From: Agelas oroides
Lineage: Eukaryota; Porifera; Demospongiae; Agelasida; Agelasidae
Direction of reading: 5' to 3'
DNA length: 64,000 nucleotides
Assembly (NCBI GenBank): GCA_949130485.1
Contig: OX422183.1
Span: forward strand, 25,435,316-25,499,315
Below are positions 1-64,000 of the stretch, in pieces. Numbering within the stretch: the stretch's first letter is position 1; the number at the start of each line of letters is the position of its first letter. The notes below the pieces were generated by a model. It ran no database searches. It worked only from the letters and a program-made list of their open reading frames with translations, and was not told the DNA's origin. Made by a program: the position numbers and the translations under genes.

Positions 1-2
1 AC

Positions 3-341
3 CTGAACTACAGGTGGACACTCACATATGTCCGGTTTCAACTGTTTTTCAAGAGTGCACTCTTTGGTTCCATGTTTGCTATGCCATCTCAGGCAATACT
101 GACCATATATTTCTCCCATTTTCTCAATTATAGCTGTAAATACTTCAGCCCAATCAAAGCAATTTTCGTTTGGCTGTATTTGTTCACAGAGTGTTGTTAA
201 AACACCCCAACAAAACCTTTGCTTCCGTGTCAGACTGCCTTTTGGGCAAACCTTCTTGCTGAGAACATTAATAACAGTGTGTAGGTGTTTCAAGAGAAGT
301 TGCCTTTCTTTAGCAGATGTCTGCAAGTGTGGTATAATGTC
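3..341 (-). CDS. Exon D7, splice donor at the window edge
   Basis: The acceptor is CCTACATTCTCAG. The 339-nt exon reads DIIPHLQTSAKERQLLLKHL, then RFCWGVLTTLCEQIQ and FDWAEVFTAIIEKMGEIY. It ends VVQ exactly before a GT donor formed by bases 2-1, so the gene continues outside the window. Phase is 0 at both ends. Confidence 0.87.
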
Positions 342-1980
342 CTGAGAATGTAGGAGTATACAGACACATATAAGATCTGTAGACAATAGCAAGCATCTAT
401 ACTCGGGAATAGCAGTATATGCATCTCACTAGAGTATTATTATATAAACCATGCCATGTACGTACATATCTGATACACCAACTGCTGATGTGGATGCATA
501 TGCAGGGGCAGCAGAAGGTACTTGAGATTGGCGGGGCACCAATGATGGTGCGTATGTAAGCAAGCTAGGGGGGTGTGGGGGCATGGTCCTCTAGAAAAAA
601 TTTTAAAATTAGGTGCTCTGAGATCGCTTCTGAGGCCATATTTGTACCCAAATGCCACTAGTCCGACTGGAGTACATGGCGGGAGTAATACCGCCGTTCG
701 CCGTAAACTGTATGGTAAGTAAACGACGCATCTTTAACACTGGCATTTTGATGGTAACTGTTGTATATTATTACACATCAAGTAGCAGTAGCCATCTCTG
801 GATTGGAATCTGTACTTCTGCCCCCCCCCCCCCCCCCCCCCTGCCTCCCCTGCTCCGCCACCCATGATATGAGAATATATTAAGCATTCAGAGTGAGAGA
901 ACCACTCGAATAATTAGTGGGAATACTATCTCTATCAGGCACCCCCCTTGCAGAAATCCTGGGTAAGTCCCTGATGATGCCAGTGGGTAAATAACTGCCT
1001 ACTTAAGGTTACAGGATACAGTTTGCTCATTAATATTCATTACCTTCCTTTGTCTCCATGCAGGAAACAGTTACACCACGCAATAGAAGTGACATATAAC
1101 AGTACTATGAGTACCTTTTAACCAGTATAGTATTAATTCTTATGTACAACGTACTAAGGCGAGTGGCGATGACAAAGTTCATGACTTTTGGCGTCAGAGT
1201 TTGTCTTCAGAAAGGATTGCAGGTACAACATTTCAACACCTACGGGTAATACTCAACCTACTTGAGGGCGGCTCAGAGCAACTTCGTCGCTGTGTGCCAG
1301 GGAAGCGAGTGGCACGCGTTTCTATCCAAAACCTAGGTGGTTTTCAAGCGACTAAATCTAGCCGTATCTCACAAACGGTACGTTGTCTTGGGGAAAACTT
1401 TTCAAGCCGCCCTGCACCTGTCTTCGTAGAATTCGAATACAGTGTAATATACGGTAAGATGTTCTTCCAACAGGAAATAACTGACGCCAAAGTCAATACT
1501 TCATATGCGGACCATTAACCGCAGGCACTGCTATCAAATTGCCTGCTCCGCCCACCCAACCAGCACAGCTGTTACAGGCTAATGCAACTTTTTTTAGCGG
1601 TAAAGTTAAATGCATGCATGCCTGGATACTGCACGGAGAAAAGGAAGGTAATATTTTCATGAATATTAATGAGCAAACTGTATCCCCTAACCTTAACCAC
1701 TCTCAGAATCTGACCATCATGCAACAATTGTATAAGTCTAGTAGTAGTACACCCAGCCTGGGAGTCCCGCTGGCTATGTGGCAACAAATCAAAACCGGTT
1801 CCATCATCAGAATATAGTCGCTAGCTGCCAGGAAGGAGTAACATCTGTCCAACTGTGTGTAGTTCCATGCACAATGTAAATTCCCGTGCTATTTTTGTAG
1901 TGCACACAAAAGTTTGTGTGATGCTGTTGTATATCTGTTGTGGTATTTGCCTAATTCAAAGGCGCCGCATGGGGTCATAT
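342..1980. other. Intronic stretch without a supported gene
   Basis: This holds a fragment of a hAT-like repeat (about 505-655, minus orientation, also seen at 34255 and 41845), a poly-C run (821-841) and unassigned sequence. An open frame at 1201-1518 on the plus strand has no recognisable motif or splice context and is not called. Confidence 0.4.
821..841. repeat. Poly-C tract
   Basis: A run of 21 C residues. Confidence 0.95.
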
Positions 1981-2626
1981 ATGGCATACACACTCCTGAC
2001 TCAGCAAATACAGTTGGACCACAGGGGAGTATATTGCTGAGTCAGGGGTGTATACTTAGCAATTCGTGGTTGAGGGAGTGTATATAGCAGCACAGTTAAT
2101 TTGTTACAATGATCACAACTGCAGCACAGACAAACCAAAAATTAATGTCGGAAAAGCCAACTCTTCCCAGTCATCACCAGGAGAGTTATTACCAGCACTA
2201 CAGAACCCCTGAACTGCCTTAATACTAGCACAACAGCCAAAGTGTCACACAAATTTTCGAGTATATTTGTGCAGCAACATTTGTATTCGACAAGTCGTTA
2301 GTGTGCTAGTACAAATCATTGTTTCATGATCACCAGCTTCTGAGAATGGCTAGGTAGCAAGCTAGCTACACAATCGGCACCATGGCTGAGCACCAGCGGC
2401 ATCTTGGTTTCAAGTCAAAGTGCACAAAAGGCCCCTCGTCATGGGTGCGACTCTGCCTTGACTGCAGAGATGTTTTGGGTGGCCTAAGCGTCCTAAAATT
2501 TATCCTTTTCCAGTCAAAAAGCAGCAGCAACGCACGACAACTCTAGCCACGTCAAATCAAAATTCAAAAATGCGATACCAGAAACGGAAACCACTTATGT
2601 AACCCACCCATGGATTATACTATAGT

Positions 2627-3385
2627 TGGGGCGAGCGTGAGCGAGCCCCACACTAGTGAGTTGAATGGCAGAATTTCTCAGATGTATATATGTGGCAGTC
2701 CCGTGTAGAAATCGAAGGTTATTCCGTCACGTACTTCGATCGCATCGCTGCGTTCAAAGCGCTGTATCGCTGAACTTCCGTTAAGGGCGGGGATCATACG
2801 TGCTTCGTAGATGCATGAATATCTAATAAGTTTGCGAAGCGCGTATGACTGCCGCCCTTCACGGAAGTTCAGTGATACCGCGCTTTGAACGCAGCGATGC
2901 GATCGAAAAACGCGACGGAATAACCTTCGATTTCTACACAGGACTGCCACATATATATATTATATGTATCGTACGTCGTACATCCGGTGCACGCGTACGT
3001 GCGCCACGTATGGACACTATGCACATGATCTGATTGGGAACATGTGCGCACGCTTTTATAGCCAGATTTATAGTTGTTTTGCTGCTTGTAGTGAACATGT
3101 ATATTCTGAATACTTCCAGAAGAGCTCTGAAACCATCGCAAGACAAGGAAAACAGGTTGCTGTGCATACAAGAACGAGAGATCCTGACGTGCGCAAGAAA
3201 CACCCAAGCAAAAGCAGGAAAGATTAACGAAGCGGAGATAGGGCTAGGCGCTCTACCCAGACTGCTGATGCATAAATGTGTATGAATATCCTATCGTGCA
3301 TTGTGCATATATACAATGCATTGCAGTATATACGTAACTACCATGCTGCCTATAACACGACACAACTCGCTCACGCTCGCCCCAC
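2627..3385. mobile_element. MITE-like element with GC-rich inverted ends and an internal 100-bp hairpin
   Basis: The ends are inverted copies of GGGGCGAGCGTGAGCGAG (2627 and 3385). Inside, about 2692-2793 and 2850-2956 form an imperfect inverted repeat that includes a GAAGGTTATTCCGTC block and a CGCATCGCTGCGTTCAAAGCG block. There is no credible ORF. The element interrupts the dispersed repeat at 1985-3560, whose flanking halves are contiguous in the copy near 14.67 kb. Confidence 0.75.
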
Positions 3386-3420
3386 AATGCACCGCATTTC
3401 CCTAGTATATATTATATGAA

Positions 3421-3558
3421 TCATAGTAAGGTGGTGCATATAGTGATTTCACACTACCCTCGACCTTGGTCATCAAAATTTCGGGATATATCTACTGCAA
3501 ACTTCCTCTGACCTCGGTCTCGGGTAGTATATTCGCCATATTCACCTCCTTACTATAG
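3421..3558. mobile_element. Palindromic MITE with AGTAAGGAGGTG ends
   Basis: The two halves are near-complementary around ~3490, including CGAGGTCAGAGGAAGTTTGC and its counterpart. A second copy is at 14498-14662. It is too short for a protein, and the transposase family is not known. Confidence 0.7.
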
Positions 3559-3890
3559 TTTATATATAACACACCCTCATGCACCAACTTTGATCAGCCC
3601 ATGCACTGTAGTATATGTGGCTTATTAATAACTCACAGATTATTGCACTGTGTATTGATATGCTCAGATGCAAGTGTTGTAATGTGGGCATCCTTTGAAT
3701 GCTTTTCAAGGATATTCCCAGGTAAGGACAACAGATCAACTGTTTTTCACTTGTTCCCAACACCAACACAACAATATTTGTTTGTAACAAGCTACGTAGC
3801 CTCATAGCCAGCACACAAATTTCACCCCAAGTATGAATAAAAAAAAGATCTGGGACAAAAAAGCCATAGGAGTGCTCATACATGCTTACT

Positions 3891-4478
3891 AACTGTAAAA
3901 TCGGGATAGTAAGCACCAGTGCCAATTAGCAGCCAGAATGGGTGCTTATAATCGTGGGGTGCTTACATTCATGGGGTGCTAATTAAATGCATGTAATATT
4001 CCGCTAATGTATAGTTAGTTGTGTGGTAACTAATTAGCTGTAATAGTTTAGGCTTTGAGAATCTCCTTCTGCTAATTCCTGTCCCATGTCTGTAGCTTTT
4101 CTAGAACCAGAGATATAGCCAGCAATCAATTGATTGCTGCCAACCCCTGCCCACCAATGCAAAGTGCTTGGAACTAACAAATCTGTGAGGGGTTTGTGCT
4201 AATTCCTGGAGATGTTTCATCAAGAGGCCTTGCATATATTTCATGTCGACGGCTCAGTTACAATCGAAGATAGACACCGGCGAAAGTTAGCTGCTATGTT
4301 CGAAAAGCCAAATCAGCAGACTCACTTCCGTTTGTGCGGCAACGGGTGCCTTTTCATGTAAGGTGCCAATTTTTGTATGGGTGCTTATAAACATGATGTG
4401 GTTGATGTAATCAAAATGGGTGCCATATTCATGGGGTGCTTATTTAGTATGGGTGCTTATTATCCCAATTTTACGGTA
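3891..4478. mobile_element. MITE with TACCGTAAAATTGGG-type ends
   Basis: The inverted ends are GTAAAATCGGGATAGTAAGC on the left and GCTTATTATCCCAATTTTAC on the right. Internal GGGTGCTTAT repeats are present. A partial inverted copy is at 16914-17100. The ends share the TACCGTA start of two other MITEs here, which suggests a Tc1/mariner-type TA target. Confidence 0.65.
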
Positions 4479-5738
4479 TTTTAGCGTTTCTTTACCAGCC
4501 TGAGAGGACTTAGTCAAGTTTTCTATGGTCGAGTACTAAGGCCAAGAACCACTCCATGGTGACTCCAAACTTTTGCCATCAACGAATTGGGCCTAAGGTG
4601 ACACACGATTCTACAGTGGCCAAACTATCATGGGAACATACAAGTTTTTTGAGATAGAATCGTGTTTACATTTAGAATCTTTCCTCTGAATTTCTAAACC
4701 CAAAAGTCTAATTCCGAAATATTTAATCCCTGATCCCAAAATTTCCAATCCGGAAATGTCTAATGCCGTAATGACTAACAGCCTGGTACTTTGAATGTGA
4801 AAGTAATTTTATTCATGACAGTTTATTAACACCGAAGTTGTTCCATTAGTACAAGTAACAGCATGGTTTAGAGCGCAATTTGGGATTAATAGTAAACGGC
4901 TGTTAATTGCATGAGGCGAAGCGGAGTGCAATTATGCCATTCATCAGTGCCCAAATTGTACCAGAAAACATGTTGTTCCTTGTTAATCATAAACTTTGCC
5001 TAGTTTACAGTATGCTATAATAAGTATGAGCATGTATGTGATGTGGTGGTTTATAGTACACAAGTTTACAGTACACTGTATATATAGTTTACAGCAAAGT
5101 GTTGTCACTTACAAGTTACAAGTTTACATTATGTTAATATAGTTTACAGCAAATTGTTATCTTAAGCACTGACCAATCAGTGAACTATTACACCTTGCAC
5201 AATTTTGTAGCTTTTGTACTTTTTGTCCAAATCAAAAGCTTTTCTACCTGTGCAATTACAAAAATAATTGCACACTTTTCTATGGGAGTAAATGTATTGA
5301 CACTAATGATTATCAGCGTTATCAACTCAACGGTAGAAATGACAAGTGTGCTAACAACTCTTTCGCTGTGCAAATGGCTTGATTTATGTAGATAGGGTGT
5401 AAGTAGGCTGGACTAAATGGCTGGTAAGTGCCTAGTAAGCCATTTCTACTTGTTTGAAGCCATTTTGTGCTGACTATGCATCATAGCTTCAAGCGGTTGG
5501 AAACAGTGCCGATTTTCTCAATGATGCCCACAGCCCTAACAAAATCAGCCAATTTACAAGTAATTACTCCTACCTGAAGTATAATATGGAGAATGCTTGC
5601 TCCCTGTGGGCGAGAAAGCGTTTTGTGGTTGGCAACCCTCGGCTCATTGACAATCACCTGCAAATAAGTACCGCCTCTTCCTGCCTTTCTACCTGATAAT
5701 GTCAGTCAAAGGTGTGGCCTAGCCTCATTAGCACTTAT
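4479..5738. other. Intronic stretch with short AT-rich repeats
   Basis: No gene is supported. It holds a partly repeated GTTTACAGCAAA motif (5040-5160) and a short unit containing TGCATGAGGCGAAGCGGAG near 4907. Confidence 0.4.
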
Positions 5739-5743
5739 CATAG

Positions 5744-6295
5744 CATAGGCGTAGGAAGCAAATTTAAAGTGTAGAGGCCATGCTGAGCCGCGCGAAGCGC
5801 CGCCAAAAAATGGAAAGTAATTTCGCCGCGCGTAGCGCGGCGGCGAAATTTTTCAAAGTGTGCAACTTTAGACTGCAAAATAAAGCCCTTTATATCAACG
5901 GTGTATAATATTCTAGCCTCGTTCTCAGACCTTACCAACTCTCCAGTACAATATTCAATTTATGTGGAAAACAGATTATTGACTTCGTCGTCGTTCCAAG
6001 CAGACCGCCGCCCGGCTAGCTTTCGTCGCTTGTGGTAGTCTCTTTGAAAAATCTGCATTAGCTTCGTGCCGAGCCATCTCACTGCCAAGATTTCGATCAC
6101 CATATAATCGGAAATGTACGCATGTAACTACATATGAGACTGATGCAACGAAGAGGCTGCTTGACCTTAGCCTCGTTCCCAGAGAACGAGGCTAGCTTGA
6201 GCTAACTTATAGCACGCAGGTTATGAATATTAATTTACGGCCTAAAAAGTGTAGCGGCCAAAGCCGCTACGGCCGCTACGGTTCCTACGCCACTG
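5744..6295. mobile_element. Non-autonomous hAT-like element with 5-bp target duplication
   Basis: The left end is CATAGGCGTAGGAAGC and the right end is GGTTCCTACGCCACTG. Both are flanked by CATAG (5739-5743 and 6296-6300). The CAGTGGCG-type end is typical of hAT elements. The interior has a GC-rich palindrome near 5790-5850. The first bases of another copy appear at 63972-64000. No transposase is present. Confidence 0.8.
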
Positions 6296-6322
6296 CATAG
6301 AGGGGCCTACCCTCAAATCTTG

Positions 6323-7203
6323 TTAAGGTGGTACTCCACCCTGGATTTTCAAGGTTGACAAACCTGGAATCCAAGCTGATAGCCTGCTTTTGTCTTCACC
6401 TTTAACAAACAGTCAGTTCTGGGAGTCTTCAACCGTTCACTCACCGTAAAATTGGGGATTTTCCCAGCTTCCTGTCGACATTGGCATCCAATAATCAGTT
6501 TATAATTAAGTTAAGATGTGGCCTGGCAGACACCCTCATGTGGTGGTCGGAACTTTGAAGATCGACTTAAAAAAATGTAGTGTCAGTAGCTGTGAGTAGT
6601 GTGTGATGCCTGCTTGTGAAAGCAAGCTTGTGTCTAGAAGCAGCAGAAAGGCCACAGTGGCCAAGACTGTACTCATTGGGTAGGCCCAGGTCTTGCGATT
6701 GTATGCCAAGCCTAATAGGTGACCGTGGCCCGGTGCTTCAAGTGCTGGGCTGGGCTTTAACTAGAATGCGCAATATATCATTGGTACTACGCTGCAGTAG
6801 ACAAGAAAGCTGAAAAGTGGTTGTGTGTGGAACAGAGCCATGAGTTGTTTAGCGACATAAGGGGGAGAGGTGGGGCTAGTAATGCTTGCTTCCACTCGTG
6901 AATGAGCCCCTCCCACAGACAAGCTGTGAATTTTTTAAAATGTGCATTCATTTTGGTGCAGTCAAGAGTAGTGACAAACATGCTGACTTTGAGAGTAGCT
7001 CTGAACAAAAGCTGACATAGATTTGTTTGAGATACATTGGTGGTTAGGATGCTACCTTCAGTGAGCATGTAGATGTATCTATAAGTGACAATTTTGGGTA
7101 CATGAATATATTAATGAGCTACAAAAACCAAATTAGGCAAAGCAAGATTCCCCTAAACCAAACCCTAACCCTGAAACTAGGAGTAACCCTGGTCCTTCAG
7201 CTA
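6323..7203 (+). mobile_element. TTAA family A, copy 1 (right end lost)
   Basis: It begins TTAAGGTGG and follows the body of the full copies at 19771, 20779 and 22401, but stops matching near 7203. The right inverted end is missing. The small ORFs inside repeat from copy to copy and look like shadows. Confidence 0.75.
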
Positions 7204-7615
7204 AAAAATGTCCAAAACTATTCATCTAGTCATGTCACTGTTATGCAAACCACAAAACCACATGCGGCGTGCACACGCAATCTCGCCTTAAGTCCCCTGA
7301 GTCTGCTTCTGTGGAATGATACAGAGGACTCTAGGCTTGAAAATGTGCAAAATTCATAGAATCTGATGCCAAATAAGAGGTGACTTCCTCAGGATAGTTG
7401 ATCTGCTTTATGACTTCACTTCCCTCTGCTGTGAAGCTGTACATGTAGGTGGGCAAATTGTCCTTGTATGCCTCCAATAGTCTTGTATATAGTTAATAGT
7501 GAATTTGTATCCACAGATGATATCTTCTCCTCATCACTGTGTTTTGATGACCTCAACATCCAAGATGTGTAACACAGCTTTGTTGGCAGGCCCTGCAGTG
7601 TTGAGTCACTCACAT

Positions 7616-8249
7616 CAGTGGCGGATTTAGGGGGGGTAAGGGGGGTGTAAATGCACCCCCCTTTGGCGGCTAGTAATGTATTTTGCGTACATAACTGCAC
7701 GAGTCCATCAAATGATTATGCAGCAGTGGCATGCAGCAACAACAACCAGGCACAGTTACACACTCACGTATCAGTTCCTTACTGATCTCCAGACGTTTGA
7801 CTAGGCCTAGAGTTGCTTCGAGATATTCAGTTCGGCCCGAGGGGTCCGCCACGGCGCGCCTCGGCGTACGAGATTTCGAAATCCACTGGATTACACGTGG
7901 ATTTCGGATTTCAGAGTGGATTTCTGGATTTCACGGTGGATTTCTGGATTTCAGTTCGGATTTCTGCCGAGAGGTTTCTTCTTGTATGTTCTTGGATATT
8001 TTAGTTATAGTTCCCAGCTTAGTTGGTTAACTAAATTTTAAAAAGGCCATACTAAAATGTATTTAGTTAAAGTTATAGTTAACTAAAACAACACTGTCGG
8101 ACAGTGTACGAGATTTCTTTTGTGACGGACCCCTCGGTTCGGCCTTCCAGCTATAGTATGAATGCGTTCACGTGACCGAAAGTGGGTGTGGCAACCTAAA
8201 AATTTCCGGTGACTGAACCCTCCTTTCTAAATTTCTAGATCCGCCACTG
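7616..8249. mobile_element. Non-autonomous hAT-like element with 5-bp target duplication
   Basis: The ends CAGTGGCGGATTTAG and CTAGATCCGCCACTG are flanked by CACAT (7611-7615 and 8250-8254). Inside is a short GGATTTCTGGATTTC tandem array (about 7895-7968) and an AT-rich block (8000-8095) that recurs inverted at 52897-52965. Confidence 0.8.
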
Positions 8250-8872
8250 CACATATACCAAATTCATGGATAGTGACAAACACTGCAGGGGCCTGCGAAT
8301 ATAGCTAAGTGAGTGTTATCCCACATCACTTTAATTCTCTTACCACCCTGTTGAATTCCTGTGAAGGGCCGGTTCTGAAGTTCTTAGTAGATTCTCCTGG
8401 TTGTTTCTGCTTTGTGCTTTGTCGCTTTGTTGCTCCTTTGCAGTGACTGGTGAAGTTATACTACTGACAGCAAACTTGTCAAAACATACGTTAGGTGACT
8501 GTAGTATAAACAGAAGGCTGACCAATACCAAACAAATGACAAATGATGCTGCTGACTTCTGAAAATCACCTTAGTTTTTCCGTAGTGATCTGCTGACTGG
8601 TGCTCCTACAATGATAAGCAAGCCAGCTAGGTATCCACATAGCATCTATCAGCCATTTCGAAGCCAAAGCTGCATGAGGCACACAATCTAATGGCCGTAG
8701 GCGTGTGACTGAACCAGTAAAGGGCCGCACGAAAGGGAGATTCAGAGAGTTGTGTACAGGCGGAGCACAAAATGTCAATGTATGCAAGGTCCGTTCTCGT
8801 AGCACTGTAGAGGTTGGAACGAGGTACTATTCATTAGGCCGAGTTTTAGTGCTAGAAGTTGGCTTCCACACC

Positions 8873-10955
8873 TGCAGCAATCTGTACCTGCACCTGTTGT
8901 TGATGGTGTCTCGGGTCCGGAAAATATTGCTAACTTGTGGTGCAGTAACTTCAAGTGGCTTTACAATATTGTTGATGGCTCAGCTTCCACAGACTTGTTG
9001 TCTGCTCTTGACTCTGGCATCTCCCATGATGATCTTGATCGGACATCCATCGATCTTGGCCGAAGTGATTGAGGTGGCCATAGGTAAATTGAAATGTGGT
9101 AAATCTGATGGTGACACTTTCATGTCCGATCACATCATTGAAGCCCCTTCTTCCATCTGTCAATTAGTAGCTCGCTTGTTCACATCAATGCTGAGACATG
9201 GTTTTATGCCATTAGCCTTTCAAGATGCTACTATTCAGCCAATACCCAAAGGGTCCAAGGATCCATCCTTGTCTGAAAATTATTGCGGAATCGCTCTTGC
9301 ATCCTCTCTCAGTAAAGTCATGAAGTGGTCTATTCCTCTCACCTTGAGGTCGTTCTTCACTAACAGTGACCTACAGTTTGGGTTTAAGTTAGGCTTTTCC
9401 ACCACCCTCTGCACTGGTGTATTGAAAGCTGTCATCAACCGTTATTTAAATAATGGTTCTACAGTTTATGTTTGCCTGATAGATACCTCTAAGGCTTTTG
9501 ATTTGGTTGACCACCATATTCTCTTTGATAAGCTGTTGGAAAGAGGTACGCCTAAGCCTGTTGTCCGCCTGCTATTGCACAGGTATAAGTCTCAGCAACT
9601 ATGCAATCGTTGGAGATAATCAGACTATTTCCAGGTTATTAATGGGTCCGTCAGGGTGGAGTTCTGAGTCCGATTCTGTTTACAATTTATCTCGATAGTC
9701 TTTTGGAGTGTCTTCAGGCTAGTGGCAGAGGGTGCTATTGGGACAACCACTTGGTGCCATCTGTTGCGCCGATGATCTCACTATCCTGGCCCCTTCTCAG
9801 GAAAATGATAGCTGACTGTGAGGCTTTTGGTCAATCTCATGGGCTACGTTTCAATGCTTCTAAGACTCAATTGATCTGTTTCTGACGAACAACTTGCCCT
9901 GTGCAATGTCATTTTTGCTTTGATGGACAATCTTTGCCAGTTGTTGACTCTGTGGTTCATCTTAGAAACACTCTTCAGTTCAATCTGTCAGACAAGCTTG
10001 ACATTCATTTGAAGTCAATGTCATTCATCCGTAAAGCTAATACAGTTCTTTTCCATTTTAAATGCACCAATCCTTTGACTAAGATGAAGCTATTTCAATC
10101 TTACTGCCTTTCACTATATGGGAGTTGTCTGTGGAAGCTAGACTGTGAGGAACTCAACTCACATAGTGTTTCCTTTAATAATATCATCAGAAGGATATGG
10201 AACCTCCCTCACACTAGTCATACTTCTATTGTCCACTCCAGTGGTGTAGCCAGGACATCACCGATGCTAGGGCACAGCATGGGCACACTATGTTTGTACG
10301 AAATTCTGCGCGAAGTACAGAAGCATTAGGGGATCCGGGGCATGCTCTCCTAGAAAATGTTTGGAATTTTATAACCTCCCAGGTCGGTTCAGGGGCCATA
10401 TCGTAGTGCAGTGTATGTCACATATACGGCAAACTCGCGTACGGTGAGCATACGAGACTCGTAATCCTGTGGATATACATTGCAATACTGCGCTGTTCGA
10501 TTTCGAGATGATTTGACGCCCAATTTGCAATCGACAACAATACTATCAGCGCCAATAATTCGCTTGCATATACCTGCACTGGTGGGGCACAGCCTCTAGT
10601 TGCTAGGGCACGTGCCCCAGTTTGCCTCAGCCTGGCTACGCCACTGGTCCACTCTGTTGGCTCTGTTGTCAGTATCCACAATATTGTTTATAATAGGTTT
10701 AGTATTTTATGTTTTTCTGCCATGTTCCACCCTTCATCTCTTGTTTGTACCATTTTTACTGACAGTTCTCACGCCTGTAATTCAAACCTTATTGGATACA
10801 ACTATTTGTATGGCACTAGTCATTGTAAGTCTTATGCACATGATCACATTGCCATTGGTAATCTAGTCAGAGAAATTCGCTCCACACACACTTTTATTCC
10901 TCATTTCAGCCACAGTGAACTGGAAACAATTGTATCAGATGCTGTATCTTTATAA
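8873..10955 (+). pseudogene. Non-LTR retrotransposon reverse transcriptase, CR1/jockey-like, broken
   Basis: The reverse-transcriptase region reads from GKLKCGKSDG through IQPIPKGSKD and DTSKAFDLVDHHI. It then shifts frame to a CADD catalytic block near 9770 and a C-terminal stretch (LFQSYCLSLYGS, then IIRRIWNLP). Frameshifts near 9620, 9700 and 9890 and a MITE insertion at 10239-10646 break it; the frame resumes at about 10655 and ends at 10955. Endonuclease and ORF1 are absent, as in 5'-truncated LINE copies. A (TAA)n tail follows. A related copy lies at 25060-26384. Confidence 0.85.
10239..10646. mobile_element. hAT-type MITE inside the LINE, 8-bp target duplication
   Basis: The inverted ends CAGTGGTGTAGCCAGG and CCTGGCTACGCCACTG are flanked by GTCCACTC on both sides (10231-10238 and 10647-10654). 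This is a clean hAT-style insertion into the 3' coding part of the LINE. Confidence 0.9.
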
Positions 10956-11008
10956 TGTACCCTTATCTTTGCACCCTCCTCAGTGTGTTTATCATATTAA
11001 TAATGATA

Positions 11009-11027
11009 ATAATAATAATAATAGTAA
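11009..11027. repeat. (TAA)n tail of the LINE, first part
   Basis: A short AAT/TAA microsatellite at the 3' end of the LINE. It continues at 11549-11578 beyond an inserted MITE. Confidence 0.8.
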
Positions 11028-11544
11028 TACCGTATAGCGGGAAATTTTGGGAGGTGCACATTTTAAGGCCTTCAGAAGAAATTTTCATATTTTTATTTTC
11101 GTATGCACCTGCGGATTGCCACACCCCCTAGCTAGCTTTCCAAGTCTGAACCGAAGCAACCTTCATCTTGACTCCGAACTTCTTTGAAAAATGAGGCATA
11201 CTCGCCAATCGCTGCCTGCTGCTCGGGCCACGGTGAACTTGGCATATTTCCCTCTTGGCTTGCTTCGTGTTGCACTTCTCACAGCCTCGTTGGTATCTTT
11301 TATCACTGCAGGGCTAACGGATGCAGACATAGGTCCACAGGGATCTGGAAGGCCATCCAAAAGCTGGAAATAGTGGTGCAATGCCATTGCTTTATCACCA
11401 CTTCCACGTGTTAGAATTGTCCGTTCAAAATTTGACGTTTCTAAAATTTTGCATGTTAAAATTTTGTAGTTTTTATTTTCGTATCGCCCAGGCTTCATCC
11501 AAAATATACGAAAATTTGCAGCATTCTAAAATTTTCCGCTATAC

Positions 11545-11548
<4 letters not shown>
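11028..11548. mobile_element. TA-target MITE inserted in a (TAA)n tract
   Basis: The ends TACCGTATAGCGGGAAA and TTTTCCGCTATACGGTA are perfectly inverted for at least 13 bases. (AAT)n lies on both sides, so the insertion split the microsatellite tail of the LINE. Confidence 0.85.

Positions 11549-11578
<30 letters not shown>
11549..11578. repeat. (TAA)n tail of the LINE, second part
   Basis: An uninterrupted AAT/TAA microsatellite that continues the tract interrupted by the MITE. Confidence 0.85.
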
Positions 11579-11699
11579 TATAATAACAATAGCCAGTGGT
11601 ATAGTTAGGAAGGTTGTATTGAGAAGCCATCTTATGGAATCTCAGCATACACCACGTTCACCACATAGATACTGTTCAGGTAGCTCTGGAGCCTCGTAT

Positions 11700-14497
11700 A
11701 AAACCCAAGGTAGGTAAACAAACTACATCCATAAGCTACAAATTTCTGGTAGTGAGCTAGCTACAAACAGATACAGACAGACTGTTTAGACCAAGCAAGT
11801 ACAGCTGCACACTAGAACTGACACTTCAGTCTCATTCAGAACTAAGTCTGGGAATGAAACTAGTTCACCTTGACATTGGTGGACGGGGTGACTGTAACGT
11901 GATCATCCCTATGGCTGAACAAGTACCATAACAATGTTGTGAACTCTCCACCTAGCTCTGTCTTGTTGATATGAGGTTATAACCATTGTGTTGGATTGTG
12001 TCAATGCATTAGGATTGATAAGTGTGTGTGCACAAACTACTGCATGTGGGACCTGTATTACTCAACAAAAGAATACGGAAAAAATTTCACGCGAATATTG
12101 AGTAGTTTTACGTGAATGTGTAGTAAGTGCACGGCATTTAACTTCCAGGCGATGCATTGTGCACTCAGCAAGACAGTTTATCAAGTTTCTTTAACAAGAT
12201 AGTGGCATATACTTTCGATTTTGCGAAAGAACAGCATTCATTGGAGCTTCCATTCGTCTAAACCAGTAGAGAAAGTCTAGTAGTTTTGGCAGGAGCTCTG
12301 GGTCTCAGAAACACCCTACTACCTGTGAGTCTGTCCATGGTGAAGGTCCATCCTGCCAAGTCTGCCATATTCTTGTTAGCTGTTAGCTGTTTACATATAT
12401 AGCTCTAGTCATTGAATACAGGTGCTTGAACAGTTTCAGTGACTGTATGGCATGCTATATTTGCATGAGTCATGTTTGTATTCGTCAGACTCAGCTCTTG
12501 TCTAATACCAGGTGCTAGTGTAACAGTATGGTGCAGGAAGCATGGTGGTGTTAAACTTCTTTCAAGCTAAGAGTTCAGAATCTTGTTGCTGGTCGATAAT
12601 TAGTAATAGGAAAATGTATGGGCAGTCAATAATTGGTACCGGTGTTCAATAATTGGCACAATAGTATGATATGAAAAAAGTGTTGTTCGCGCGTGCGTGT
12701 GCGTGTGCGCTATCACTCTGCTGAAAGGGGTTACTCTAATCGGGGAGACCCTACTCTATCGTTTGGTGCAAGAACCAAGTTCCTATGTAGTTTCTGGACT
12801 GAGATATGAAGGCAAGTACAAGTTGCGTTCAATAATTGGCACCATACCCTACCAGCAGAAATGCTGATTCCATCAATTGGCAGAACAATCATACTTTTGT
12901 TTAAACTTTCATCCTTGCTTACAACCCCATATATATCTATGGTCTTTCTCTTAGTCAATGTTTGTGCTCTTGCTGCTTACTAACTGCCTGGTGGAAAGTG
13001 TATTTCTGTAGTAGCTAGATCTACTTAATGGTTTGTTATCCACCTGTATTTGTGTCTTTCCACTTTGGGCACAGTTACTACTTGTTAAACCCCAAGAGGA
13101 AGAAGAAGAAGTTTATAGTTATGAATGAATGAATGAATGAAGCCACAAAGTTCATGTGTTTTTCAATGGCAACTGCTCCCAGTTGTGTTAAACTTCAGTA
13201 AGTCCTCTCAGACTTGTAAAGTTAAAACATTAGGCACTATTTATGATAAATGTTCCTGTCTGTTCTACACCCTTGTGCCTGTAAATCAGTTACAACCCTC
13301 ATCTTCGGGCATGATATAAACAATACATAATGAAGTAGAGGTTTTCAGGGAAGTTATTTCAATGCTAGCAAACTGAACTGTTCGTTATCTGTGAAAACGT
13401 AACATTTTTCTAGTAGTGTATTTCAGGTTTATATGTAACTGACAAAATATTAGCAACAGACAGACGCAAAAACACCCCAGCTATCTAACTCCCTTACACA
13501 GATGCACCATAGGTTGGGTGCATTAGAAGGATTGTGCAATTCATGTTAGAGTAACATTGGCATACTTATCATCTTTTCAAGTAAATACAACTTTAATGTG
13601 CCATGTGTTTGCTATCGTCAATACTATAATGTCCCTTTTGAGCAAATACCCTCCCCTTTTTAGTCCTCAAGTTTTTACATAGGTAGTTTTTACTCATTTA
13701 AATGCCCCATTGGTGAGCACCATCTGGGCATACCTTCAGTGAGTTTTTGTCATTGGGTGTTTTTGTAAATGTGTACACCCATGAACGACTAGCCTAGCTC
13801 ATTCACAGCCACCACCCAGGTTTTGTCACTCACACTACAAGCTTACACAAGTCGTCCCTTAAGACCACTAGTGACACAAGTAACATTGATGCCACTGAAA
13901 AGAACATCCCTGTGGAGCTAGTCTTCTGCATTCTGTAAGCAGCCTAGTGTTTCTATGCAACTAGTTAGTCCTCATACAATAGACACTGATGCTCCAGGTG
14001 CCCCTCCCAAATATCACTGTAACTGTCTTACACTTCAACCCACTAGTGTGGGAGGCCTGACCCAATTTCTCTTTTCGAGGTCCTTTATTGGAAGTCATAG
14101 TGGTCAGAGGTCACACACATAGCCATAGCATGCTATTGAATAGGCAAATGAGGCAGAAAATGACCCAGGCATTGGTCACAAAACATAAAGGCAAAATAAT
14201 TTTGGTCTTTCTTACATATCGTGGTCATTCACACACCTTTTGCAGTACAGACAGAGTGTGATCCTGAAACCCATGAGGATGCTGATGTATTCCATCCTAA
14301 AATATGGAGAAAATGTAGTAATTTAAATTTTATGCAAGTGAGACAATTGGGATCATTGCTGAACTTTTCTGCCGTTCTTGAGGTTTCAGCATAGCTAGCT
14401 ATGACCTGTATTGTAGCTATACCTGTGACAATATTTTGATCGCACACAAACAGGGCATAAATATATACACAGAATACACACATATATGTTATATATA
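11700..14497. other. Intronic stretch with a dispersed repeat
   Basis: 12398-12600 matches 62304-62465 (TATAGCTCTAGTCATTGAAT, then GTTCAGAATCTTGTTGCTGG) and partly 55905-55960. A 'CAATAATTGG' word recurs near 12593, 12625, 12645 and 12828. A short (GAAT)n is at 13122-13140. No gene is supported. Confidence 0.5.
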
Positions 14498-15590
14498 AAC
14501 CATAGTAAGGAGGTGTATATGCTACCTGAGACCGAGGTCAGAGGAAGTTTGCAGAAGATATACCCCGAGCTGAAGGCGAGTGGTATATCTAACTGCAAAC
14601 TTCCGATGACCGAGGTCAAGGGTAGTATGATTCGCAATATACACCACTTCATTACGGTTCATATAATATATACTATAGTGTGCGGGTGGATTACGTAAGC
14701 AGTTTCCGTTTCCGGTATTGCATTTTTGGATTGACGTGCCTAGTGTTGCAGTGCATTGCTGCTGCTTTTTGACTGGAAAAGGATGCATTTGAGTATGCTT
14801 AGGCCACTAAAGGATCCCTGAAACATTTCTGTAGTTGAGGCAGAGGGATCCATGACGAGAAGCGTTTCGCTCGCGTCAACTTGAAACCAAGATGCTGCTG
14901 GCACTCGGCGATGATGCCGATGGGCAGCTAGCTTGCTACCTAGCCACTCTCACAAGCTGGAGACCATGAAACAATGATTCGAGCTGGCAGTACAACGGCA
15001 AACATCCCAGTTCCGCTGGCAGTGGCGGCAATGACTTGTTGACCCACAGCGCTATCTCTGGATCAACTGCCAGGCAAGTGAAATTATCGTTGGCATCCAT
15101 CAGGATAGAGTGGCTAGCTGTTGGGAAGCAGTCCAACCGTGCATGGTTCCACACCAAGCAAGAAGTACAGCTGCACAAATAAAACTTGGCTGTTGTGCTA
15201 GTACTGAGTACAGTACGGGGGCTCTATATAGTGCTGGCAGTAGCTCTCCTAGTGAGGCCCAGGGATAATTGGCCCTTCCATTGCAAAGCAAAGTTTCTTC
15301 AAATTAACTGTTGGCTGCTATATACATTCACTCTACCTTATTTACTCATTTAACTTAATAAGGCATCCTATGTACAATATTGCACCATGCCAGGCCAAGC
15401 ATACACACCTTCCAGATTCAACAAGTAATAAATGTAGTCCTTTACTCACCCAAATATACACCCTGACTCAGCAATATACTCCCTGCGGTCGAAATATACA
15501 CCCCTGACTCAGCAATATACTCCCTGCAGTCGCAACTGCAGGGAGTATATTGCTGAGTCAGGGGTCTATATGCGCCATGAAGCGCCTTTG
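14498..15590 (+). repeat. Dispersed repeat, intact copy of the split repeat at 1985-3560
   Basis: It starts with the palindromic MITE (14498-14662) and runs on without the 0.76-kb insertion seen in the other copy. It ends in a palindromic array of CTGACTCAGCAATATACTCC units (about 15458-15575). A solo GC-rich end (GTGGGGCTCGCTCAC) follows at 15636-15660. Confidence 0.75.
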
Positions 15591-15721
15591 ATCCACCCAC
15601 GCACTATAGTATATATATTCTTTTTCACTACAAGTGTGGGGCTCGCTCACTCTTACCCCAAATAAAGCACACATATACATTTAAAATTGTTGCATTACAG
15701 TAGCATCAGACAGAGACTAAC

Positions 15722-15968
15722 CATGATGGCATCCACATTTCTGAGAAGATCTCTTGACAAGCCATTTGAAGCAATGTAGGAGTGCAAATGCTCCTTCAAT
15801 TTTTCACCAGGAACACTAGTATCACTTTGCGGAGCAGTAAATAAGTTGGGTACATCCAGCTTCATCACATCAAGGATATATTTTACTGGTTGTTTTAATT
15901 CAGCATAAAAGAGAGCTTTAGAGGAAATAAAATCCAATATAAATCCATGCTCATTTGGCTCTGGAAAC
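15722..15968 (-). CDS. Exon D6
   Basis: The acceptor has a long T tract (TTTTTTTTTCAG) and the donor is ATCATG|GTTAGTC. The 247 nt are open and read FPEPNEHGFILDFISSKALF, then YILDVMKLDVPNLF. Incoming phase is 2 and outgoing phase is 0. Confidence 0.9.
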
Positions 15969-16669
15969 CTGAAAAAAAAAATGCATGGTAATCATCCATT
16001 ATGAGGTTGTTCGTTTTTTGACATTGGTGTCAACAGTTGGTGATACAGTGGAATCTCTCTAACATGAACAACATGCATGTCTGGGTAGGGAGGTGTCCAT
16101 ATTTTGGGGCTTCTTGATATACCTGTTTCCAGTAGGTGTGGCAATGCATAATTAGGCTGCTAAAGCCTGTATTCTGGTGAAAAAGATTAGCGAAAGACTA
16201 TTTCTAGGATTACTTATGCTAAAAATAAAGTCGAGTCATTAAATTCAACAATCCTGTGGAAGAGGTAGGCAAGCACCCACCAAAGAAGGTAATTAAATGT
16301 TGTTTATGTGCAGCTTTTAGTGTTTGTTATTTAGAATATGGAAGAGTCAAAATTTTAGGCAAGCTGTAAATTATTACATGCAATGAAGATTCAATCTGAA
16401 CCAGGGTGTTTTGTCTACTTTTACACGATGCCCACTATGGAGAGTCTCCATACATAAGGAAAGCTTCCAGTGTAATGCCAATCAGGGATTCCATGCTTTG
16501 AATAAGTGTAACCCTATCCGTTCTAGGAAATTCAAAGTTTCTCAAGTCAAAGAGCATGGCTCAGTGTGTAGTGCAGTGATGATTACTTTAGTCATTGGCT
16601 GCTAAAACATTTGATCATGTCAATCAGTAGAGTTACTGTACTACATAAAACACTTTTGGTCCAACATAC

Positions 16670-16761
16670 CTTTTTACTACTTCCTTAAACAGCAACGCCC
16701 AATGAACATCAGTAAGGTCACAATGACTGGAAGCATAACTTCTCAGATACTCTGACAGAAA
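16670..16761 (-). CDS. Exon D5
   Basis: The acceptor is CGCCCTGCAG and the donor is AAAAAG|GTATGTTGG. It reads FLSEYLRSYASSHCDLTDV and then WALLFKEVVK, leaving two bases that complete the first arginine codon of D6. The upstream intron is 10.2 kb and contains the TTAA elements and a LINE. Confidence 0.82.
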
Positions 16762-16913
16762 CTGCAGGGCGTAATTGCATGTTCAACAGATATTTTTGTA
16801 ACCAAATACTTTGTTAATAACAACTTCAAAACAGTGCAGTAAGACCAAGTAGAAATGAATTGTTTCTCATCCCCATCCATTCTGATTTTAACCATCCACA
16901 TGGGCCTTTTATT

Positions 16914-17100
16914 TACTGTAAAATTGGAATAATAGGCACCCACACAAGATAAGCACCCCATGCATATAGGCACCTATTTTGATTAAAAAAAAACATCGCA
17001 TTTATACGCACCCATACAAAAATAGACACCCCCCTGCAAACGGAAGTGAATTGCTGATTCAGCTTTTTGAACATAGCAGCTAATGTAGGATTACAAGTAA
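16914..17100 (-). mobile_element. Partial copy of the TACCGTAAAAT MITE
   Basis: It begins TACTGTAAAATTGG and carries the GCACCC-rich body of 3891-4478 in inverted orientation, truncated inside. Confidence 0.6.
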
Positions 17101-19770
17101 GCTAACGACACAGGATAAAAGCTAGCTATTAAGTTTACTTAGCCTAACAGATGGAGGATAAAATACCTCTCAGCTTTTCCTCTTTCTACTTTTAATCATG
17201 AGCTAGTAGGAAAATCTCTGCTATACATATGCTTCATACCCAAAGCACAAAGCTAGCAGTGGAATCTTTGCTATATCAGAGTAGTATAGCTCTGTGATGT
17301 ATAATATTTCTTGATCTCACATTTTCAGTTCAATTCCCTGCTGTCTAGACTTGTTACCCTATTTCACCATGTATGCAAAAGGCACAGGAAATTGCTACTT
17401 CATCTTCAACACTGGCAAAAATGGGTGCAAATTGCATTGCACAATCTATCTAACACACACTATGTACCAAATTTCATCACAACAGCATCAAATGAAACTT
17501 TCGCATAGACTCCACATTAGAGATTACTAGGTTAATGCACATTGAAGTGGTGATAAAACAGCTAAAATGCCACCTTGCCACATCAAAGTGGCACACCCTT
17601 GTTGTTGATTCAATTTGCTGAAATGGGAAACTGAAAACCAAGCAATGCCACCTTAGCCTCATACTCGCTAAATATACAAGAGTCAGAATTAAGCAATTCA
17701 AAGTGATATATAACTGGTTGACACTGTATATAAGGGCCTTATTTAAATGTTTTTATACTTGCATACTTGTATTGTGGGTTATTAACCCTCGGCGCGCATG
17801 CGCACCAAGGGTTACGGGTCGCAGCCAAAATATTTTGGACCCAATACAGTTCCGTTGCCAAACAGTTCTGTTACGGGCATATTTTTGGAACTGAATCAGT
17901 ACTACAGTAGCATCAAGACAGTATCAGATCAGTACGCACATATCTGTATCAGACCTGTACAAATAGCATGTCTTAGGGCTGTTTTTGTTTGTTTGTTGTT
18001 TGTTTGTTTTTAATTGTGTAGGAATGCTCCTTCAGCCTGTACTGGCCGGTCTTCCAGGAGGTCCTCAAACAGATAAAACTGATACAGAGCTGCAGAACTG
18101 ATACAGATCCAATTTACCGTTTGGTATCAGACCCGTTGCCAAAACGTTCTGTTGCGTTCCTGGGTACAGATCTGGATCAGATTGGTTCCAGTTCTGATTC
18201 AAAATGTACGATTTTGCTGTGTGTGTTTCTGTCTATCTGTCTGTCTGTCCGTTTTCTCTATTCTGCCTTCTCGCACTTTTAGGCGTTCAACGAGAGGTAT
18301 CAGCGGTTACAGCGTGGAAAATGCAGTAAAACTAAAAAGCCGTTTTCTCTGAAACTGTTTAGTCAAAAGTTAGAAGCGTTAACTTATAAACGGGATTCAC
18401 TTTGTTCACCGATTCTGAGGTCTGGCACATGCGCTATGCATTACGTAATCCATTACTCGAGTCAGAGTAAACATGTAAGAGGGAAAGTTGGCGTGTCCGA
18501 AACAGCAAGGTGAGGGGAAAATTTACGTAAAGCTAGTCTAAAATGCCCCTGCAAAGTGATAGTCTGATAGTTGAGGTAGAAATTTGGGATCTGTGCCTGC
18601 CAGTGGCACACATGTATGTACAATGATTTATAAGTTACATGTGTGCAACGGCAGGCTACATACTCTTGATGACACCCCAGCTTGAAGTGCTCAAGCATCT
18701 TGGCCATGCAAACTTTGATGACAACAGGTCAGCAGAATTGAATTGATTTTTCCATTTATCGCTGTTTGGGATGATGTTTGGATGAAATATGGCCTTAATT
18801 TAGATCAGAAGAAACTACATGGAAGCGACCAAATTGTTTATCAACAATGAGGAGTTTGACCAAACCAAACCAACCACAGCACAGATTGCATTCAGTATCA
18901 TCCACAGGGAAGGGTCAGGTGGCTTCTCAGGGGGTTTGCGTGTTTGTGGAATGCACTCGGAGAAGCTGATAGCTAGCTTTTGAAAGAGGACTCAAGTTTA
19001 AAATTGGTACCTGCTTATAACTCTTTAGTTACACCACCCTTTCACCAAAAAGTGTCTGCTGACACAAGCCAAATACCTAATTGGGCTTACTCCAGATTTT
19101 TGAATGGTAATGTAATGCAGGTGCAAGAAAAAGTACTTCAATTGTGCTGCTAAAAACTTGCGATTCTTCAACCTGACAAAGCATTTACTTATCCTTCAAC
19201 TAAAATTACAAAGCTTCAGCACAAGGATTCTGGCTTTTGTCACAAGACCCTTTCCTCTGTCAGTTGGGTTAGGGCCTAGACTGGTAGACAACAAAATTAA
19301 GTAGCTGACTGATTTATGGCCATGTGTCTGATTGGCCACACTTAACACACTAAAGCCCATGTCACCAGACCCTTATCTGTGAACAGGAGGGAGAACATGA
19401 CGTCACATCATAGTGGCAATTAATGTGCTGTGATGACATTCCAAGTGAATTAGTGCTACAAGCAAGAGTGGTGCTATGAATGAAGTCATAATGAGTGCAT
19501 TCAATTTTCAACTGTGCTGAAGCCATCTGACAGGATAGACCTGTACATTGCTAGTTTAATGGTCGCTTGTTCATGAGAAGCAATTTTGACTATAGCCAGA
19601 CGCCTTCAGTTTTGTTGACGCCCACATTGACTTCGTCCATAGAGCACTAGTTGTAGCTTGTATTCGTGGTTGTTGCTATCATACAGCACATTGTCAATGT
19701 CACATGGTCACCATGGGCCAGTGTGGCAGTGCGTATTATGTCATTGCTGAATGCTAGGAATTTCATTCCA
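17101..19770. other. Intronic stretch without a supported gene
   Basis: It contains a GC-rich palindromic word (GCGCATGCGC near 17794), short (TTTG)n (17985-18010) and (CTGT)n (18230-18248) tracts, and otherwise unassigned sequence. A frame at 18152-18352 has no recognised domain. Confidence 0.4.
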
Positions 19771-20782
19771 TTAAGGTGGCAGGGAACCCTGTGTTTTCAA
19801 GGTCAACAAACCTGGAATCCAAGCTGATAGAATTCTTTGTCTTTGTAAACTTTTAGCGCACAGTCCGTTTTGGGAGTCTTCAACCATTCACTGTCCGTAA
19901 AATTGGGGATTTCCCCCATTTCCTGTCGGCATTGCCATCCAATAATCAGTTTATAATTAAGTTAGTTAAGATGTGGCCTGGCGGAACCCCTCATGTGGTG
20001 GTCGGAACTTTGAAGATAAGCTTAGATCGACTTAAAAAAAGAAAGAAAAAAAGAGAGCAGTTTAGTAGAGTGCTGTAGTGTCAGTAGCTGTGAGTAGTGT
20101 GTAATGCCTGCTTGTGAAAGCAAGCTTGTGTCTAGAAGCAGCAGAAAGGCCACAGTGGCCAAGACTGTATTTGTTGAGTAGGCCCAGGTCTCGCGGCCGT
20201 ATGCCTAGCCTAGTTGGTGACCGTGGCCAGGTGCTTCGAGTGCTGGGCTGGGCTTTAACCAGAATACGCAATTTATCGTTGGTGCTACGCTCTGGTACCC
20301 AAGGGAGCTGAACGGTGGTTGTGTGTGGAACAGAGCCGTGAGTTGTTTAGCGACATAAGGGGGAGAGGTGGGGCTAGTAATGGTTGCTTGCACTCGTGAA
20401 TGAGCCCCTCCCGTAGACAAGCTGTGAATTTTTGGAAATGTGCATTCATTTTGTTGCAGTCAAAGTTGTCCATTCCAAGAGTAGTGACAAACATGAGTCT
20501 AGCCTGACTTTGAGAGTAGCTCTGAACAAAAGCTGGCACAGACTGATTTGAGATACATTGGTGGTTAGGACGCTACCTACAGTGAGCATGTAGATGCGTC
20601 CATCGAGTGGCAATTTTTGCTCGTGAATATATTAATAAGCTACTAAAACCCCTTTTTTAAAATTAAGCAAGATTGCCCTAAAGCAAACCCTAACCCTCAA
20701 ACTAGGAGTAACCCTGGTCCTGACTGTAACCCTAGTTTACGTTTTCGTTAACCTCTGCCGCAAGACTTCACAGCCACCTTAA
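19771..20782 (+). mobile_element. TTAA family A, copy 2
   Basis: A 1.0-kb element from TTAAGGTGGCAGGG to CAGCCACCTTAA. Its right-hand TTAA (20779-20782) is also the left-hand TTAA of copy 3. TTAA duplication plus short inverted ends is the piggyBac pattern. There is no transposase inside; internal ORFs of 60-80 codons are conserved only as repeat sequence. Confidence 0.85.
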
Positions 20783-21805
20783 GGTGGCACAGTACCCTGG
20801 ATTTTTAAGGTCAACAAACCTGGAATCCAAGCAGATAGACTTCTTTGTCTTGTTAAAATTTTAGCACACAGTCCGTTTTGAGAGTCTCAAACCATTCACG
20901 GTCCGTAAAATTGGGGATTTTCCCCGTTTCCTGTCAGCATTGCCATCCAATAATCAGTTTATAATTAAGTTAGTTAAGATGTGGCCTGGCGGCACCCTTC
21001 ATGTGGTGGTCGGAACTTTGAAAATAAGCTTAGATCGACTTAAAAAATAAATAAATAAAAAAAATAAAAAAAGAAGGAGTTTAGTAGAGTGCTGTAGTGT
21101 CAGTAGCTGTGAGTAGTGCGTAATGTCTGCTTGTAAAAGCAAGCTTGCGTCTGGAAGAAGCAGAAAGGCCACAGTGGCCAAGACTGTGTTTGTTGAGTAG
21201 GCCCAGGTCTCGCGGCCGTATGCCTAGCCTAGTTGGTGACCGTAGCCAGGTGCTTCAAGTGCTGGGATGGGCTTTAACTAGAATACGCAATTTATCGTTG
21301 GTGCTACAGTCTGACAGACAAGGTAGCTGAACGGTGGCTGTGTGTGGAACAGAGCCGTGAGTTGTTTAGCGACATAAGGGAGAGAGGTGGGGCTAGTAAT
21401 GCTTGCTTCCACTCGTGAATGAGCCCCTCCTGTAGACAAGCTGTGAATTTTTTAAAATGTGCATTCATTTTGGTGCAGTCAAAGTTGTCCATTCAAAGAG
21501 TAGTGACAAACATGAGTCTAGCCTGACTTTGAGAGTAGCTTTGAACAAAAGCTGGCATAGATTGTTTTGAGATACATTGGTGGTTGGGACGCTACCTACA
21601 GTGAGCGTGTAGATGTGTCCATCGAGTGGCAATTTGGGGTTCATGAATATATTAATGAGCTACTAAAACCCTTTTTAAAATTAGGCAAAGCAAGATTGCC
21701 CTAAAGCAAACCCTAATCCTGGAACTAGGAGTAACCCTGGTCCTGACTGTAACCCAGGTTTATGTTTTCGTTAACCTCCGCCGAGTGACGACCGTGCCAC
21801 CTTAA
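20779..21805 (+). mobile_element. TTAA family A, copy 3
   Basis: It runs from TTAAGGTGGCACAG to GACCGTGCCACCTTAA, head to tail with copy 2 and sharing one TTAA. Degenerate CCCTAA-like words near its right end are followed outside by the telomere-like stretch. Confidence 0.85.
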
Positions 21806-21895
21806 AACCCTAAGCCTAGCCCTAGCCCTAACCCTAGTTTGCCTTAACCCTAAAATTCCTAACCCTAATCCCATTAACCCTAATCTTCCTAACTA
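21804..21895. repeat. Degenerate interstitial telomere-like repeat
   Basis: Several CCCTAA and CCCTAG words (CTAGCCCTAACCCTAG, then TTAACCCTAATC) follow family A copy 3 directly. CCCTAA is the common animal telomere unit. The array is too degenerate to call functional. Confidence 0.55.
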
Positions 21896-22400
21896 GACCT
21901 CAGCATTACCCATGAACAACCCTGGGTTCAGTCAGCTGTCCAATGGGAGGGTTAGGGTATGCTGACTCTCATGAACCTCATTATTGATCTTCTGCTGAAA
22001 CACTGGCAGCTTGGCTTGGGGTTGAAAGGAATGGGTTAATGATGTTGAATATTTATGAGTATGCTCTAAGCCTTTCATAGACTCAAACCTGAACAGAACT
22101 GGGATATGAACCTCATTAACCCTCTTTGGATACTTGTGAACGTTGTTAGTGTCCCGATTGAGATCAATGAATCTCATTAAAGGCATGTAATTCCGGCTGG
22201 AAGTCAGGCAATATCTCTCCTCATGCATATTAATAGGTTGAATTTAGCTAGCTCTGTGTGGCACCCCTAGGCAACATTCCATTCATTGGTCCTCAAGAAT
22301 ATGATTAGTGGTGTCATGTTTGTTCTGTGGTAGCACTGGATTGGGTTGACTTGACAAATGTGACATGTTGAATATTCATAGTTCAGTTATGTGCAGCATC

Positions 22401-22660
22401 TTAAGGTGGCACGGTACCCTGTATTTTCAAGGTCAACAAACCTGGAATCCAAGTTGATAGACTTCTTTGTCTTGTTAAAATTTTAGCGCACAGTCCGTTT
22501 TGGGAGTCTCAAACCGTTCACGGTCCGTAAAATTGGGGATTTTCCCCATTTCCTGTCGGCATTGCCATCCAATAATCAGTTTATAATTAAGTTAGTTAAG
22601 ATGTGGCCTGGCGGCACCCTTCATGTGGTGCTCGGAACTTTGAAGATAAGCTTAGATCGA

Positions 22661-22698
<38 letters not shown>

Positions 22699-23427
22699 GG
22701 AGTTTAGTAGAGTGCTGTAGTGTCAGTAGCTGTGAGTAGTGCGTGATGCCTGCTTGTGAAAGCAAGCTTGTGTCTAGAAGCAGCAGAAAGGCCACAGTGG
22801 CCAAGACTGTATTTGTTGAGTAGGCCCAGGTCTCGCGGCCGTATGCCTAGTCTAGTTGGTGACCGTGGCCAGGTGCTTCGAGTGCTGGGCTGGGCTTTAA
22901 CTAGAATACGCAATTTATCGTTTGTGCTACAGTCTGACAGACAAGGGAGCTGAACGGTGGCTGTGTGTGGAACAGAGCCGTGAGTTGTTTAGCGACATAA
23001 GGGGGAGAGGTGGGGCTAGTAATGCTTGCTTCCACTCGTGAATGAGCCCCTCCTGTAGACAAGCTGTGAATTTTTTAAAATGTGCATTCATTTTGGTGCA
23101 GTCAAAGTTGTCCATTCAAAGAGTAGTGACAAACATGAGTCTAGCCTGACTTTGAGAGTAGCTTTGAACAAAAGCTGGCATAGATTGTTTTGAGATACAT
23201 TGGTGGTTGGGACGCTACCTACAGTGAGCATGTAGATGTGTCCATCGAGTGGCAATTTGGGGTTCATGAATATATTAATGAGCTACTAAAACCCTTTTTA
23301 AAATTAGGCAAAGCAAGATTGCCCTAAAGCAAACCCTAATCCTGGAACTAGGAGTAACCCTGGTCCTGACTGTAACCCAGGTTTATGTTTTCGTTAACCT
23401 CCGCCGAGTGACGACCGTGCCACCTTA
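22401..23427 (+). mobile_element. TTAA family A, copy 4
   Basis: It has perfect ends, TTAAGGTGGCACGGT and ACCGTGCCACCTTAA, with TTAA on both sides. It carries a 30-bp poly-A run (22664-22693) where copies 2 and 3 have shorter A-rich tracts. It is closest to copy 3 in its right half. Confidence 0.9.
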
Positions 23428-24000
23428 ATGTGATGTTTACTATCCCATTGTTCTCTTTAGATGCAAAATACAAAGATCTAAGTTTCCGAGACTGTCACAG
23501 ATCTCTACCAAATCTCCAGACACAGTAGCACCTTGCTTGTGTCACTGTTCTCATCTTCAGCTAGATATGCATCTAACACGATTTCATTTCAGTGAATCTT
23601 GTGTATATTTTACATTATCAGAGAGTTTAGTACTTTTCTTCTACATTGGCTCTGATTTCCATTTGTTTTAGCTTGCATGTAGACTTCATTCTGCAAAGCC
23701 AAACCCTACATATTGGCATGCGTAGCCTGTACACTGCCAGCGTAAGTTTGCAGTTTGGCGCATGAATGCGCGCGCATCAGCATATTCTGTCACGTGGTAA
23801 TCATGTGCCTTCTGTCCTCAGGGTCGGTGAACAAAGTGAATCCCCTTACTTAAACTTACGGCGACTATGTCAGCCATTTTCTTCACGTGCAATGTTTCCG
23901 TATACCTCTCCGTAACACGTACGTAGCGGTAATGTGTGATCAGGTGACTTGGAGCACGCGTATTGTGATTTTCCGTCGAACTTGGACGTTTGTGACTGTC
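23428..24000. other. Intronic stretch without a supported gene
   Basis: No recognisable coding or repeat structure was found apart from a GC-rich patch near 23755-23790 (GCGCATGAATGCGCGCGC). Confidence 0.35.
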
Positions 24001-24009
24001 TTTTACGAG

Positions 24010-24640
24010 AGGTTCAGAAAGGTATGCCCACAGTGTAGGCTCCCGCACATTATGCTTCATTGCTATCCTATTATGCTATTCCTTTATTCCTGATAATTTT
24101 ACCAATTATGCTCAGTTATCTTCCCCATTATGCCCAATGTGTAAGAGCGTTTACGTGACAGTCCTGATCGCGTAGGAGCCTTGAGTCGGTCCAGCAATGA
24201 TACAGTCGACTCGGATGATGTGGACTCCGCCTCCTTGGGCATACTACCCGAGCTCTGATATGAGCTGTTGCAAGAGTCAAGACGTTGCGATCCTCGTGCT
24301 AGTAGTACCTTTTAGTTTAATAGTAGCGTGAGCGGTATATACGACTAAAGTTACTTTACACGTGGGCATTGTTTAGTAGTTCAAAGGTTAAATAATTACG
24401 TAAGCGCGTTGGGTTTACCTATTATGCTCGAAATTGTGCTTATGCTAATAGCTCCCTATTGTGCTTTAAATTATGCCGGCATAATGTGCGCATGCCTACC
24501 ACAGTGTAATACCGTAGTGCATGCAATGGAGTGCAATAGGTCTATGCGTCTGAGAAAGGTATGCGCACAGTGTAATACCATAGTGCACGTGAAGAGGTCA
24601 GTTTGTGACTGTGGCCATGCCTTCGCATCAAAGAAAAGGA
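24010..24640 (+). other. Zinc-ribbon-like fragments with ATTATGC words
   Basis: Three short stretches encode a KVC-QC start: FRKVCPQC at ~24013, an LPQCNTVVHAMEC-like stretch near 24497, and LRKVCAQCNTIVHVK at ~24550. The last continues as a C-x2-C / C-x-C-G-H pattern ending in SKKRK, which could bind one zinc. ATTATGC or near variants recur between them. It may be a mobile-element ORF fragment; function is unknown. Confidence 0.45.
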
Positions 24641-25059
24641 AAGCGTGGTGTAGTCAACACACAAGTACAATCACATCCACTGCTGCGCCGACGGTTTGGC
24701 ACTTCAGTGTCTTTCATTTTTGTGGGTAGGAATTGTCATGAAAAACTTCAAAAGGTTCTTGGAATTAATTTTCAGGGAGGTTTAACGTTTCAATGTCTAG
24801 TAGTGCATTAGATGCCACCATGTCTATATAAGCACATTTTATATGGCCAGTGTAGAGGAAGAACTACTGTGCAACAAGAATAGTAATCATGCTTGCATAC
24901 ATATGCAGTCAGTCAGGCATAAGTACATAGTTGGCGTGCGTGTGCATAGCTGGTTCATACTATCTGTTTTAGCAAGTTCGTAACTCAGCTTTAGTAGTAA
25001 GGCACCTCTGGTTGTCCAGGAGCCCGTAAGCCCTCGGTTGGCGAAGGGAAAGAGTCCAG
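24641..25059. other. Stretch without a supported gene
   Basis: Continuation of the zinc-ribbon ORF into low-information sequence, and the 5' flank of the truncated LINE. Nothing further is recognised. Confidence 0.35.
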
Positions 25060-26150
25060 CAACCAGCAGTGTGTCTTCGTCTTTGTCTGCTTCCTTGATG
25101 CCTCAAAAGCATTTGATCTTGTGAATCACAAGATGCTCTTTGAAAGATTATTTGATAGAAAACTTCCTGCTCATCTTGTTTGCTTCTTTTTATCATGGTA
25201 CAAGGAGCAGCGCATGTGTGTCAGGTGTGGGAATTCTTTCTCTGATAGTTTTCCTGTCTCAAATGGTGTCAGGCAAGGTGGTATACTTTCTCCAATTCTT
25301 TTCACCATCTATATTGATGACCTCTTAGGTGACCTATGCAAGCTTGGTGTTGGGTGTCACTGGGACTCTCCTTTTGCCGGTGCTGTGTGCTATGCAGATG
25401 ATTTGGTTCTTCTGACACCTTCTCCATCAGCCCTAAGGATCATGCTGAACTGTTGTGAGAATTTTGCTACTATTGGCGGCCTTAAGTTTAATCTGTCTAA
25501 GATGCAGTTAATACGTTTCTCCCCTTTTCCTTCTTCCTCTTGTTCTGCCTGCTTTTATTTTTGTGGTCAGTAACTTCCTTTTCTTGACACTGTCTCACAT
25601 CTTGGTCATCTTCTTCATCACAATCTCAGTGATGTTCAAGATATTAACTCCAAATTGCGCGACATGGTCAGGAAGGCTAACTGTCTATTTGCTACCTTTC
25701 CAAGAGTTGGTCCACATATCTTAACTCGTTTATTTCAGTCCTACTGCCTTTCTCTTTATGGCTCCGGTCTATGGTCACTTTCTTCCCCCACTCTTCAAAA
25801 TATTGAAGTTGCCTTTAATAAGATTCTTCGCAGAATTTGGCATCTCTCCCCTTGTAGTCATTCTCGTATTGTTCATTTAGTTGCTAATCTTCACAGCCTC
25901 TTCAATGTCATCTATCGGTTCTAAATCTCTCCTCTTTGCTGCCACCCAGTGCCCTTCTCTGTTTGTTCATACCGTCTTTTATGATTCTCTCTCTACTGTT
26001 TCTCTTTCTGTGGATATAATACCATGTTTGGCAGTCGTCACATCAAGCACTACTACGCTGAAGATTTCATTTGTGCTGCAGTTATTAGATCCCTACGTCA
26101 TTCAGTTGCTGACTCCAATTCAGATTATCCGAACCATATCTTGTGACTAG
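25060..26150 (+). pseudogene. Second CR1/jockey-like LINE reverse transcriptase, 5'-truncated
   Basis: It begins in the palm domain (FLDASKAFDLVNHKMLF), then NGVRQGGILSPILFTIY and the catalytic CYADDLVLL. It continues to GGLKFNLSKMQ and, after a frameshift near 25570, to FQSYCLSLYGS and ILRRIWHLSP. The 5' half is missing, which is normal for LINE copies. Further shifts near 25920 break the C-terminus. The RT core is better preserved than in the 9-kb copy. Confidence 0.88.
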
Positions 26151-26205
26151 TAGCTAAATAATGTTATTTAAGTATTTTTTTACTACTCCTACTATTGGTG
26201 TGTTG

Positions 26206-26385
<180 letters not shown>

Positions 26386-26929
26386 AATAAACTGTTTGTG
26401 ACAGAGGTTGCTGTGGATTGACATCTTTCCCAACAGGTGGATCCATGAGGTAAAAGAGAGCTGCACTTGGACACCCGTGAAGTATAAATTTGGGGGGTGA
26501 AAAACTTAGTACCCCACGAAAATAATCTGCTATACAATATAGAGGTAGGTATACACATTTTGTCACAGTCAGTGAACTTGCACATATGTAACACAAGGGG
26601 TTTTCACTTCACTGGACTACATCTGAAATACTGAACTGGACTACTGGCCCATCTGCATAGACCATCATAATGGTGCAAGAATGGTGGGCTTCACCCCCTA
26701 AGTTGTTGAATAACCTGCCTTTTGACACCTCAATGCATGCTATTTTAAAAGAAACCCATAAATGTATGGCAATGTATTAGATATTTAGGAAAAGTATCAG
26801 GTCAATTACACTCAACTTGCCACTAACAATTGATTGACATTTAGTATAAATAAACAACAGCCTAGTGTATTCTTCAGTCCAGTAAATACAGATACTCATG
26901 CATACCACATGTAGGTTGACCACACTTAC

Positions 26930-27019
26930 CTCATTGCTCCAGATGTAGAATGCTTTATACATTGGGTAAAATTCAGAAATGTTCATCTTTCCAAACCTCT
27001 CTCTTGTCTTTTTGATAAT
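26930..27019 (-). CDS. Exon D4
   Basis: The acceptor is AATTTTCACACAG and the donor is AATGAG|GTAAGTGTG. There are thirty codons in phase 0 (IIKKTRERFGKMNISEF, then AFYIWSNE). Both splice sites are near consensus. Confidence 0.86.
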
Positions 27020-27198
27020 CTGTGTGAAAATTAGTCACGTAGTAAATAGGTGCATACCAACTATGTTTGGGTGGTATAAGAATTGGAATAGAATTATGCT
27101 GAATTATTCCTGTACTACAAGATAAAGACACACGGAACTACCAGAAGGTGAATGTGTTAACTAGTTCAAAAATGCCACCAAGTACCTACCATACTCAC

Positions 27199-27270
27199 AG
27201 CTAGACCACATTTCACAACACCTGCTACAAGTGATTTGGCACACTGCACATCAGAGAGTTGGTATATGGA
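27199..27270 (-). CDS. Exon D3, acceptor abutting a transposon end
   Basis: A 24-codon exon (SIYQLSDVQCAKSLVAG) with a strong GCT|GTGAGT donor. Its acceptor AG (27272-27271) lies 2-5 bases from the terminal sequence TATGTAGGGATGGC of a repeat that occurs elsewhere in the window (27274 onward). The branch point and polypyrimidine region must therefore come from the inserted element. Confidence 0.8.
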
Positions 27271-27273
27271 CTC

Positions 27274-27488
27274 TATGTAGGGATGGCGCAGACGTGCAAT
27301 ATATGCAATACTTAAGCAAAAGCCATGTAACTTCACCACAAATACGCTAAAAGCTTATTTAAGTGCCCAGCCTTCCTCTTTGAGTGCCTTTATGATCAGA
27401 AAAACTCATATAAGTTCCCAAAAGCCACGTGGAAGACAGCTAAACGCAAAAGTGTGCAGTAGCAAAAGTGCCATTTTTTTGTATTCTT

Positions 27489-27570
<82 letters not shown>

Positions 27571-27600
27571 AAAGTGAAGGTAAATATACAAAGTCCTGGA
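27274..27600 (-). mobile_element. TGTAGGGATG-family element with (TC)n, next to exon D3
   Basis: It starts with TATGTAGGGATGGCGC and matches, inverted, 60690-60852 (AAGCTTATTTAAG, AGTGCCTTTGTGATC and CTTCCGAG-like blocks). A long (TC)n follows, then AGTGAAGGTAAATATACAAAG, which resembles 60218-60242. There is no ORF. Confidence 0.65.
27493..27569. repeat. (TC)n microsatellite
   Basis: A pure TC dinucleotide array of about 38 units. Confidence 0.95.
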
Positions 27601-28156
27601 CAAGGTATTATAGTAATTAATGCACTTCAATGAGCTTAGGTATTAGTAACTCTTTTGCTATTAAATTAATGATTACAAGTAACATTTTCCCAAATCATGC
27701 AACTATTCCATCCACAACTCAACTCCAAGACCATTCCCATTCTGCACAAGCTTATAAAAGGTATCAAACTGGACACTCAAGCTGTCAGTATACTGCATTA
27801 TACTAGCCAGATACTTAATTTGCATTGCACAAGCCTGGGCAAGCAGCACACTATTAATACCACACGTCACTCCTCATAGCACACAGAAATGCATCCAGCT
27901 TTAGCAATGGGGGCTGTTAGCTGTTGATTGCTTGCACAAAAACTGAGCTACCCTTTGCCTCACATTCATACACATGCACAAAAACACACACATTAATTGA
28001 GAATAGCCATTACTATGTGATTTGAGGGTCATGGTAGCATGTGATTTTAACCCTTTAAACCCTATAGTACACTTTTGATAACGTCATACTGCGCACTGCG
28101 CAGAAAAGATAGTCTCTGCACGCTGGCGCGCAGGTTCTGCGTGAGCAGAAAGGGTA

Positions 28157-28252
28157 GGACAGGGGGAGGTGGGTGGGACAGGGGGAGGTGGGTGGGACAG
28201 GGGGAGGTGGGTGGGACAGGGGGAGGTGGATGGGACAGGGGGAGGTGGGTGG
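28157..28252. repeat. 19-bp G-rich minisatellite
   Basis: About five units of GACAGGGGGAGGTGGGTGG. The other B copies carry only one unit, so the expansion happened in this copy. The G runs could form quadruplexes. Confidence 0.9.
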
Positions 28253-28389
28253 GGTCACCCGCAGGGTGCTGTGCACATGGCAGCTGCTAGGCTTGGCTGC
28301 AAAAGGACCGTGGTTGGCACCGGGTGGGCCAACTCTTGGCCTGGCTGCATGAGCAGGCTTAGAAAATGCTACTCTCACCTTTCAGGGGG

Positions 28390-28805
28390 TTCATTTCTGG
28401 CAGGGAAGGCTTCTTGGGCTCTAAGCGGGTGTTTGCCAATGGAGAGTGCTGACCATTGCATGCTCGTTAATGAGGGGGCGTGGTTAAGGTCACATGTCTG
28501 CTTGCTAAGGCTGGAAGTGGAGTTGGGCTCAGTTTTGGAGTCAGAGCTTTGACACAAATGGAGATACGGTGCGTTAAAGGCATGTTTAGGCTAAAACTTC
28601 ATTTCTGGCAGGGAAGGCTTCTTGGGCTCTAAGCGGGTGTTTGCCAATGGAGAGTGCTGACCATTGCATGCTCGTTAATGAGGGGGCGTGGTTAAGGTCA
28701 CATGTCTGCTTGCTAAGGCTGGAAGTAGAGTTGGGCTCAGTTTTGGAGTCAGAGCTTTGACACAAATGGAGATACGGTGCGTTAAAGGCATGTTTAGGCT
28801 AAAAC
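28390..28805. repeat. 208-bp tandem duplication
   Basis: 28390-28597 and 28598-28805 are almost identical; I see one substitution (GGAAGTGGAG versus GGAAGTAGAG). The near identity implies a recent event or ongoing homogenisation. Confidence 0.9.
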
Positions 28806-28840
28806 TAATCTCCAGTGAAAAAAATTCAGTGTTTAAAGGG

Positions 28841-29812
28841 TTAAGGTAGGACAACCTTGAATCGTGAATCGGGCCGATTCTGCTCATAAATAATTAACGA
28901 GGTTGGGTGACCATAATGGCATGATTGAAATTCATTGGCTTGTTTACACTTTCCCATGGCGGCAACCGGAATCAACAAGGGGGCGTGTCCCTTTGATGTG
29001 GCCTGCGGCCCTTTGTAGTGGTCTGGTGGCACTTGCATGTGGCTGGGCGCAACTTTGAAGAAATCCTCCAACACTTAAAAGAAAAAAAACACACTACAAA
29101 GATTTTCTAGCTCGTTGAATGTGATGGTTGGCTATTTGTGTGTGCAAAGCTTGCCTGAGTGGGCTTGAATGTTTGTGAGTGTGGTGCATAGGCAGAGAGC
29201 CATCCTGGAAGATGGGTGTCATCACACAGTTGTCTCGCAAAGGTACTGTAGAAAGCTGACCTTTCAGGCTTGTAGGCCCCGCCCGATTTTATGCTAGTGT
29301 GAATGTGTGTAACTTGGCTCCATTCTAGGGGCAATGACAGGAAGTAGGTTTGTGGGCATAACTTCCTGGCCTGGAGGTGAGCGGGAAAAAGCATACATAG
29401 TTTTGTAGGGGGTGAGTTGAGCTTTCTGAAACTGGGGTCAGTTTTGGTTGGTTTGAGTGGAGGTGTGTCGAATTTTTCTTGAAAGCCAGCATAGCCAAAA
29501 TTACTGTTTTTGAGGTCAAATGTGTGTTTTGCCCTGTAAACTGGAATTGAAGTGGTCCCAGGACAAATCCATACGTAAAGTTTTTACTTGTTTTGTGTGT
29601 GTGTTGATGATGTGGTCAGACTGGGGGTGGAGCCTTGGAGAGGGTGCAAATTTTTATTTTAGCTGAGGGACTAAAATTGAGGTTTTTGGCATTATCAGGT
29701 AGAGAAAGCAGTTTGGTACAAACTTTTTGTGAATCTTGTGTACACTTAGGCATTGCCCATCCCACCGTCCACATCACTCGGAGATTTGTGATTCAAAGTT
29801 GTCCTACCTTAA
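28841..29812 (+). mobile_element. TTAA family C, copy 1
   Basis: The ends TTAAGGTAGGACAAC and GTTGTCCTACCTTAA are a perfect 15-bp inverted repeat including the TTAA. The length is 972 bp, with no transposase. A partial inverted copy is at 43561-43803, and a 49-bp interior piece recurs at 61936-61984. Confidence 0.9.
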
Positions 29813-30202
29813 GTTCCCACAATTTGATATTTAGACATTCACTGCTCAAACCTTACTGTAACTTTTTACTATTGTTGTGATCACCATCAGGCTAGAAAGC
29901 TGTTTTCATGCCGCATGAAGGTGATCACAGTATCAATGCCACAGTATCAATGAAAAGTTTGTGTTCAAATATCAAACTTTGAGAAATCATCTATATACCA
30001 TGCTCAGGAGCACATTTGTGCACAACACAGACAGCAAGGATGGTGTACAAAATACAATTTCTACATTGTTTGGTTACTTTTGGCCCTACAAAGGCTTGTG
30101 TTATGGTCCAGATTTAAGCTACAGCTACAATAACTACAATAACTAAAATATACTAAAAAGTCACTAACTAAATCACATTACAAAAGAGGTAGGCAGACAT
30201 AC
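29813..30202. other. Short intronic stretch
   Basis: No gene or repeat is recognised between the family C element and exon D2. Confidence 0.4.
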
Positions 30203-30436
30203 CTCTGTTTCAATGTATGGGCGAAAATCGCCAACCCAGGTAACAGCTTTACTGGATGCCAAGAACATTCCCAAGGTGCTTTCAACTCCTTTCTTGATTT
30301 CAACAGCTTTCAATAGAAGATAGAACCATTTTCTGCACTCAACTTTTAAAGTAGTACTTTTGCAACGTTTTTGCATGGAAACAAGCCACACTGTATCCAA
30401 GAAATCAACTCCCTTCAGGGCAAAGTGAAAAAAGCA
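30203..30436 (-). CDS. Exon D2
   Basis: The acceptor is TCACTTATTGCAG and the donor is ACAGAG|GTATGTCTG. There are 78 codons in phase 0 (FALKGVDFLDTVWLVSM, then KWFYLLLKAVEIKKGVE). The pattern is that of an alpha-helical scaffold, with no catalytic signature. Only a 42-bp intron separates it from D1. Confidence 0.9.
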
Positions 30437-30478
30437 CTGCAATAAGTGACATTTTTACAACACTCTAATTTGAATTAC

Positions 30479-30659
30479 CTCCCCAACAAATCCTGCCACA
30501 GTGTGATTAACACTAGCATCAGAAAGTTTGAGTGCTGGGTCATGTTTATGAAACAAGCAGCCATAGTGGTCTCTGGATGTCCTGACAAATGATGAAACAA
30601 ACTGCTCTTCATTCTGAAAGAGCTTCTCCTGATTCTGAAGAATCTCGTATATAAGGTCC
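30479..30659 (-). CDS. Exon D1
   Basis: The acceptor is GCTATCTCTCTGCAG and the donor is GGGGAG|GTAATTC. The 181 nt are open and read DLIYEILQNQEKLFQNEEQF, then HYGCLFHKHDPALKLSD. It needs two bases from an upstream exon that I could not place. The outgoing phase 0 matches D2. Confidence 0.85.
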
Positions 30660-31177
30660 CTGCAGAGAGATAGCAATGAGAATTAGGTTGGTAAGGTATG
30701 TAAGAAGCAGTACATGGGCACATTAAAACACCCATTGATATTTTATAATTCCCTTTCTACTATTTGATGGTATTGATATGAAAACAGTTCCCAGTTGCCC
30801 CCTGCTATTTTTTATTGCGGGAAAATGGTAGGGCTTGGAAATTGACCCAAGGCTAATATACCAGCACTTTAGGTCTATAACATACCAGCACTTGAGGTCT
30901 ATAACATACCACAGGGAGGATTTAAGCATTCTTTGTTTGAATGCAGCCTTATGAGTTCTCTGTTCTAAATATTTGTATCTTGGTAATGCACTAGAACTTG
31001 TTTCTTCATCAGAGTTGTACAATAAAGTGAGCCGTTACTAAAAATTTGCTGCTGGAAGCTACAACCTCTGCAAGCCAGCTTCTCACCGTGAAGTCCAAAC
31101 CATTGCAAACTCAATAGAAAGAGTACAATTTAGCATCAGGAGTGGGATCCATAACGAGTACTTGAGTAGAAAACAGA

Positions 31178-31390
31178 ATGGAGGACCAGATAGCAGCCCT
31201 TTTGCAGAAAATCAATCAGCAGAACAAACAGCTACAGCTTCTGACCTGGCAGCTAGTGAAGCAAGTGAAGGAATTTTTAGCTAAAACACAAAACGACAAA
31301 CTAATACATCAATGCTATCAAGGGAGAATTGAACTCCATGAAGGGGAACATGAATGGACAAATACATTCAATGCAAGAATCCATAGCTAG
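31178..31390 (+). pseudogene. Gag-like N-terminal fragment of the gypsy element
   Basis: MEDQIAALLQKINQQNKQLQ begins a coiled-coil-like stretch just after the left LTR, where gag is expected. It runs 70 codons before the frame is lost, and has no capsid or zinc-knuckle signature. Confidence 0.45.
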
Positions 31391-31984
31391 GCTGGAAAGT
31401 TCCCATGCAGAGATTGGTGAGCAGCAAAAGATGTTGAAGCAGGAAGGTACTACTGCAGGAGCTCACTGTTCCAACCAGCTTTGCAGTTACTATATACTTC
31501 AGCCATGCTGCCTCTGTTTGTGCCATCAGAAGCTACCACTGTGGTGGCTCCAAGACATGGCACAGGAAGGTGGAGATTCTACAGACACTGAAGATACTCA
31601 TTGAAGTGCACTCAGCAGTTCTCACATTGATGACCAACCGTTCACAAGGAAGAGAAGCAAATTCAGTAGGAGGTAGGCCCCACAAAGATACAGAAGCCTG
31701 AGGAGTGCTACAAGCCAGTAACAGTGGCCAGTTCCGTTTGATGGAAAAATTGCCTAAGATACCTACCACAAACAACACCATAGTTACAAAGCCTTGACAA
31801 TTGTGCTGGACACTCATTGTAGTTTATTACACCAGACAGAGCTCAACAAAATCCCATTGCAGAGGTGTGTCGTCTTGCAAAACTAGCAGAAGATGTTGAA
31901 GCATCTAATTATATATTTAAAAAGGGGCTCTATTTGTGCAGTTGTTGATTAATCTTAATGTTGCAGGTACTGTCAATGGGAGGA

Positions 31985-32235
31985 CCTAATCGCAAATGTA
32001 TCTGAGGTGTTCAAGCATTCGAGAAAAGTGAAACTGAAACTATTGCCAAACAAATATTGGGGCATGTGGTGAGCAAAAACGGCATTTCTCCAAATACTGG
32101 AGAAATTGATGTCATCAAAGCCTAGCCAAGACCACCACCTACAGTTACAGAAGTTAAAAGCTTCCTGAAACTTTGTGCTTTCTACCATCACTTTATCCCT
32201 TCATTTGCTAAAATTGCACATTCTCTGCATCAGTA
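31985..32235 (+). pseudogene. Gypsy reverse transcriptase, C-terminal part
   Basis: The frame encodes GHVVSKNGISPN, one in-frame stop, then TEVKSFLKLCAFYHHFIPSF. This matches the conserved LGH-S--G---P / FLGL-NYYR-FI region at the RT-to-RNase H boundary of Ty3/gypsy elements. The catalytic YxDD part is not found upstream. Confidence 0.8.
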
Positions 32236-32502
32236 CGCTACTACTTATCCATTTCCACAGGTTCAAACTGTATCCAGGTACATAGTCATAGTCATGGAGA
32301 TTACAGCTGCATCTGTACAAGCCATGAATATTGGATAATGCATGTGATAATTGAACGTAGCCATGTGACTGCATGCAACCTACAGCACGTTTTTGCTGCC
32401 AACAAGATTCGTTACAGGCTTATATTGGATGGTCACTGTCTTGTTATCTGTCAGCACACCACTTACAGTAGACTCACTCTTGCTCACTGATGTTGATATG
32501 CC

Positions 32503-34080
32503 TCAGGCCCGTAAGCAGTTTACGCAGCTGCAATGAAAGGACGCACGTAAATACGTGTGTAAATAAATTCTAAGTGAATGGGTACCAGCCTGAGTACAAA
32601 GATAGACAATAAGATGGAAGTGGTAAGTATTAGAAGTGTAAAATGGTGAAAAAAAGGGTAGCAAAACAGTGATTGCGGACTGAAGGGGGACCCGGCTTTC
32701 CTGACAAGCAAGGTCCATGGTTTCTGGGGAAGCTGCTGGATGGTGGATGCTTGAGCGTACTCCTCTCAGGCACATTATTGCTGAACGCAGCAGCGAGTAG
32801 CTCAGTTTGCAGCGAATCCAGTAAAGTGTCTTGCTGTAGGATTGGTCACATTTCTGTGCCAGCATTGATGCAATTCTCTTATAGACCACACTGGCTGTTG
32901 GTCCCATTCCTCCTGCTGTGGAAAAAACCAGGGGAGAGAAGGATCCATGATCCACTTCTCTGAAGCATTGATCATACACTCTCCTTTTTTCCCTCTCATT
33001 CTTCTTGTAGCATTGGCTAAGGGAGGTGTTCCAGTGACTCTGTGCAAAGGGGCCAAATACCCTTACATCAAAGAATGCACGGTTCCGGTCACCTCCCCAG
33101 AAGTCGTCTGCTGCGATATCTAGGCGGGTTCCTTCTTCTCTGTTGGCGGATTGTAGGGTGAGTTGCTCACCTGAAAGTGGTTGGAGTTGAGGCTCAGTTC
33201 CTACATTGTGGCACACCTCAGTGAGGAATCCTGCTGTAATGTCTCTCAACTCATTATGGCGAATGGATGGGAAAACACCACGAGTGCAAATGAATGCATG
33301 CTCGACTGTGAAGCTGTGTCACCAGATGCAGTGAGATGGTAGATGAGATGGGCGTCATCCATAGTGAAGGCAAAGAGCATCTCGGAAAGCCCCTTTGTGG
33401 AGGGCAAATCCGTGTTCAGCTATTAGGAGTGTGGCAAGCCAAACTTTTCTGTTGAGACTTGCATTGCTCTCCATGTCATTAGTCAGCTTTTCCTCCAATT
33501 CTGCCGCTGCTGCCGAGTCTCGTTTTCACTGTCTTATAGCTTCCTTCTTGGCTGTCAATCGTTGAGCTTTAGCCTCTTGGTGGTATATAGGTGACTGCTC
33601 AGAAATGAGAGATGAGGGGTGCAGTGATGTTTTTTGAAGATTGGTGGTAGAATCTGCTGTTTCTGGTTGGGTTGATGATTCCTAGTCCCCCATGCCGTAC
33701 TGGTAGTGCTAGAAGGTCTCTGGTGTCATTGCTCAGTGCACTTTGACCTGTCAGAGACGGTAGGAACTTGTGTCTTATTGCATCTTCCAGTGGCTGAAGC
33801 AGACTTTCAATGTCAGGGATAGTTCTTATCAGATATGTCCACTTATGGTTCAGACCATGAATGAAAGCAGCATATGCTGCGTGTGGTTGAGTGAGAGCAA
33901 TAGATGACAAGCATTCTATTTCATTGACCCATTCGCATACTTTGTGCTCGACATAGACAGAGATGAATTGCGGCGTGCCAATGGCTGCACCAAGATGTCT
34001 CTTGCCTTCTGTGGTTATTGATATTCCTGAATCTTTGAACTGGTCTTTAGCTTCATCCAGATGATGCTCTTAAATAAATC
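32503..34080 (-). pseudogene. RT C-terminus and restriction-like endonuclease of a non-LTR retrotransposon
   Basis: Reading from 34080 down: a thumb-like segment (KRHLGAAIGTPQFI, then LLALPVRHGGLGIINP), a stop near 33600, a Cys/His cluster (CIWCHSFTVEHAFIC), and a C-terminal domain with RLDIAADDFWGG, FFDVRVFGP and GSFSPLVFSTAGGMG. The Cys/His cluster followed by a D...DVRVF nuclease-like core matches R2/NeSL-type elements with a restriction-like endonuclease; the clade is inference. The frame is open from 33249 to 32503. It lies antisense inside the gypsy element. Confidence 0.7.
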
Positions 34081-34254
34081 GCTATTTCAGGCACTCGAGA
34101 GTTCACAAGTTGTCCTTCTAGTGATTCACCGCCAACAATGAACCACCAGCTGAACTAGTACTTTCTTTCGTGAAAATTCTATGTCAGTTGGCTTAACAAA
34201 TACATATATATGGACAGCCAAAAATTGGACGCATTATTCTGCAAGCCATGTAGC

Positions 34255-34400
34255 TATTATGGCTCTGCTTCTGTCCCAAAATGGCCTCAGAAGCAATCTC
34301 AGAGCATCTAATTTTTAACAAATTTCCTGGGGGAGCATGCCCCCAGACCCCCTTACTCATCCATGCTTATGCATGTATACGTCACACACCCATGTAACCC
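34255..34400 (+). repeat. hAT-like repeat fragment
   Basis: GGCCTCAGAAGCAATCTCAG and the poly-C GCATGCCCCCAGACCCCC block match 505-655 (inverted) and 41845-41930. Confidence 0.55.
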
Positions 34401-34829
34401 CCCTTCTGTGCCTGACTGACAGTAACTACTAACTAGTATCACAGTGCTATTCTTGAACAGGTTCTTGCTTGTCTGCAGGTATTCTAGTAGCTGTACACAA
34501 GTCAGCAGAAGGAGTTCGAGCAAAAGTGTTATTCAGATCACATGCTCCAAGCTCTAGCGGTACATTTGTTATGCTGTGATACATTTATGACAATTGTGAA
34601 ACGTACTGAAATTTGATTGATACTGCCAACTCTAGAGTAGCAGAAGTCAACAGTAAGTTTGAACTCAGTTACCAGGCCGTTTCTTTATGAGGGTATGAGG
34701 CTAAAAACTGGCATAGGAAGTGTGAAGAGAAGGAGAGAGTAATTACTCCCCAACTTCAGTCGCCTCTGTGTGCACAGAAACACCATTACTGTGTCACTCA
34801 ATGAGAGTTATTGGCAGTAGTGAAAGTCA

Positions 34830-35336
34830 TTAACCCTTTAACTACGAATGACGACTATAGTCGTCATCGAAATTCAGCTGCATGTTATCAGTTGGCGCAA
34901 TCCGTTTGGAAGATAGGTTCTGCGCTAGCAGAAAGGGTGGGACAGGGGGAGGTGGGTGGGTGCACCACTCTGGCTGACAGTGCATGGCGGCTGCAGCAGC
35001 TGGCTATAGAAAGGGCCTGGTCAGCGCTGGATGGCCCGTTCTTCTGCTTTCTTGTACAAACGAGCGTAGAAAACAGTCCTTTCACCTTGTAGGGGCTCCA
35101 TTTCTGGCTTTTTAGGCAGCTTTCAGTCTGGAGGAGCATTCTCTAGCCCTGACTATTGAACGGTCGGTAGTGAGTGGGTGTAGTCAGGGTCATGAACCTG
35201 CAAAGAACTTCTGAAGGAAGCTGTGGATCAAGTTTCTCGGGCTAACTCCTGGCAGAAGTGGAAATACTGGTGAAAGAAGGTGGGACTAGTCTACACAAGA
35301 CCTTTAGGGAAATTAATTTAGTATTTAAAGGGTTAA
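34830..35336 (+). mobile_element. TTAA family B, copy 2 (compact form)
   Basis: It runs from TTAACCCTTTAACTACG to AAAGGGTTAA. It has one G-rich unit and no tandem duplication, so it probably shows the basic form. GACGACTATAGTCGTC near the left end is a perfect palindrome. Confidence 0.85.
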
Positions 35337-35352
35337 TTAAGTATTTTCATAG

Positions 35353-36256
35353 TTACTCAGGCACATTAAGGACTGGGTCCAGCTCTTTTGCGCGCGCTGC
35401 CTAAATTACCCCTGGGGTGGGCGTTATCGCACCACAAACAGGAAGCCAGTTGTATCTATGTAAACAATATGGGACCTTGGAATGCAATTATGCACTTTGG
35501 CTATGCGGTACCGACAGATCAGCTTAGGCTTGTACTGGTCCTTACAACAACGCTCAGACTTGTCTTTACTTTTTCCGACTAAAGCGTGATGTGAGACACA
35601 CGTCTGTAACACTAGAAGTTGTTCTGCCAAGCACTTTCAGCAACTTTCAAAGCGCACATATTGGAGTCACGTGCACTGTGTAGTGTAGCACGTGCTAGCT
35701 ACCTCTGAATGAGCCGCATAATGGCCGCTTAGCAGCTCTTTTCCCGGAAGTAACTCACGAGGAGTTTTTGCGAAAAGAACTGGAGTATACTGTTGGGTTA
35801 GACCGAGAAGAAATCCAATTGTCTTTGATTTCACCGTGGGAAAAGTTCGTAGCTTACCGCTAAAGGTGCGAAGTGGAAGTTTAAATGCCTGGTGGGTGTG
35901 GCATACTTGCCAGTTCCAGCGCTTTGGAAAGAGATATCCACTATTCCCACGGATAAGAAGTTGAGCCAGCTGAAATAGAACGTAATGGTGTAAAAACAAT
36001 CGTGAAATTTTGATCGCAAAAAGTCCTCATATCAAGTTTATTGTACTGATATACCCCAAGGGAGGGGCTTGGTACAGCTAAGCTGTTTATGGGCGTGGCC
36101 TGAAATGATGTCATAGTAAACATTATGGGTGGGGCTACACGTAACAACAGTAAACAATTATGTCAAGCTTCTTCCCTTGTCATAAAGTTGATCCAAATTT
36201 TGCCATAATGTAGCCTCAAAAGTCACAGACCCAGTCCTTAATGCCCCTGAGTACCT
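35353..36256. mobile_element. Element with 26-bp inverted ends
   Basis: The ends ACTCAGGCACATTAAGGACT and AGTCCTTAATGCCCCTGAGT continue inward as GGGTC/GACCC. A TTAA sits inside the inverted repeat and is not its border. No ORF is recognised. It interrupts the gypsy element just before RNase H. Confidence 0.7.
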
Positions 36257-36440
36257 CTATGGGAGCATGCTTCTAATCCGTACTGACAAATCAGTGCTCT
36301 GCTGGCTGCTAATTTTTCACCACTCAAAGGCCAGGTTTCCAAGTGGATTGAAAGCCTTCAGCAGTAGAACTTCACCATAGAAAACCATGGTGTTAGATAT
36401 GGTAATGCTATCAAAATGACCTTGTTGAGTTAAGATTGGA
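36247..36440 (+). pseudogene. Gypsy RNase H fragment
   Basis: YLYGSMLLIRTDKSVLCWLL matches the catalytic 'F-V-TDH-AL-WL' block of gypsy RNase H. After a frameshift the match continues as KGQVSKWIESLQQ, a stop, then NFTIENH. It is disabled. Confidence 0.75.
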
Positions 36441-36999
36441 ATCACAGGAAGAGTTGAAGATGTTTACTGATCCTGCTCCAACCCAGTCTCAAGATGCTAA
36501 TACCCTGATATCATCTGGCCAATGTGACAGATCACAGTCACAGGAGAAATTGACAGACCAAGCTCCAACTTGGTCTCAAGATGCCAGCCCTCAGATTTTC
36601 TATGTTGCTGTACTCGACCTGCCAGCAACAGGTCTCTAGAAGAACTAAGACAGGCACAACTGAATGATCATGACCTCAAGCCTGTGCTAGAGTGATTGGA
36701 GAGGAGCAGTCACAGACCCACATGGGAGGAGATTGCTCCAGAGTGACAACACAAGCATCTACTGTACTAAGTGGTAATCTCTGAATTTTCATTTTTGTGC
36801 TTTATCACCTCTGGGAGATCCCTTCTAGGGAGATGCCACTGTCTAAGACTTCCAAAATAACTGAGAAGTGACGTTTTACAACAGCTGCACTATACCAAAA
36901 CAGCTGGACACTTGTGAGTTTCCAACACTCTGAGTTGTGTCAGAGAAGGATTGTATTGGATCCAGTGCTGACAAGATGTCCATGAATGGTGCCATAATT

Positions 37000-37670
37000 G
37001 TGATCCTTGTGCTCAACAAAGAGGCCCACAGAAAATATCATAGTGCCAATGGTAATGGCAATGGCAAAGTACAATGATGGCTTTCCAATGGAGTGGGTTG
37101 CCATTGATGTGTTGGGACGATTCCAGTAGGGAACAAGTATATTAAGATCATCTTACTTCACTAAGTGGGTCTAAGCATTCCCAACGCCTAACCAGGAAGC
37201 CACCACAGTAGCTAAGCTACTTGTTAGAGAGTCCATCTGTGCTTTTGGTTTGCCCCTAATACATTCCTACTAAGGTAGAAAGTCTGAGTCAGAATTATTT
37301 GCTGAAATGTGTCAGCTACTGGGCATTAAAAGACAAGAATCACTCCTTACATCCACAATCTGATGTTGGAACATTTCAATTGTACAATGGAAGCACAATT
37401 TTCAAAGTTTGCTGATCACAACCAATAGAACTGGGACCAACACATTCCATTCCTTCTTACAGCATATTATTCGGCCACTCATGACACAACTACTTTTTCA
37501 CCTGTTAAATGATGCTGGGAAGACTATGCCAATCGACCTAATTTTTGGTAAGTTGTTAGGCCAGAAAAAGAGCCTCCTCAGACTGCAAGCAATTATGCAT
37601 GTACAATGTCATATGTTGCCGGAATGGCTTAAGAGAGTTCATGAGTTTGCTTGTGAACACCTCTAACTCA
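37000..37670 (+). pseudogene. Gypsy integrase fragment
   Basis: PMEWVAIDVLGRFQ carries the first catalytic Asp of the DDE core. TKWV and a FPTPNQEATTVAKLLV block follow, then ESELFAEMCQLLGIKRQ. A late frame (37409-37666) continues to LLQHIIRPLMTQLLFHL. Several stops interrupt it. Confidence 0.75.
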
Positions 37671-37912
37671 TGACAATCCGGATGAAACGAAGATATGGCT
37701 CACTGCTGGTATCATGGCAGACTTCTGTCTGTTGCATTGTCTTAAGGAGCAGCCAACCCTGACCTCTGTGTTGTATAAAAGGTGATGATTTGTACGATAA
37801 AGAGGGTCTTCATTAAAATTTGCTGCTGGAAGCTAGAATCTCTGCACAACAGCTCCTTGCTGTGAAGTCCAAACTATTGTGCATTTACTGGAACAGTACA
37901 CTACTTTAACTG

Positions 37913-38488
37913 TGGAAATGCCTGTTGTTGCTGCAGTTGTTAAGAACCTCACTTCTAGATCACAAGAAATATGAGACTGAGAACTGAGATTGCCTTAAAT
38001 CTGTGAATGTTTTTGTTTTATAACATGACCAGTATTGCTAGCCATACCTATGATGTGGCAAATACCATCTAGCAGACAATCAAACTTTCAAACAGGGACA
38101 CTTGTGTGTGAAAGTAGTTCACTTCAACTTCACAGTTTCCACAATCAGCAGACCTATTGCCACACATAAATCCCAATACCGTGTTCATGGTCCACATATT
38201 TTTTGAAATAAATATGTTCAGTTATAGATATACTTTATGTCTAAAGTTGTGAGGAGGAAGTGTTTACCTCAACTAAACACACCACAGTTCATTGAAAGGT
38301 TGAAAATATTATGAGGAGTTTGCTACAGGTATGCAGGAGAATGGCAACATTGCTCCAAGGGAAATTACCAGCAGTTGTTGTTACTTCATATAAAAGCCAA
38401 GAAGCAGCAAAGCCAGTACCTTATATTGTCAGTGGTGACAAGAGTTCACTGAAGCAACAAAAAAATTCAGATTGTGACCTGTGAAAGA
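37913..38488. other. Stretch without a confident gene
   Basis: It may hide the missing exon between E13 and D1. Candidate micro-exons with fair splice sites exist near 38046-38066 and 37960-38000, but their phases cannot be confirmed. A plus-strand frame near 38260 (VPQLNTPQFIERLK) resembles element-derived coding sequence. Confidence 0.3.
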
Positions 38489-38491
38489 AAC

Positions 38492-38891
38492 TACCATATT
38501 TCCATGATTACTTCCCGTGGGTACTATTAATTTCAGACCATACTTACCCGCGGGTACAACACAAGGGGGGGGGGGACAAAACGGGGGCGGGTTCACTTAA
38601 CTTCAGCCTAGTCCGGGGTGCACTCCAGTTGCGCGTGCACCATCAAAATGCATACAACTGACGTCTTTGTGCAGCACAAATACTAGGTACGTACCGTGCA
38701 GTACAGTGCGTGAGTACAGACCGGCTAAGACAAGTGATCTGAGTCGTCCAAGTCGTCCTTGTTGCCAGCAATGAGTGTGCCACGTAACCGTGTGGGAACT
38801 ATTCAAGGGCGGGGTTAATTTTCTTCAGCTCAAGCGAGCGCTCGCGTGCGGGGTTAATTCAAGGGCGGGAAGAAATCAAGAAAATACGGTA
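38492..38891. mobile_element. 400-bp MITE with TACCGTATTTTC-type ends
   Basis: The ends TACCATATTTCCATGATTAC and the inverted form of TACCGTATTTTCTTGATTTC match at most positions. The interior is GC-rich with CCCGCGGGTAC and a GCGAGCGCTCGC palindrome. TA is at both borders. Confidence 0.75.
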
Positions 38892-39054
38892 CTTGTCCCA
38901 CATATGTACACAATTAAAAGAAAACAACTAAGCAGATAGTTGATCATTGTGGAGCAAGCCTGAGCGAGCAGCACATACACTGCCGAATTCTGCCATAGCA
39001 CTCAACAGGCATGATCTCTGCCATGTACGAGCATAATTCATGTGTGACCCTTAC

Positions 39055-39106
39055 CTGAAATGACCTCAACTACCATCCACTGTTGTGCTTGAGCAGCATG
39101 CCTTTT
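39055..39106 (-). CDS. Exon E13
   Basis: The strong donor TTTCAG|GTAAGGGT closes a 52-nt exon read from an acceptor at GGAACATGACAG. It reads KRHAAQAQQWMVVEVIS and leaves one base. Other frames carry stops. The next exon is not resolved. Confidence 0.5.
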
Positions 39107-39904
39107 CTGTCATGTTCCATAGTTGAGGTAGTTTAAGTGTACATGGACCATGAAATGTTTGAATGCACTCACTTGAAATTTACAGTAAGTGGTTAGTCCA
39201 AGCAAGCAAGCATACATGTAAACACATATGCACAATAGTGTAGAGCTTGTCCAGGCTTGCACAAGTCACAAAATTGAGGAATAATAATGTAAGTGGCTTT
39301 TGTCCAGTGTGTTAAACACTATCTCTGCACTGGCAACTTTCACCTAGTCCAGGTAGATAATCTACAACGCCTATGTATGTAGGTACCAATTCAAGGTGTA
39401 GCCTTCCTACAGACAACTCCAAAGAGGTGGTCATGTGTAAATCTGCCAAGGATTGCCTGGTGTCCCAGCTATCCAAATACACATGCTATCCTTGCACCAA
39501 TAAACAAACAGACCATTGACTTCAATTTGATGCTGCAAGCTAGGGTGCCACCTGAATACCACCATTCACAAAAATATTTGCTCCACTACAGAACCTTTTT
39601 TACCAAATGAACACCAAAGCTGTCACACACAAATATTCCATTATACAACAATTAGGTGATAGCTACTGTCTAGCATTTGTATCAAAAACTATAATAAATA
39701 CCTGGAAGCCACTAAAACCACTTACACCAATACATACTACCTTAAATAACATAAATACACACACACAACACAAACACAAAGAGTGCATACATGTATAACA
39801 GTCTTACAGTGCTCATCTTTAATAATGATGCTACACTTCAGAAACCACTTTCACTACTGTGCTGCAACTGCACCATACCTTTATAAATGAAGTTTTTGGA
39901 AGGC

Positions 39905-39990
39905 TTAACCCATTAACTACTAATGACGACTGTAGTCATCATCCAAATTTGGCTGCATGTTATCAGTTGGTGCAATCCGTTTTGAAGATA
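39905..39990 (+). mobile_element. TTAA family B, left-end fragment
   Basis: It begins TTAACCCATTAACTAC and matches the first 86 bp of copy 2, including a GACGACTGTAGTCATC palindrome, then stops. Confidence 0.7.
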
Positions 39991-40030
39991 AGTCAATCCA
40001 CGTCAATTTCAACACAATAAAAACCCTTAC

Positions 40031-40069
40031 CTTCATGGATTTTGACAAAACTTGGTTCTTACATAGTGT
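40031..40069 (-). CDS. Exon E12, 39-nt micro-exon
   Basis: A phase-0 to phase-0 exon between TGTCTCAACAG and ATGAAG|GTAAGGGTT. It reads TLCKNQVLSKSMK. The splice sites are good; the small size keeps confidence moderate. Confidence 0.45.
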
Positions 40070-40450
40070 CTGTTGAGACATTCACCCATTCACGCTTCTA
40101 AGTTACAGCTAGCCAAAGAGTCCATATTTTTGGCTTGCCCCTTGGTACTTAATCAATCAACATTTTAAGCACAATCAACTTTATGACCTACAATTAGCAC
40201 CACTTGGAACTCATAAAATTCCCCTCATTTTGGTATAATTAACAAGTACATCCCATAAAGTTCAGTCATTGTTAGTGTAGTTTGACCTTTGCTCTCTCAA
40301 TAATGGAATCAATTTTAGAATAATTGTTCCCTGGGTCTGTCTCTTTAAATGCAGTAAAATTGGTTTTGATATTGTCATGGGATTTGGAAATACTTGACAG
40401 AATTTAACAGCAGTTAGGGGAGATGTTCAACTAATCAACCCTATACTTAC

Positions 40451-40517
40451 CTGATAGGGGTGCACTTTGATTAGTATGACCTTCAAAAACAGGCCAAGCG
40501 GTAGATTACAAAGTAAT
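40451..40517 (-). CDS. Exon E11
   Basis: The donor CTATCAG|GTAAGTATA is among the best in the window. With an acceptor at GAGGTAG the exon reads LLCNLPLGLFLKVILIKVH, a hydrophobic helix. A shorter form using the acceptor TTTTTGAAG is also possible. The acceptor choice is uncertain. Confidence 0.5.
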
Positions 40518-40588
40518 CTACCTCTAGTATGCAGCTCAAGGCTACGGGAAAAAGGTAAACTTGGTACCTATTCCTGCAGCATATTTAC

Positions 40589-40716
40589 ACACTGCAATGG
40601 TTGATGTGTGACCACACCAACAAATGAATTCCTCTAGTATTTGACATGACATTATCACTTCTTGAGCTAAAGGTAATGGTGTAGTCTTGTTCACAGGCCT
40701 TTGCTGCCTTGATTTT
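40589..40716 (-). CDS. Exon E10
   Basis: The acceptor is AAGAACCTAG. The phase-0 frame reads KIKAAKACEQDYTITFSSR and then GIHLLVWSHINHC. Of three overlapping donors near 40593-40589, GTAAAT leaves the two bases that E11 needs. Exons E10-E12 lie between two halves of a split TTAA element and inside a pair of inverted repeats. Confidence 0.58.
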
Positions 40717-40914
40717 CTAGGTTCTTGCACACTATGCAACAAGTGCAATGGTTTGTTTGTTTATTGGTGCAAGGATGTGCTCAGCAAAAATATTTGTGAA
40801 TGGTTGTATTCAGCTGGCACCTTAACTTCCAGCATCAAGTGTTTATTGGTGCAAGGATAGCATGTGTATTGGGACACCAGGCAATCCTCGGCAGATTCAC
40901 ACGTGTCCACTTCT

Positions 40915-41392
40915 TCGGAGTTGTCTGCAAGTGACAGCGCATGTTGGCTGTTGCAGCTGCCTGTAGAAAAGTCTTGGTCAGCACCAGACAGGCCATTTTT
41001 CTCCTTTCTTGCACAAACGGGCGAAGGAATGCTCCTTTTACCTTGTAGGGACTCTATTTGTGGCATTTTAGGCAGCTTTCAGTTTGGAGGAGCGTTCTCT
41101 GGTCGGAGGTGCCTGAGTATTGAATGCTTGCTAATGAGTGAGTGTGGAAGCTGTGGCTCAACTTTCCAGGGGTAATTACCTCCCAGCAGAAGTCAAAATA
41201 CAGGTCAAGAAAGGTGTGACTAGTCTAAAAATAACATCTGGCCAAGGTAATGAATATGCAAAGGCATCTGAAAGAAGCTGTGGCTCAAGTTTCCAGGGCT
41301 AACTCCCAGCAGAAGTCAAAATACAGGTAAAGAGAGGTGTGACTAGTCTAAAAATAACCTCCAGAAAATAGACTCACTAGTTAAAGGGTTAA
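40915..41392 (+). mobile_element. TTAA family B, right-end fragment
   Basis: It matches the right part of copy 2 and ends GTTAAAGGGTTAA. It carries its own ~128-bp tandem duplication (41147-41234 and 41274-41362). The left part is missing. Confidence 0.7.
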
Positions 41393-41477
41393 TTAAACAA
41401 AACTTTGAAATGCCAAAACAAAGCAAAGCATCATTTCATTTCATTCACAGAAAAGTACAAAAGAAGCTTTTCGCTAC

Positions 41478-41550
41478 CTCTGAAAATCCATCAGCGTCAT
41501 AAAAATACCTTCTGATAACTCCAAAGAAGCCTTCCACATTGCGACGAAAG
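41478..41550 (-). CDS. Exon E9
   Basis: The acceptor is ATAATGGCACAG and the donor is TCAGAG|GTAGCG. It reads FRRNVEGFFGVIRRYFYDADGF. It needs two bases in and leaves phase 0, matching E8 and E10. The exon is bracketed by repeat DNA on both sides. Confidence 0.72.
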
Positions 41551-41844
41551 CTGTGCCATTATCACACATACAGAAAATGTTCCAACTAACAGCATCATTT
41601 TAAAAGATGCATACCGTAGTAGTCATCACGACATTCTAGAGGTGTTAAATTGGAGCTCATCTGGTTGCAACATTAATACTCCAAGTTTCATCCTCCTTTA
41701 TTAACACCACTTTCATTTATGGATACCATGGCCATGTTAGTTAGCATTTGAAATCAACCACTTGGCATGCATACAGTCTGCCATATTAGGACCATAGCCA
41801 TCAGATTTGAACTGGTCGTGTTACTACATAAGGATGCAACAAGA

Positions 41845-41930
41845 AGGGGTATGGGGCAAATTTTTGGACTTCAGAGGCTATGGGATTGCTTCTGAGACCA
41901 TTTTTGTGCCAAAATGATGCTTCTACGTAG
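41845..41930 (-). repeat. hAT-like repeat fragment
   Basis: It shares GGATTGCTTCTGAGACCATTT with the fragments at 505-655 and 34255-34400. Confidence 0.5.
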
Positions 41931-42432
41931 GAGGCCAGACAACATTTTCTTAAATATTTACCCTTTCTGCCCATTGAGCTGTATAGCACTGGCTTCATCT
42001 TCCCAATCATTTGCTAATCTCACAAGTCACACCCTTCACTGATGAGACTTGTGAGACTAACCGTTCTCTTGGAAGAATGGAAAGTTATTGGGAAAAAGAC
42101 TTGGAAGGCTCGGAAAGATTCTTCCACACTGTTCACAGCCATCTCACAAGTTTCAACACGTCATCTGCCAGGGGAAAGGAAGTGGTTGAAAGCGGACTAA
42201 CTAGAAGCTAAGGCCTGCATGTAAATCAATAATACCAGGCAAACTACATTCTGAAGTAACAAAATTAACCCGCTGAGTGCAGACGTTAAAAGTCCTATCT
42301 GCCCATGCGGAAGCTGTTTTGGAATCACCTGATTTTTACAAGGGTTAAACCACAAGAACAACGGAACGTTCTGTAGGCATCAAAAGTGGGTTCTTATGCT
42401 ATACAGTACTTTTCCAGTGACAGAAACTACAC

Positions 42433-42596
42433 AAGAGATCTTCAGCAAGGTTACAGAAGAGCAGTGAAATCTGATCAAAGAAGTGAGTTTCTTGTGTATC
42501 CAGCAATCGAGCATTTGATTCCAAGCTTTCATTTAAGAAGGGTACCATTTCAAGTTTGCTGCTGCATATCCATGCTTCTAGTTTCCCAAGCCACAT
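42433..42596 (-). CDS. Exon E8
   Basis: The acceptor is CTAGGTAAATTAG. The phase-0 frame reads MWLGKLEAWICSSKLEM and then ETHFFDQISLLFCNLAEDL. The donor GATCTCTT|GTGTAG gives the phase 2 that E9 requires, but it is not strong, so the 3' border is the weak point. The preceding intron contains the piggyBac remnant. Confidence 0.62.
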
Positions 42597-43560
42597 CTAA
42601 TTTACCTAGGACAACTCACGTCCAGTATCTGACCCAACCCTGGTTTGTTTTGATCGTAGTCTAACAAAAGAGTGCCCACGGGTGGAGCACCTTCCAAGTC
42701 TGTCAAAAGGGAGGGGGTGTGGGTGCTCTTTTGAATGTTTCCGCATTTAACCACAAAAGAGCACCACTGTCATGTTTACAGTGACTCAATGCCCACAAAA
42801 AAATTAGACAACAACAACACATAACAGAGCCACCACCGGTTCCAAAGTCAAGGCCTGACAGCACAACAACACTCTGAACGGCATCATGTCACCGCGCTCA
42901 GGTGGGTTAAGGCGGGCTCCAAATGTATTGTTCATGATACATAAGTATGTGAAGGTATTGGTACAATTTGCGTACGTTGTACTACAATTTACGGAGATTC
43001 AATGGTTGTCGTGTGAAGGCTTCTTAGCTTTGCTAGCAGTGTTATGGCCGTTAGTCTGTACTGTATAGGTTTGTGCTATCGCTGATTGTGAACTAGACTT
43101 GTCTAACTCGCAGCAGGGCTACGACTGGACAAAGAGTTTTGTGTATCTGGAAGCAAGAAGCGGGAAAAGTAGTAGCCAACCTCAGCAGCCAGCCCCCCCC
43201 TGATGCGGTGCCGAATTTGAAAGAACTCAATGTGTAAATAGGAGCAGCTATCATGCATCCTTCATAATCCAGGTGGAGTGACGGTCCCCACCGCTTCTTA
43301 AGAGCAGGAGAGTTAGTACAAATTATAATTAGCTGCGATTTTGGTGTATTCCAAGGCATTTTTGGGGATTTACTCGTGACGTGAACTTACCATACCCAAT
43401 TTCCAGTTCTGAATTCTGTATGTGAAGAGCATTCGAACAGTACCAATATTGCTTAGTTAAAAGAAATATTTGGCACCGTGTTCGCTGAAATACTGTTAAG
43501 GCAGTCTTAATTAGTGGACGTTGTTTAAGAGAGGGTGGGGCGTTTCCATGGAAACCAATG

Positions 43561-43803
43561 TGTTTTTTAAGTGTTGGAGGATTTCTTCAAAGTTCCGCCC
43601 AGCCACATGAAAGTGCCGCCAGACCACTACAAAGGGCCGCAGGCCACATCAAAGGGACATGCCCCTTGTTGATTCCGGTTGCTGCCATGGGAAAGTGTAA
43701 ACAAGTCAATGAATTTCAATCGCACCAATACGGTCACCCGACCTCATTAATTATTCATGAGCGAAATCAGCCCGATTCAAGATTCAAGGTTGTCCTACCT
43801 TAA
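43561..43803 (-). mobile_element. TTAA family C, partial inverted copy
   Basis: It ends GGTTGTCCTACCTTAA and corresponds to the first ~250 bp of copy 1. It is truncated at a GTGTTGGAGG block. Confidence 0.8.
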
Positions 43804-44275
43804 CCCACCTGAGTGGGCATGGTGTAGCTCACGGTGTGTGCCGCATTAGATACGTCTGTCTATGCAATGCTGCCTTGTAATAACCTTCATTGAAGTATAA
43901 CACGAAGTTTCTTACCTCAGATATGCATAGCACTTGTGGGTGTGCTTCTCAAACTCCACAAGTACAATCCATTAGCCACGTAAAGCTCGCTCCAGGGTGG
44001 GCACTTATTGAAGTAAACTTTGACCCTATACAGGAAATTGTGCAAAAAAATAGGGGGTGGGCACTCTTTCACGAGACTACGGTACTACAGCATATGCCGA
44101 AGTTGGTGGGTTGTGTCTCCAAGACCACCATGCTTCAAGTATCATTTTGTGCAAAGTAAACAACTAGGATAGCAGTTTGTTACGTCTTGTAAGGGCATGA
44201 AGTATACCTACAGAAGTGAAACATGACAGCACTAAAATTGTGATAACTAAGACAAACGATAGGTGTAAGTACTGA

Positions 44276-46952
44276 CTTAGTTAGGTTGGAGGTGTTGGGT
44301 TGGTTTGACAAAGGTATGATAGAGTCCAAAGCATGGTACAATACATAAAGCCTTTACGCATGTTTTACATCTGCATGTGGTAGTTACTTGACACCTTCCT
44401 TTCTTCCTGCTGCACAAAGCACACTCCAGTTGTGCAGGTCGACCAGTAGGAGTTGGAGGCACCTTTTCCGGAAAGTGATCTTTCAAAGAGGTGACGGTAC
44501 AGCTTCGCTCTGACTACCAGACTGTGAACTTAGATCAACTGAAAGTACCTAAATCTCCTCACCTGTCTGTCGAATTTAACCTTTAGCCAACTCAATTCGA
44601 AAGTTCACGTGTCTTACATGATGACTGCGTCAACTGGCTGTACAAGATGTATGCATTGACAATGGTGGTGTCAATGAGAAAACATGCGTTTCCACCACTT
44701 CACAGTTCGATGACTGAAAGAGTAGTAGCTGATCATCTGGTCAGACAGATCTACTCCTCCCATGTACATGTGGCGATTGTACTCCACGATACACTGTGGT
44801 TTGGAGACGACTTCATGCCCACCTTCTGCAAATGTTGATGTCCGCTGAATGGAAACCATGGTGTTATCATGGATGGTGGAAATCATGGTGACAGGTCGCT
44901 TGTCCATCCATTTGAGAGAGAGCAGCACCTTTGTCATACTCTGCACCTCCCCTTTTGACAATGGTGATGGGCATTTGATCCTTTTCGTAATGCCTTGACA
45001 GTTGAGACATGCTGTCTCACATGCACCGAATCCAAGTCATCAAAGGTCAACAAAGAGGTCTGGGCTGCTGTAAAAGTTATCACAATAGAGGTGATGCCAC
45101 TTGTGCTCCAGCCCTTATACCAATTTCATGGCAACAGCATGGGTGTGACCTTTTGTTGCATCAAGTGTGTCGTCTGTAGTAGTAAATAGAAAATAGCCTT
45201 GTTCCCAGACCTTTGCTAGTTTGGGCAAAATTAAAGGGGAGAAAACCTAGTATGTTATCGTGTGAATGACATCAATATCTGCCAGTAGATGGAGGGAGGG
45301 GGCCCCAGAAGAATTTTTGCATACGTATGTTCTCACCTTGAATTGTGAGCGGTCCAGTTCCCATAGTGTTCAAGACCCTAACACTTGGATAGACACTGCA
45401 GACCCCTCCCACCCTCGGTCTACCTAGACAGACATTGATGTCATTCACGATAAGATCTTGCCCTTTGTTTTTGCAAGTGATCCTAGCTGCAAAGGCAAGG
45501 CGAAACAGAAAATTTGTATTGTTGATGTTTAGACAAGTTTGACTTTTGCTAAGTAAAGGTCAAAGTTGGTGTCATGGTGTTGTGTGCTATTCATACACTC
45601 TATTTGTACCTAAAGTATTGCCTGTGTACCATCTCCAGGTGTGGGTGTTGCCACTGCTGCTATCAGCCAGAACAAAGGCCTTCATTCCCCACTTCATTGG
45701 TTTCTTGAGCATGTATTGAATGAAATGCAACCTCCCCTTGAAGCCAATCATGGACTCATCAATTTCAATCACCCTGCCTAAGGTGAAGTTCTCCAACGCT
45801 AGCAGAGGATCCATGAATGGCCTTAGTTTATACAGTGAGTCATGCTTGCGCCAGGTTGGCCCTTGGTGATGTACTTAGCACTGTCATGGAGCAACCGGAG
45901 AATCAGTGAGAAGTGATCTCATTGTTCATAATGCTTGAGAAGGTGATCATAGCAAATGGCCACTTTTTTGACCGTGCATCCTCAATTTGTGGCAGCACAA
46001 CAAAACCCGTTGTGATGACAGTGGTAAGAAAATTTTTCATCTCAACATGAGTATGTGCTGTTTTCTCCCATACTCGGACCATACTCAAAGCGAGACACTG
46101 ATGTAGTGCTGAGCGAAGCAGTTTGTCTCATCAACTACCACCTGTTGCAAGTCATCAGGGATCAGAGGTTGAAAAAAAAATCAACTGGTGACTTGTCTGT
46201 CATATGAGTCACAAGTGCAACCAGGACCCCCAGAGAAGGATGGAATAGTAGGGATGATGCCAGTTACTGTGCCTTGCCCATCATCATTGTCACTGCTAAT
46301 GCTGCAAGTATAGCCTCTAATTTGACCTCTCTCTTGATCATGACCCCTCCTTCGACCACGACCCCTCCCTCGACCATGCATGACCTCTCCCTCAACCATG
46401 CCCCTTCCCTCGACCATGACCTCTCCCTCAACCATGACCTCTCCTTCAACCATGACCTCTCCCTCAACCATGCCCCTTCCCTTGACCATGACCTCTCCCT
46501 CGACCATGACCTCTCCCTCGACCATGACCTCTTCCTTGACCATGACCTCTCCCTCAACAATAACCTCTCCCTCAACCATGCCCCTTCCCTCGACCATGAC
46601 CTTTACCTCAACCTCTCCCTTGACGTCTATTTCTTCCTCTCCCACTGCTGCTGTGTCCTTTCATCATCGATCACTCGCATTCACATTGCTATTGCCACCA
46701 TCCACACCCAAGTGCCCATCTTATTGCCATCATTCTGATTATCCACACTTGTATGTCCATCACATACATTGCCACTGTTATCATCATCACCACCATCACT
46801 TTTACTGCCTCTCGAACAGATATCATCATCCAAATATCCATCAAAGTCTTCGTCAGCGTCTTCATCCAATCTCATCAGTACACCACCACACTAAACCTTG
46901 CCATCATAATAACAAAATCTTCCGTAGTAAGCAGAACTCATCTAAGTGCTAG
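44276..46952 (-). pseudogene. piggyBac-type transposase, broken into segments
   Basis: Segments in order from high to low coordinates: an acidic N-terminus (46875-46681, DEDADEDFDGYLDD); a repeat-expanded ORF (46645-46181); the conserved start near 46088 (VEMKNFLTTVITTG, then PQIEDARSKKWPFA); the catalytic region at 45814-45587 (VIEIDESMIGFKGRL, with KKPMKWGMKAFVLAD); the second region at 44961-44671 (STIHDNTMVS, YMGGVDLSDQ); and the C-terminal Cys/His domain at 44486-44277 (CALCSRKKGRCQVTTTC, PCFGLYHTF). The family match to DDE_Tnp_1_7 is clear. Frameshifts, including one at a poly-A run near 46172, disable it. It could once have moved TTAA-bounded elements like those in this window. Confidence 0.88.
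46333..46612 (-). repeat. 18-bp minisatellite coding for MVEGEV units
   Basis: About 15 imperfect units of the plus-strand word CCTCTCCCTCGACCATGA. Because the unit is a multiple of three, the minus frame stays open and gives tandem MVEGEV, MVEGRG and MVKEEV hexapeptides inside the acidic N-terminal region of the piggyBac ORF. Confidence 0.9.
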
Positions 46953-46964
46953 TAGGAGGCAAGC

Positions 46965-47580
46965 TATAAACCCGGAACGGAAACGGTGAAACGAAATGAA
47001 ACGAAACAAAACCAGAGACCATGCCCAACCCCACCTTTCCCGTGCTTTTTCACAGGGAACTTATGGTTGCTGTAGGAGGTAGCTAGAAGCACTGGGCAAG
47101 CCCTGTGGCAGACCTCACTGGTTGCTTAGTCTTGCACTGAGATCTCTACATGTCGCCGAAGGAGAGTGAAAAGTGCTCCCCGGGAGGGGTTATACCCTTA
47201 GTTAAGATACTTCAAGAAGTACTTTCACCTAGTCAATGAGAACTACAAAGTATATTACCGAGACAAGTTGAGTGTAACTTAGTTGCACATGAGTAGTGTA
47301 TGTAAAGAATGCAGCCAACTTTTCAAGGCATGCAGGGCATTTATACGTTCTAGCAACTGCAACAGTCATCTTCCGTTAGCTCAGACTGACAGTGCTTCTC
47401 AGTTCTAGGTTTAGGGTATGTCCTAAATGCTTGGTCCATGCCTGTAGCCCCCCTACAACTCCAGATACAGTTGCATGCCTTTCATAGTCTTGCAGGGCTG
47501 CATGGTTAGGTGTGGTTTCCAGATTCATTTCATTCTGTACCATTTCGTTTTGTTTCACTGTTTCCATTCCAGGTTTTATA
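46965..47580. mobile_element. MITE with ~34-bp inverted ends
   Basis: TATAAACCCGGAACGGAAAC on the left matches the inverted right end, GTTTCCATTCCAGGTTTTATA shortened by one base; the pairing continues inward through GTGAAAC and CGAAATG. TA borders suggest a Tc1/mariner-type target. Confidence 0.7.
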
Positions 47581-47581
47581 A

Positions 47582-48687
47582 CTCACCCTAATAGAAAGCT
47601 GCTACTATAAGAACACAGCTGCCTGAGTCCCGCCCATGTACTGGAGTTAGTAGGGGCATCCTCGGAAGCTAGTTAGATGCATCAATATCCGGCAAGCTAC
47701 GTATACTAAGCTTGAACATATATAGTCGCCAAGAAATTGAATAATAACGCGTTCACCATAATATATATGTGGTAGCCACGCTCAGATACCCAGTTCATGA
47801 TTAAACAGAGGCTTTGTGCTCAGCCTTAGCATGCTAGATAGCTACTGATGAAGTTTGCCCACCCTTTCATAATTTTAGTATGTGATCGATTTAGCTGTTG
47901 AAACATTGTACGCAGCCACTTGCAAGCATATTTGCAAGCTCAACACGGTGATGGCTGTATTGCACAAACTAGAGTAATGCAGGGTTAAAGTCCTACATAC
48001 TCACAACGAGTGCTCAAGCATATCATGTGCAATCAGATATGTCATGCCTCACCCAAATGCCCTACTCCCATGTCCCCACTATTTGTAGCTTCACACTCGA
48101 TTTGTGTGCTGAAAATTTTCCACACATAGGAACATCAATGTGCCAGCCAGTGTTTGTGCTCCACCACTTGACACACAACTCTTGAACATTGAACTCATGT
48201 AGCACACATTCAGTGCTTACTACAAGCAGTATTGAGAGGGTTACATAATTATATATATGAACAGTGTATGTCTAACCTAAAATGTTAAAGTGATCATGTG
48301 AAAAAGGCGAGATAACCTTTTTGAGACATTACGTTGGAGCTCATCTGGTTGCAACAATAATATACCAAGTTATTCCTCTCCCAAACTCCCTTAACAAAAC
48401 CACTTACACTAATACATACCTCCTTATATGAACAGTATTTGTCAAAAAATCCTACCTAACATGTTGAAGTGGTCGAATGAGATTACGTGGAAAAAGGAGA
48501 GATGACATTCTTAAGGCATTAAATTGTAGCTCATCTGGTAGCAACAACAATACACCCAGTTTCACTCCTTTCCCAATGTGTCTAATTGTTTCTTTTTTGA
48601 GGGTGATAGATGATGACTCCTAGTGCAAAACCAGAAGAGCAAAGAGATTAAAAAAAATCAATGTTGATACAATTGATGTTTATGTAC
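47582..48687. other. Intronic stretch with a short dispersed repeat
   Basis: A block containing GAGCTCATCTGG and GCAACAATAATA-like words occurs near 48330 and 48510 and again near 41650. No gene is seen. Confidence 0.4.
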
Positions 48688-48785
48688 CTTTAAGATGTAA
48701 TTATTCCAAAGCCTCTCTGCTGTTTTTTGTAGTTCATCAGATGATACACTAAGACCACACTGACGACACCGAAGAAGAATAGTAA
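48688..48785 (-). CDS. Exon E7
   Basis: The acceptor is AATTTCTTGCAG and the donor is TTAAAG|GTACAT. The frame set by E6 reads TILLRCRQCGLSVSSDELQ and then a helix ending WNNYILK. Another frame gives a hydrophobic stretch but ends in a stop, so the E6-compatible frame is preferred. The CRQCG pair could be half of a zinc site; no second half is seen nearby. Confidence 0.72.
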
Positions 48786-48939
48786 CTGCAAGAAATTAAA
48801 AGATCACCAAGCAGATAGTTAAAAACACTCCACTAGCCAACATGTTTAACCAAGCACGCAAGCAACATACTCCAGAGAATCCAGCAGTATATGTTTCTTT
48901 TGTGCCTCTTTACAAACTGCAGCACCAGTATTCCCTCAC

Positions 48940-49001
48940 AGGCCTCATAGAGGTTATGAAAAGTGCTGACTTTCTCATCACCGTCCATAATTTTAAAATC
49001 C
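48940..49001 (-). CDS. Exon E6
   Basis: A 62-nt exon between ATACTCATAG and GCCT|GTGAGG. It takes two bases in and passes one base out. It reads DFKIMDGDEKVSTFHNLYEA. Joined to E7 it gives a smooth NLYEAFTILLRC, which supports both junctions. Confidence 0.6.
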
Positions 49002-49143
49002 CTATGAGTATGATAGACATAAGCAACTATTGACAATTACGATAACAGTGGTTACATAGAATCAGTCCAACTCTTTACAAACTTTTCAGACTTCATTCAC
49101 AATATTGTCCTTCCTATTAATCGTTAATGTGCTGAATCCATAC

Positions 49144-49260
49144 TGTTCAAGAAATCCATTTAGCACTTCAGCAACCCTCTCAACTGGCAGTGACTCCATT
49201 CTCCCTAACACAGTCTCGATAAACTTGTCCAGATCTCCACACTGATAGACATCACGTCTC
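49144..49260 (-). CDS. Exon E5, with an alternative in-frame stop just downstream
   Basis: The acceptor is TTTTATTACTACAG. The frame reads RRRDVYQCGDLDKFIETV and continues helical. A donor at GAACA|GTATGG joins in phase to E6. If this donor is not used, the frame runs on to a TGA at 49088-49086 and closes a complete 367-residue protein from E1. Both readings are compatible with the sequence. The donor is mediocre, so the short form may be a real isoform. Confidence 0.72.
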
Positions 49261-50362
49261 CTGTAGTAATAAAACCATTTACCCTATAAATGTAAGTGTG
49301 ATGAAGTAGGTTAGATTGCTTAATTGTTTTATGTACTTAATCTTGATTGCTTTGAGTTGACTTAATTTACTGTAAAGCTTAGAGGTGTATTTCTTGTGTA
49401 GTTAGATGTATGGCTTTTTGCCAGAGCTATTTGTGTACTCTGGTTGCTGTATCATCTCCTGTTCACACTTAGATCATTCCCTTTCCGTATCAGCTCTTTT
49501 CCAACTGTTGCTGCCTTATTTGGTTATTTGTTCTTATTTGTTGCTTGTATCATCTCATTGCTGTATCTTTCTATCCAGACTGGTCATCTTTCTATCTAGA
49601 CTGGTCATCTTTCACACCTAGACCATTTCAATAGGTAATATTTATGTGTAAGGTTTCCTGTACTTTTCTACTGGGTTTAACTTAACATGTCCCCATAGGT
49701 GGATATTGCACTTATTAACAAATGATGCTGTCGTTCGAAATGTTTTTCCATATGTATGCTTGTGGCAAAATTTACAATGTGTACTGGAAATTTCAAGTGT
49801 TAAAATTTCATAGTTTTCATAATTTTTGTCAGATCTGCTAAAATTTTACTCAAAAAACTCATCTTCTTACAAAATTCCACACATGATATAGCTACAGAGC
49901 TGTACAACCACCTTCAGTGAGGAAATCTGCCAGCACTGTGAACCCCAAATGCTATACAAGTCTACTATCCTTGTTGCTAACTCCATGATGAAGCCTCTCC
50001 AGCAGACTACCCCAAACAGAGGGCTGTGCGCAAAACAAAAAAAGCCTGTAAGCTATACCACTTGTTGACATTGGCATCCCTGCTATCTTGATATTTGTAG
50101 TGTCATTGCAAATATAAACAAACAGGCCACAACTGTGTTGTCTCAGGGGAGTGGCATACAAACTGGTCAGCAGTTACATAATTATGTAACCACACACAGT
50201 AGCTAAGGTAGGATCAATGTTTTCAAGAGGAGAAAGGTTAAGCCTTCTTTCCTGTAATACTAGCATCCTTTCTAATGAATCCATACACACCAAAATTGGA
50301 CAAAAGTTGAGCTATACAGCATTTGTTTATTAGTGCCTAATAGCCATTCCCAGGGTTCTCAC

Positions 50363-50560
50363 CTGCGCATATGAATAATGAGAAGCACGTAGAGCGGAAA
50401 GTTTTCTTCAAACACAACTGGATTATTTTTGTACTTTTCCAACTTTCTGTTCATCTTCTTCAGTAAGATTTCTGATAGCTGCTTCCCCAGTGCTTCATGT
50501 TGTGATTTTGCCTTGAAAATGAAAAGCTTTTGAACATCAATAGATCTCAAAGTCTCTCCA
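50363..50560 (-). CDS. Exon E4, lysine-rich helical segment
   Basis: The acceptor is GTCTTAACAG and the donor is GCAG|GTGAGAACC. The 198 nt are open throughout (ETLRSIDVQKLFIFKAK, then EILLKKMNRKLEKYK) and suggest long charged helices. Incoming and outgoing phase are both 2. Confidence 0.83.
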
Positions 50561-50822
50561 CTGTTAAGACATAATTATGGCAGAACATACAATTTCAGCA
50601 CAAACTACTACACAAAGTGTGGTTAACAAGATTTGGTGACAAAATCATTCCCAACTTTGAGTAGCATTCCAGTTCAATAACATTTTTAGATATTCTACTT
50701 CTAGTCAGGCTTTAAAATGTACAGGTCTTTATGAGAACAACTAAACAGCACACCAGTATGGTGTACATCTTACTCTCTTGTGAGGAGATAGTTAAGAAAT
50801 CAATGGCTTACATACCTCACAC

Positions 50823-50976
50823 CCAAACTGGTTGAAAGTACACATCACATGCTGGAACTTTACTATATCTCTGCAAACACACACCGGCCCTTCCTTTGGA
50901 AAAGCATACATCTTAAATTCTTTCCATGGATTCAAAAGCACTCCTCTGCTCAATTGTGATTTGCTTGATGCTTTCA
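50823..50976 (-). CDS. Exon E3
   Basis: The acceptor is ATAACCTGCAG. The frame reads VKASSKSQLSRGVLL and then KMYAFPKEGPVCVC. The donor that keeps phase with E4 is TTTGG|GTGTGAG; a nearby GAG|GTATGT would put E4 out of frame, so the first is preferred. Several cysteines (VCVCRD, VMCTF) are present but do not form a recognisable zinc motif. Confidence 0.78.
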
Positions 50977-51044
50977 CTGCAGGTTATAAGAAAACAGTTA
51001 ACGTACTACCTGGTATTGCCTTTATTGACATATAAGAATCTTAC

Positions 51045-51500
51045 CTGGTAATAACGTTCCTCTGTGAAAAGTGGTGGAACTTAGTTGAGAAGAAAATTCA
51101 GAATCTTTTTGTAGTATCTGGACTAAGACATCTCCTGGTTTGTAAGTATTTAAAATTGACAAAAGTTCTTCCCCATCCTGAGAGGTTACCACAAGAACAG
51201 GAATATCTGAACACACTGCATCATGAAGCAAGGAGTGTGAAACCAAGGTGTGGTTATTGGCAGTGTTAATCAGAACAACTGCTTGAGCATGTTCCTTAGA
51301 GTACTGAACAATCAGCTCTGGAATGTTGTCATCTGGGGTTAACATGTGGCAACGAACGTGCTTACTCTCAATGCCATAAGCCCGGTGCCAAATCATTGTT
51401 TTCTCCACAGTAACTGGTTCTTGGGTAATGGGAGATGTAGCATATGAGAAACACTTGAAGGGTCTTTGACTAGCTGCACTTTTCTCAATCAGTTGTAGAC
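51045..51500 (-). CDS. Exon E2, possible PA-like domain
   Basis: The acceptor is TTTGTCATACAG and the donor is CCAG|GTAAGATTC. The 456-nt exon takes one base from E1 and passes one base on. It is the longest exon of the gene. The central part alternates predicted strands and helices: AVVLINTANNHTL, then SDIPVLVVTSQDGEELL. This pattern resembles the protease-associated (PA) fold of vacuolar sorting receptors and RNF13/GRAIL ligases, where the IP-V-V--DGE-L stretch is typical. PA domains are usually lumenal, and no signal peptide is present here, so the likeness may be only structural. Family membership is inference. Confidence 0.85.
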
Positions 51501-51593
51501 CTGTATGACAAAATTTAAGAAATCATGCAAGAAATCATGGCATAAAATGTAGCTACATCAAATAAGTAACTTCAATAAGTAAGTGTTGCATAC

Positions 51594-51714
51594 CATTAAC
51601 AATAGGTTGCAGACTGTCTATGGTTTCAAAGTGGTCCACACACGCAGAAGAGATCAATAGCTCAGCAACTGAGTCCTGAGCAGGGTCTTTTTTCTCACCC
51701 TGCAGCTCATCCAT
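51594..51714 (-). CDS. Exon E1, start of the large gene
   Basis: The exon starts at an ATG (MDELQGEKKDP) with an in-frame TGA 33 nt upstream, which fixes the N-terminus. It ends at AATG|GTATGC in phase 1. The 40 residues are acidic and then helical (SVAELLISSACVDHFETI). No signal peptide is present, so a cytosolic or nuclear protein is likely. A TTAA-bounded element begins about 190 bp upstream, so no promoter can be pointed to; an upstream non-coding exon is possible. Confidence 0.8.
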
Positions 51715-51907
51715 TATGGATGGCCAGTCTGGTTTAAGTCACCTGTCCTTATACTCCTAACATGGAAAGTGAAAACCATAACAGTAAAGCATTAATACAA
51801 CAATTGCACTGTTGGATGCAAACATGGGGCAAAACAAAACAAGTATTCACAGTACTTGCTAGATATCCTGTCACTTGTGGCCACACCCTAATATTTCTCT
51901 CTTTAAG

Positions 51908-52320
51908 TTAACCCTTCAAACTACTATTTGAAGTCATCAGATTTCAGAGTTATACTTGATGCAATGCATTTGGGAGACGGTCTCTGCATTAGCAGAAAGT
52001 ATGGGACAAGAGAAGGTGGCAAATTTATGCAAAAAGGAAAAAAAACACAGCAGCAGCATCTTTGGCTATAGGAATGCCTTGGTTAGCACTATGTAGGCTA
52101 TTTCTGTGCTCCTTTGTCCAAATGAGCTTAGAAAACACTTCTCTCACTTTGTAAGGCTTCCATTCCTGCCATTTCAGCACTTACTGTTCACGACCATGGT
52201 TGTTCAAAGGTTACCAGTGGTGGAGTGACATACACTCTACATGCAATGGCTATGCTGGATTGTGTACCTAACTCCCATTCCCTGTTTCCTGTTCCAATTT
52301 TGCACTAATCTAGCTACACT
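51908..52320 (+). mobile_element. TTAA family B, copy 4 (left part)
   Basis: It begins GTTAACCCTTCAAACTAC and keeps GGTCTCTGCATTAGCAGAAA from the family body. The right part is lost where the next element begins at 52321. Confidence 0.65.
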
Positions 52321-53398
52321 ACAAGTCACAAAAAAGTTTTCTCAATGAAAACAAGCACATGTAGGGATGGAACCCTCAAAAACCAACCAAACAAGATAGG
52401 AACAACACCACAATACTTTTACACCATCCCTACATCTTGTGCCATTTTGCCAACTATGCATTGTGTTTGTTACTTGTGTGCACAGAAGGGTTGTCTTGGG
52501 CATGGAAGCCTGTGGAACGAGCAGTACTGGATGTGTAGTGCACGTTGTTGTGTATGGAGAGTGCGTTGTGTTGTGGGTGGCTGTAACTTTGTTACGGTTG
52601 AGTGTGGCAGGCATGGTTAGCTAGTTTAATATGTACAAGCTGTGGGGTGCAAGATCAGTGCTGAGTCGTGTGTGGCATGTTGGAGTGGGTTGCATATGTT
52701 GTGGGCTTTTGTAGCTGCAGGGCATGGCAGGTAAGGGTTGTCTTGTAAGTGAAGGCTGTGGTGTGAGCAGTACTGGGTCGGTCCGTAGTTAACGACATGG
52801 TGGTGTGTTTGAAGGGTTTGTGGGGTAGGTAGCTAGTTGTAGGGAGAAAGGTTGTTTGTTGGTTTGTGGGTGTAGCTGGTGTGCAGTGTTGTTTTAGTTA
52901 ACTATAACTTTAACTAAATATATTTTAGTATGGCCTTTTTAAAATTTAGTTAACCAAAAGTGCAACTTAAATTTCTTGCTAACTTGGGGGCTGTAACTAA
53001 AACGTCCAAGGACGTACAAGAAGAAACCGTAACTGTACTAAAACAGAATACAGCCTGTTTTCAACAATAAGTGTAACTAAATACCTTTTAGTAAGGGGTT
53101 TTAGAGTTTCAGTGGTTGAAACTATAACTAACTAAAAATTTTGTAAAACCGGGAAACTAGAACTAAACTAAACCAAAAGTATTTTCTAAATAAAAACTAA
53201 CTATAACTAAACTAAAAGCACAAACCCTAAAAACTTAAATTTGAAGGGTATTGTGGTGTACGTGGTTGGCAAAATGGCACAAGATGTAGGGATGGTGTAA
53301 AAGTATTGTGGTGTTGTTCCTATCTTGTTTGGTTGGTTTTTGAGGGTTCCATCCCTACATGTGCTTGTTTTCATTGAGAAAACTTTTTTGTGACTTGT
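52321..53398. mobile_element. 1.08-kb element with ~130-bp inverted ends
   Basis: 52321-52453 and 53271-53398 are near-perfect inverted copies beginning ACAAGTCACAAAAAAG. Each arm carries TGTAGGGATGG words. The interior is GT-rich with a duplicated CAGTACTGG block and an AT-rich TTTAGTTAAC stretch that also occurs at 8000-8095. Single-arm ORFs read through the repeat and are not genes. Confidence 0.85.
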
Positions 53399-53713
53399 TT
53401 GCTTTGTTTTTTTTTTTTTGGTTTAGGAATGGTAAGAGAGAAGTGACATGGGAGGGTAGGCCGAGGGGAAGATGCATGGTGTGTACAGTATGATAGTAGA
53501 AAGAGCTAAGAATTGTCATAAATTCAAACACTTTGAAGTGAAATCGTCAATCCAAACATCAAACTTCGGGGGGTTTAGAAGTACAGTCCAAGCAAAGCCT
53601 CATAAAAACCAAGTGAAAAGCAGATGAGTTTAATAAGGCTTTGCATGCAAGCTTATAAATCCTGTGCTCATTTCACGTGGACTACTAATGGTTCACCGAA
53701 AAACTCTCCATAG

Positions 53714-53764
53714 ACTGTCACCAGAGTATTGAGTCGTAAGACCCCATTACAGAACTGTTTGATG
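53714..53764 (+). CDS. Penultimate exon of a plus-strand gene
   Basis: The acceptor is AAAACTCTCCATAG and the donor is TTGATG|GTGAGTAGC, close to consensus. Seventeen codons in phase 0 (TVTRVLSRKTPLQNCLM) join in frame to the exon at 53857. Upstream exons were not found within the window. Confidence 0.6.
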
Positions 53765-53856
53765 GTGAGTAGCTATAGTCTAAATGGGTTTGAAACGAAC
53801 GCATAGGGGTCTGTGGAGCTGAACAACCGCCAGTTCTGTGGCCACCTCTAGTGCAG

Positions 53857-54045
53857 AAGTTTGGAATGAAGCCATGCACTGTTGACTCGGTGCTAGTATA
53901 CCAAGCTACCAATAGGCTGCCACTTGCTTCGTTGGAGGAATATGAAGACTCAGGCACAACACAAAAGGAGGATGTTAAGAAGACACCAGCCAAAGTGCTA
54001 CCATCAACTCGCAGTAAACATTGTATGTGTACTATATGCATGTAA
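53857..54045 (+). CDS. Last exon of the plus-strand gene
   Basis: The acceptor is CACCTCTAGTGCAG. The frame reads KFGMKPCTVDSVLVYQATN, then a charged stretch, and ends SKHCMCTICM and TAA. An AATAAA signal follows 38 bases after the stop. The Cys-rich C-terminus (HCMCTIC) might bind a metal or carry a lipid; this is not established. The family is not recognised. The gene converges with the minus-strand repeat ORF at 54153. Confidence 0.62.
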   Translation, partial: KFGMKPCTVDSVLVYQATNRLPLASLEEYEDSGTTQKEDVKKTPAKVLPSTRSKHCMCTICM

Positions 54046-54083
54046 ATGACTATAACAAGCAAATTTGAAATGTGAAAGTTGAC

Positions 54084-54089
54084 AATAAA
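54084..54089 (+). terminator. Polyadenylation signal AATAAA
   Basis: A canonical hexamer just downstream of the stop codon at 54043-54045. Confidence 0.7.
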
Positions 54090-54152
54090 ACTTGAAATCG
54101 AATATCAGTGGCTAGTGTTCTAAGTCATATGAAGTACTTGATGGTTAAAACA

Positions 54153-54698
54153 CTAGCTGGCATAGTACCGTCTATACCACTTGAGCTTGGCTTTTGCAGC
54201 CTTCAAATTAGTCATACGAGCTGCTGCCCTATTTTTGTCAGGGTTCCTCCAGTAACTACTATGGGAGGATACGCGGGAAGCTGCCCTTCCTTTCTCAGGG
54301 TCCTCCCAATAGCGGGTATGGGAGGATACGCGGGAAGCTGCCCTTCCTTTCTCAGGGTCCTCCCAATAACGGGTATGGGAGGATGCCCTGGAAGATGCCC
54401 TTTTGGTCTCAGGGTCCTCCCAATAACGGGTATGGGAGGACGCCCTTTTCGTCCAAGGGTCCTTCCAATAACAGGCATGGGAGGACACCCTTTTCGTCTC
54501 AGGGTCCTTCCAATAACAGGCATGGGAGGACACCCTTTTCGTCTCAGGGTCCTTCCAATAACAGGCATGGGAGGACGCCCGGGAAGATGCCCTGTGTTTC
54601 TCCGGGTCTTTCCAGTAATTATTACGGGACGCTTGCCTTTTTTTCCCCTTTGTTTCGCAGGTAGTTCTGCTTGTACTTCGCTCGTTTCTTGTGGACAT
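54153..54698 (-). CDS. Protein of tandem YW(K/E)DPE repeats
   Basis: A 181-residue single-exon ORF from an ATG with A at -3 (MSTRNERSTSRTT). It has a basic Ser/Arg/Thr N-terminus and then about seven repeats of the form YWKDPETKRVSSH or YWEDPEKGRAASRVSSH. It ends WRNPDKNRAAARMT and a lysine-rich helix (KAAKAKLKWYRRYY). Each unit could form one short helix with W, D-P-E and basic residues. Similar '-NPE-KRA--RA-Y' arrays occur near the N-terminus of some element-encoded proteins in corals and sponges, so a transposon origin is possible. The ORF is intact over a 48/57-bp DNA minisatellite, which suggests selection or a recent expansion. Function is unknown. Confidence 0.6.
   Translation of the reverse strand: MSTRNERSTSRTTCETKGKKRQASRNNYWKDPEKHRASSRASSHACYWKDPETKRVSSHACYWKDPETKRVSSHACYWKDPWTKRASSHTRYWEDPETKRASSRASSHTRYWEDPEKGRAASRVSSHTRYWEDPEKGRAASRVSSHSSYWRNPDKNRAAARMTNLKAAKAKLKWYRRYYAS
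54228..54622. repeat. 48/57-bp minisatellite inside the YWKDPE ORF
   Basis: Units share CAGGGTCCTTCCAATAACAG and a TATGGGAGGA core. Two unit lengths differ by 9 or more bases, always in multiples of three. Confidence 0.9.
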
Positions 54699-54831
54699 TA
54701 TGCATATTGCGTTCGATGTAAAGTGCAGCACAACTACGTCAACTGATCCACGAAATCAGATTTGCAAACTGCAACGCTCAATTCTCACCTTCTCTACGAA
54801 GTACTGAACCACGTGCTCAGTTGAACCCTGG

Positions 54832-54890
54832 TGACGTAATTATGAGTAATATTTAATTCGAGCAAAATGGCGTGTAGCAGCTAGCTTAAG
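54832..54890. promoter_or_regulatory. Possible promoter motifs (CRE-like, YY1-like)
   Basis: GTGACGTAATTA resembles a CREB/ATF site and AAAATGGCG resembles a YY1 element. They lie about 130 bp upstream of the YWKDPE ORF start and could serve it or a divergent transcript. Motif evidence only. Confidence 0.3.
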
Positions 54891-55041
54891 TGTGAGATTA
54901 CCTGAGAATCGCCGACAAGTTTGAGTTCGTTCTTTTAGACCGACAAGTGGCAGGTGCAATACCTAGTGATTTATCCTGTTGTTTTGCGTTTGAATCGTTG
55001 TAAAAGCTCCAGCCGTTATCGTGCTATCGCGGTGAGAGGCA

Positions 55042-55088
55042 GAAGAAGAAGAAGAAGAAGAAGAAGAAGAAGAAGAAGAAGAAAGAAA
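55042..55088. repeat. (GAA)n microsatellite
   Basis: An almost pure GAA array. It gives a poly-Ser frame on the minus strand that is not called as a gene. Confidence 0.95.
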
Positions 55089-55089
55089 G

Positions 55090-56165
55090 TCAGAAGATAG
55101 ACAATTTGTCCGTTTTGGCGACTTGCCGGTCTGGTGCTTAGCGATACTTTCCAGCAAACTTAACAGTCTCTTTGCTCATGAAAACACTCGATAATGCCTG
55201 ATATGGCTCATACAGGCCTTTGATTAATCTAACGAAGATATTTCGAGCGTGTTATTTGTGCACTTTTAATGTGGCGGCCATTTTTTTTCGGGGTCATCCC
55301 TACATATGGCGTACTACCGTACGCCATGATATGTGTACCTATTGGGTTAGCTTAATAGTGTATTTATGGCAGGACAAGCTGATTTGACTACCTGCATTCA
55401 AGCCACCTGTATTCAAGTCACCGTTTTCTTTCCACTTGGGGTGCAGTTAGCCTCGAAAAAAGGAAAAAAAGACTTGTCCATTAAGAGTCTTAAGTGGCTG
55501 CTAGAAAATTCTGTGCTTGAGGCTTGCCAGCTGCTTCTGAACTTTTGCTCCTGGAGTTTGGCCCTCACACCTGTTTGGCAGAAGATGGCCACGCTACTAT
55601 AGTGTATCTATATCTGGGTTGTGTAGGAGCTAAAAACATTGCACAAAGCCTTTTGAGAGACATCAGTCGGTGTTGTAACAAAGTGTCATTGCCATCAAAA
55701 GCGCTCTGGATGCGTAGGATGTGCTGTAGTGCAGCAAGCCAGTAGCTACGTATGCACTTCACTGAAGTGTCCAACTGACCTGTAGCTCAGTATGAGCGTG
55801 CTGTATTGGTAGTCTGCTACCTGAAAGTTAAAGCTTGTTAAGGGATCTTGCTTCCTTAAAGTGCGTGCAGTTTTCTTTGATCCACCCACGCAAGGTGACA
55901 CAAGTCATATTTGTATTCATCTGACTCTGCTCTTGTGGAATACCAGGTGCTAGGACAACCAAATGGGTTGGTCCCAGTTCGCCTAATCCCATTTCGTCTA
56001 ATACTCATTTCGTCTACTCCCTTTTCGTGTAATCATTTTGTTTTGTCTACCATGCGTTAACATTGATTCACAATTTGAAATTATCTATTATAGTGTCACA
56101 GCATTCATTGTAGGTCTCCCGAGACTTGTTGGGGAGTAGGAAGTAAACAAGCGGGAACTGTTTAC
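55090..56165. other. Stretch without a confident gene
   Basis: Overlapping frames at 55366-55774 on both strands have no recognised domain. 55975-56045 is a short array of ATTTCGTCTAAT-like words. 55905-55960 matches the dispersed repeat at 12470-12515. Confidence 0.35.
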
Positions 56166-56176
56166 CATGACTGAAG

Positions 56177-56447
56177 CTATGAATGGTGAATAACTAATAG
56201 AACAGGCGCAGGCACAGAGAAAGTTCCATCGCAGTACAGAGTGTTAGTTTCTGACAGAACCTGTAAGTTGCTCTCCGTTGTAAACATGCATGAATACATC
56301 ATTACGAGAAGCTTGTAAGAAGTCTTCACCACTAAAGGTTTTTGACCACTCTTCATCAAAATTCACTTCATCTAAGCTCGTGGGCAAAGGTGGAAGCCGC
56401 TCTCGTCCTCTGTAGAGTGTCATCCGAATTGAAGTAAAGATGGGCAA
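56177..56447 (-). pseudogene. MULE transposase fragment
   Basis: The segment reads YRGRERLPPLPTSLDEV, then FDEEWSKTFSGEDFL. After a frameshift near 56275 it reads LQVLSETNTLYCDGTFSVP. The PPLP---L-E--- and DGTF words are typical of MULE (Mutator-like) transposases, with D of DGTF as the first catalytic acid. The rest of the DDE core is missing. Confidence 0.72.
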
Positions 56448-56809
56448 GGCAGCTGAAACTTCTTCATCTCAGCTTACAGTTCGAATGGCTTCTTGATACA
56501 ATCTTGATATAGGATCGAGTTGTTTCAGTTTTTGCCCTTTCCTTCATTGCACATACTACTTTAGCAACTTCCACTTCTACTTCATAATTATATTACTTCT
56601 ACTTCATTGCCTTGCACAGAGAGCAGCAACGCTTTAAATACACTAGAACTACACACAACATTACGCCCAACCTAGCTACTCACGCTTGCATGCAGGTGAG
56701 CTGTGTAAGAAAGTGATTTTACCTCGTTTGGGCCATAAAACTTACAGTTCTTTATTCCTGCTTGTGTTCTTCAATTTAGAATGGCCGAATTGGTCAATGA
56801 GCTACCCAA

Positions 56810-56821
56810 CCAACTGAGCTA
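56810..56821 (-). other. tRNA A-box-like word
   Basis: TAGCTCAGTTGG on the minus strand is a perfect internal A box. No B box lies at the right distance, so this is not a tRNA gene; it may be a SINE relic. Confidence 0.25.
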
Positions 56822-56945
56822 CCGAAGTCACTCGGCAACTCAGTGGCCGAATTTGAGTACTTATGGCTGAGCTGCCAGGGATCCAGCCGAAGCGGATACC
56901 AAGCTGGCATGTTTGATGGGGAGGTGCGGCTAGCTTGATCAACTT

Positions 56946-57143
56946 TTGTCTGTGTTCCAACAGCTCAATACCTTTGTCAATGGTCTCAGCGACGGGAAGC
57001 TCAGCGACGGGAAGCTGAGCGAGGGCCTGCGAACGAGGCTAGGACCGTGCTTTGCCTGTGGAAAGATGGGACATGTGCGGAAGAACTGTCCTGGACCTGG
57101 TGGTGGAGCCACCTCACTTCCCATGAGTGGGAGGCATATGTAA
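56946..57143 (+). pseudogene. CCHC zinc-knuckle fragment (gag-like)
   Basis: CFACGKMGHVRKNCP is a C-x2-C-x4-H-x4-C knuckle as in retroelement gag proteins. It is preceded by a short DGKLSDGKLSEG duplication. The frame ends soon after; no protease or RT follows in this orientation. Confidence 0.6.
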
Positions 57144-57960
57144 GGAAAGTGGAAACGAAACAGTTGTACATAGTGTGTATAGCCCACCACATGCACTAAT
57201 GCACAATGGTAATGCTCCTGTTGAATGGGAGGGTAAACTAGAGTACTTAACAACATGGGACACAGTTCCACTAGGTGTAAATTACCTTAGTGTTGAAACA
57301 CAACACCAAATTTTGGGAAACGAAAAGGCTGGTATTGGACCTGAGATATGTAAACAAGTTCCTCTGGAAAGATAAGTTCAAATATGAAGACATAAAGCAA
57401 CAGTTGTTGTTAACGTTGGTAAATTTTGAATAGTGCCTGCCACAGGGGCATTGCAGAAAGATATGAGAGTTGTAGTTTCCATTGGTTGAGGTGAGACTGG
57501 CATAGTTGTGCAACTTGTACCTTCTCCTAGGGTGGGGCGGAATAGTTTAGGAGATCCGAGTAAGGATTCTTCATGCTGGGAGCTAGTACTACAGGGAGAG
57601 ATTAGACTGGTAGTGGGGCTAAGTGGAGGGGCAGGTGGCTGGTCCTTAGGGGAGTTAGGGGTAGGGGTGTGGGCTGGGTGTGGGGCTAAACAGTAGGGGG
57701 GAGGGGCTACAGTTGACAGATCCTAAACTGCTTGTGCGGGGCATGTACGGCGGTACAGCCTAATTGGCTGTTCAGTGTCTCCTGTATGGTGTTGATGCTG
57801 TCCCTCTGCATTCGGGGGGGGCTCCGACAGTATCTCCGGGGAAGTAATAGGTTCCTCGATATAGATCTCCCTGGACCGAAGTACATATCTCAGGGTGCGG
57901 GTAGTTTCAAGTGCTGACATCATACCTGCGGTGCTGATGAAGACAGTAGAGGGGGTCGAC
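57144..57960. other. Stretch between gag fragment and Penelope-like element
   Basis: G-rich sequence around 57525-57710 and unassigned frames; no supported gene. Confidence 0.35.
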
Positions 57961-58320
57961 AAAACTTTTTATTCACTGCTTTGAGGCCCAATGTTTCGCT
58001 CATCGGTGGTGAGCCTTTTGAAGTGTAAGTACAAGGAAATGAACCCACACTTAAATGCAGGTTTGTTATGTAACAGCGTGTGTGGCAAATAGTAATAGCG
58101 TGTATCTAGTGATAACGTATCTACCATGGAAACGGCACACTACCGTATACTATGCAAGGCCTAAGGGGTACAGCAGTACAATACAAAATACAGAGTGTAA
58201 GATAGGTACATTCTAGGAATTGAACTTTGGAGGAGGTACAGTAGGACAACAAAACAAGAGCAAGGCAGTATGTGTAGGGAGGCTATGGGATGATGTTTAG
58301 TCCATAGGGTTCTTTTGTTC

Positions 58321-58545
58321 TTAAGGCGTTGATCCAAGCACTCGATCTCTCTTCTTCAGACTTCCTCGATCTTCAGTGCATTCCATGGGCTGGACTCGGA
58401 CATCAGAGTGAGTGTGGTGCTTTTCTTGAAAGTGTCTACACAAACGTGTTGGGAGCCAGTTCGCTGGTCTTCCACTGAACATTTCTCGCATATGGCTACT
58501 AAATCTACTGTGTAAGGATTGTGTGGTCATGCCTACATATATACT
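58321..58545 (-). pseudogene. GIY-YIG endonuclease of the Penelope-like element
   Basis: IYVGMTTQSLHSRFSSHM supplies the YIG half and the catalytic Arg. FSGRPANWLPTRLCRHF and the downstream VQPMEC fit the family. The upstream GIY half is obscured by a stop. Confidence 0.75.
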
Positions 58546-59045
58546 GGGTTTTACACCTAGTGCATGTTAGTACATAAATGACATTCCTTGTTTTACAGCT
58601 GATGGTGTTTTTAATCTTAAGGTTATGTACCTTTGGAGGTGCTCTTAATGTATGGTTTGGTATCAAGGGCTTTACATGTCAGGCAGTTGTTGTTACATTT
58701 TTTGATTAGTGGGGGTGCATTTGGGGCAGTTAGGGGTTCACAAAGGAGATTGAGGTCTTGGTCGTCCATTCTATGTACGATAAAGTCTTCTAGTCTTGTT
58801 TGGGTTCTAAAGGCTACTGTGGGTCTATTTTGAAAGAGTCTAGAAAGTAACGGGGAGTTTTTGATGAGGTGCCAGTATCAAGCAATCTCCTGAGGCGGTG
58901 TGTTGATAAATGCAGTGAATATGTAGTAATGAAAGGTAGGCCTTCACCTGCAGTGTGTGGTTTGTTTGCTAACTTTTTTGCCTGTTAGAGAATTTAAACC
59001 CTCTAATGCTCTTGTCTATGATCTCTTGTCTGTGTCCTCGTTTTT

Positions 59046-60110
59046 TCATATTTTCGACATGCTTCGTTTTGTGCATCTGGAACGTAGCTTCTTCGAGTTT
59101 GTCCAGAGGTATCTAAGTAGTTCTCCTTTCATGATAACCCCAGCCTGTTCCAGACTGAGGGCAGACGAGGCATGCATATGTACATACTGTTGGGCTTGAT
59201 AAGGGTTTTGATATCCAGAATACCAATTAACCTCACCTTTGTACAAGCATAGGTCTAGGAACGTGACTTCATCTGTTGACAATTCTGCAGTAAAATTAAT
59301 ACGTGGGTGTAGCTACGTCACTGATGCTTTTGATGAACTGTTCTAAGGCTATGCTCTCTTTCGTGTCGGTCCATACTAGAAATATGTCATCTATGTATCT
59401 CTTTCAATGTACGGGGGAGGGATTGAAAGGTTTCTGGATTCCAATGTACCCATGAAATGTTAGTGTAGGTGGGTGCCATCTTTGTACCTATGGCTGTGCC
59501 GTGTTTCTGATTATAAAATTTATCATAAAACGTTTTTGTAGAGAATGAGCTCCAAAAGCTTTTTGAGCCAACTGGTTGGAGGACACAAAGGGTCCTTGTT
59601 CTCCCAGCCTTTGATGGCATGAAGCGCAGTGTGAATCCCATCCTCCGTCGGGATGTTGGTATACATTGAGGAAACATCCAGGGTACAAAGAATGCAGTCT
59701 TTGGGTAATTTGGTGGATTCTATGTATTTAAGGGATTCCGTTGTGAGAGTGACTTCGCCAGGGGCTGAAGCCAGTGGTCCAAGTAAGCTGAAATCCTTCA
59801 GTTGGACCATCACAGCCAGAAACTATGCATGGGCCTAGCTGAGGGCAGGTTTTTATGTGTTTTTTTTTCAGAAAGTACTCAGCAGTGGGTTTGTCTATGT
59901 GTCCCTCTTGGTACATGGCTCTAACAACTTGGATTACTTCTTCGGCTACCTGTTTAGTCTGGTCTTCCTCAAGCTCATTGTATGTATCTCTATCTGAAAG
60001 ATGCTCTAAACCTGTTTCAATTTATTCCCGTCTACCTTGCATTACGACAGTTGATCCCATGTCTGCCTTTTTAATGACAATATGCTTCCTTTTCTAAGTT
60101 TCTGAGGGCT
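59046..60110 (-). pseudogene. Penelope-like reverse transcriptase
   Basis: Key blocks: CTLDVSSMYTNIPTEDGI (motif A, near 59680), HGTAIGTKMAPTYTNI (motif B, near 59480), RYIDDIFLVWTDT (motif C, near 59390), and the thumb-like STDEVTFLDLCLYKGE (near 59270). At least two frame changes occur between motifs A and B and after motif C. All catalytic aspartates are still readable. Confidence 0.85.
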
Positions 60111-60162
60111 ATTCGTTAGGTTGTTTTTAGTCTTATGTGGTTTCAACTTGGTAGCTTCTAGA

Positions 60163-60852
60163 TGTAGGGATGGCATGCCAAAAAGTATGCAAACAAAGTA
60201 GGGATAATATAATAGTGAAGGTAAATTTACAAAGCCCTATCCCTGCATCGTTTTCACACTAGTTTGCAACTATAATGTAAAAAGATGTAGGGATAGGGCT
60301 TTGTAAATTTACCATCACTATTATATTATCCCTACCTTGTTTGCATACTTTTTGCCATGCCATCCCTACATCTTTTTACATTTTTTATGTTTTTTTAAGT
60401 CTTGTTTCTGTACTGTTTTGATGTTAATCTCAGTTACAGTTAGACCTAAGCCTAAGAATATTTTTTAAATTTTGTATAACCACAACCCCGGAACTTGCGG
60501 CATTGACAATTTAGTAGTGGTTCATAGCATGTAATATCATCGCCAGCTAGAAGGTCAACCACTCTCCAGAGCTCCGTACCAAACTTCAATCTCCTGAATT
60601 TCGATCACATGAAGACTGACCACAGAAAACTATACCTAGTCTCGCAGGCCAGACTCTCACGGGAAGGAGAGAGTCTGGTCAAATTCCCATAAGGCTTGTG
60701 TTGCATACTCAGCAGCAGCTGTCTTCCGAGTAGCTTTTGGCCACTTATATGAGTCTTGCTGATCACAAAGGCACTCAAAGAGGAAGCCTGGGCGCTTAAA
60801 TAAGCTTTTGGCGTGTTTGTGGTATATTGCACGTCGGCGCCATCCCTACATA
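60163..60852. mobile_element. TGTAGGGATG-family element with internal palindrome
   Basis: The ends are GATGTAGGGATGGC and GCGCCATCCCTACATA. 60163-60262 and 60282-60374 fold back on each other (GGTAAATTTACAAAGCCCTA and its complement). 60690-60852 matches 27274-27445 inverted. A GAGAGTCTGG/CCAGACTCTC hairpin lies near 60652-60680. There is no ORF. Confidence 0.7.
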
Positions 60853-61935
60853 GCTAGAGAGTCTACTGACTCTCTGATATCTTAAGGGCATGTATGTAGT
60901 CTTCTAGGCAATTATTCATCAATGGGGGAGGTATGTAATTGCCTTGGGCTTTTTCTTTGGCCTGTTTTGTTGAAACTCATATTTAAGCCTAAGGGTACGG
61001 GTAAACTTATTTATGAGTCCTAACTGCTACTTATTCATCTTGGTCACTTGGGTGTAGGTTAGGGGGGCAGGCTTAATTTGTCACTTGGGCGTAGGTTGTT
61101 GTTTTTTCTCTTTTTCAATGTCGTAAATTGATTTGTGGCTCTGTTGAGTATGTAGTTATCAGAATGATGATAGAAACTAATTGTTGAGCACCTTAACACA
61201 AGGCTACTCTTCTTGCAATGTCTGCTCTCAGTTGGCAGGATGTGGCTTATATAATTACACCTCAAAAAACTCCTCAGTTAAAGTAACCTCACAGAGTGGT
61301 TACTCCAGTTTCAGGGTTCATTGAACTGGTGAGTATTATACTATGAACAGAATTTACACACTATAACCATCCATCCTCCTCCTCACAATTCCATTAAGCT
61401 TCATTAAGAAGCAAAGAGCCAGCACAGACACTTGTCTGCTAGCTAATGCACATGCATAACCCTTCTTATGGTCCATCTTCTGGCTATTGTTTGGTTCAAT
61501 AACTATCCATCATTCCCCCTCACAATTCCATCAGGCTTTAAGAGCTACCACAGAAAAGTGTCTGTGATAGCTCTTTGCTTCTTTCAGGTACCACCACTCT
61601 GTTTTTGTCCAATATACAAGCAAAAATATTTCATATAGCTCTGTACTAAGTTGCTGTGGCAACGTTTATAACCCTTTAATGACTGAATTGTACTTCGTAG
61701 AGGTCTTTTTTGGACTATTGACACCTTCGATCTGTATTTTAAATTCTGCTGGGAGTTAGCACTGGAAAATTGAGCCACACCTCTCAGATGTTCTTTACAA
61801 GTTCTTGATCTTGCATGACAACATTAACTGGCAGGGTGGATGTAGGTGTGGCCATAAAAGATGTCATAATTAGATTTTGTTCCATGGCTCTTACCAAGTA
61901 TCAATATTATAGCATAAATCCAGTGCGATTAATAC
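60853..61935. other. Stretch without a supported gene
   Basis: Two similar blocks (61370-61430 and 61505-61560) share TCACAATTCCATCAGGCTT-like sequence; nothing else is recognised. Confidence 0.35.
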
Positions 61936-61984
61936 CGGAAGTGAGCGGGAAAAAGCATACATAATTTTGTAGGGGGTGAGTTAA
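61936..61984 (+). mobile_element. Fragment of TTAA family C
   Basis: GAGCGGGAAAAAGCATACAT and TTTTGTAGGGGGTGAGTT match 29375-29420. It ends in TTAA (61981-61984) although the match comes from the interior of copy 1. Confidence 0.6.
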
Positions 61985-62116
61985 TCTAAGGAAGCGGACT
62001 ACGCATGCGCACTTTAGTTACAGCTAATCATACAGGTGAAGCAGCTGTAGAAGCAGCTGTAGAAGCAAGAGTGCCAGCGGTAGCCAGTGCGACTTGTTGT
62101 AATCAATCGGAGAGCG

Positions 62117-62320
62117 ATGTCGTCGGCAGAGGAGCCAGCTGGAGGTGACATAGAAGTCCAAACTCCCTTTACGGAGGAGCAAGTAGAGTTCTTGGGTTCG
62201 CTGGTAGAGAGGTCGGTATCAAGATCGCTCGAGTCACGGGAGAATACAGACCCTCTGCCATCCACTGACCCGGCCGGGTCTTCAAAAAGGGGCTCAATGT
62301 TTATAGCTCTAGTCATTGAA
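62117..62320 (+). pseudogene. N-terminal fragment of a mobile-element ORF
   Basis: From the second Met the frame reads MSSAEEPAGGDIEVQTPF, then EEQVEFLGSLVERSVSRS and a Ser/Pro-rich linker. It breaks at about 62304, where the dispersed repeat also found at 12398 begins. The composition is that of an element N-terminus; the family is unknown. Confidence 0.4.
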
Positions 62321-62465
62321 TACAGTTGTTCGAACAGTTTCAGGACTGTATAGCATGCAATATTTGCACAATGTCAGGTCCTAGTGTAACAGTATGGTAC
62401 AGAAGGCATGGTGGTGACTTCTTTCAAGCTAAGAGTTCAGAATCTTGTTGCTGGTCGATAATTGG
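62304..62465 (+). repeat. Dispersed repeat, second copy of 12398-12600
   Basis: It shares TTATAGCTCTAGTCATTGAA, CAGGTCCTAGTGTAACAGTATGG-like sequence (one base different) and GTTCAGAATCTTGTTGCTGG. It lacks ~35 bp present in the 12-kb copy. Confidence 0.75.
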
Positions 62466-63104
62466 CATGATAATATGGTATAAAAAAGTGTGCCGGGGTG
62501 TAATTTTTGCATTTTTCGTGATAGAGTGGGATCCGCGAAACAAAATTTTGACTCGTATCCACATGCGTGTAGTTCAACGGACGGTTCTGTCCATGAAATT
62601 TCAACATGTCAATACAACAGTCATTCCATGAAGACAGTCATCAAACTCCAACGGCCAACTCCCTTGGTTTAGCTGTCAGTGCACCTAGTCTTGCGAAAGC
62701 CAGCCCACTTTCACTAGCAATACTAGTCTGCATGCCGCTAATGAGTGCTTCCATAACCATAATACTGCACAATTCTACTTGACAAAGATCTCCATTGCAA
62801 GCATCTCTGGTATAAACTATAGCTAGCTTACTTAGCGCATGGTGAATGTCAATAAATGAATTTTGAAAATTTGCTTCCGTGAAAATTTTCCGTAATCCAA
62901 TAGCCGCGAAAAATACCTGCTGTACGGTACTACCTCAAAGTACAGTAGCCATGACTTAATGCATCCTCAGTGGACTTATGGCCTGAGTCCGGTTTTCGAG
63001 CGTGCACACCGAGATTGCGTGTGCACACCGCATGTGGTTTTGCATGTGGTTTGCGTAATAATCACATGACTTAGATGACTAGATTTTAGATGTTGTTTCC
63101 AATT
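62466..63104. other. Stretch without a supported gene
   Basis: An AT-rich tract and short unassigned frames; no motif is recognised. Confidence 0.35.
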
Positions 63105-63510
63105 TCTGCTTCCTTGCTACTTTGCAGGGACTGGTGAAGCTATACTGACAGCAAAATTGTCAAAACCTAGTTAGGAGAATGTAGTACAAACAGAAGGCTG
63201 ACCAACGCCGAACAAATAACAAATGGCGCTGCTGCATGACTCCTGGAAACCTCTTTAGTGATTTTGCTGATCCCTCAAGATGGTTTATTTAGAGCTCCTA
63301 CAATAGTAAGGAGACCAGCTAGGTAGACACTCTTAGAGGTTGGAAAGATGTACTATTCTGCTGGGTGGCTTTTGAAACACTGCCTGCAAGCCGAGTCAGA
63401 AATCACCAGTTTGTATGGTTAGAAAGTTCATATTGAGAAGCCACCCAATGGAATGTCAGCATACATCATGTTCACCACATACATACTGGCTCACCCCACA
63501 ATCATCCCCT
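63105..63510 (+). repeat. Uninterrupted copy of the repeat split by the LINE at 8.8-11.6 kb
   Basis: It joins sequence matching 8400-8836 to sequence matching about 11610-11690, marking the LINE insertion point. Confidence 0.7.
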
Positions 63511-63971
63511 ACTCAAATTCATGACAACTTGAGGATGAGCACATAGTGTGACCTTTATCAGATACCCACTTATAAGGTAATCTAAAGATAATTAGATATT
63601 CAAGCAGTGGTCAAACCATTATCTTACATATACAACCTCAGTTGCCACATTCTCATCTTTCTGTGTCTAGGCACAAGAGTGCCAAGACACAGAAAGGGAA
63701 ACATAAGTATGTATGCATACATACATCATCAGAATGTATGTATACACACTCAAAACGGATTCAAGGCATTACTCGAAATCTAATTTTTGCATTACCCTTC
63801 AATACAAGTAGCTACCACCGCACAGTTCCTACCTTGTCTGTCACGTTTCTTAGTCGCATAAACCAAGTAAGTAAGTGAGTTAAAAGGTGCCCGTATTGCA
63901 ACCGACTACTTTTCTTGATTGGTATTGCTACTTGAGTCAATCTGAAGAAGGGTGTTGGGTCTAGCTGTTTC

Positions 63972-64000
63972 TGTAGAGGCCATGCTGTGCCGCGCGAAGT
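63972..64000 (+). mobile_element. Start of another 5-bp-TSD hAT-like element copy
   Basis: GTAGAGGCCATGCTG followed by CCGCGCGAAG matches the interior start of 5744-6295. The copy is cut by the window edge. Confidence 0.5.

Follow-up and report, generated by a model that had tools for sequence, protein, structure and literature searches.

An exon chain in the sponge Agelas oroides as the likely N-terminal part of an RNF213-related giant ATPase

The minus-strand exons contained in the analysed stretch of Agelas oroides DNA (64,000 nt, hereafter the window) most likely encode the N-terminal part of an RNF213-related giant ATPase that belongs to an expanded family, a judgement that includes the mechanism proposed below. 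Fifteen exons, corresponding to 873 codons, are supported by homology in the window, and coding continues for at least 40 kb beyond its left edge, where an RNF213-like AAA+ core is reached. The original prediction had described a host gene of approximately 52 kb, with 20 exons and nearly 1000 residues within the window; both counts are reduced here. Its right-hand start fits the curated model, but its left end is not the end of the gene, which spans at least about 92 kb (from position 51714 to a point 40 kb beyond the left edge). The gene was read as far as this latter point, and its C terminus lies beyond. The description of the family as unrecognised holds for the part in the window, for which searches of Pfam and PDB returned no match, but the family is recognisable because the AAA+ core outside the window matches RNF213.

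Exon structure and comparison with paralogues

The curated model starts with an ATG at 51714 in exon 1 (51594..51714), which is matched in a paralogous copy, paralogue B (48.8% identity, E 2.9e-5), and is absent from the hits in a second one, paralogue A. Exon 2 (51045..51500), supported by 12 matches in the genome and by the paralogues, carries the module that had been called PA-like, an assignment that is weak. The remaining exons are based on the curated model together with the paralogues. Exons 3 (50816..50976), 4 (50363..50511), 5 (49144..49260), 6 (48871..49001), 7 (48688..48785) and 8 (48456..48619) are followed by an intron of 17.8 kb, exons 9 (30479..30659), 10 (30203..30412) and 11 (26930..27019) by one of 10.2 kb, and exons 12 (16670..16761), 13 (15722..15968) and 14 (14237..14296) by one of 13.9 kb. 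Exon 15 (1..341) crosses the left edge; its end lies 264 bases further on, at window coordinate -263. All of these exons lie on the minus strand. The splice borders are canonical throughout (AG at 14/14 acceptors, GT at 15/15 donors), reading phase is kept at all 14 junctions across introns of 66 bp to 17.8 kb, and the 960 codons of exons 1-15, including the 873 in the window, contain no internal stop. The exons thus join in phase from 51714 to the left edge, in agreement with the claim of one host gene on one strand.

The automatic model from which low-scoring filler exons were removed has 52 exons and is stop-free by construction, as stops were forbidden. The fillers (for example 48832-48808, 48215-48126, 35969-35907, 27310-27272 and 15462-15450) were dropped because phase is kept across the junctions in their absence; some of the dropped exons overlap weak paralogue alignments with E 0.001-0.01, which is the inclusion level of the model. 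For exon 10, the automatic model uses another acceptor (start 30436) that leaves an intron of 42 bp, a length also mentioned in the original prediction.

The same exons recur in the same order and on the same strand in both paralogues, 14 of the 15 in paralogue A (exon 1 is missing) and all 15 in paralogue B. Splice positions are identical and in phase at 10/14 acceptors and 12/14 donors in A and at 11/14 acceptors and 14/15 donors in B, while at the remaining sites of both an AG or GT in phase lies no more than 12 nt away. Given that AG and GT occur at 6-7% of positions, the binomial chance of such sharing is 1e-9 to 1e-16 per set, figures that are not fully independent since several borders (including those of exons 3-6, 10-13 and 15) were chosen with the paralogue models in view. 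Comparison with each of the two paralogues gives a dN/dS of approximately 0.29 (dN 0.31 and dS 1.08 over 871 codons; dN 0.28 and dS 0.96 over 900 codons), with dS near saturation in both cases. The protein sequence is under selection.

The original prediction placed two sets of exons, E and D, in a single gene, and these sets are taken here as equal to the distant exon groups of the model. The groups could instead be divided, with the exons at 51.7-26.9 kb forming one gene and those at 16.8-0 kb belonging to a downstream RNF213-like gene, as the introns of 10 to 18 kb between exon groups and the 5 of 14 core loci at which no exon 2 was detected would allow. Such a division is nevertheless highly unlikely: the phases join across all junctions, paralogues A and B keep the exon order and phase-matching splice sites on either side of each gap, and an exon-2 match lies upstream, in order and on the same strand, at the other 9 of the 14 core loci. 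Because of the joined phases and of the exons and splice positions shared with the paralogues, the E and D exons very probably belong to one gene, as had been proposed.

The claim that large introns carrying transposon pieces split the gene is borne out by three recognised pieces, all of them intronic. The 17.8 kb intron contains a transposase piece on the minus strand (44674..45036; Pfam DDE_Tnp_1_7, E 7.2e-11), which we take to be of the piggyBac type. Reverse transcriptase pieces are located on the plus strand in the 10.2 kb intron (25001..25570; Pfam RVT_1, E 1.7e-22) and in the 13.9 kb intron (8678..9616; RVT_1, E 8.3e-7, 29.4 bits against a cut-off of 29.6). An exon chain encoded by a transposon was rejected on the grounds that two of the three pieces lie on the strand opposite to the exons and that all three are intronic.

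The AAA+ core and its copies in the genome

The relationship to RNF213 is based on the core beyond the left window edge. A search of PDB with the AAA4 exon returned 11 sequences, nine of which are RNF213 (E 1.9e-23 to 7.4e-23); the other two are unrelated (best E 0.35). A later AAA exon also matches RNF213 (E 3.5e-10), which is the only significant match for either exon. Dynein or another AAA protein as the core was considered and rejected, RNF213 being the sole significant match in the AAA4 exon search. Outside the AAA core, homology to RNF213 is by position only. The N-terminal arm and linker fit in position and length with no convincing sequence match, and exon 16 and the C-terminal part likewise gave no convincing match to RNF213 structures. 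The exon at the position of the E3 module fits in place, with no match to RNF213 by phmmer or hhalign (probability 0.4 and E 0.14 in hhalign against one exon of the separate RNF213 described below).

At least 14 close copies are present in the genome, and seven of these lie within 0.75 Mb on the chromosome that carries the window. Exon 16, the AAA4 exon and the E3-position exon occur in the same order and on the same strand at 14/14 loci. The exon-2 match was not found at 5/14 core loci, and three exon-2 matches have no core of their own. In all 14 copies the Walker A (G[AP]PG[ST]SKT) and Walker B (MDEAG) motifs of AAA4 are intact, and the AAA3 P-loop GETGVGKT is present in 3/3 gene models. 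The number of copies and their divergence point to a multigene family of the immune type. Stops occur inside the matches of some copies, and not every copy need be a working gene. Together with the very long introns and their transposon pieces, these stops are what one might expect of a pseudogene in decay, or of a chain of exons arisen by chance. For the window copy this reading is very improbable, in view of the canonical borders of the 15 curated exons, the intact Walker motifs, the dN/dS of approximately 0.29 and the open frames of exon 16 (420 residues), AAA4 (398 residues) and the E3-position exon (431 residues).

The same genome also encodes a separate RNF213, which matches the solved structures with E 2e-142, compared to 1.9e-23 for the AAA4 exon of the family, and is 29-31% identical to the family. 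This gene has a RING-like exon that matches only itself in a genome search.

Zinc centres and the exon-2 module

Two of the 14 copies, paralogues A and B, were scanned for zinc-binding patterns from AAA4 on, over 2200 and 2327 modelled residues, respectively. No RING pattern was found in the spliced models or in single open frames, with a pattern that does detect the RING-like exon of the separate RNF213. The RZ pattern (C-x3-H ... C-x2-C), which has no positive control, was likewise absent from AAA4 on in both copies, and a looser version gave one hit in A past AAA4, outside the model exons (coordinate 3706). Filler exons are present in both models, from which genuine exons could be absent. 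Model A has no terminal stop codon and that of model B may stem from read-through into an intron, so that a last exon may be missing in both. On these sequence patterns, the family is probably without canonical E3 zinc centres. Alternatively, its members could still be working ubiquitin ligases of the RNF213 type, with RING and RZ exons that were missed or have diverged beyond recognition: for both AAA4 and the later AAA exon, RNF213 is the sole significant match, zinc exons may be small and interrupted by introns, the RZ pattern has no positive control and the reading of the window gene stops short of its C terminus. We regard such a ligase as rather unlikely, since the separate RNF213 is far closer to the solved structures and shares only 29-31% identity with the family, its RING-like exon has no counterpart found elsewhere in the genome, and neither a RING nor an RZ pattern turned up in paralogues A and B from AAA4 onwards.

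Exon 2 contains the conserved pattern HIRCH ... AVVLIN ... PVLLLT.DG..LL. Its description as a PA-like N-terminal module is plausible and at the same time unproven: Pfam PA (PF02225) is reached by one of ten exon-2 members, below the gathering score (E 0.11), and is the last of five Pfam families listed, each touched by one member and the other four unrelated. A profile of the ten sequences was also compared with PDB. The resulting 17 rows, none of which is significant, are headed by a designed Rossmann protein and include RNF43 (E 0.97) and an aminopeptidase (E 0.085), presumably a PA-bearing one. Prediction of exon 2 with AlphaFold2 from a single sequence was unusable (mean pLDDT 34).

Proposed function and relation to known systems

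Most work on RNF213 has treated it as a single vertebrate gene with roles in antimicrobial defence and in moyamoya, and the cooperation of its giant ATPase and ligase is still being worked out. Its parts are reported in the order arm, linker, six-AAA core, hinge and E3 module (PMC7311170). In the preferred explanation for the sponge gene, the exons of the window would form the N-terminal arm of an RNF213/mysterin-related giant AAA+ protein, comprising the first ~960 of its roughly 5000 residues, and we infer that this protein would work like the motor half of RNF213. ATP binding and hydrolysis in AAA3 and AAA4 would switch a large dynein-like ring with an N-terminal stalk, and ring and stalk would assemble on intracellular targets, e.g. 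invading microbes or vesicles. The exon-2 module, located close to the beginning of the arm, would serve as the targeting or partner-binding part and take the place of the reported carbohydrate-binding domain of human RNF213. The ability to transfer ubiquitin through RING or RZ would probably have disappeared, or else be provided in trans, for which the separate RNF213 is a possible source.

An immune role of the family is suggested by analogy. The ATPase is reported to be needed for RNF213 coats on intracellular pathogens (PMC11549300), an expansion of RNF213 is reported in symbiotic bivalves (PMC9993606) and its induction in activated cnidarian immune cells (PMC13319465). Among the literature matches listed, judged by title and the start of the abstract, none describes an RNF213-like family in sponges or an RNF213 family devoid of RING, which is weak evidence of absence. 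A more tentative, and on balance doubtful, extension is that RNF213 has here turned into an expanded, diverging giant AAA+ family, in which the ATP ring was kept, the zinc centres dropped and a new N-terminal sensor gained; its members might then act as ligase-free pathogen-coating machines, or else as decoys for, or partners of, the one genuine RNF213. If so, a natural motor-only family could reveal what the RNF213 motor does alone and whether coat assembly is separable from ubiquitylation. The locus also represents a case for annotation, as the first 52 kb of a gene of more than 90 kb are unrecognisable by themselves and become clear only via paralogues and the downstream core.

Among known systems, the PA domain (PF02225; RNF43 ectodomain) is linked to exon 2 by the weak, non-significant profile hits. 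A cytosolic location is expected for an RNF213-like protein, whereas most of the known PA domains are found in lumenal or extracellular settings. The N terminus of human RNF213, for which a CBM20 is reported (PMC11549300), is similar in that an extra module is placed near the N terminus, but CBM20 is not among the Pfam families listed for the ten exon-2 members (E up to 10). The closest system is RNF213/mysterin itself, in the form of PDB entries 6TAX, 6TAY and 8S24, which we take to be mouse and human RNF213 structures. The family differs from it in the lack of RING and RZ patterns in the two copies that were followed almost to the end, in the absence of a sequence match for its N-terminal arm and C-terminal part, and in having at least 14 copies beside a separate, much closer RNF213. 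The similarities comprise the sequences of AAA4 and the later AAA exon, P-loops at the AAA3 and AAA4 places, and the giant size, the core being flanked by a long N-terminal arm and a long C-terminal part.

Exon structure of the window gene

The window covers G000:C1:25435316-25499315 of a 259 Mb genome (141 contigs), in which its largest open exon (51022-51522, minus strand), which encodes the module originally described as PA-like and is numbered exon 2, has 12 matches. Based on consensus sequences and homology, the borders of 15 exons were placed from 51714-51594 to 341-(-263), with AG and GT borders throughout, phase kept across all 14 junctions and 960 codons without a stop, 873 of them inside the window. 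The gene was compared, using the open frames of the window, with its two nearest relatives, paralogues A (C1:25265001-25325000) and B (C1:25638001-25698000), each covering approximately 60 kb. Among the matches listed, minus-strand segments scattered along 51.7 kb of the window keep a colinear arrangement in both paralogues, and the remaining shared segments are mostly repeat-like. When mapped singly, 14 of the 15 exons are present in A and all 15 in B. In A, 10/14 acceptors and 12/14 donors have an in-phase splice site at precisely the homologous place, and in B 11/14 acceptors and 14/15 donors do, against a background in which AG and GT occupy 6-7% of positions. This test falls short of full independence, because several of the window's borders were chosen once the paralogue models had been viewed. 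The dN/dS ratio is ~0.29 against either paralogue, with dS near saturation. The original prediction that a single long gene runs along one strand is borne out; its count of 20 exons was not reproduced.

The window also carries repeats and transposon pieces. A repeat-coding open frame with YWKDPEK-type units (54156-54755, minus strand) belongs to a dispersed high-copy element with at least 198 genome matches, many of them open and 95-98% identical (150 of 1130 candidates scored); its Pfam search returned just a weak DUF7215 hit. A transposase remnant (DDE_Tnp_1_7; 44674-45036, minus strand) lies within a 17.8 kb intron, perhaps with further pieces to ~46000 as judged by eye. Segments 6301-7196, 19758-20748 and from 20736 on, together with A:58462-59448, are seemingly copies of one dispersed repeat. 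Simple and tandem repeats cluster at 26211-26384, 27485-27569, 28152-28253 and 28390-28806, including perfect (ATA)58, (TC)42, a 19 bp unit repeated 5.4 times and a duplicated 208 bp segment whose copies agree at 99%.

An RNF213-related core and its copies

Exon 15 crosses the left window edge, and the exon chain carries on through 40 further kilobases. Automatic models, in which stops are forbidden by construction and a few filler exons are included, reach 4464 residues for the window gene at the end of the fetched stretch, 5239 for A and 5404 for B. The window model has P-loops at residues 2511 and 3007, the A model at 1984, 2477 and 3040. Searched against the PDB, the downstream AAA4 exon (398 residues) retrieves nine RNF213 sequences (E 1.9e-23 to 7.4e-23), the sole two other rows standing at 0.35 and 0.71, and an AAA exon farther along likewise hits RNF213 (E 3.5e-10). 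The window's 890-residue part had no PDB hit at E 10 or below, downstream exon 16 gave weak rows only, singly and as a three-sequence profile (best an H-NS protein, 0.015 and 0.064), and the 761 C-terminal residues of A gave one row at 0.66; no Pfam hit exceeded the cut-offs for the 960-residue arm or a 1486-residue C-terminal piece of A. As matches outside the core are weak or absent, the case for kinship with RNF213 is carried by the core. The window exons form the N-terminal arm of a giant AAA+ protein related to RNF213, and a gene initially regarded as unplaceable has a family.

Each of three downstream marker exons (exon 16, AAA4 and the E3-position exon) picks out an identical set of at least 14 loci, with order and strand unchanged: seven on C1 (24.92 to 25.67 Mb), three on C3, two on C4 and one each on C5 and C23. 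Second pieces of one locus were merged, and these counts are lower bounds. An exon-2 match lies upstream, in order, at 9 of 14 core loci, and three of the 12 exon-2 matches lack a core of their own: one at C3:12.63 Mb, one on C23 close to a contig end, and an additional one next to the C4 match. In AAA4 the copies are 53-85% identical to that of the window, and Walker A and Walker B of this domain are intact in 14/14 copies; some marker-exon matches contain stops, from decay or from reading into introns. A lone E3-position exon fragment with one stop (G000:C7:4734668-4735072) is perhaps a dead copy. Five short AAA-like matches (~65 residues, E 3e-6 to 8e-6) cluster within 0.2 Mb at G000:C13:8083524-8287812, perhaps another ATPase array.

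Zinc centres and the separate RNF213

A separate RNF213 on C5 (G000:C5:7594679-7596319, equivalent to L033:4679-6319 of a fetched stretch, plus strand) matches RNF213 structures at 2e-142 and shares only 29-31% identity with the 14 family copies, being a much more conventional RNF213 than they are. Another exon ~10 kb downstream, within L034:6652-6969 of a second stretch, is RING-like and reads as a C3HC4-like zinc finger; its best Pfam hit, zf-RING_5 (E 0.0042), is under the cut-off, and it has no other match anywhere in the genome. From AAA4 on, neither a RING nor an RZ pattern occurs in the spliced A and B models (2200 and 2327 residues) or their single open frames. With the RING pattern the C5 exon is recovered, and the RZ pattern is without a positive control here. 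RZ-type patterns at window 504, A 46644 and A 46611 fall upstream of the core in sequence not covered by model exons, and a looser RZ pattern at A 59957 and 3706 likewise lies outside model exons. The C-terminal part holds few CxxC pairs, one in A and three in B, and the one they share sits in AAA4. The A model has no terminal stop and the stop of the B model possibly reflects intron read-through, so both may lack a final exon. The RING of mouse RNF213, placed at 3940-3999 in PMC7311170, is well ahead of both model ends. Because RING and RZ were searched for and not found in two copies read nearly to their end, the window gene is not filed as an RNF213 E3 ligase.

Possible function in comparison with RNF213

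According to PMC11549300, coats on intracellular pathogens require the RNF213 ATPase and ubiquitylation requires the RZ finger. The family would retain motor and stalk, with the exon-2 module possibly serving targeting, and would transfer no ubiquitin via RING or RZ. Set against the RNF213 domain order in PMC7311170, the parts outside the core fit by position and size. An immune role for the family is plausible, given the RNF213 expansion in symbiotic bivalves (PMC9993606) and its induction in cnidarian immune cells (PMC13319465).
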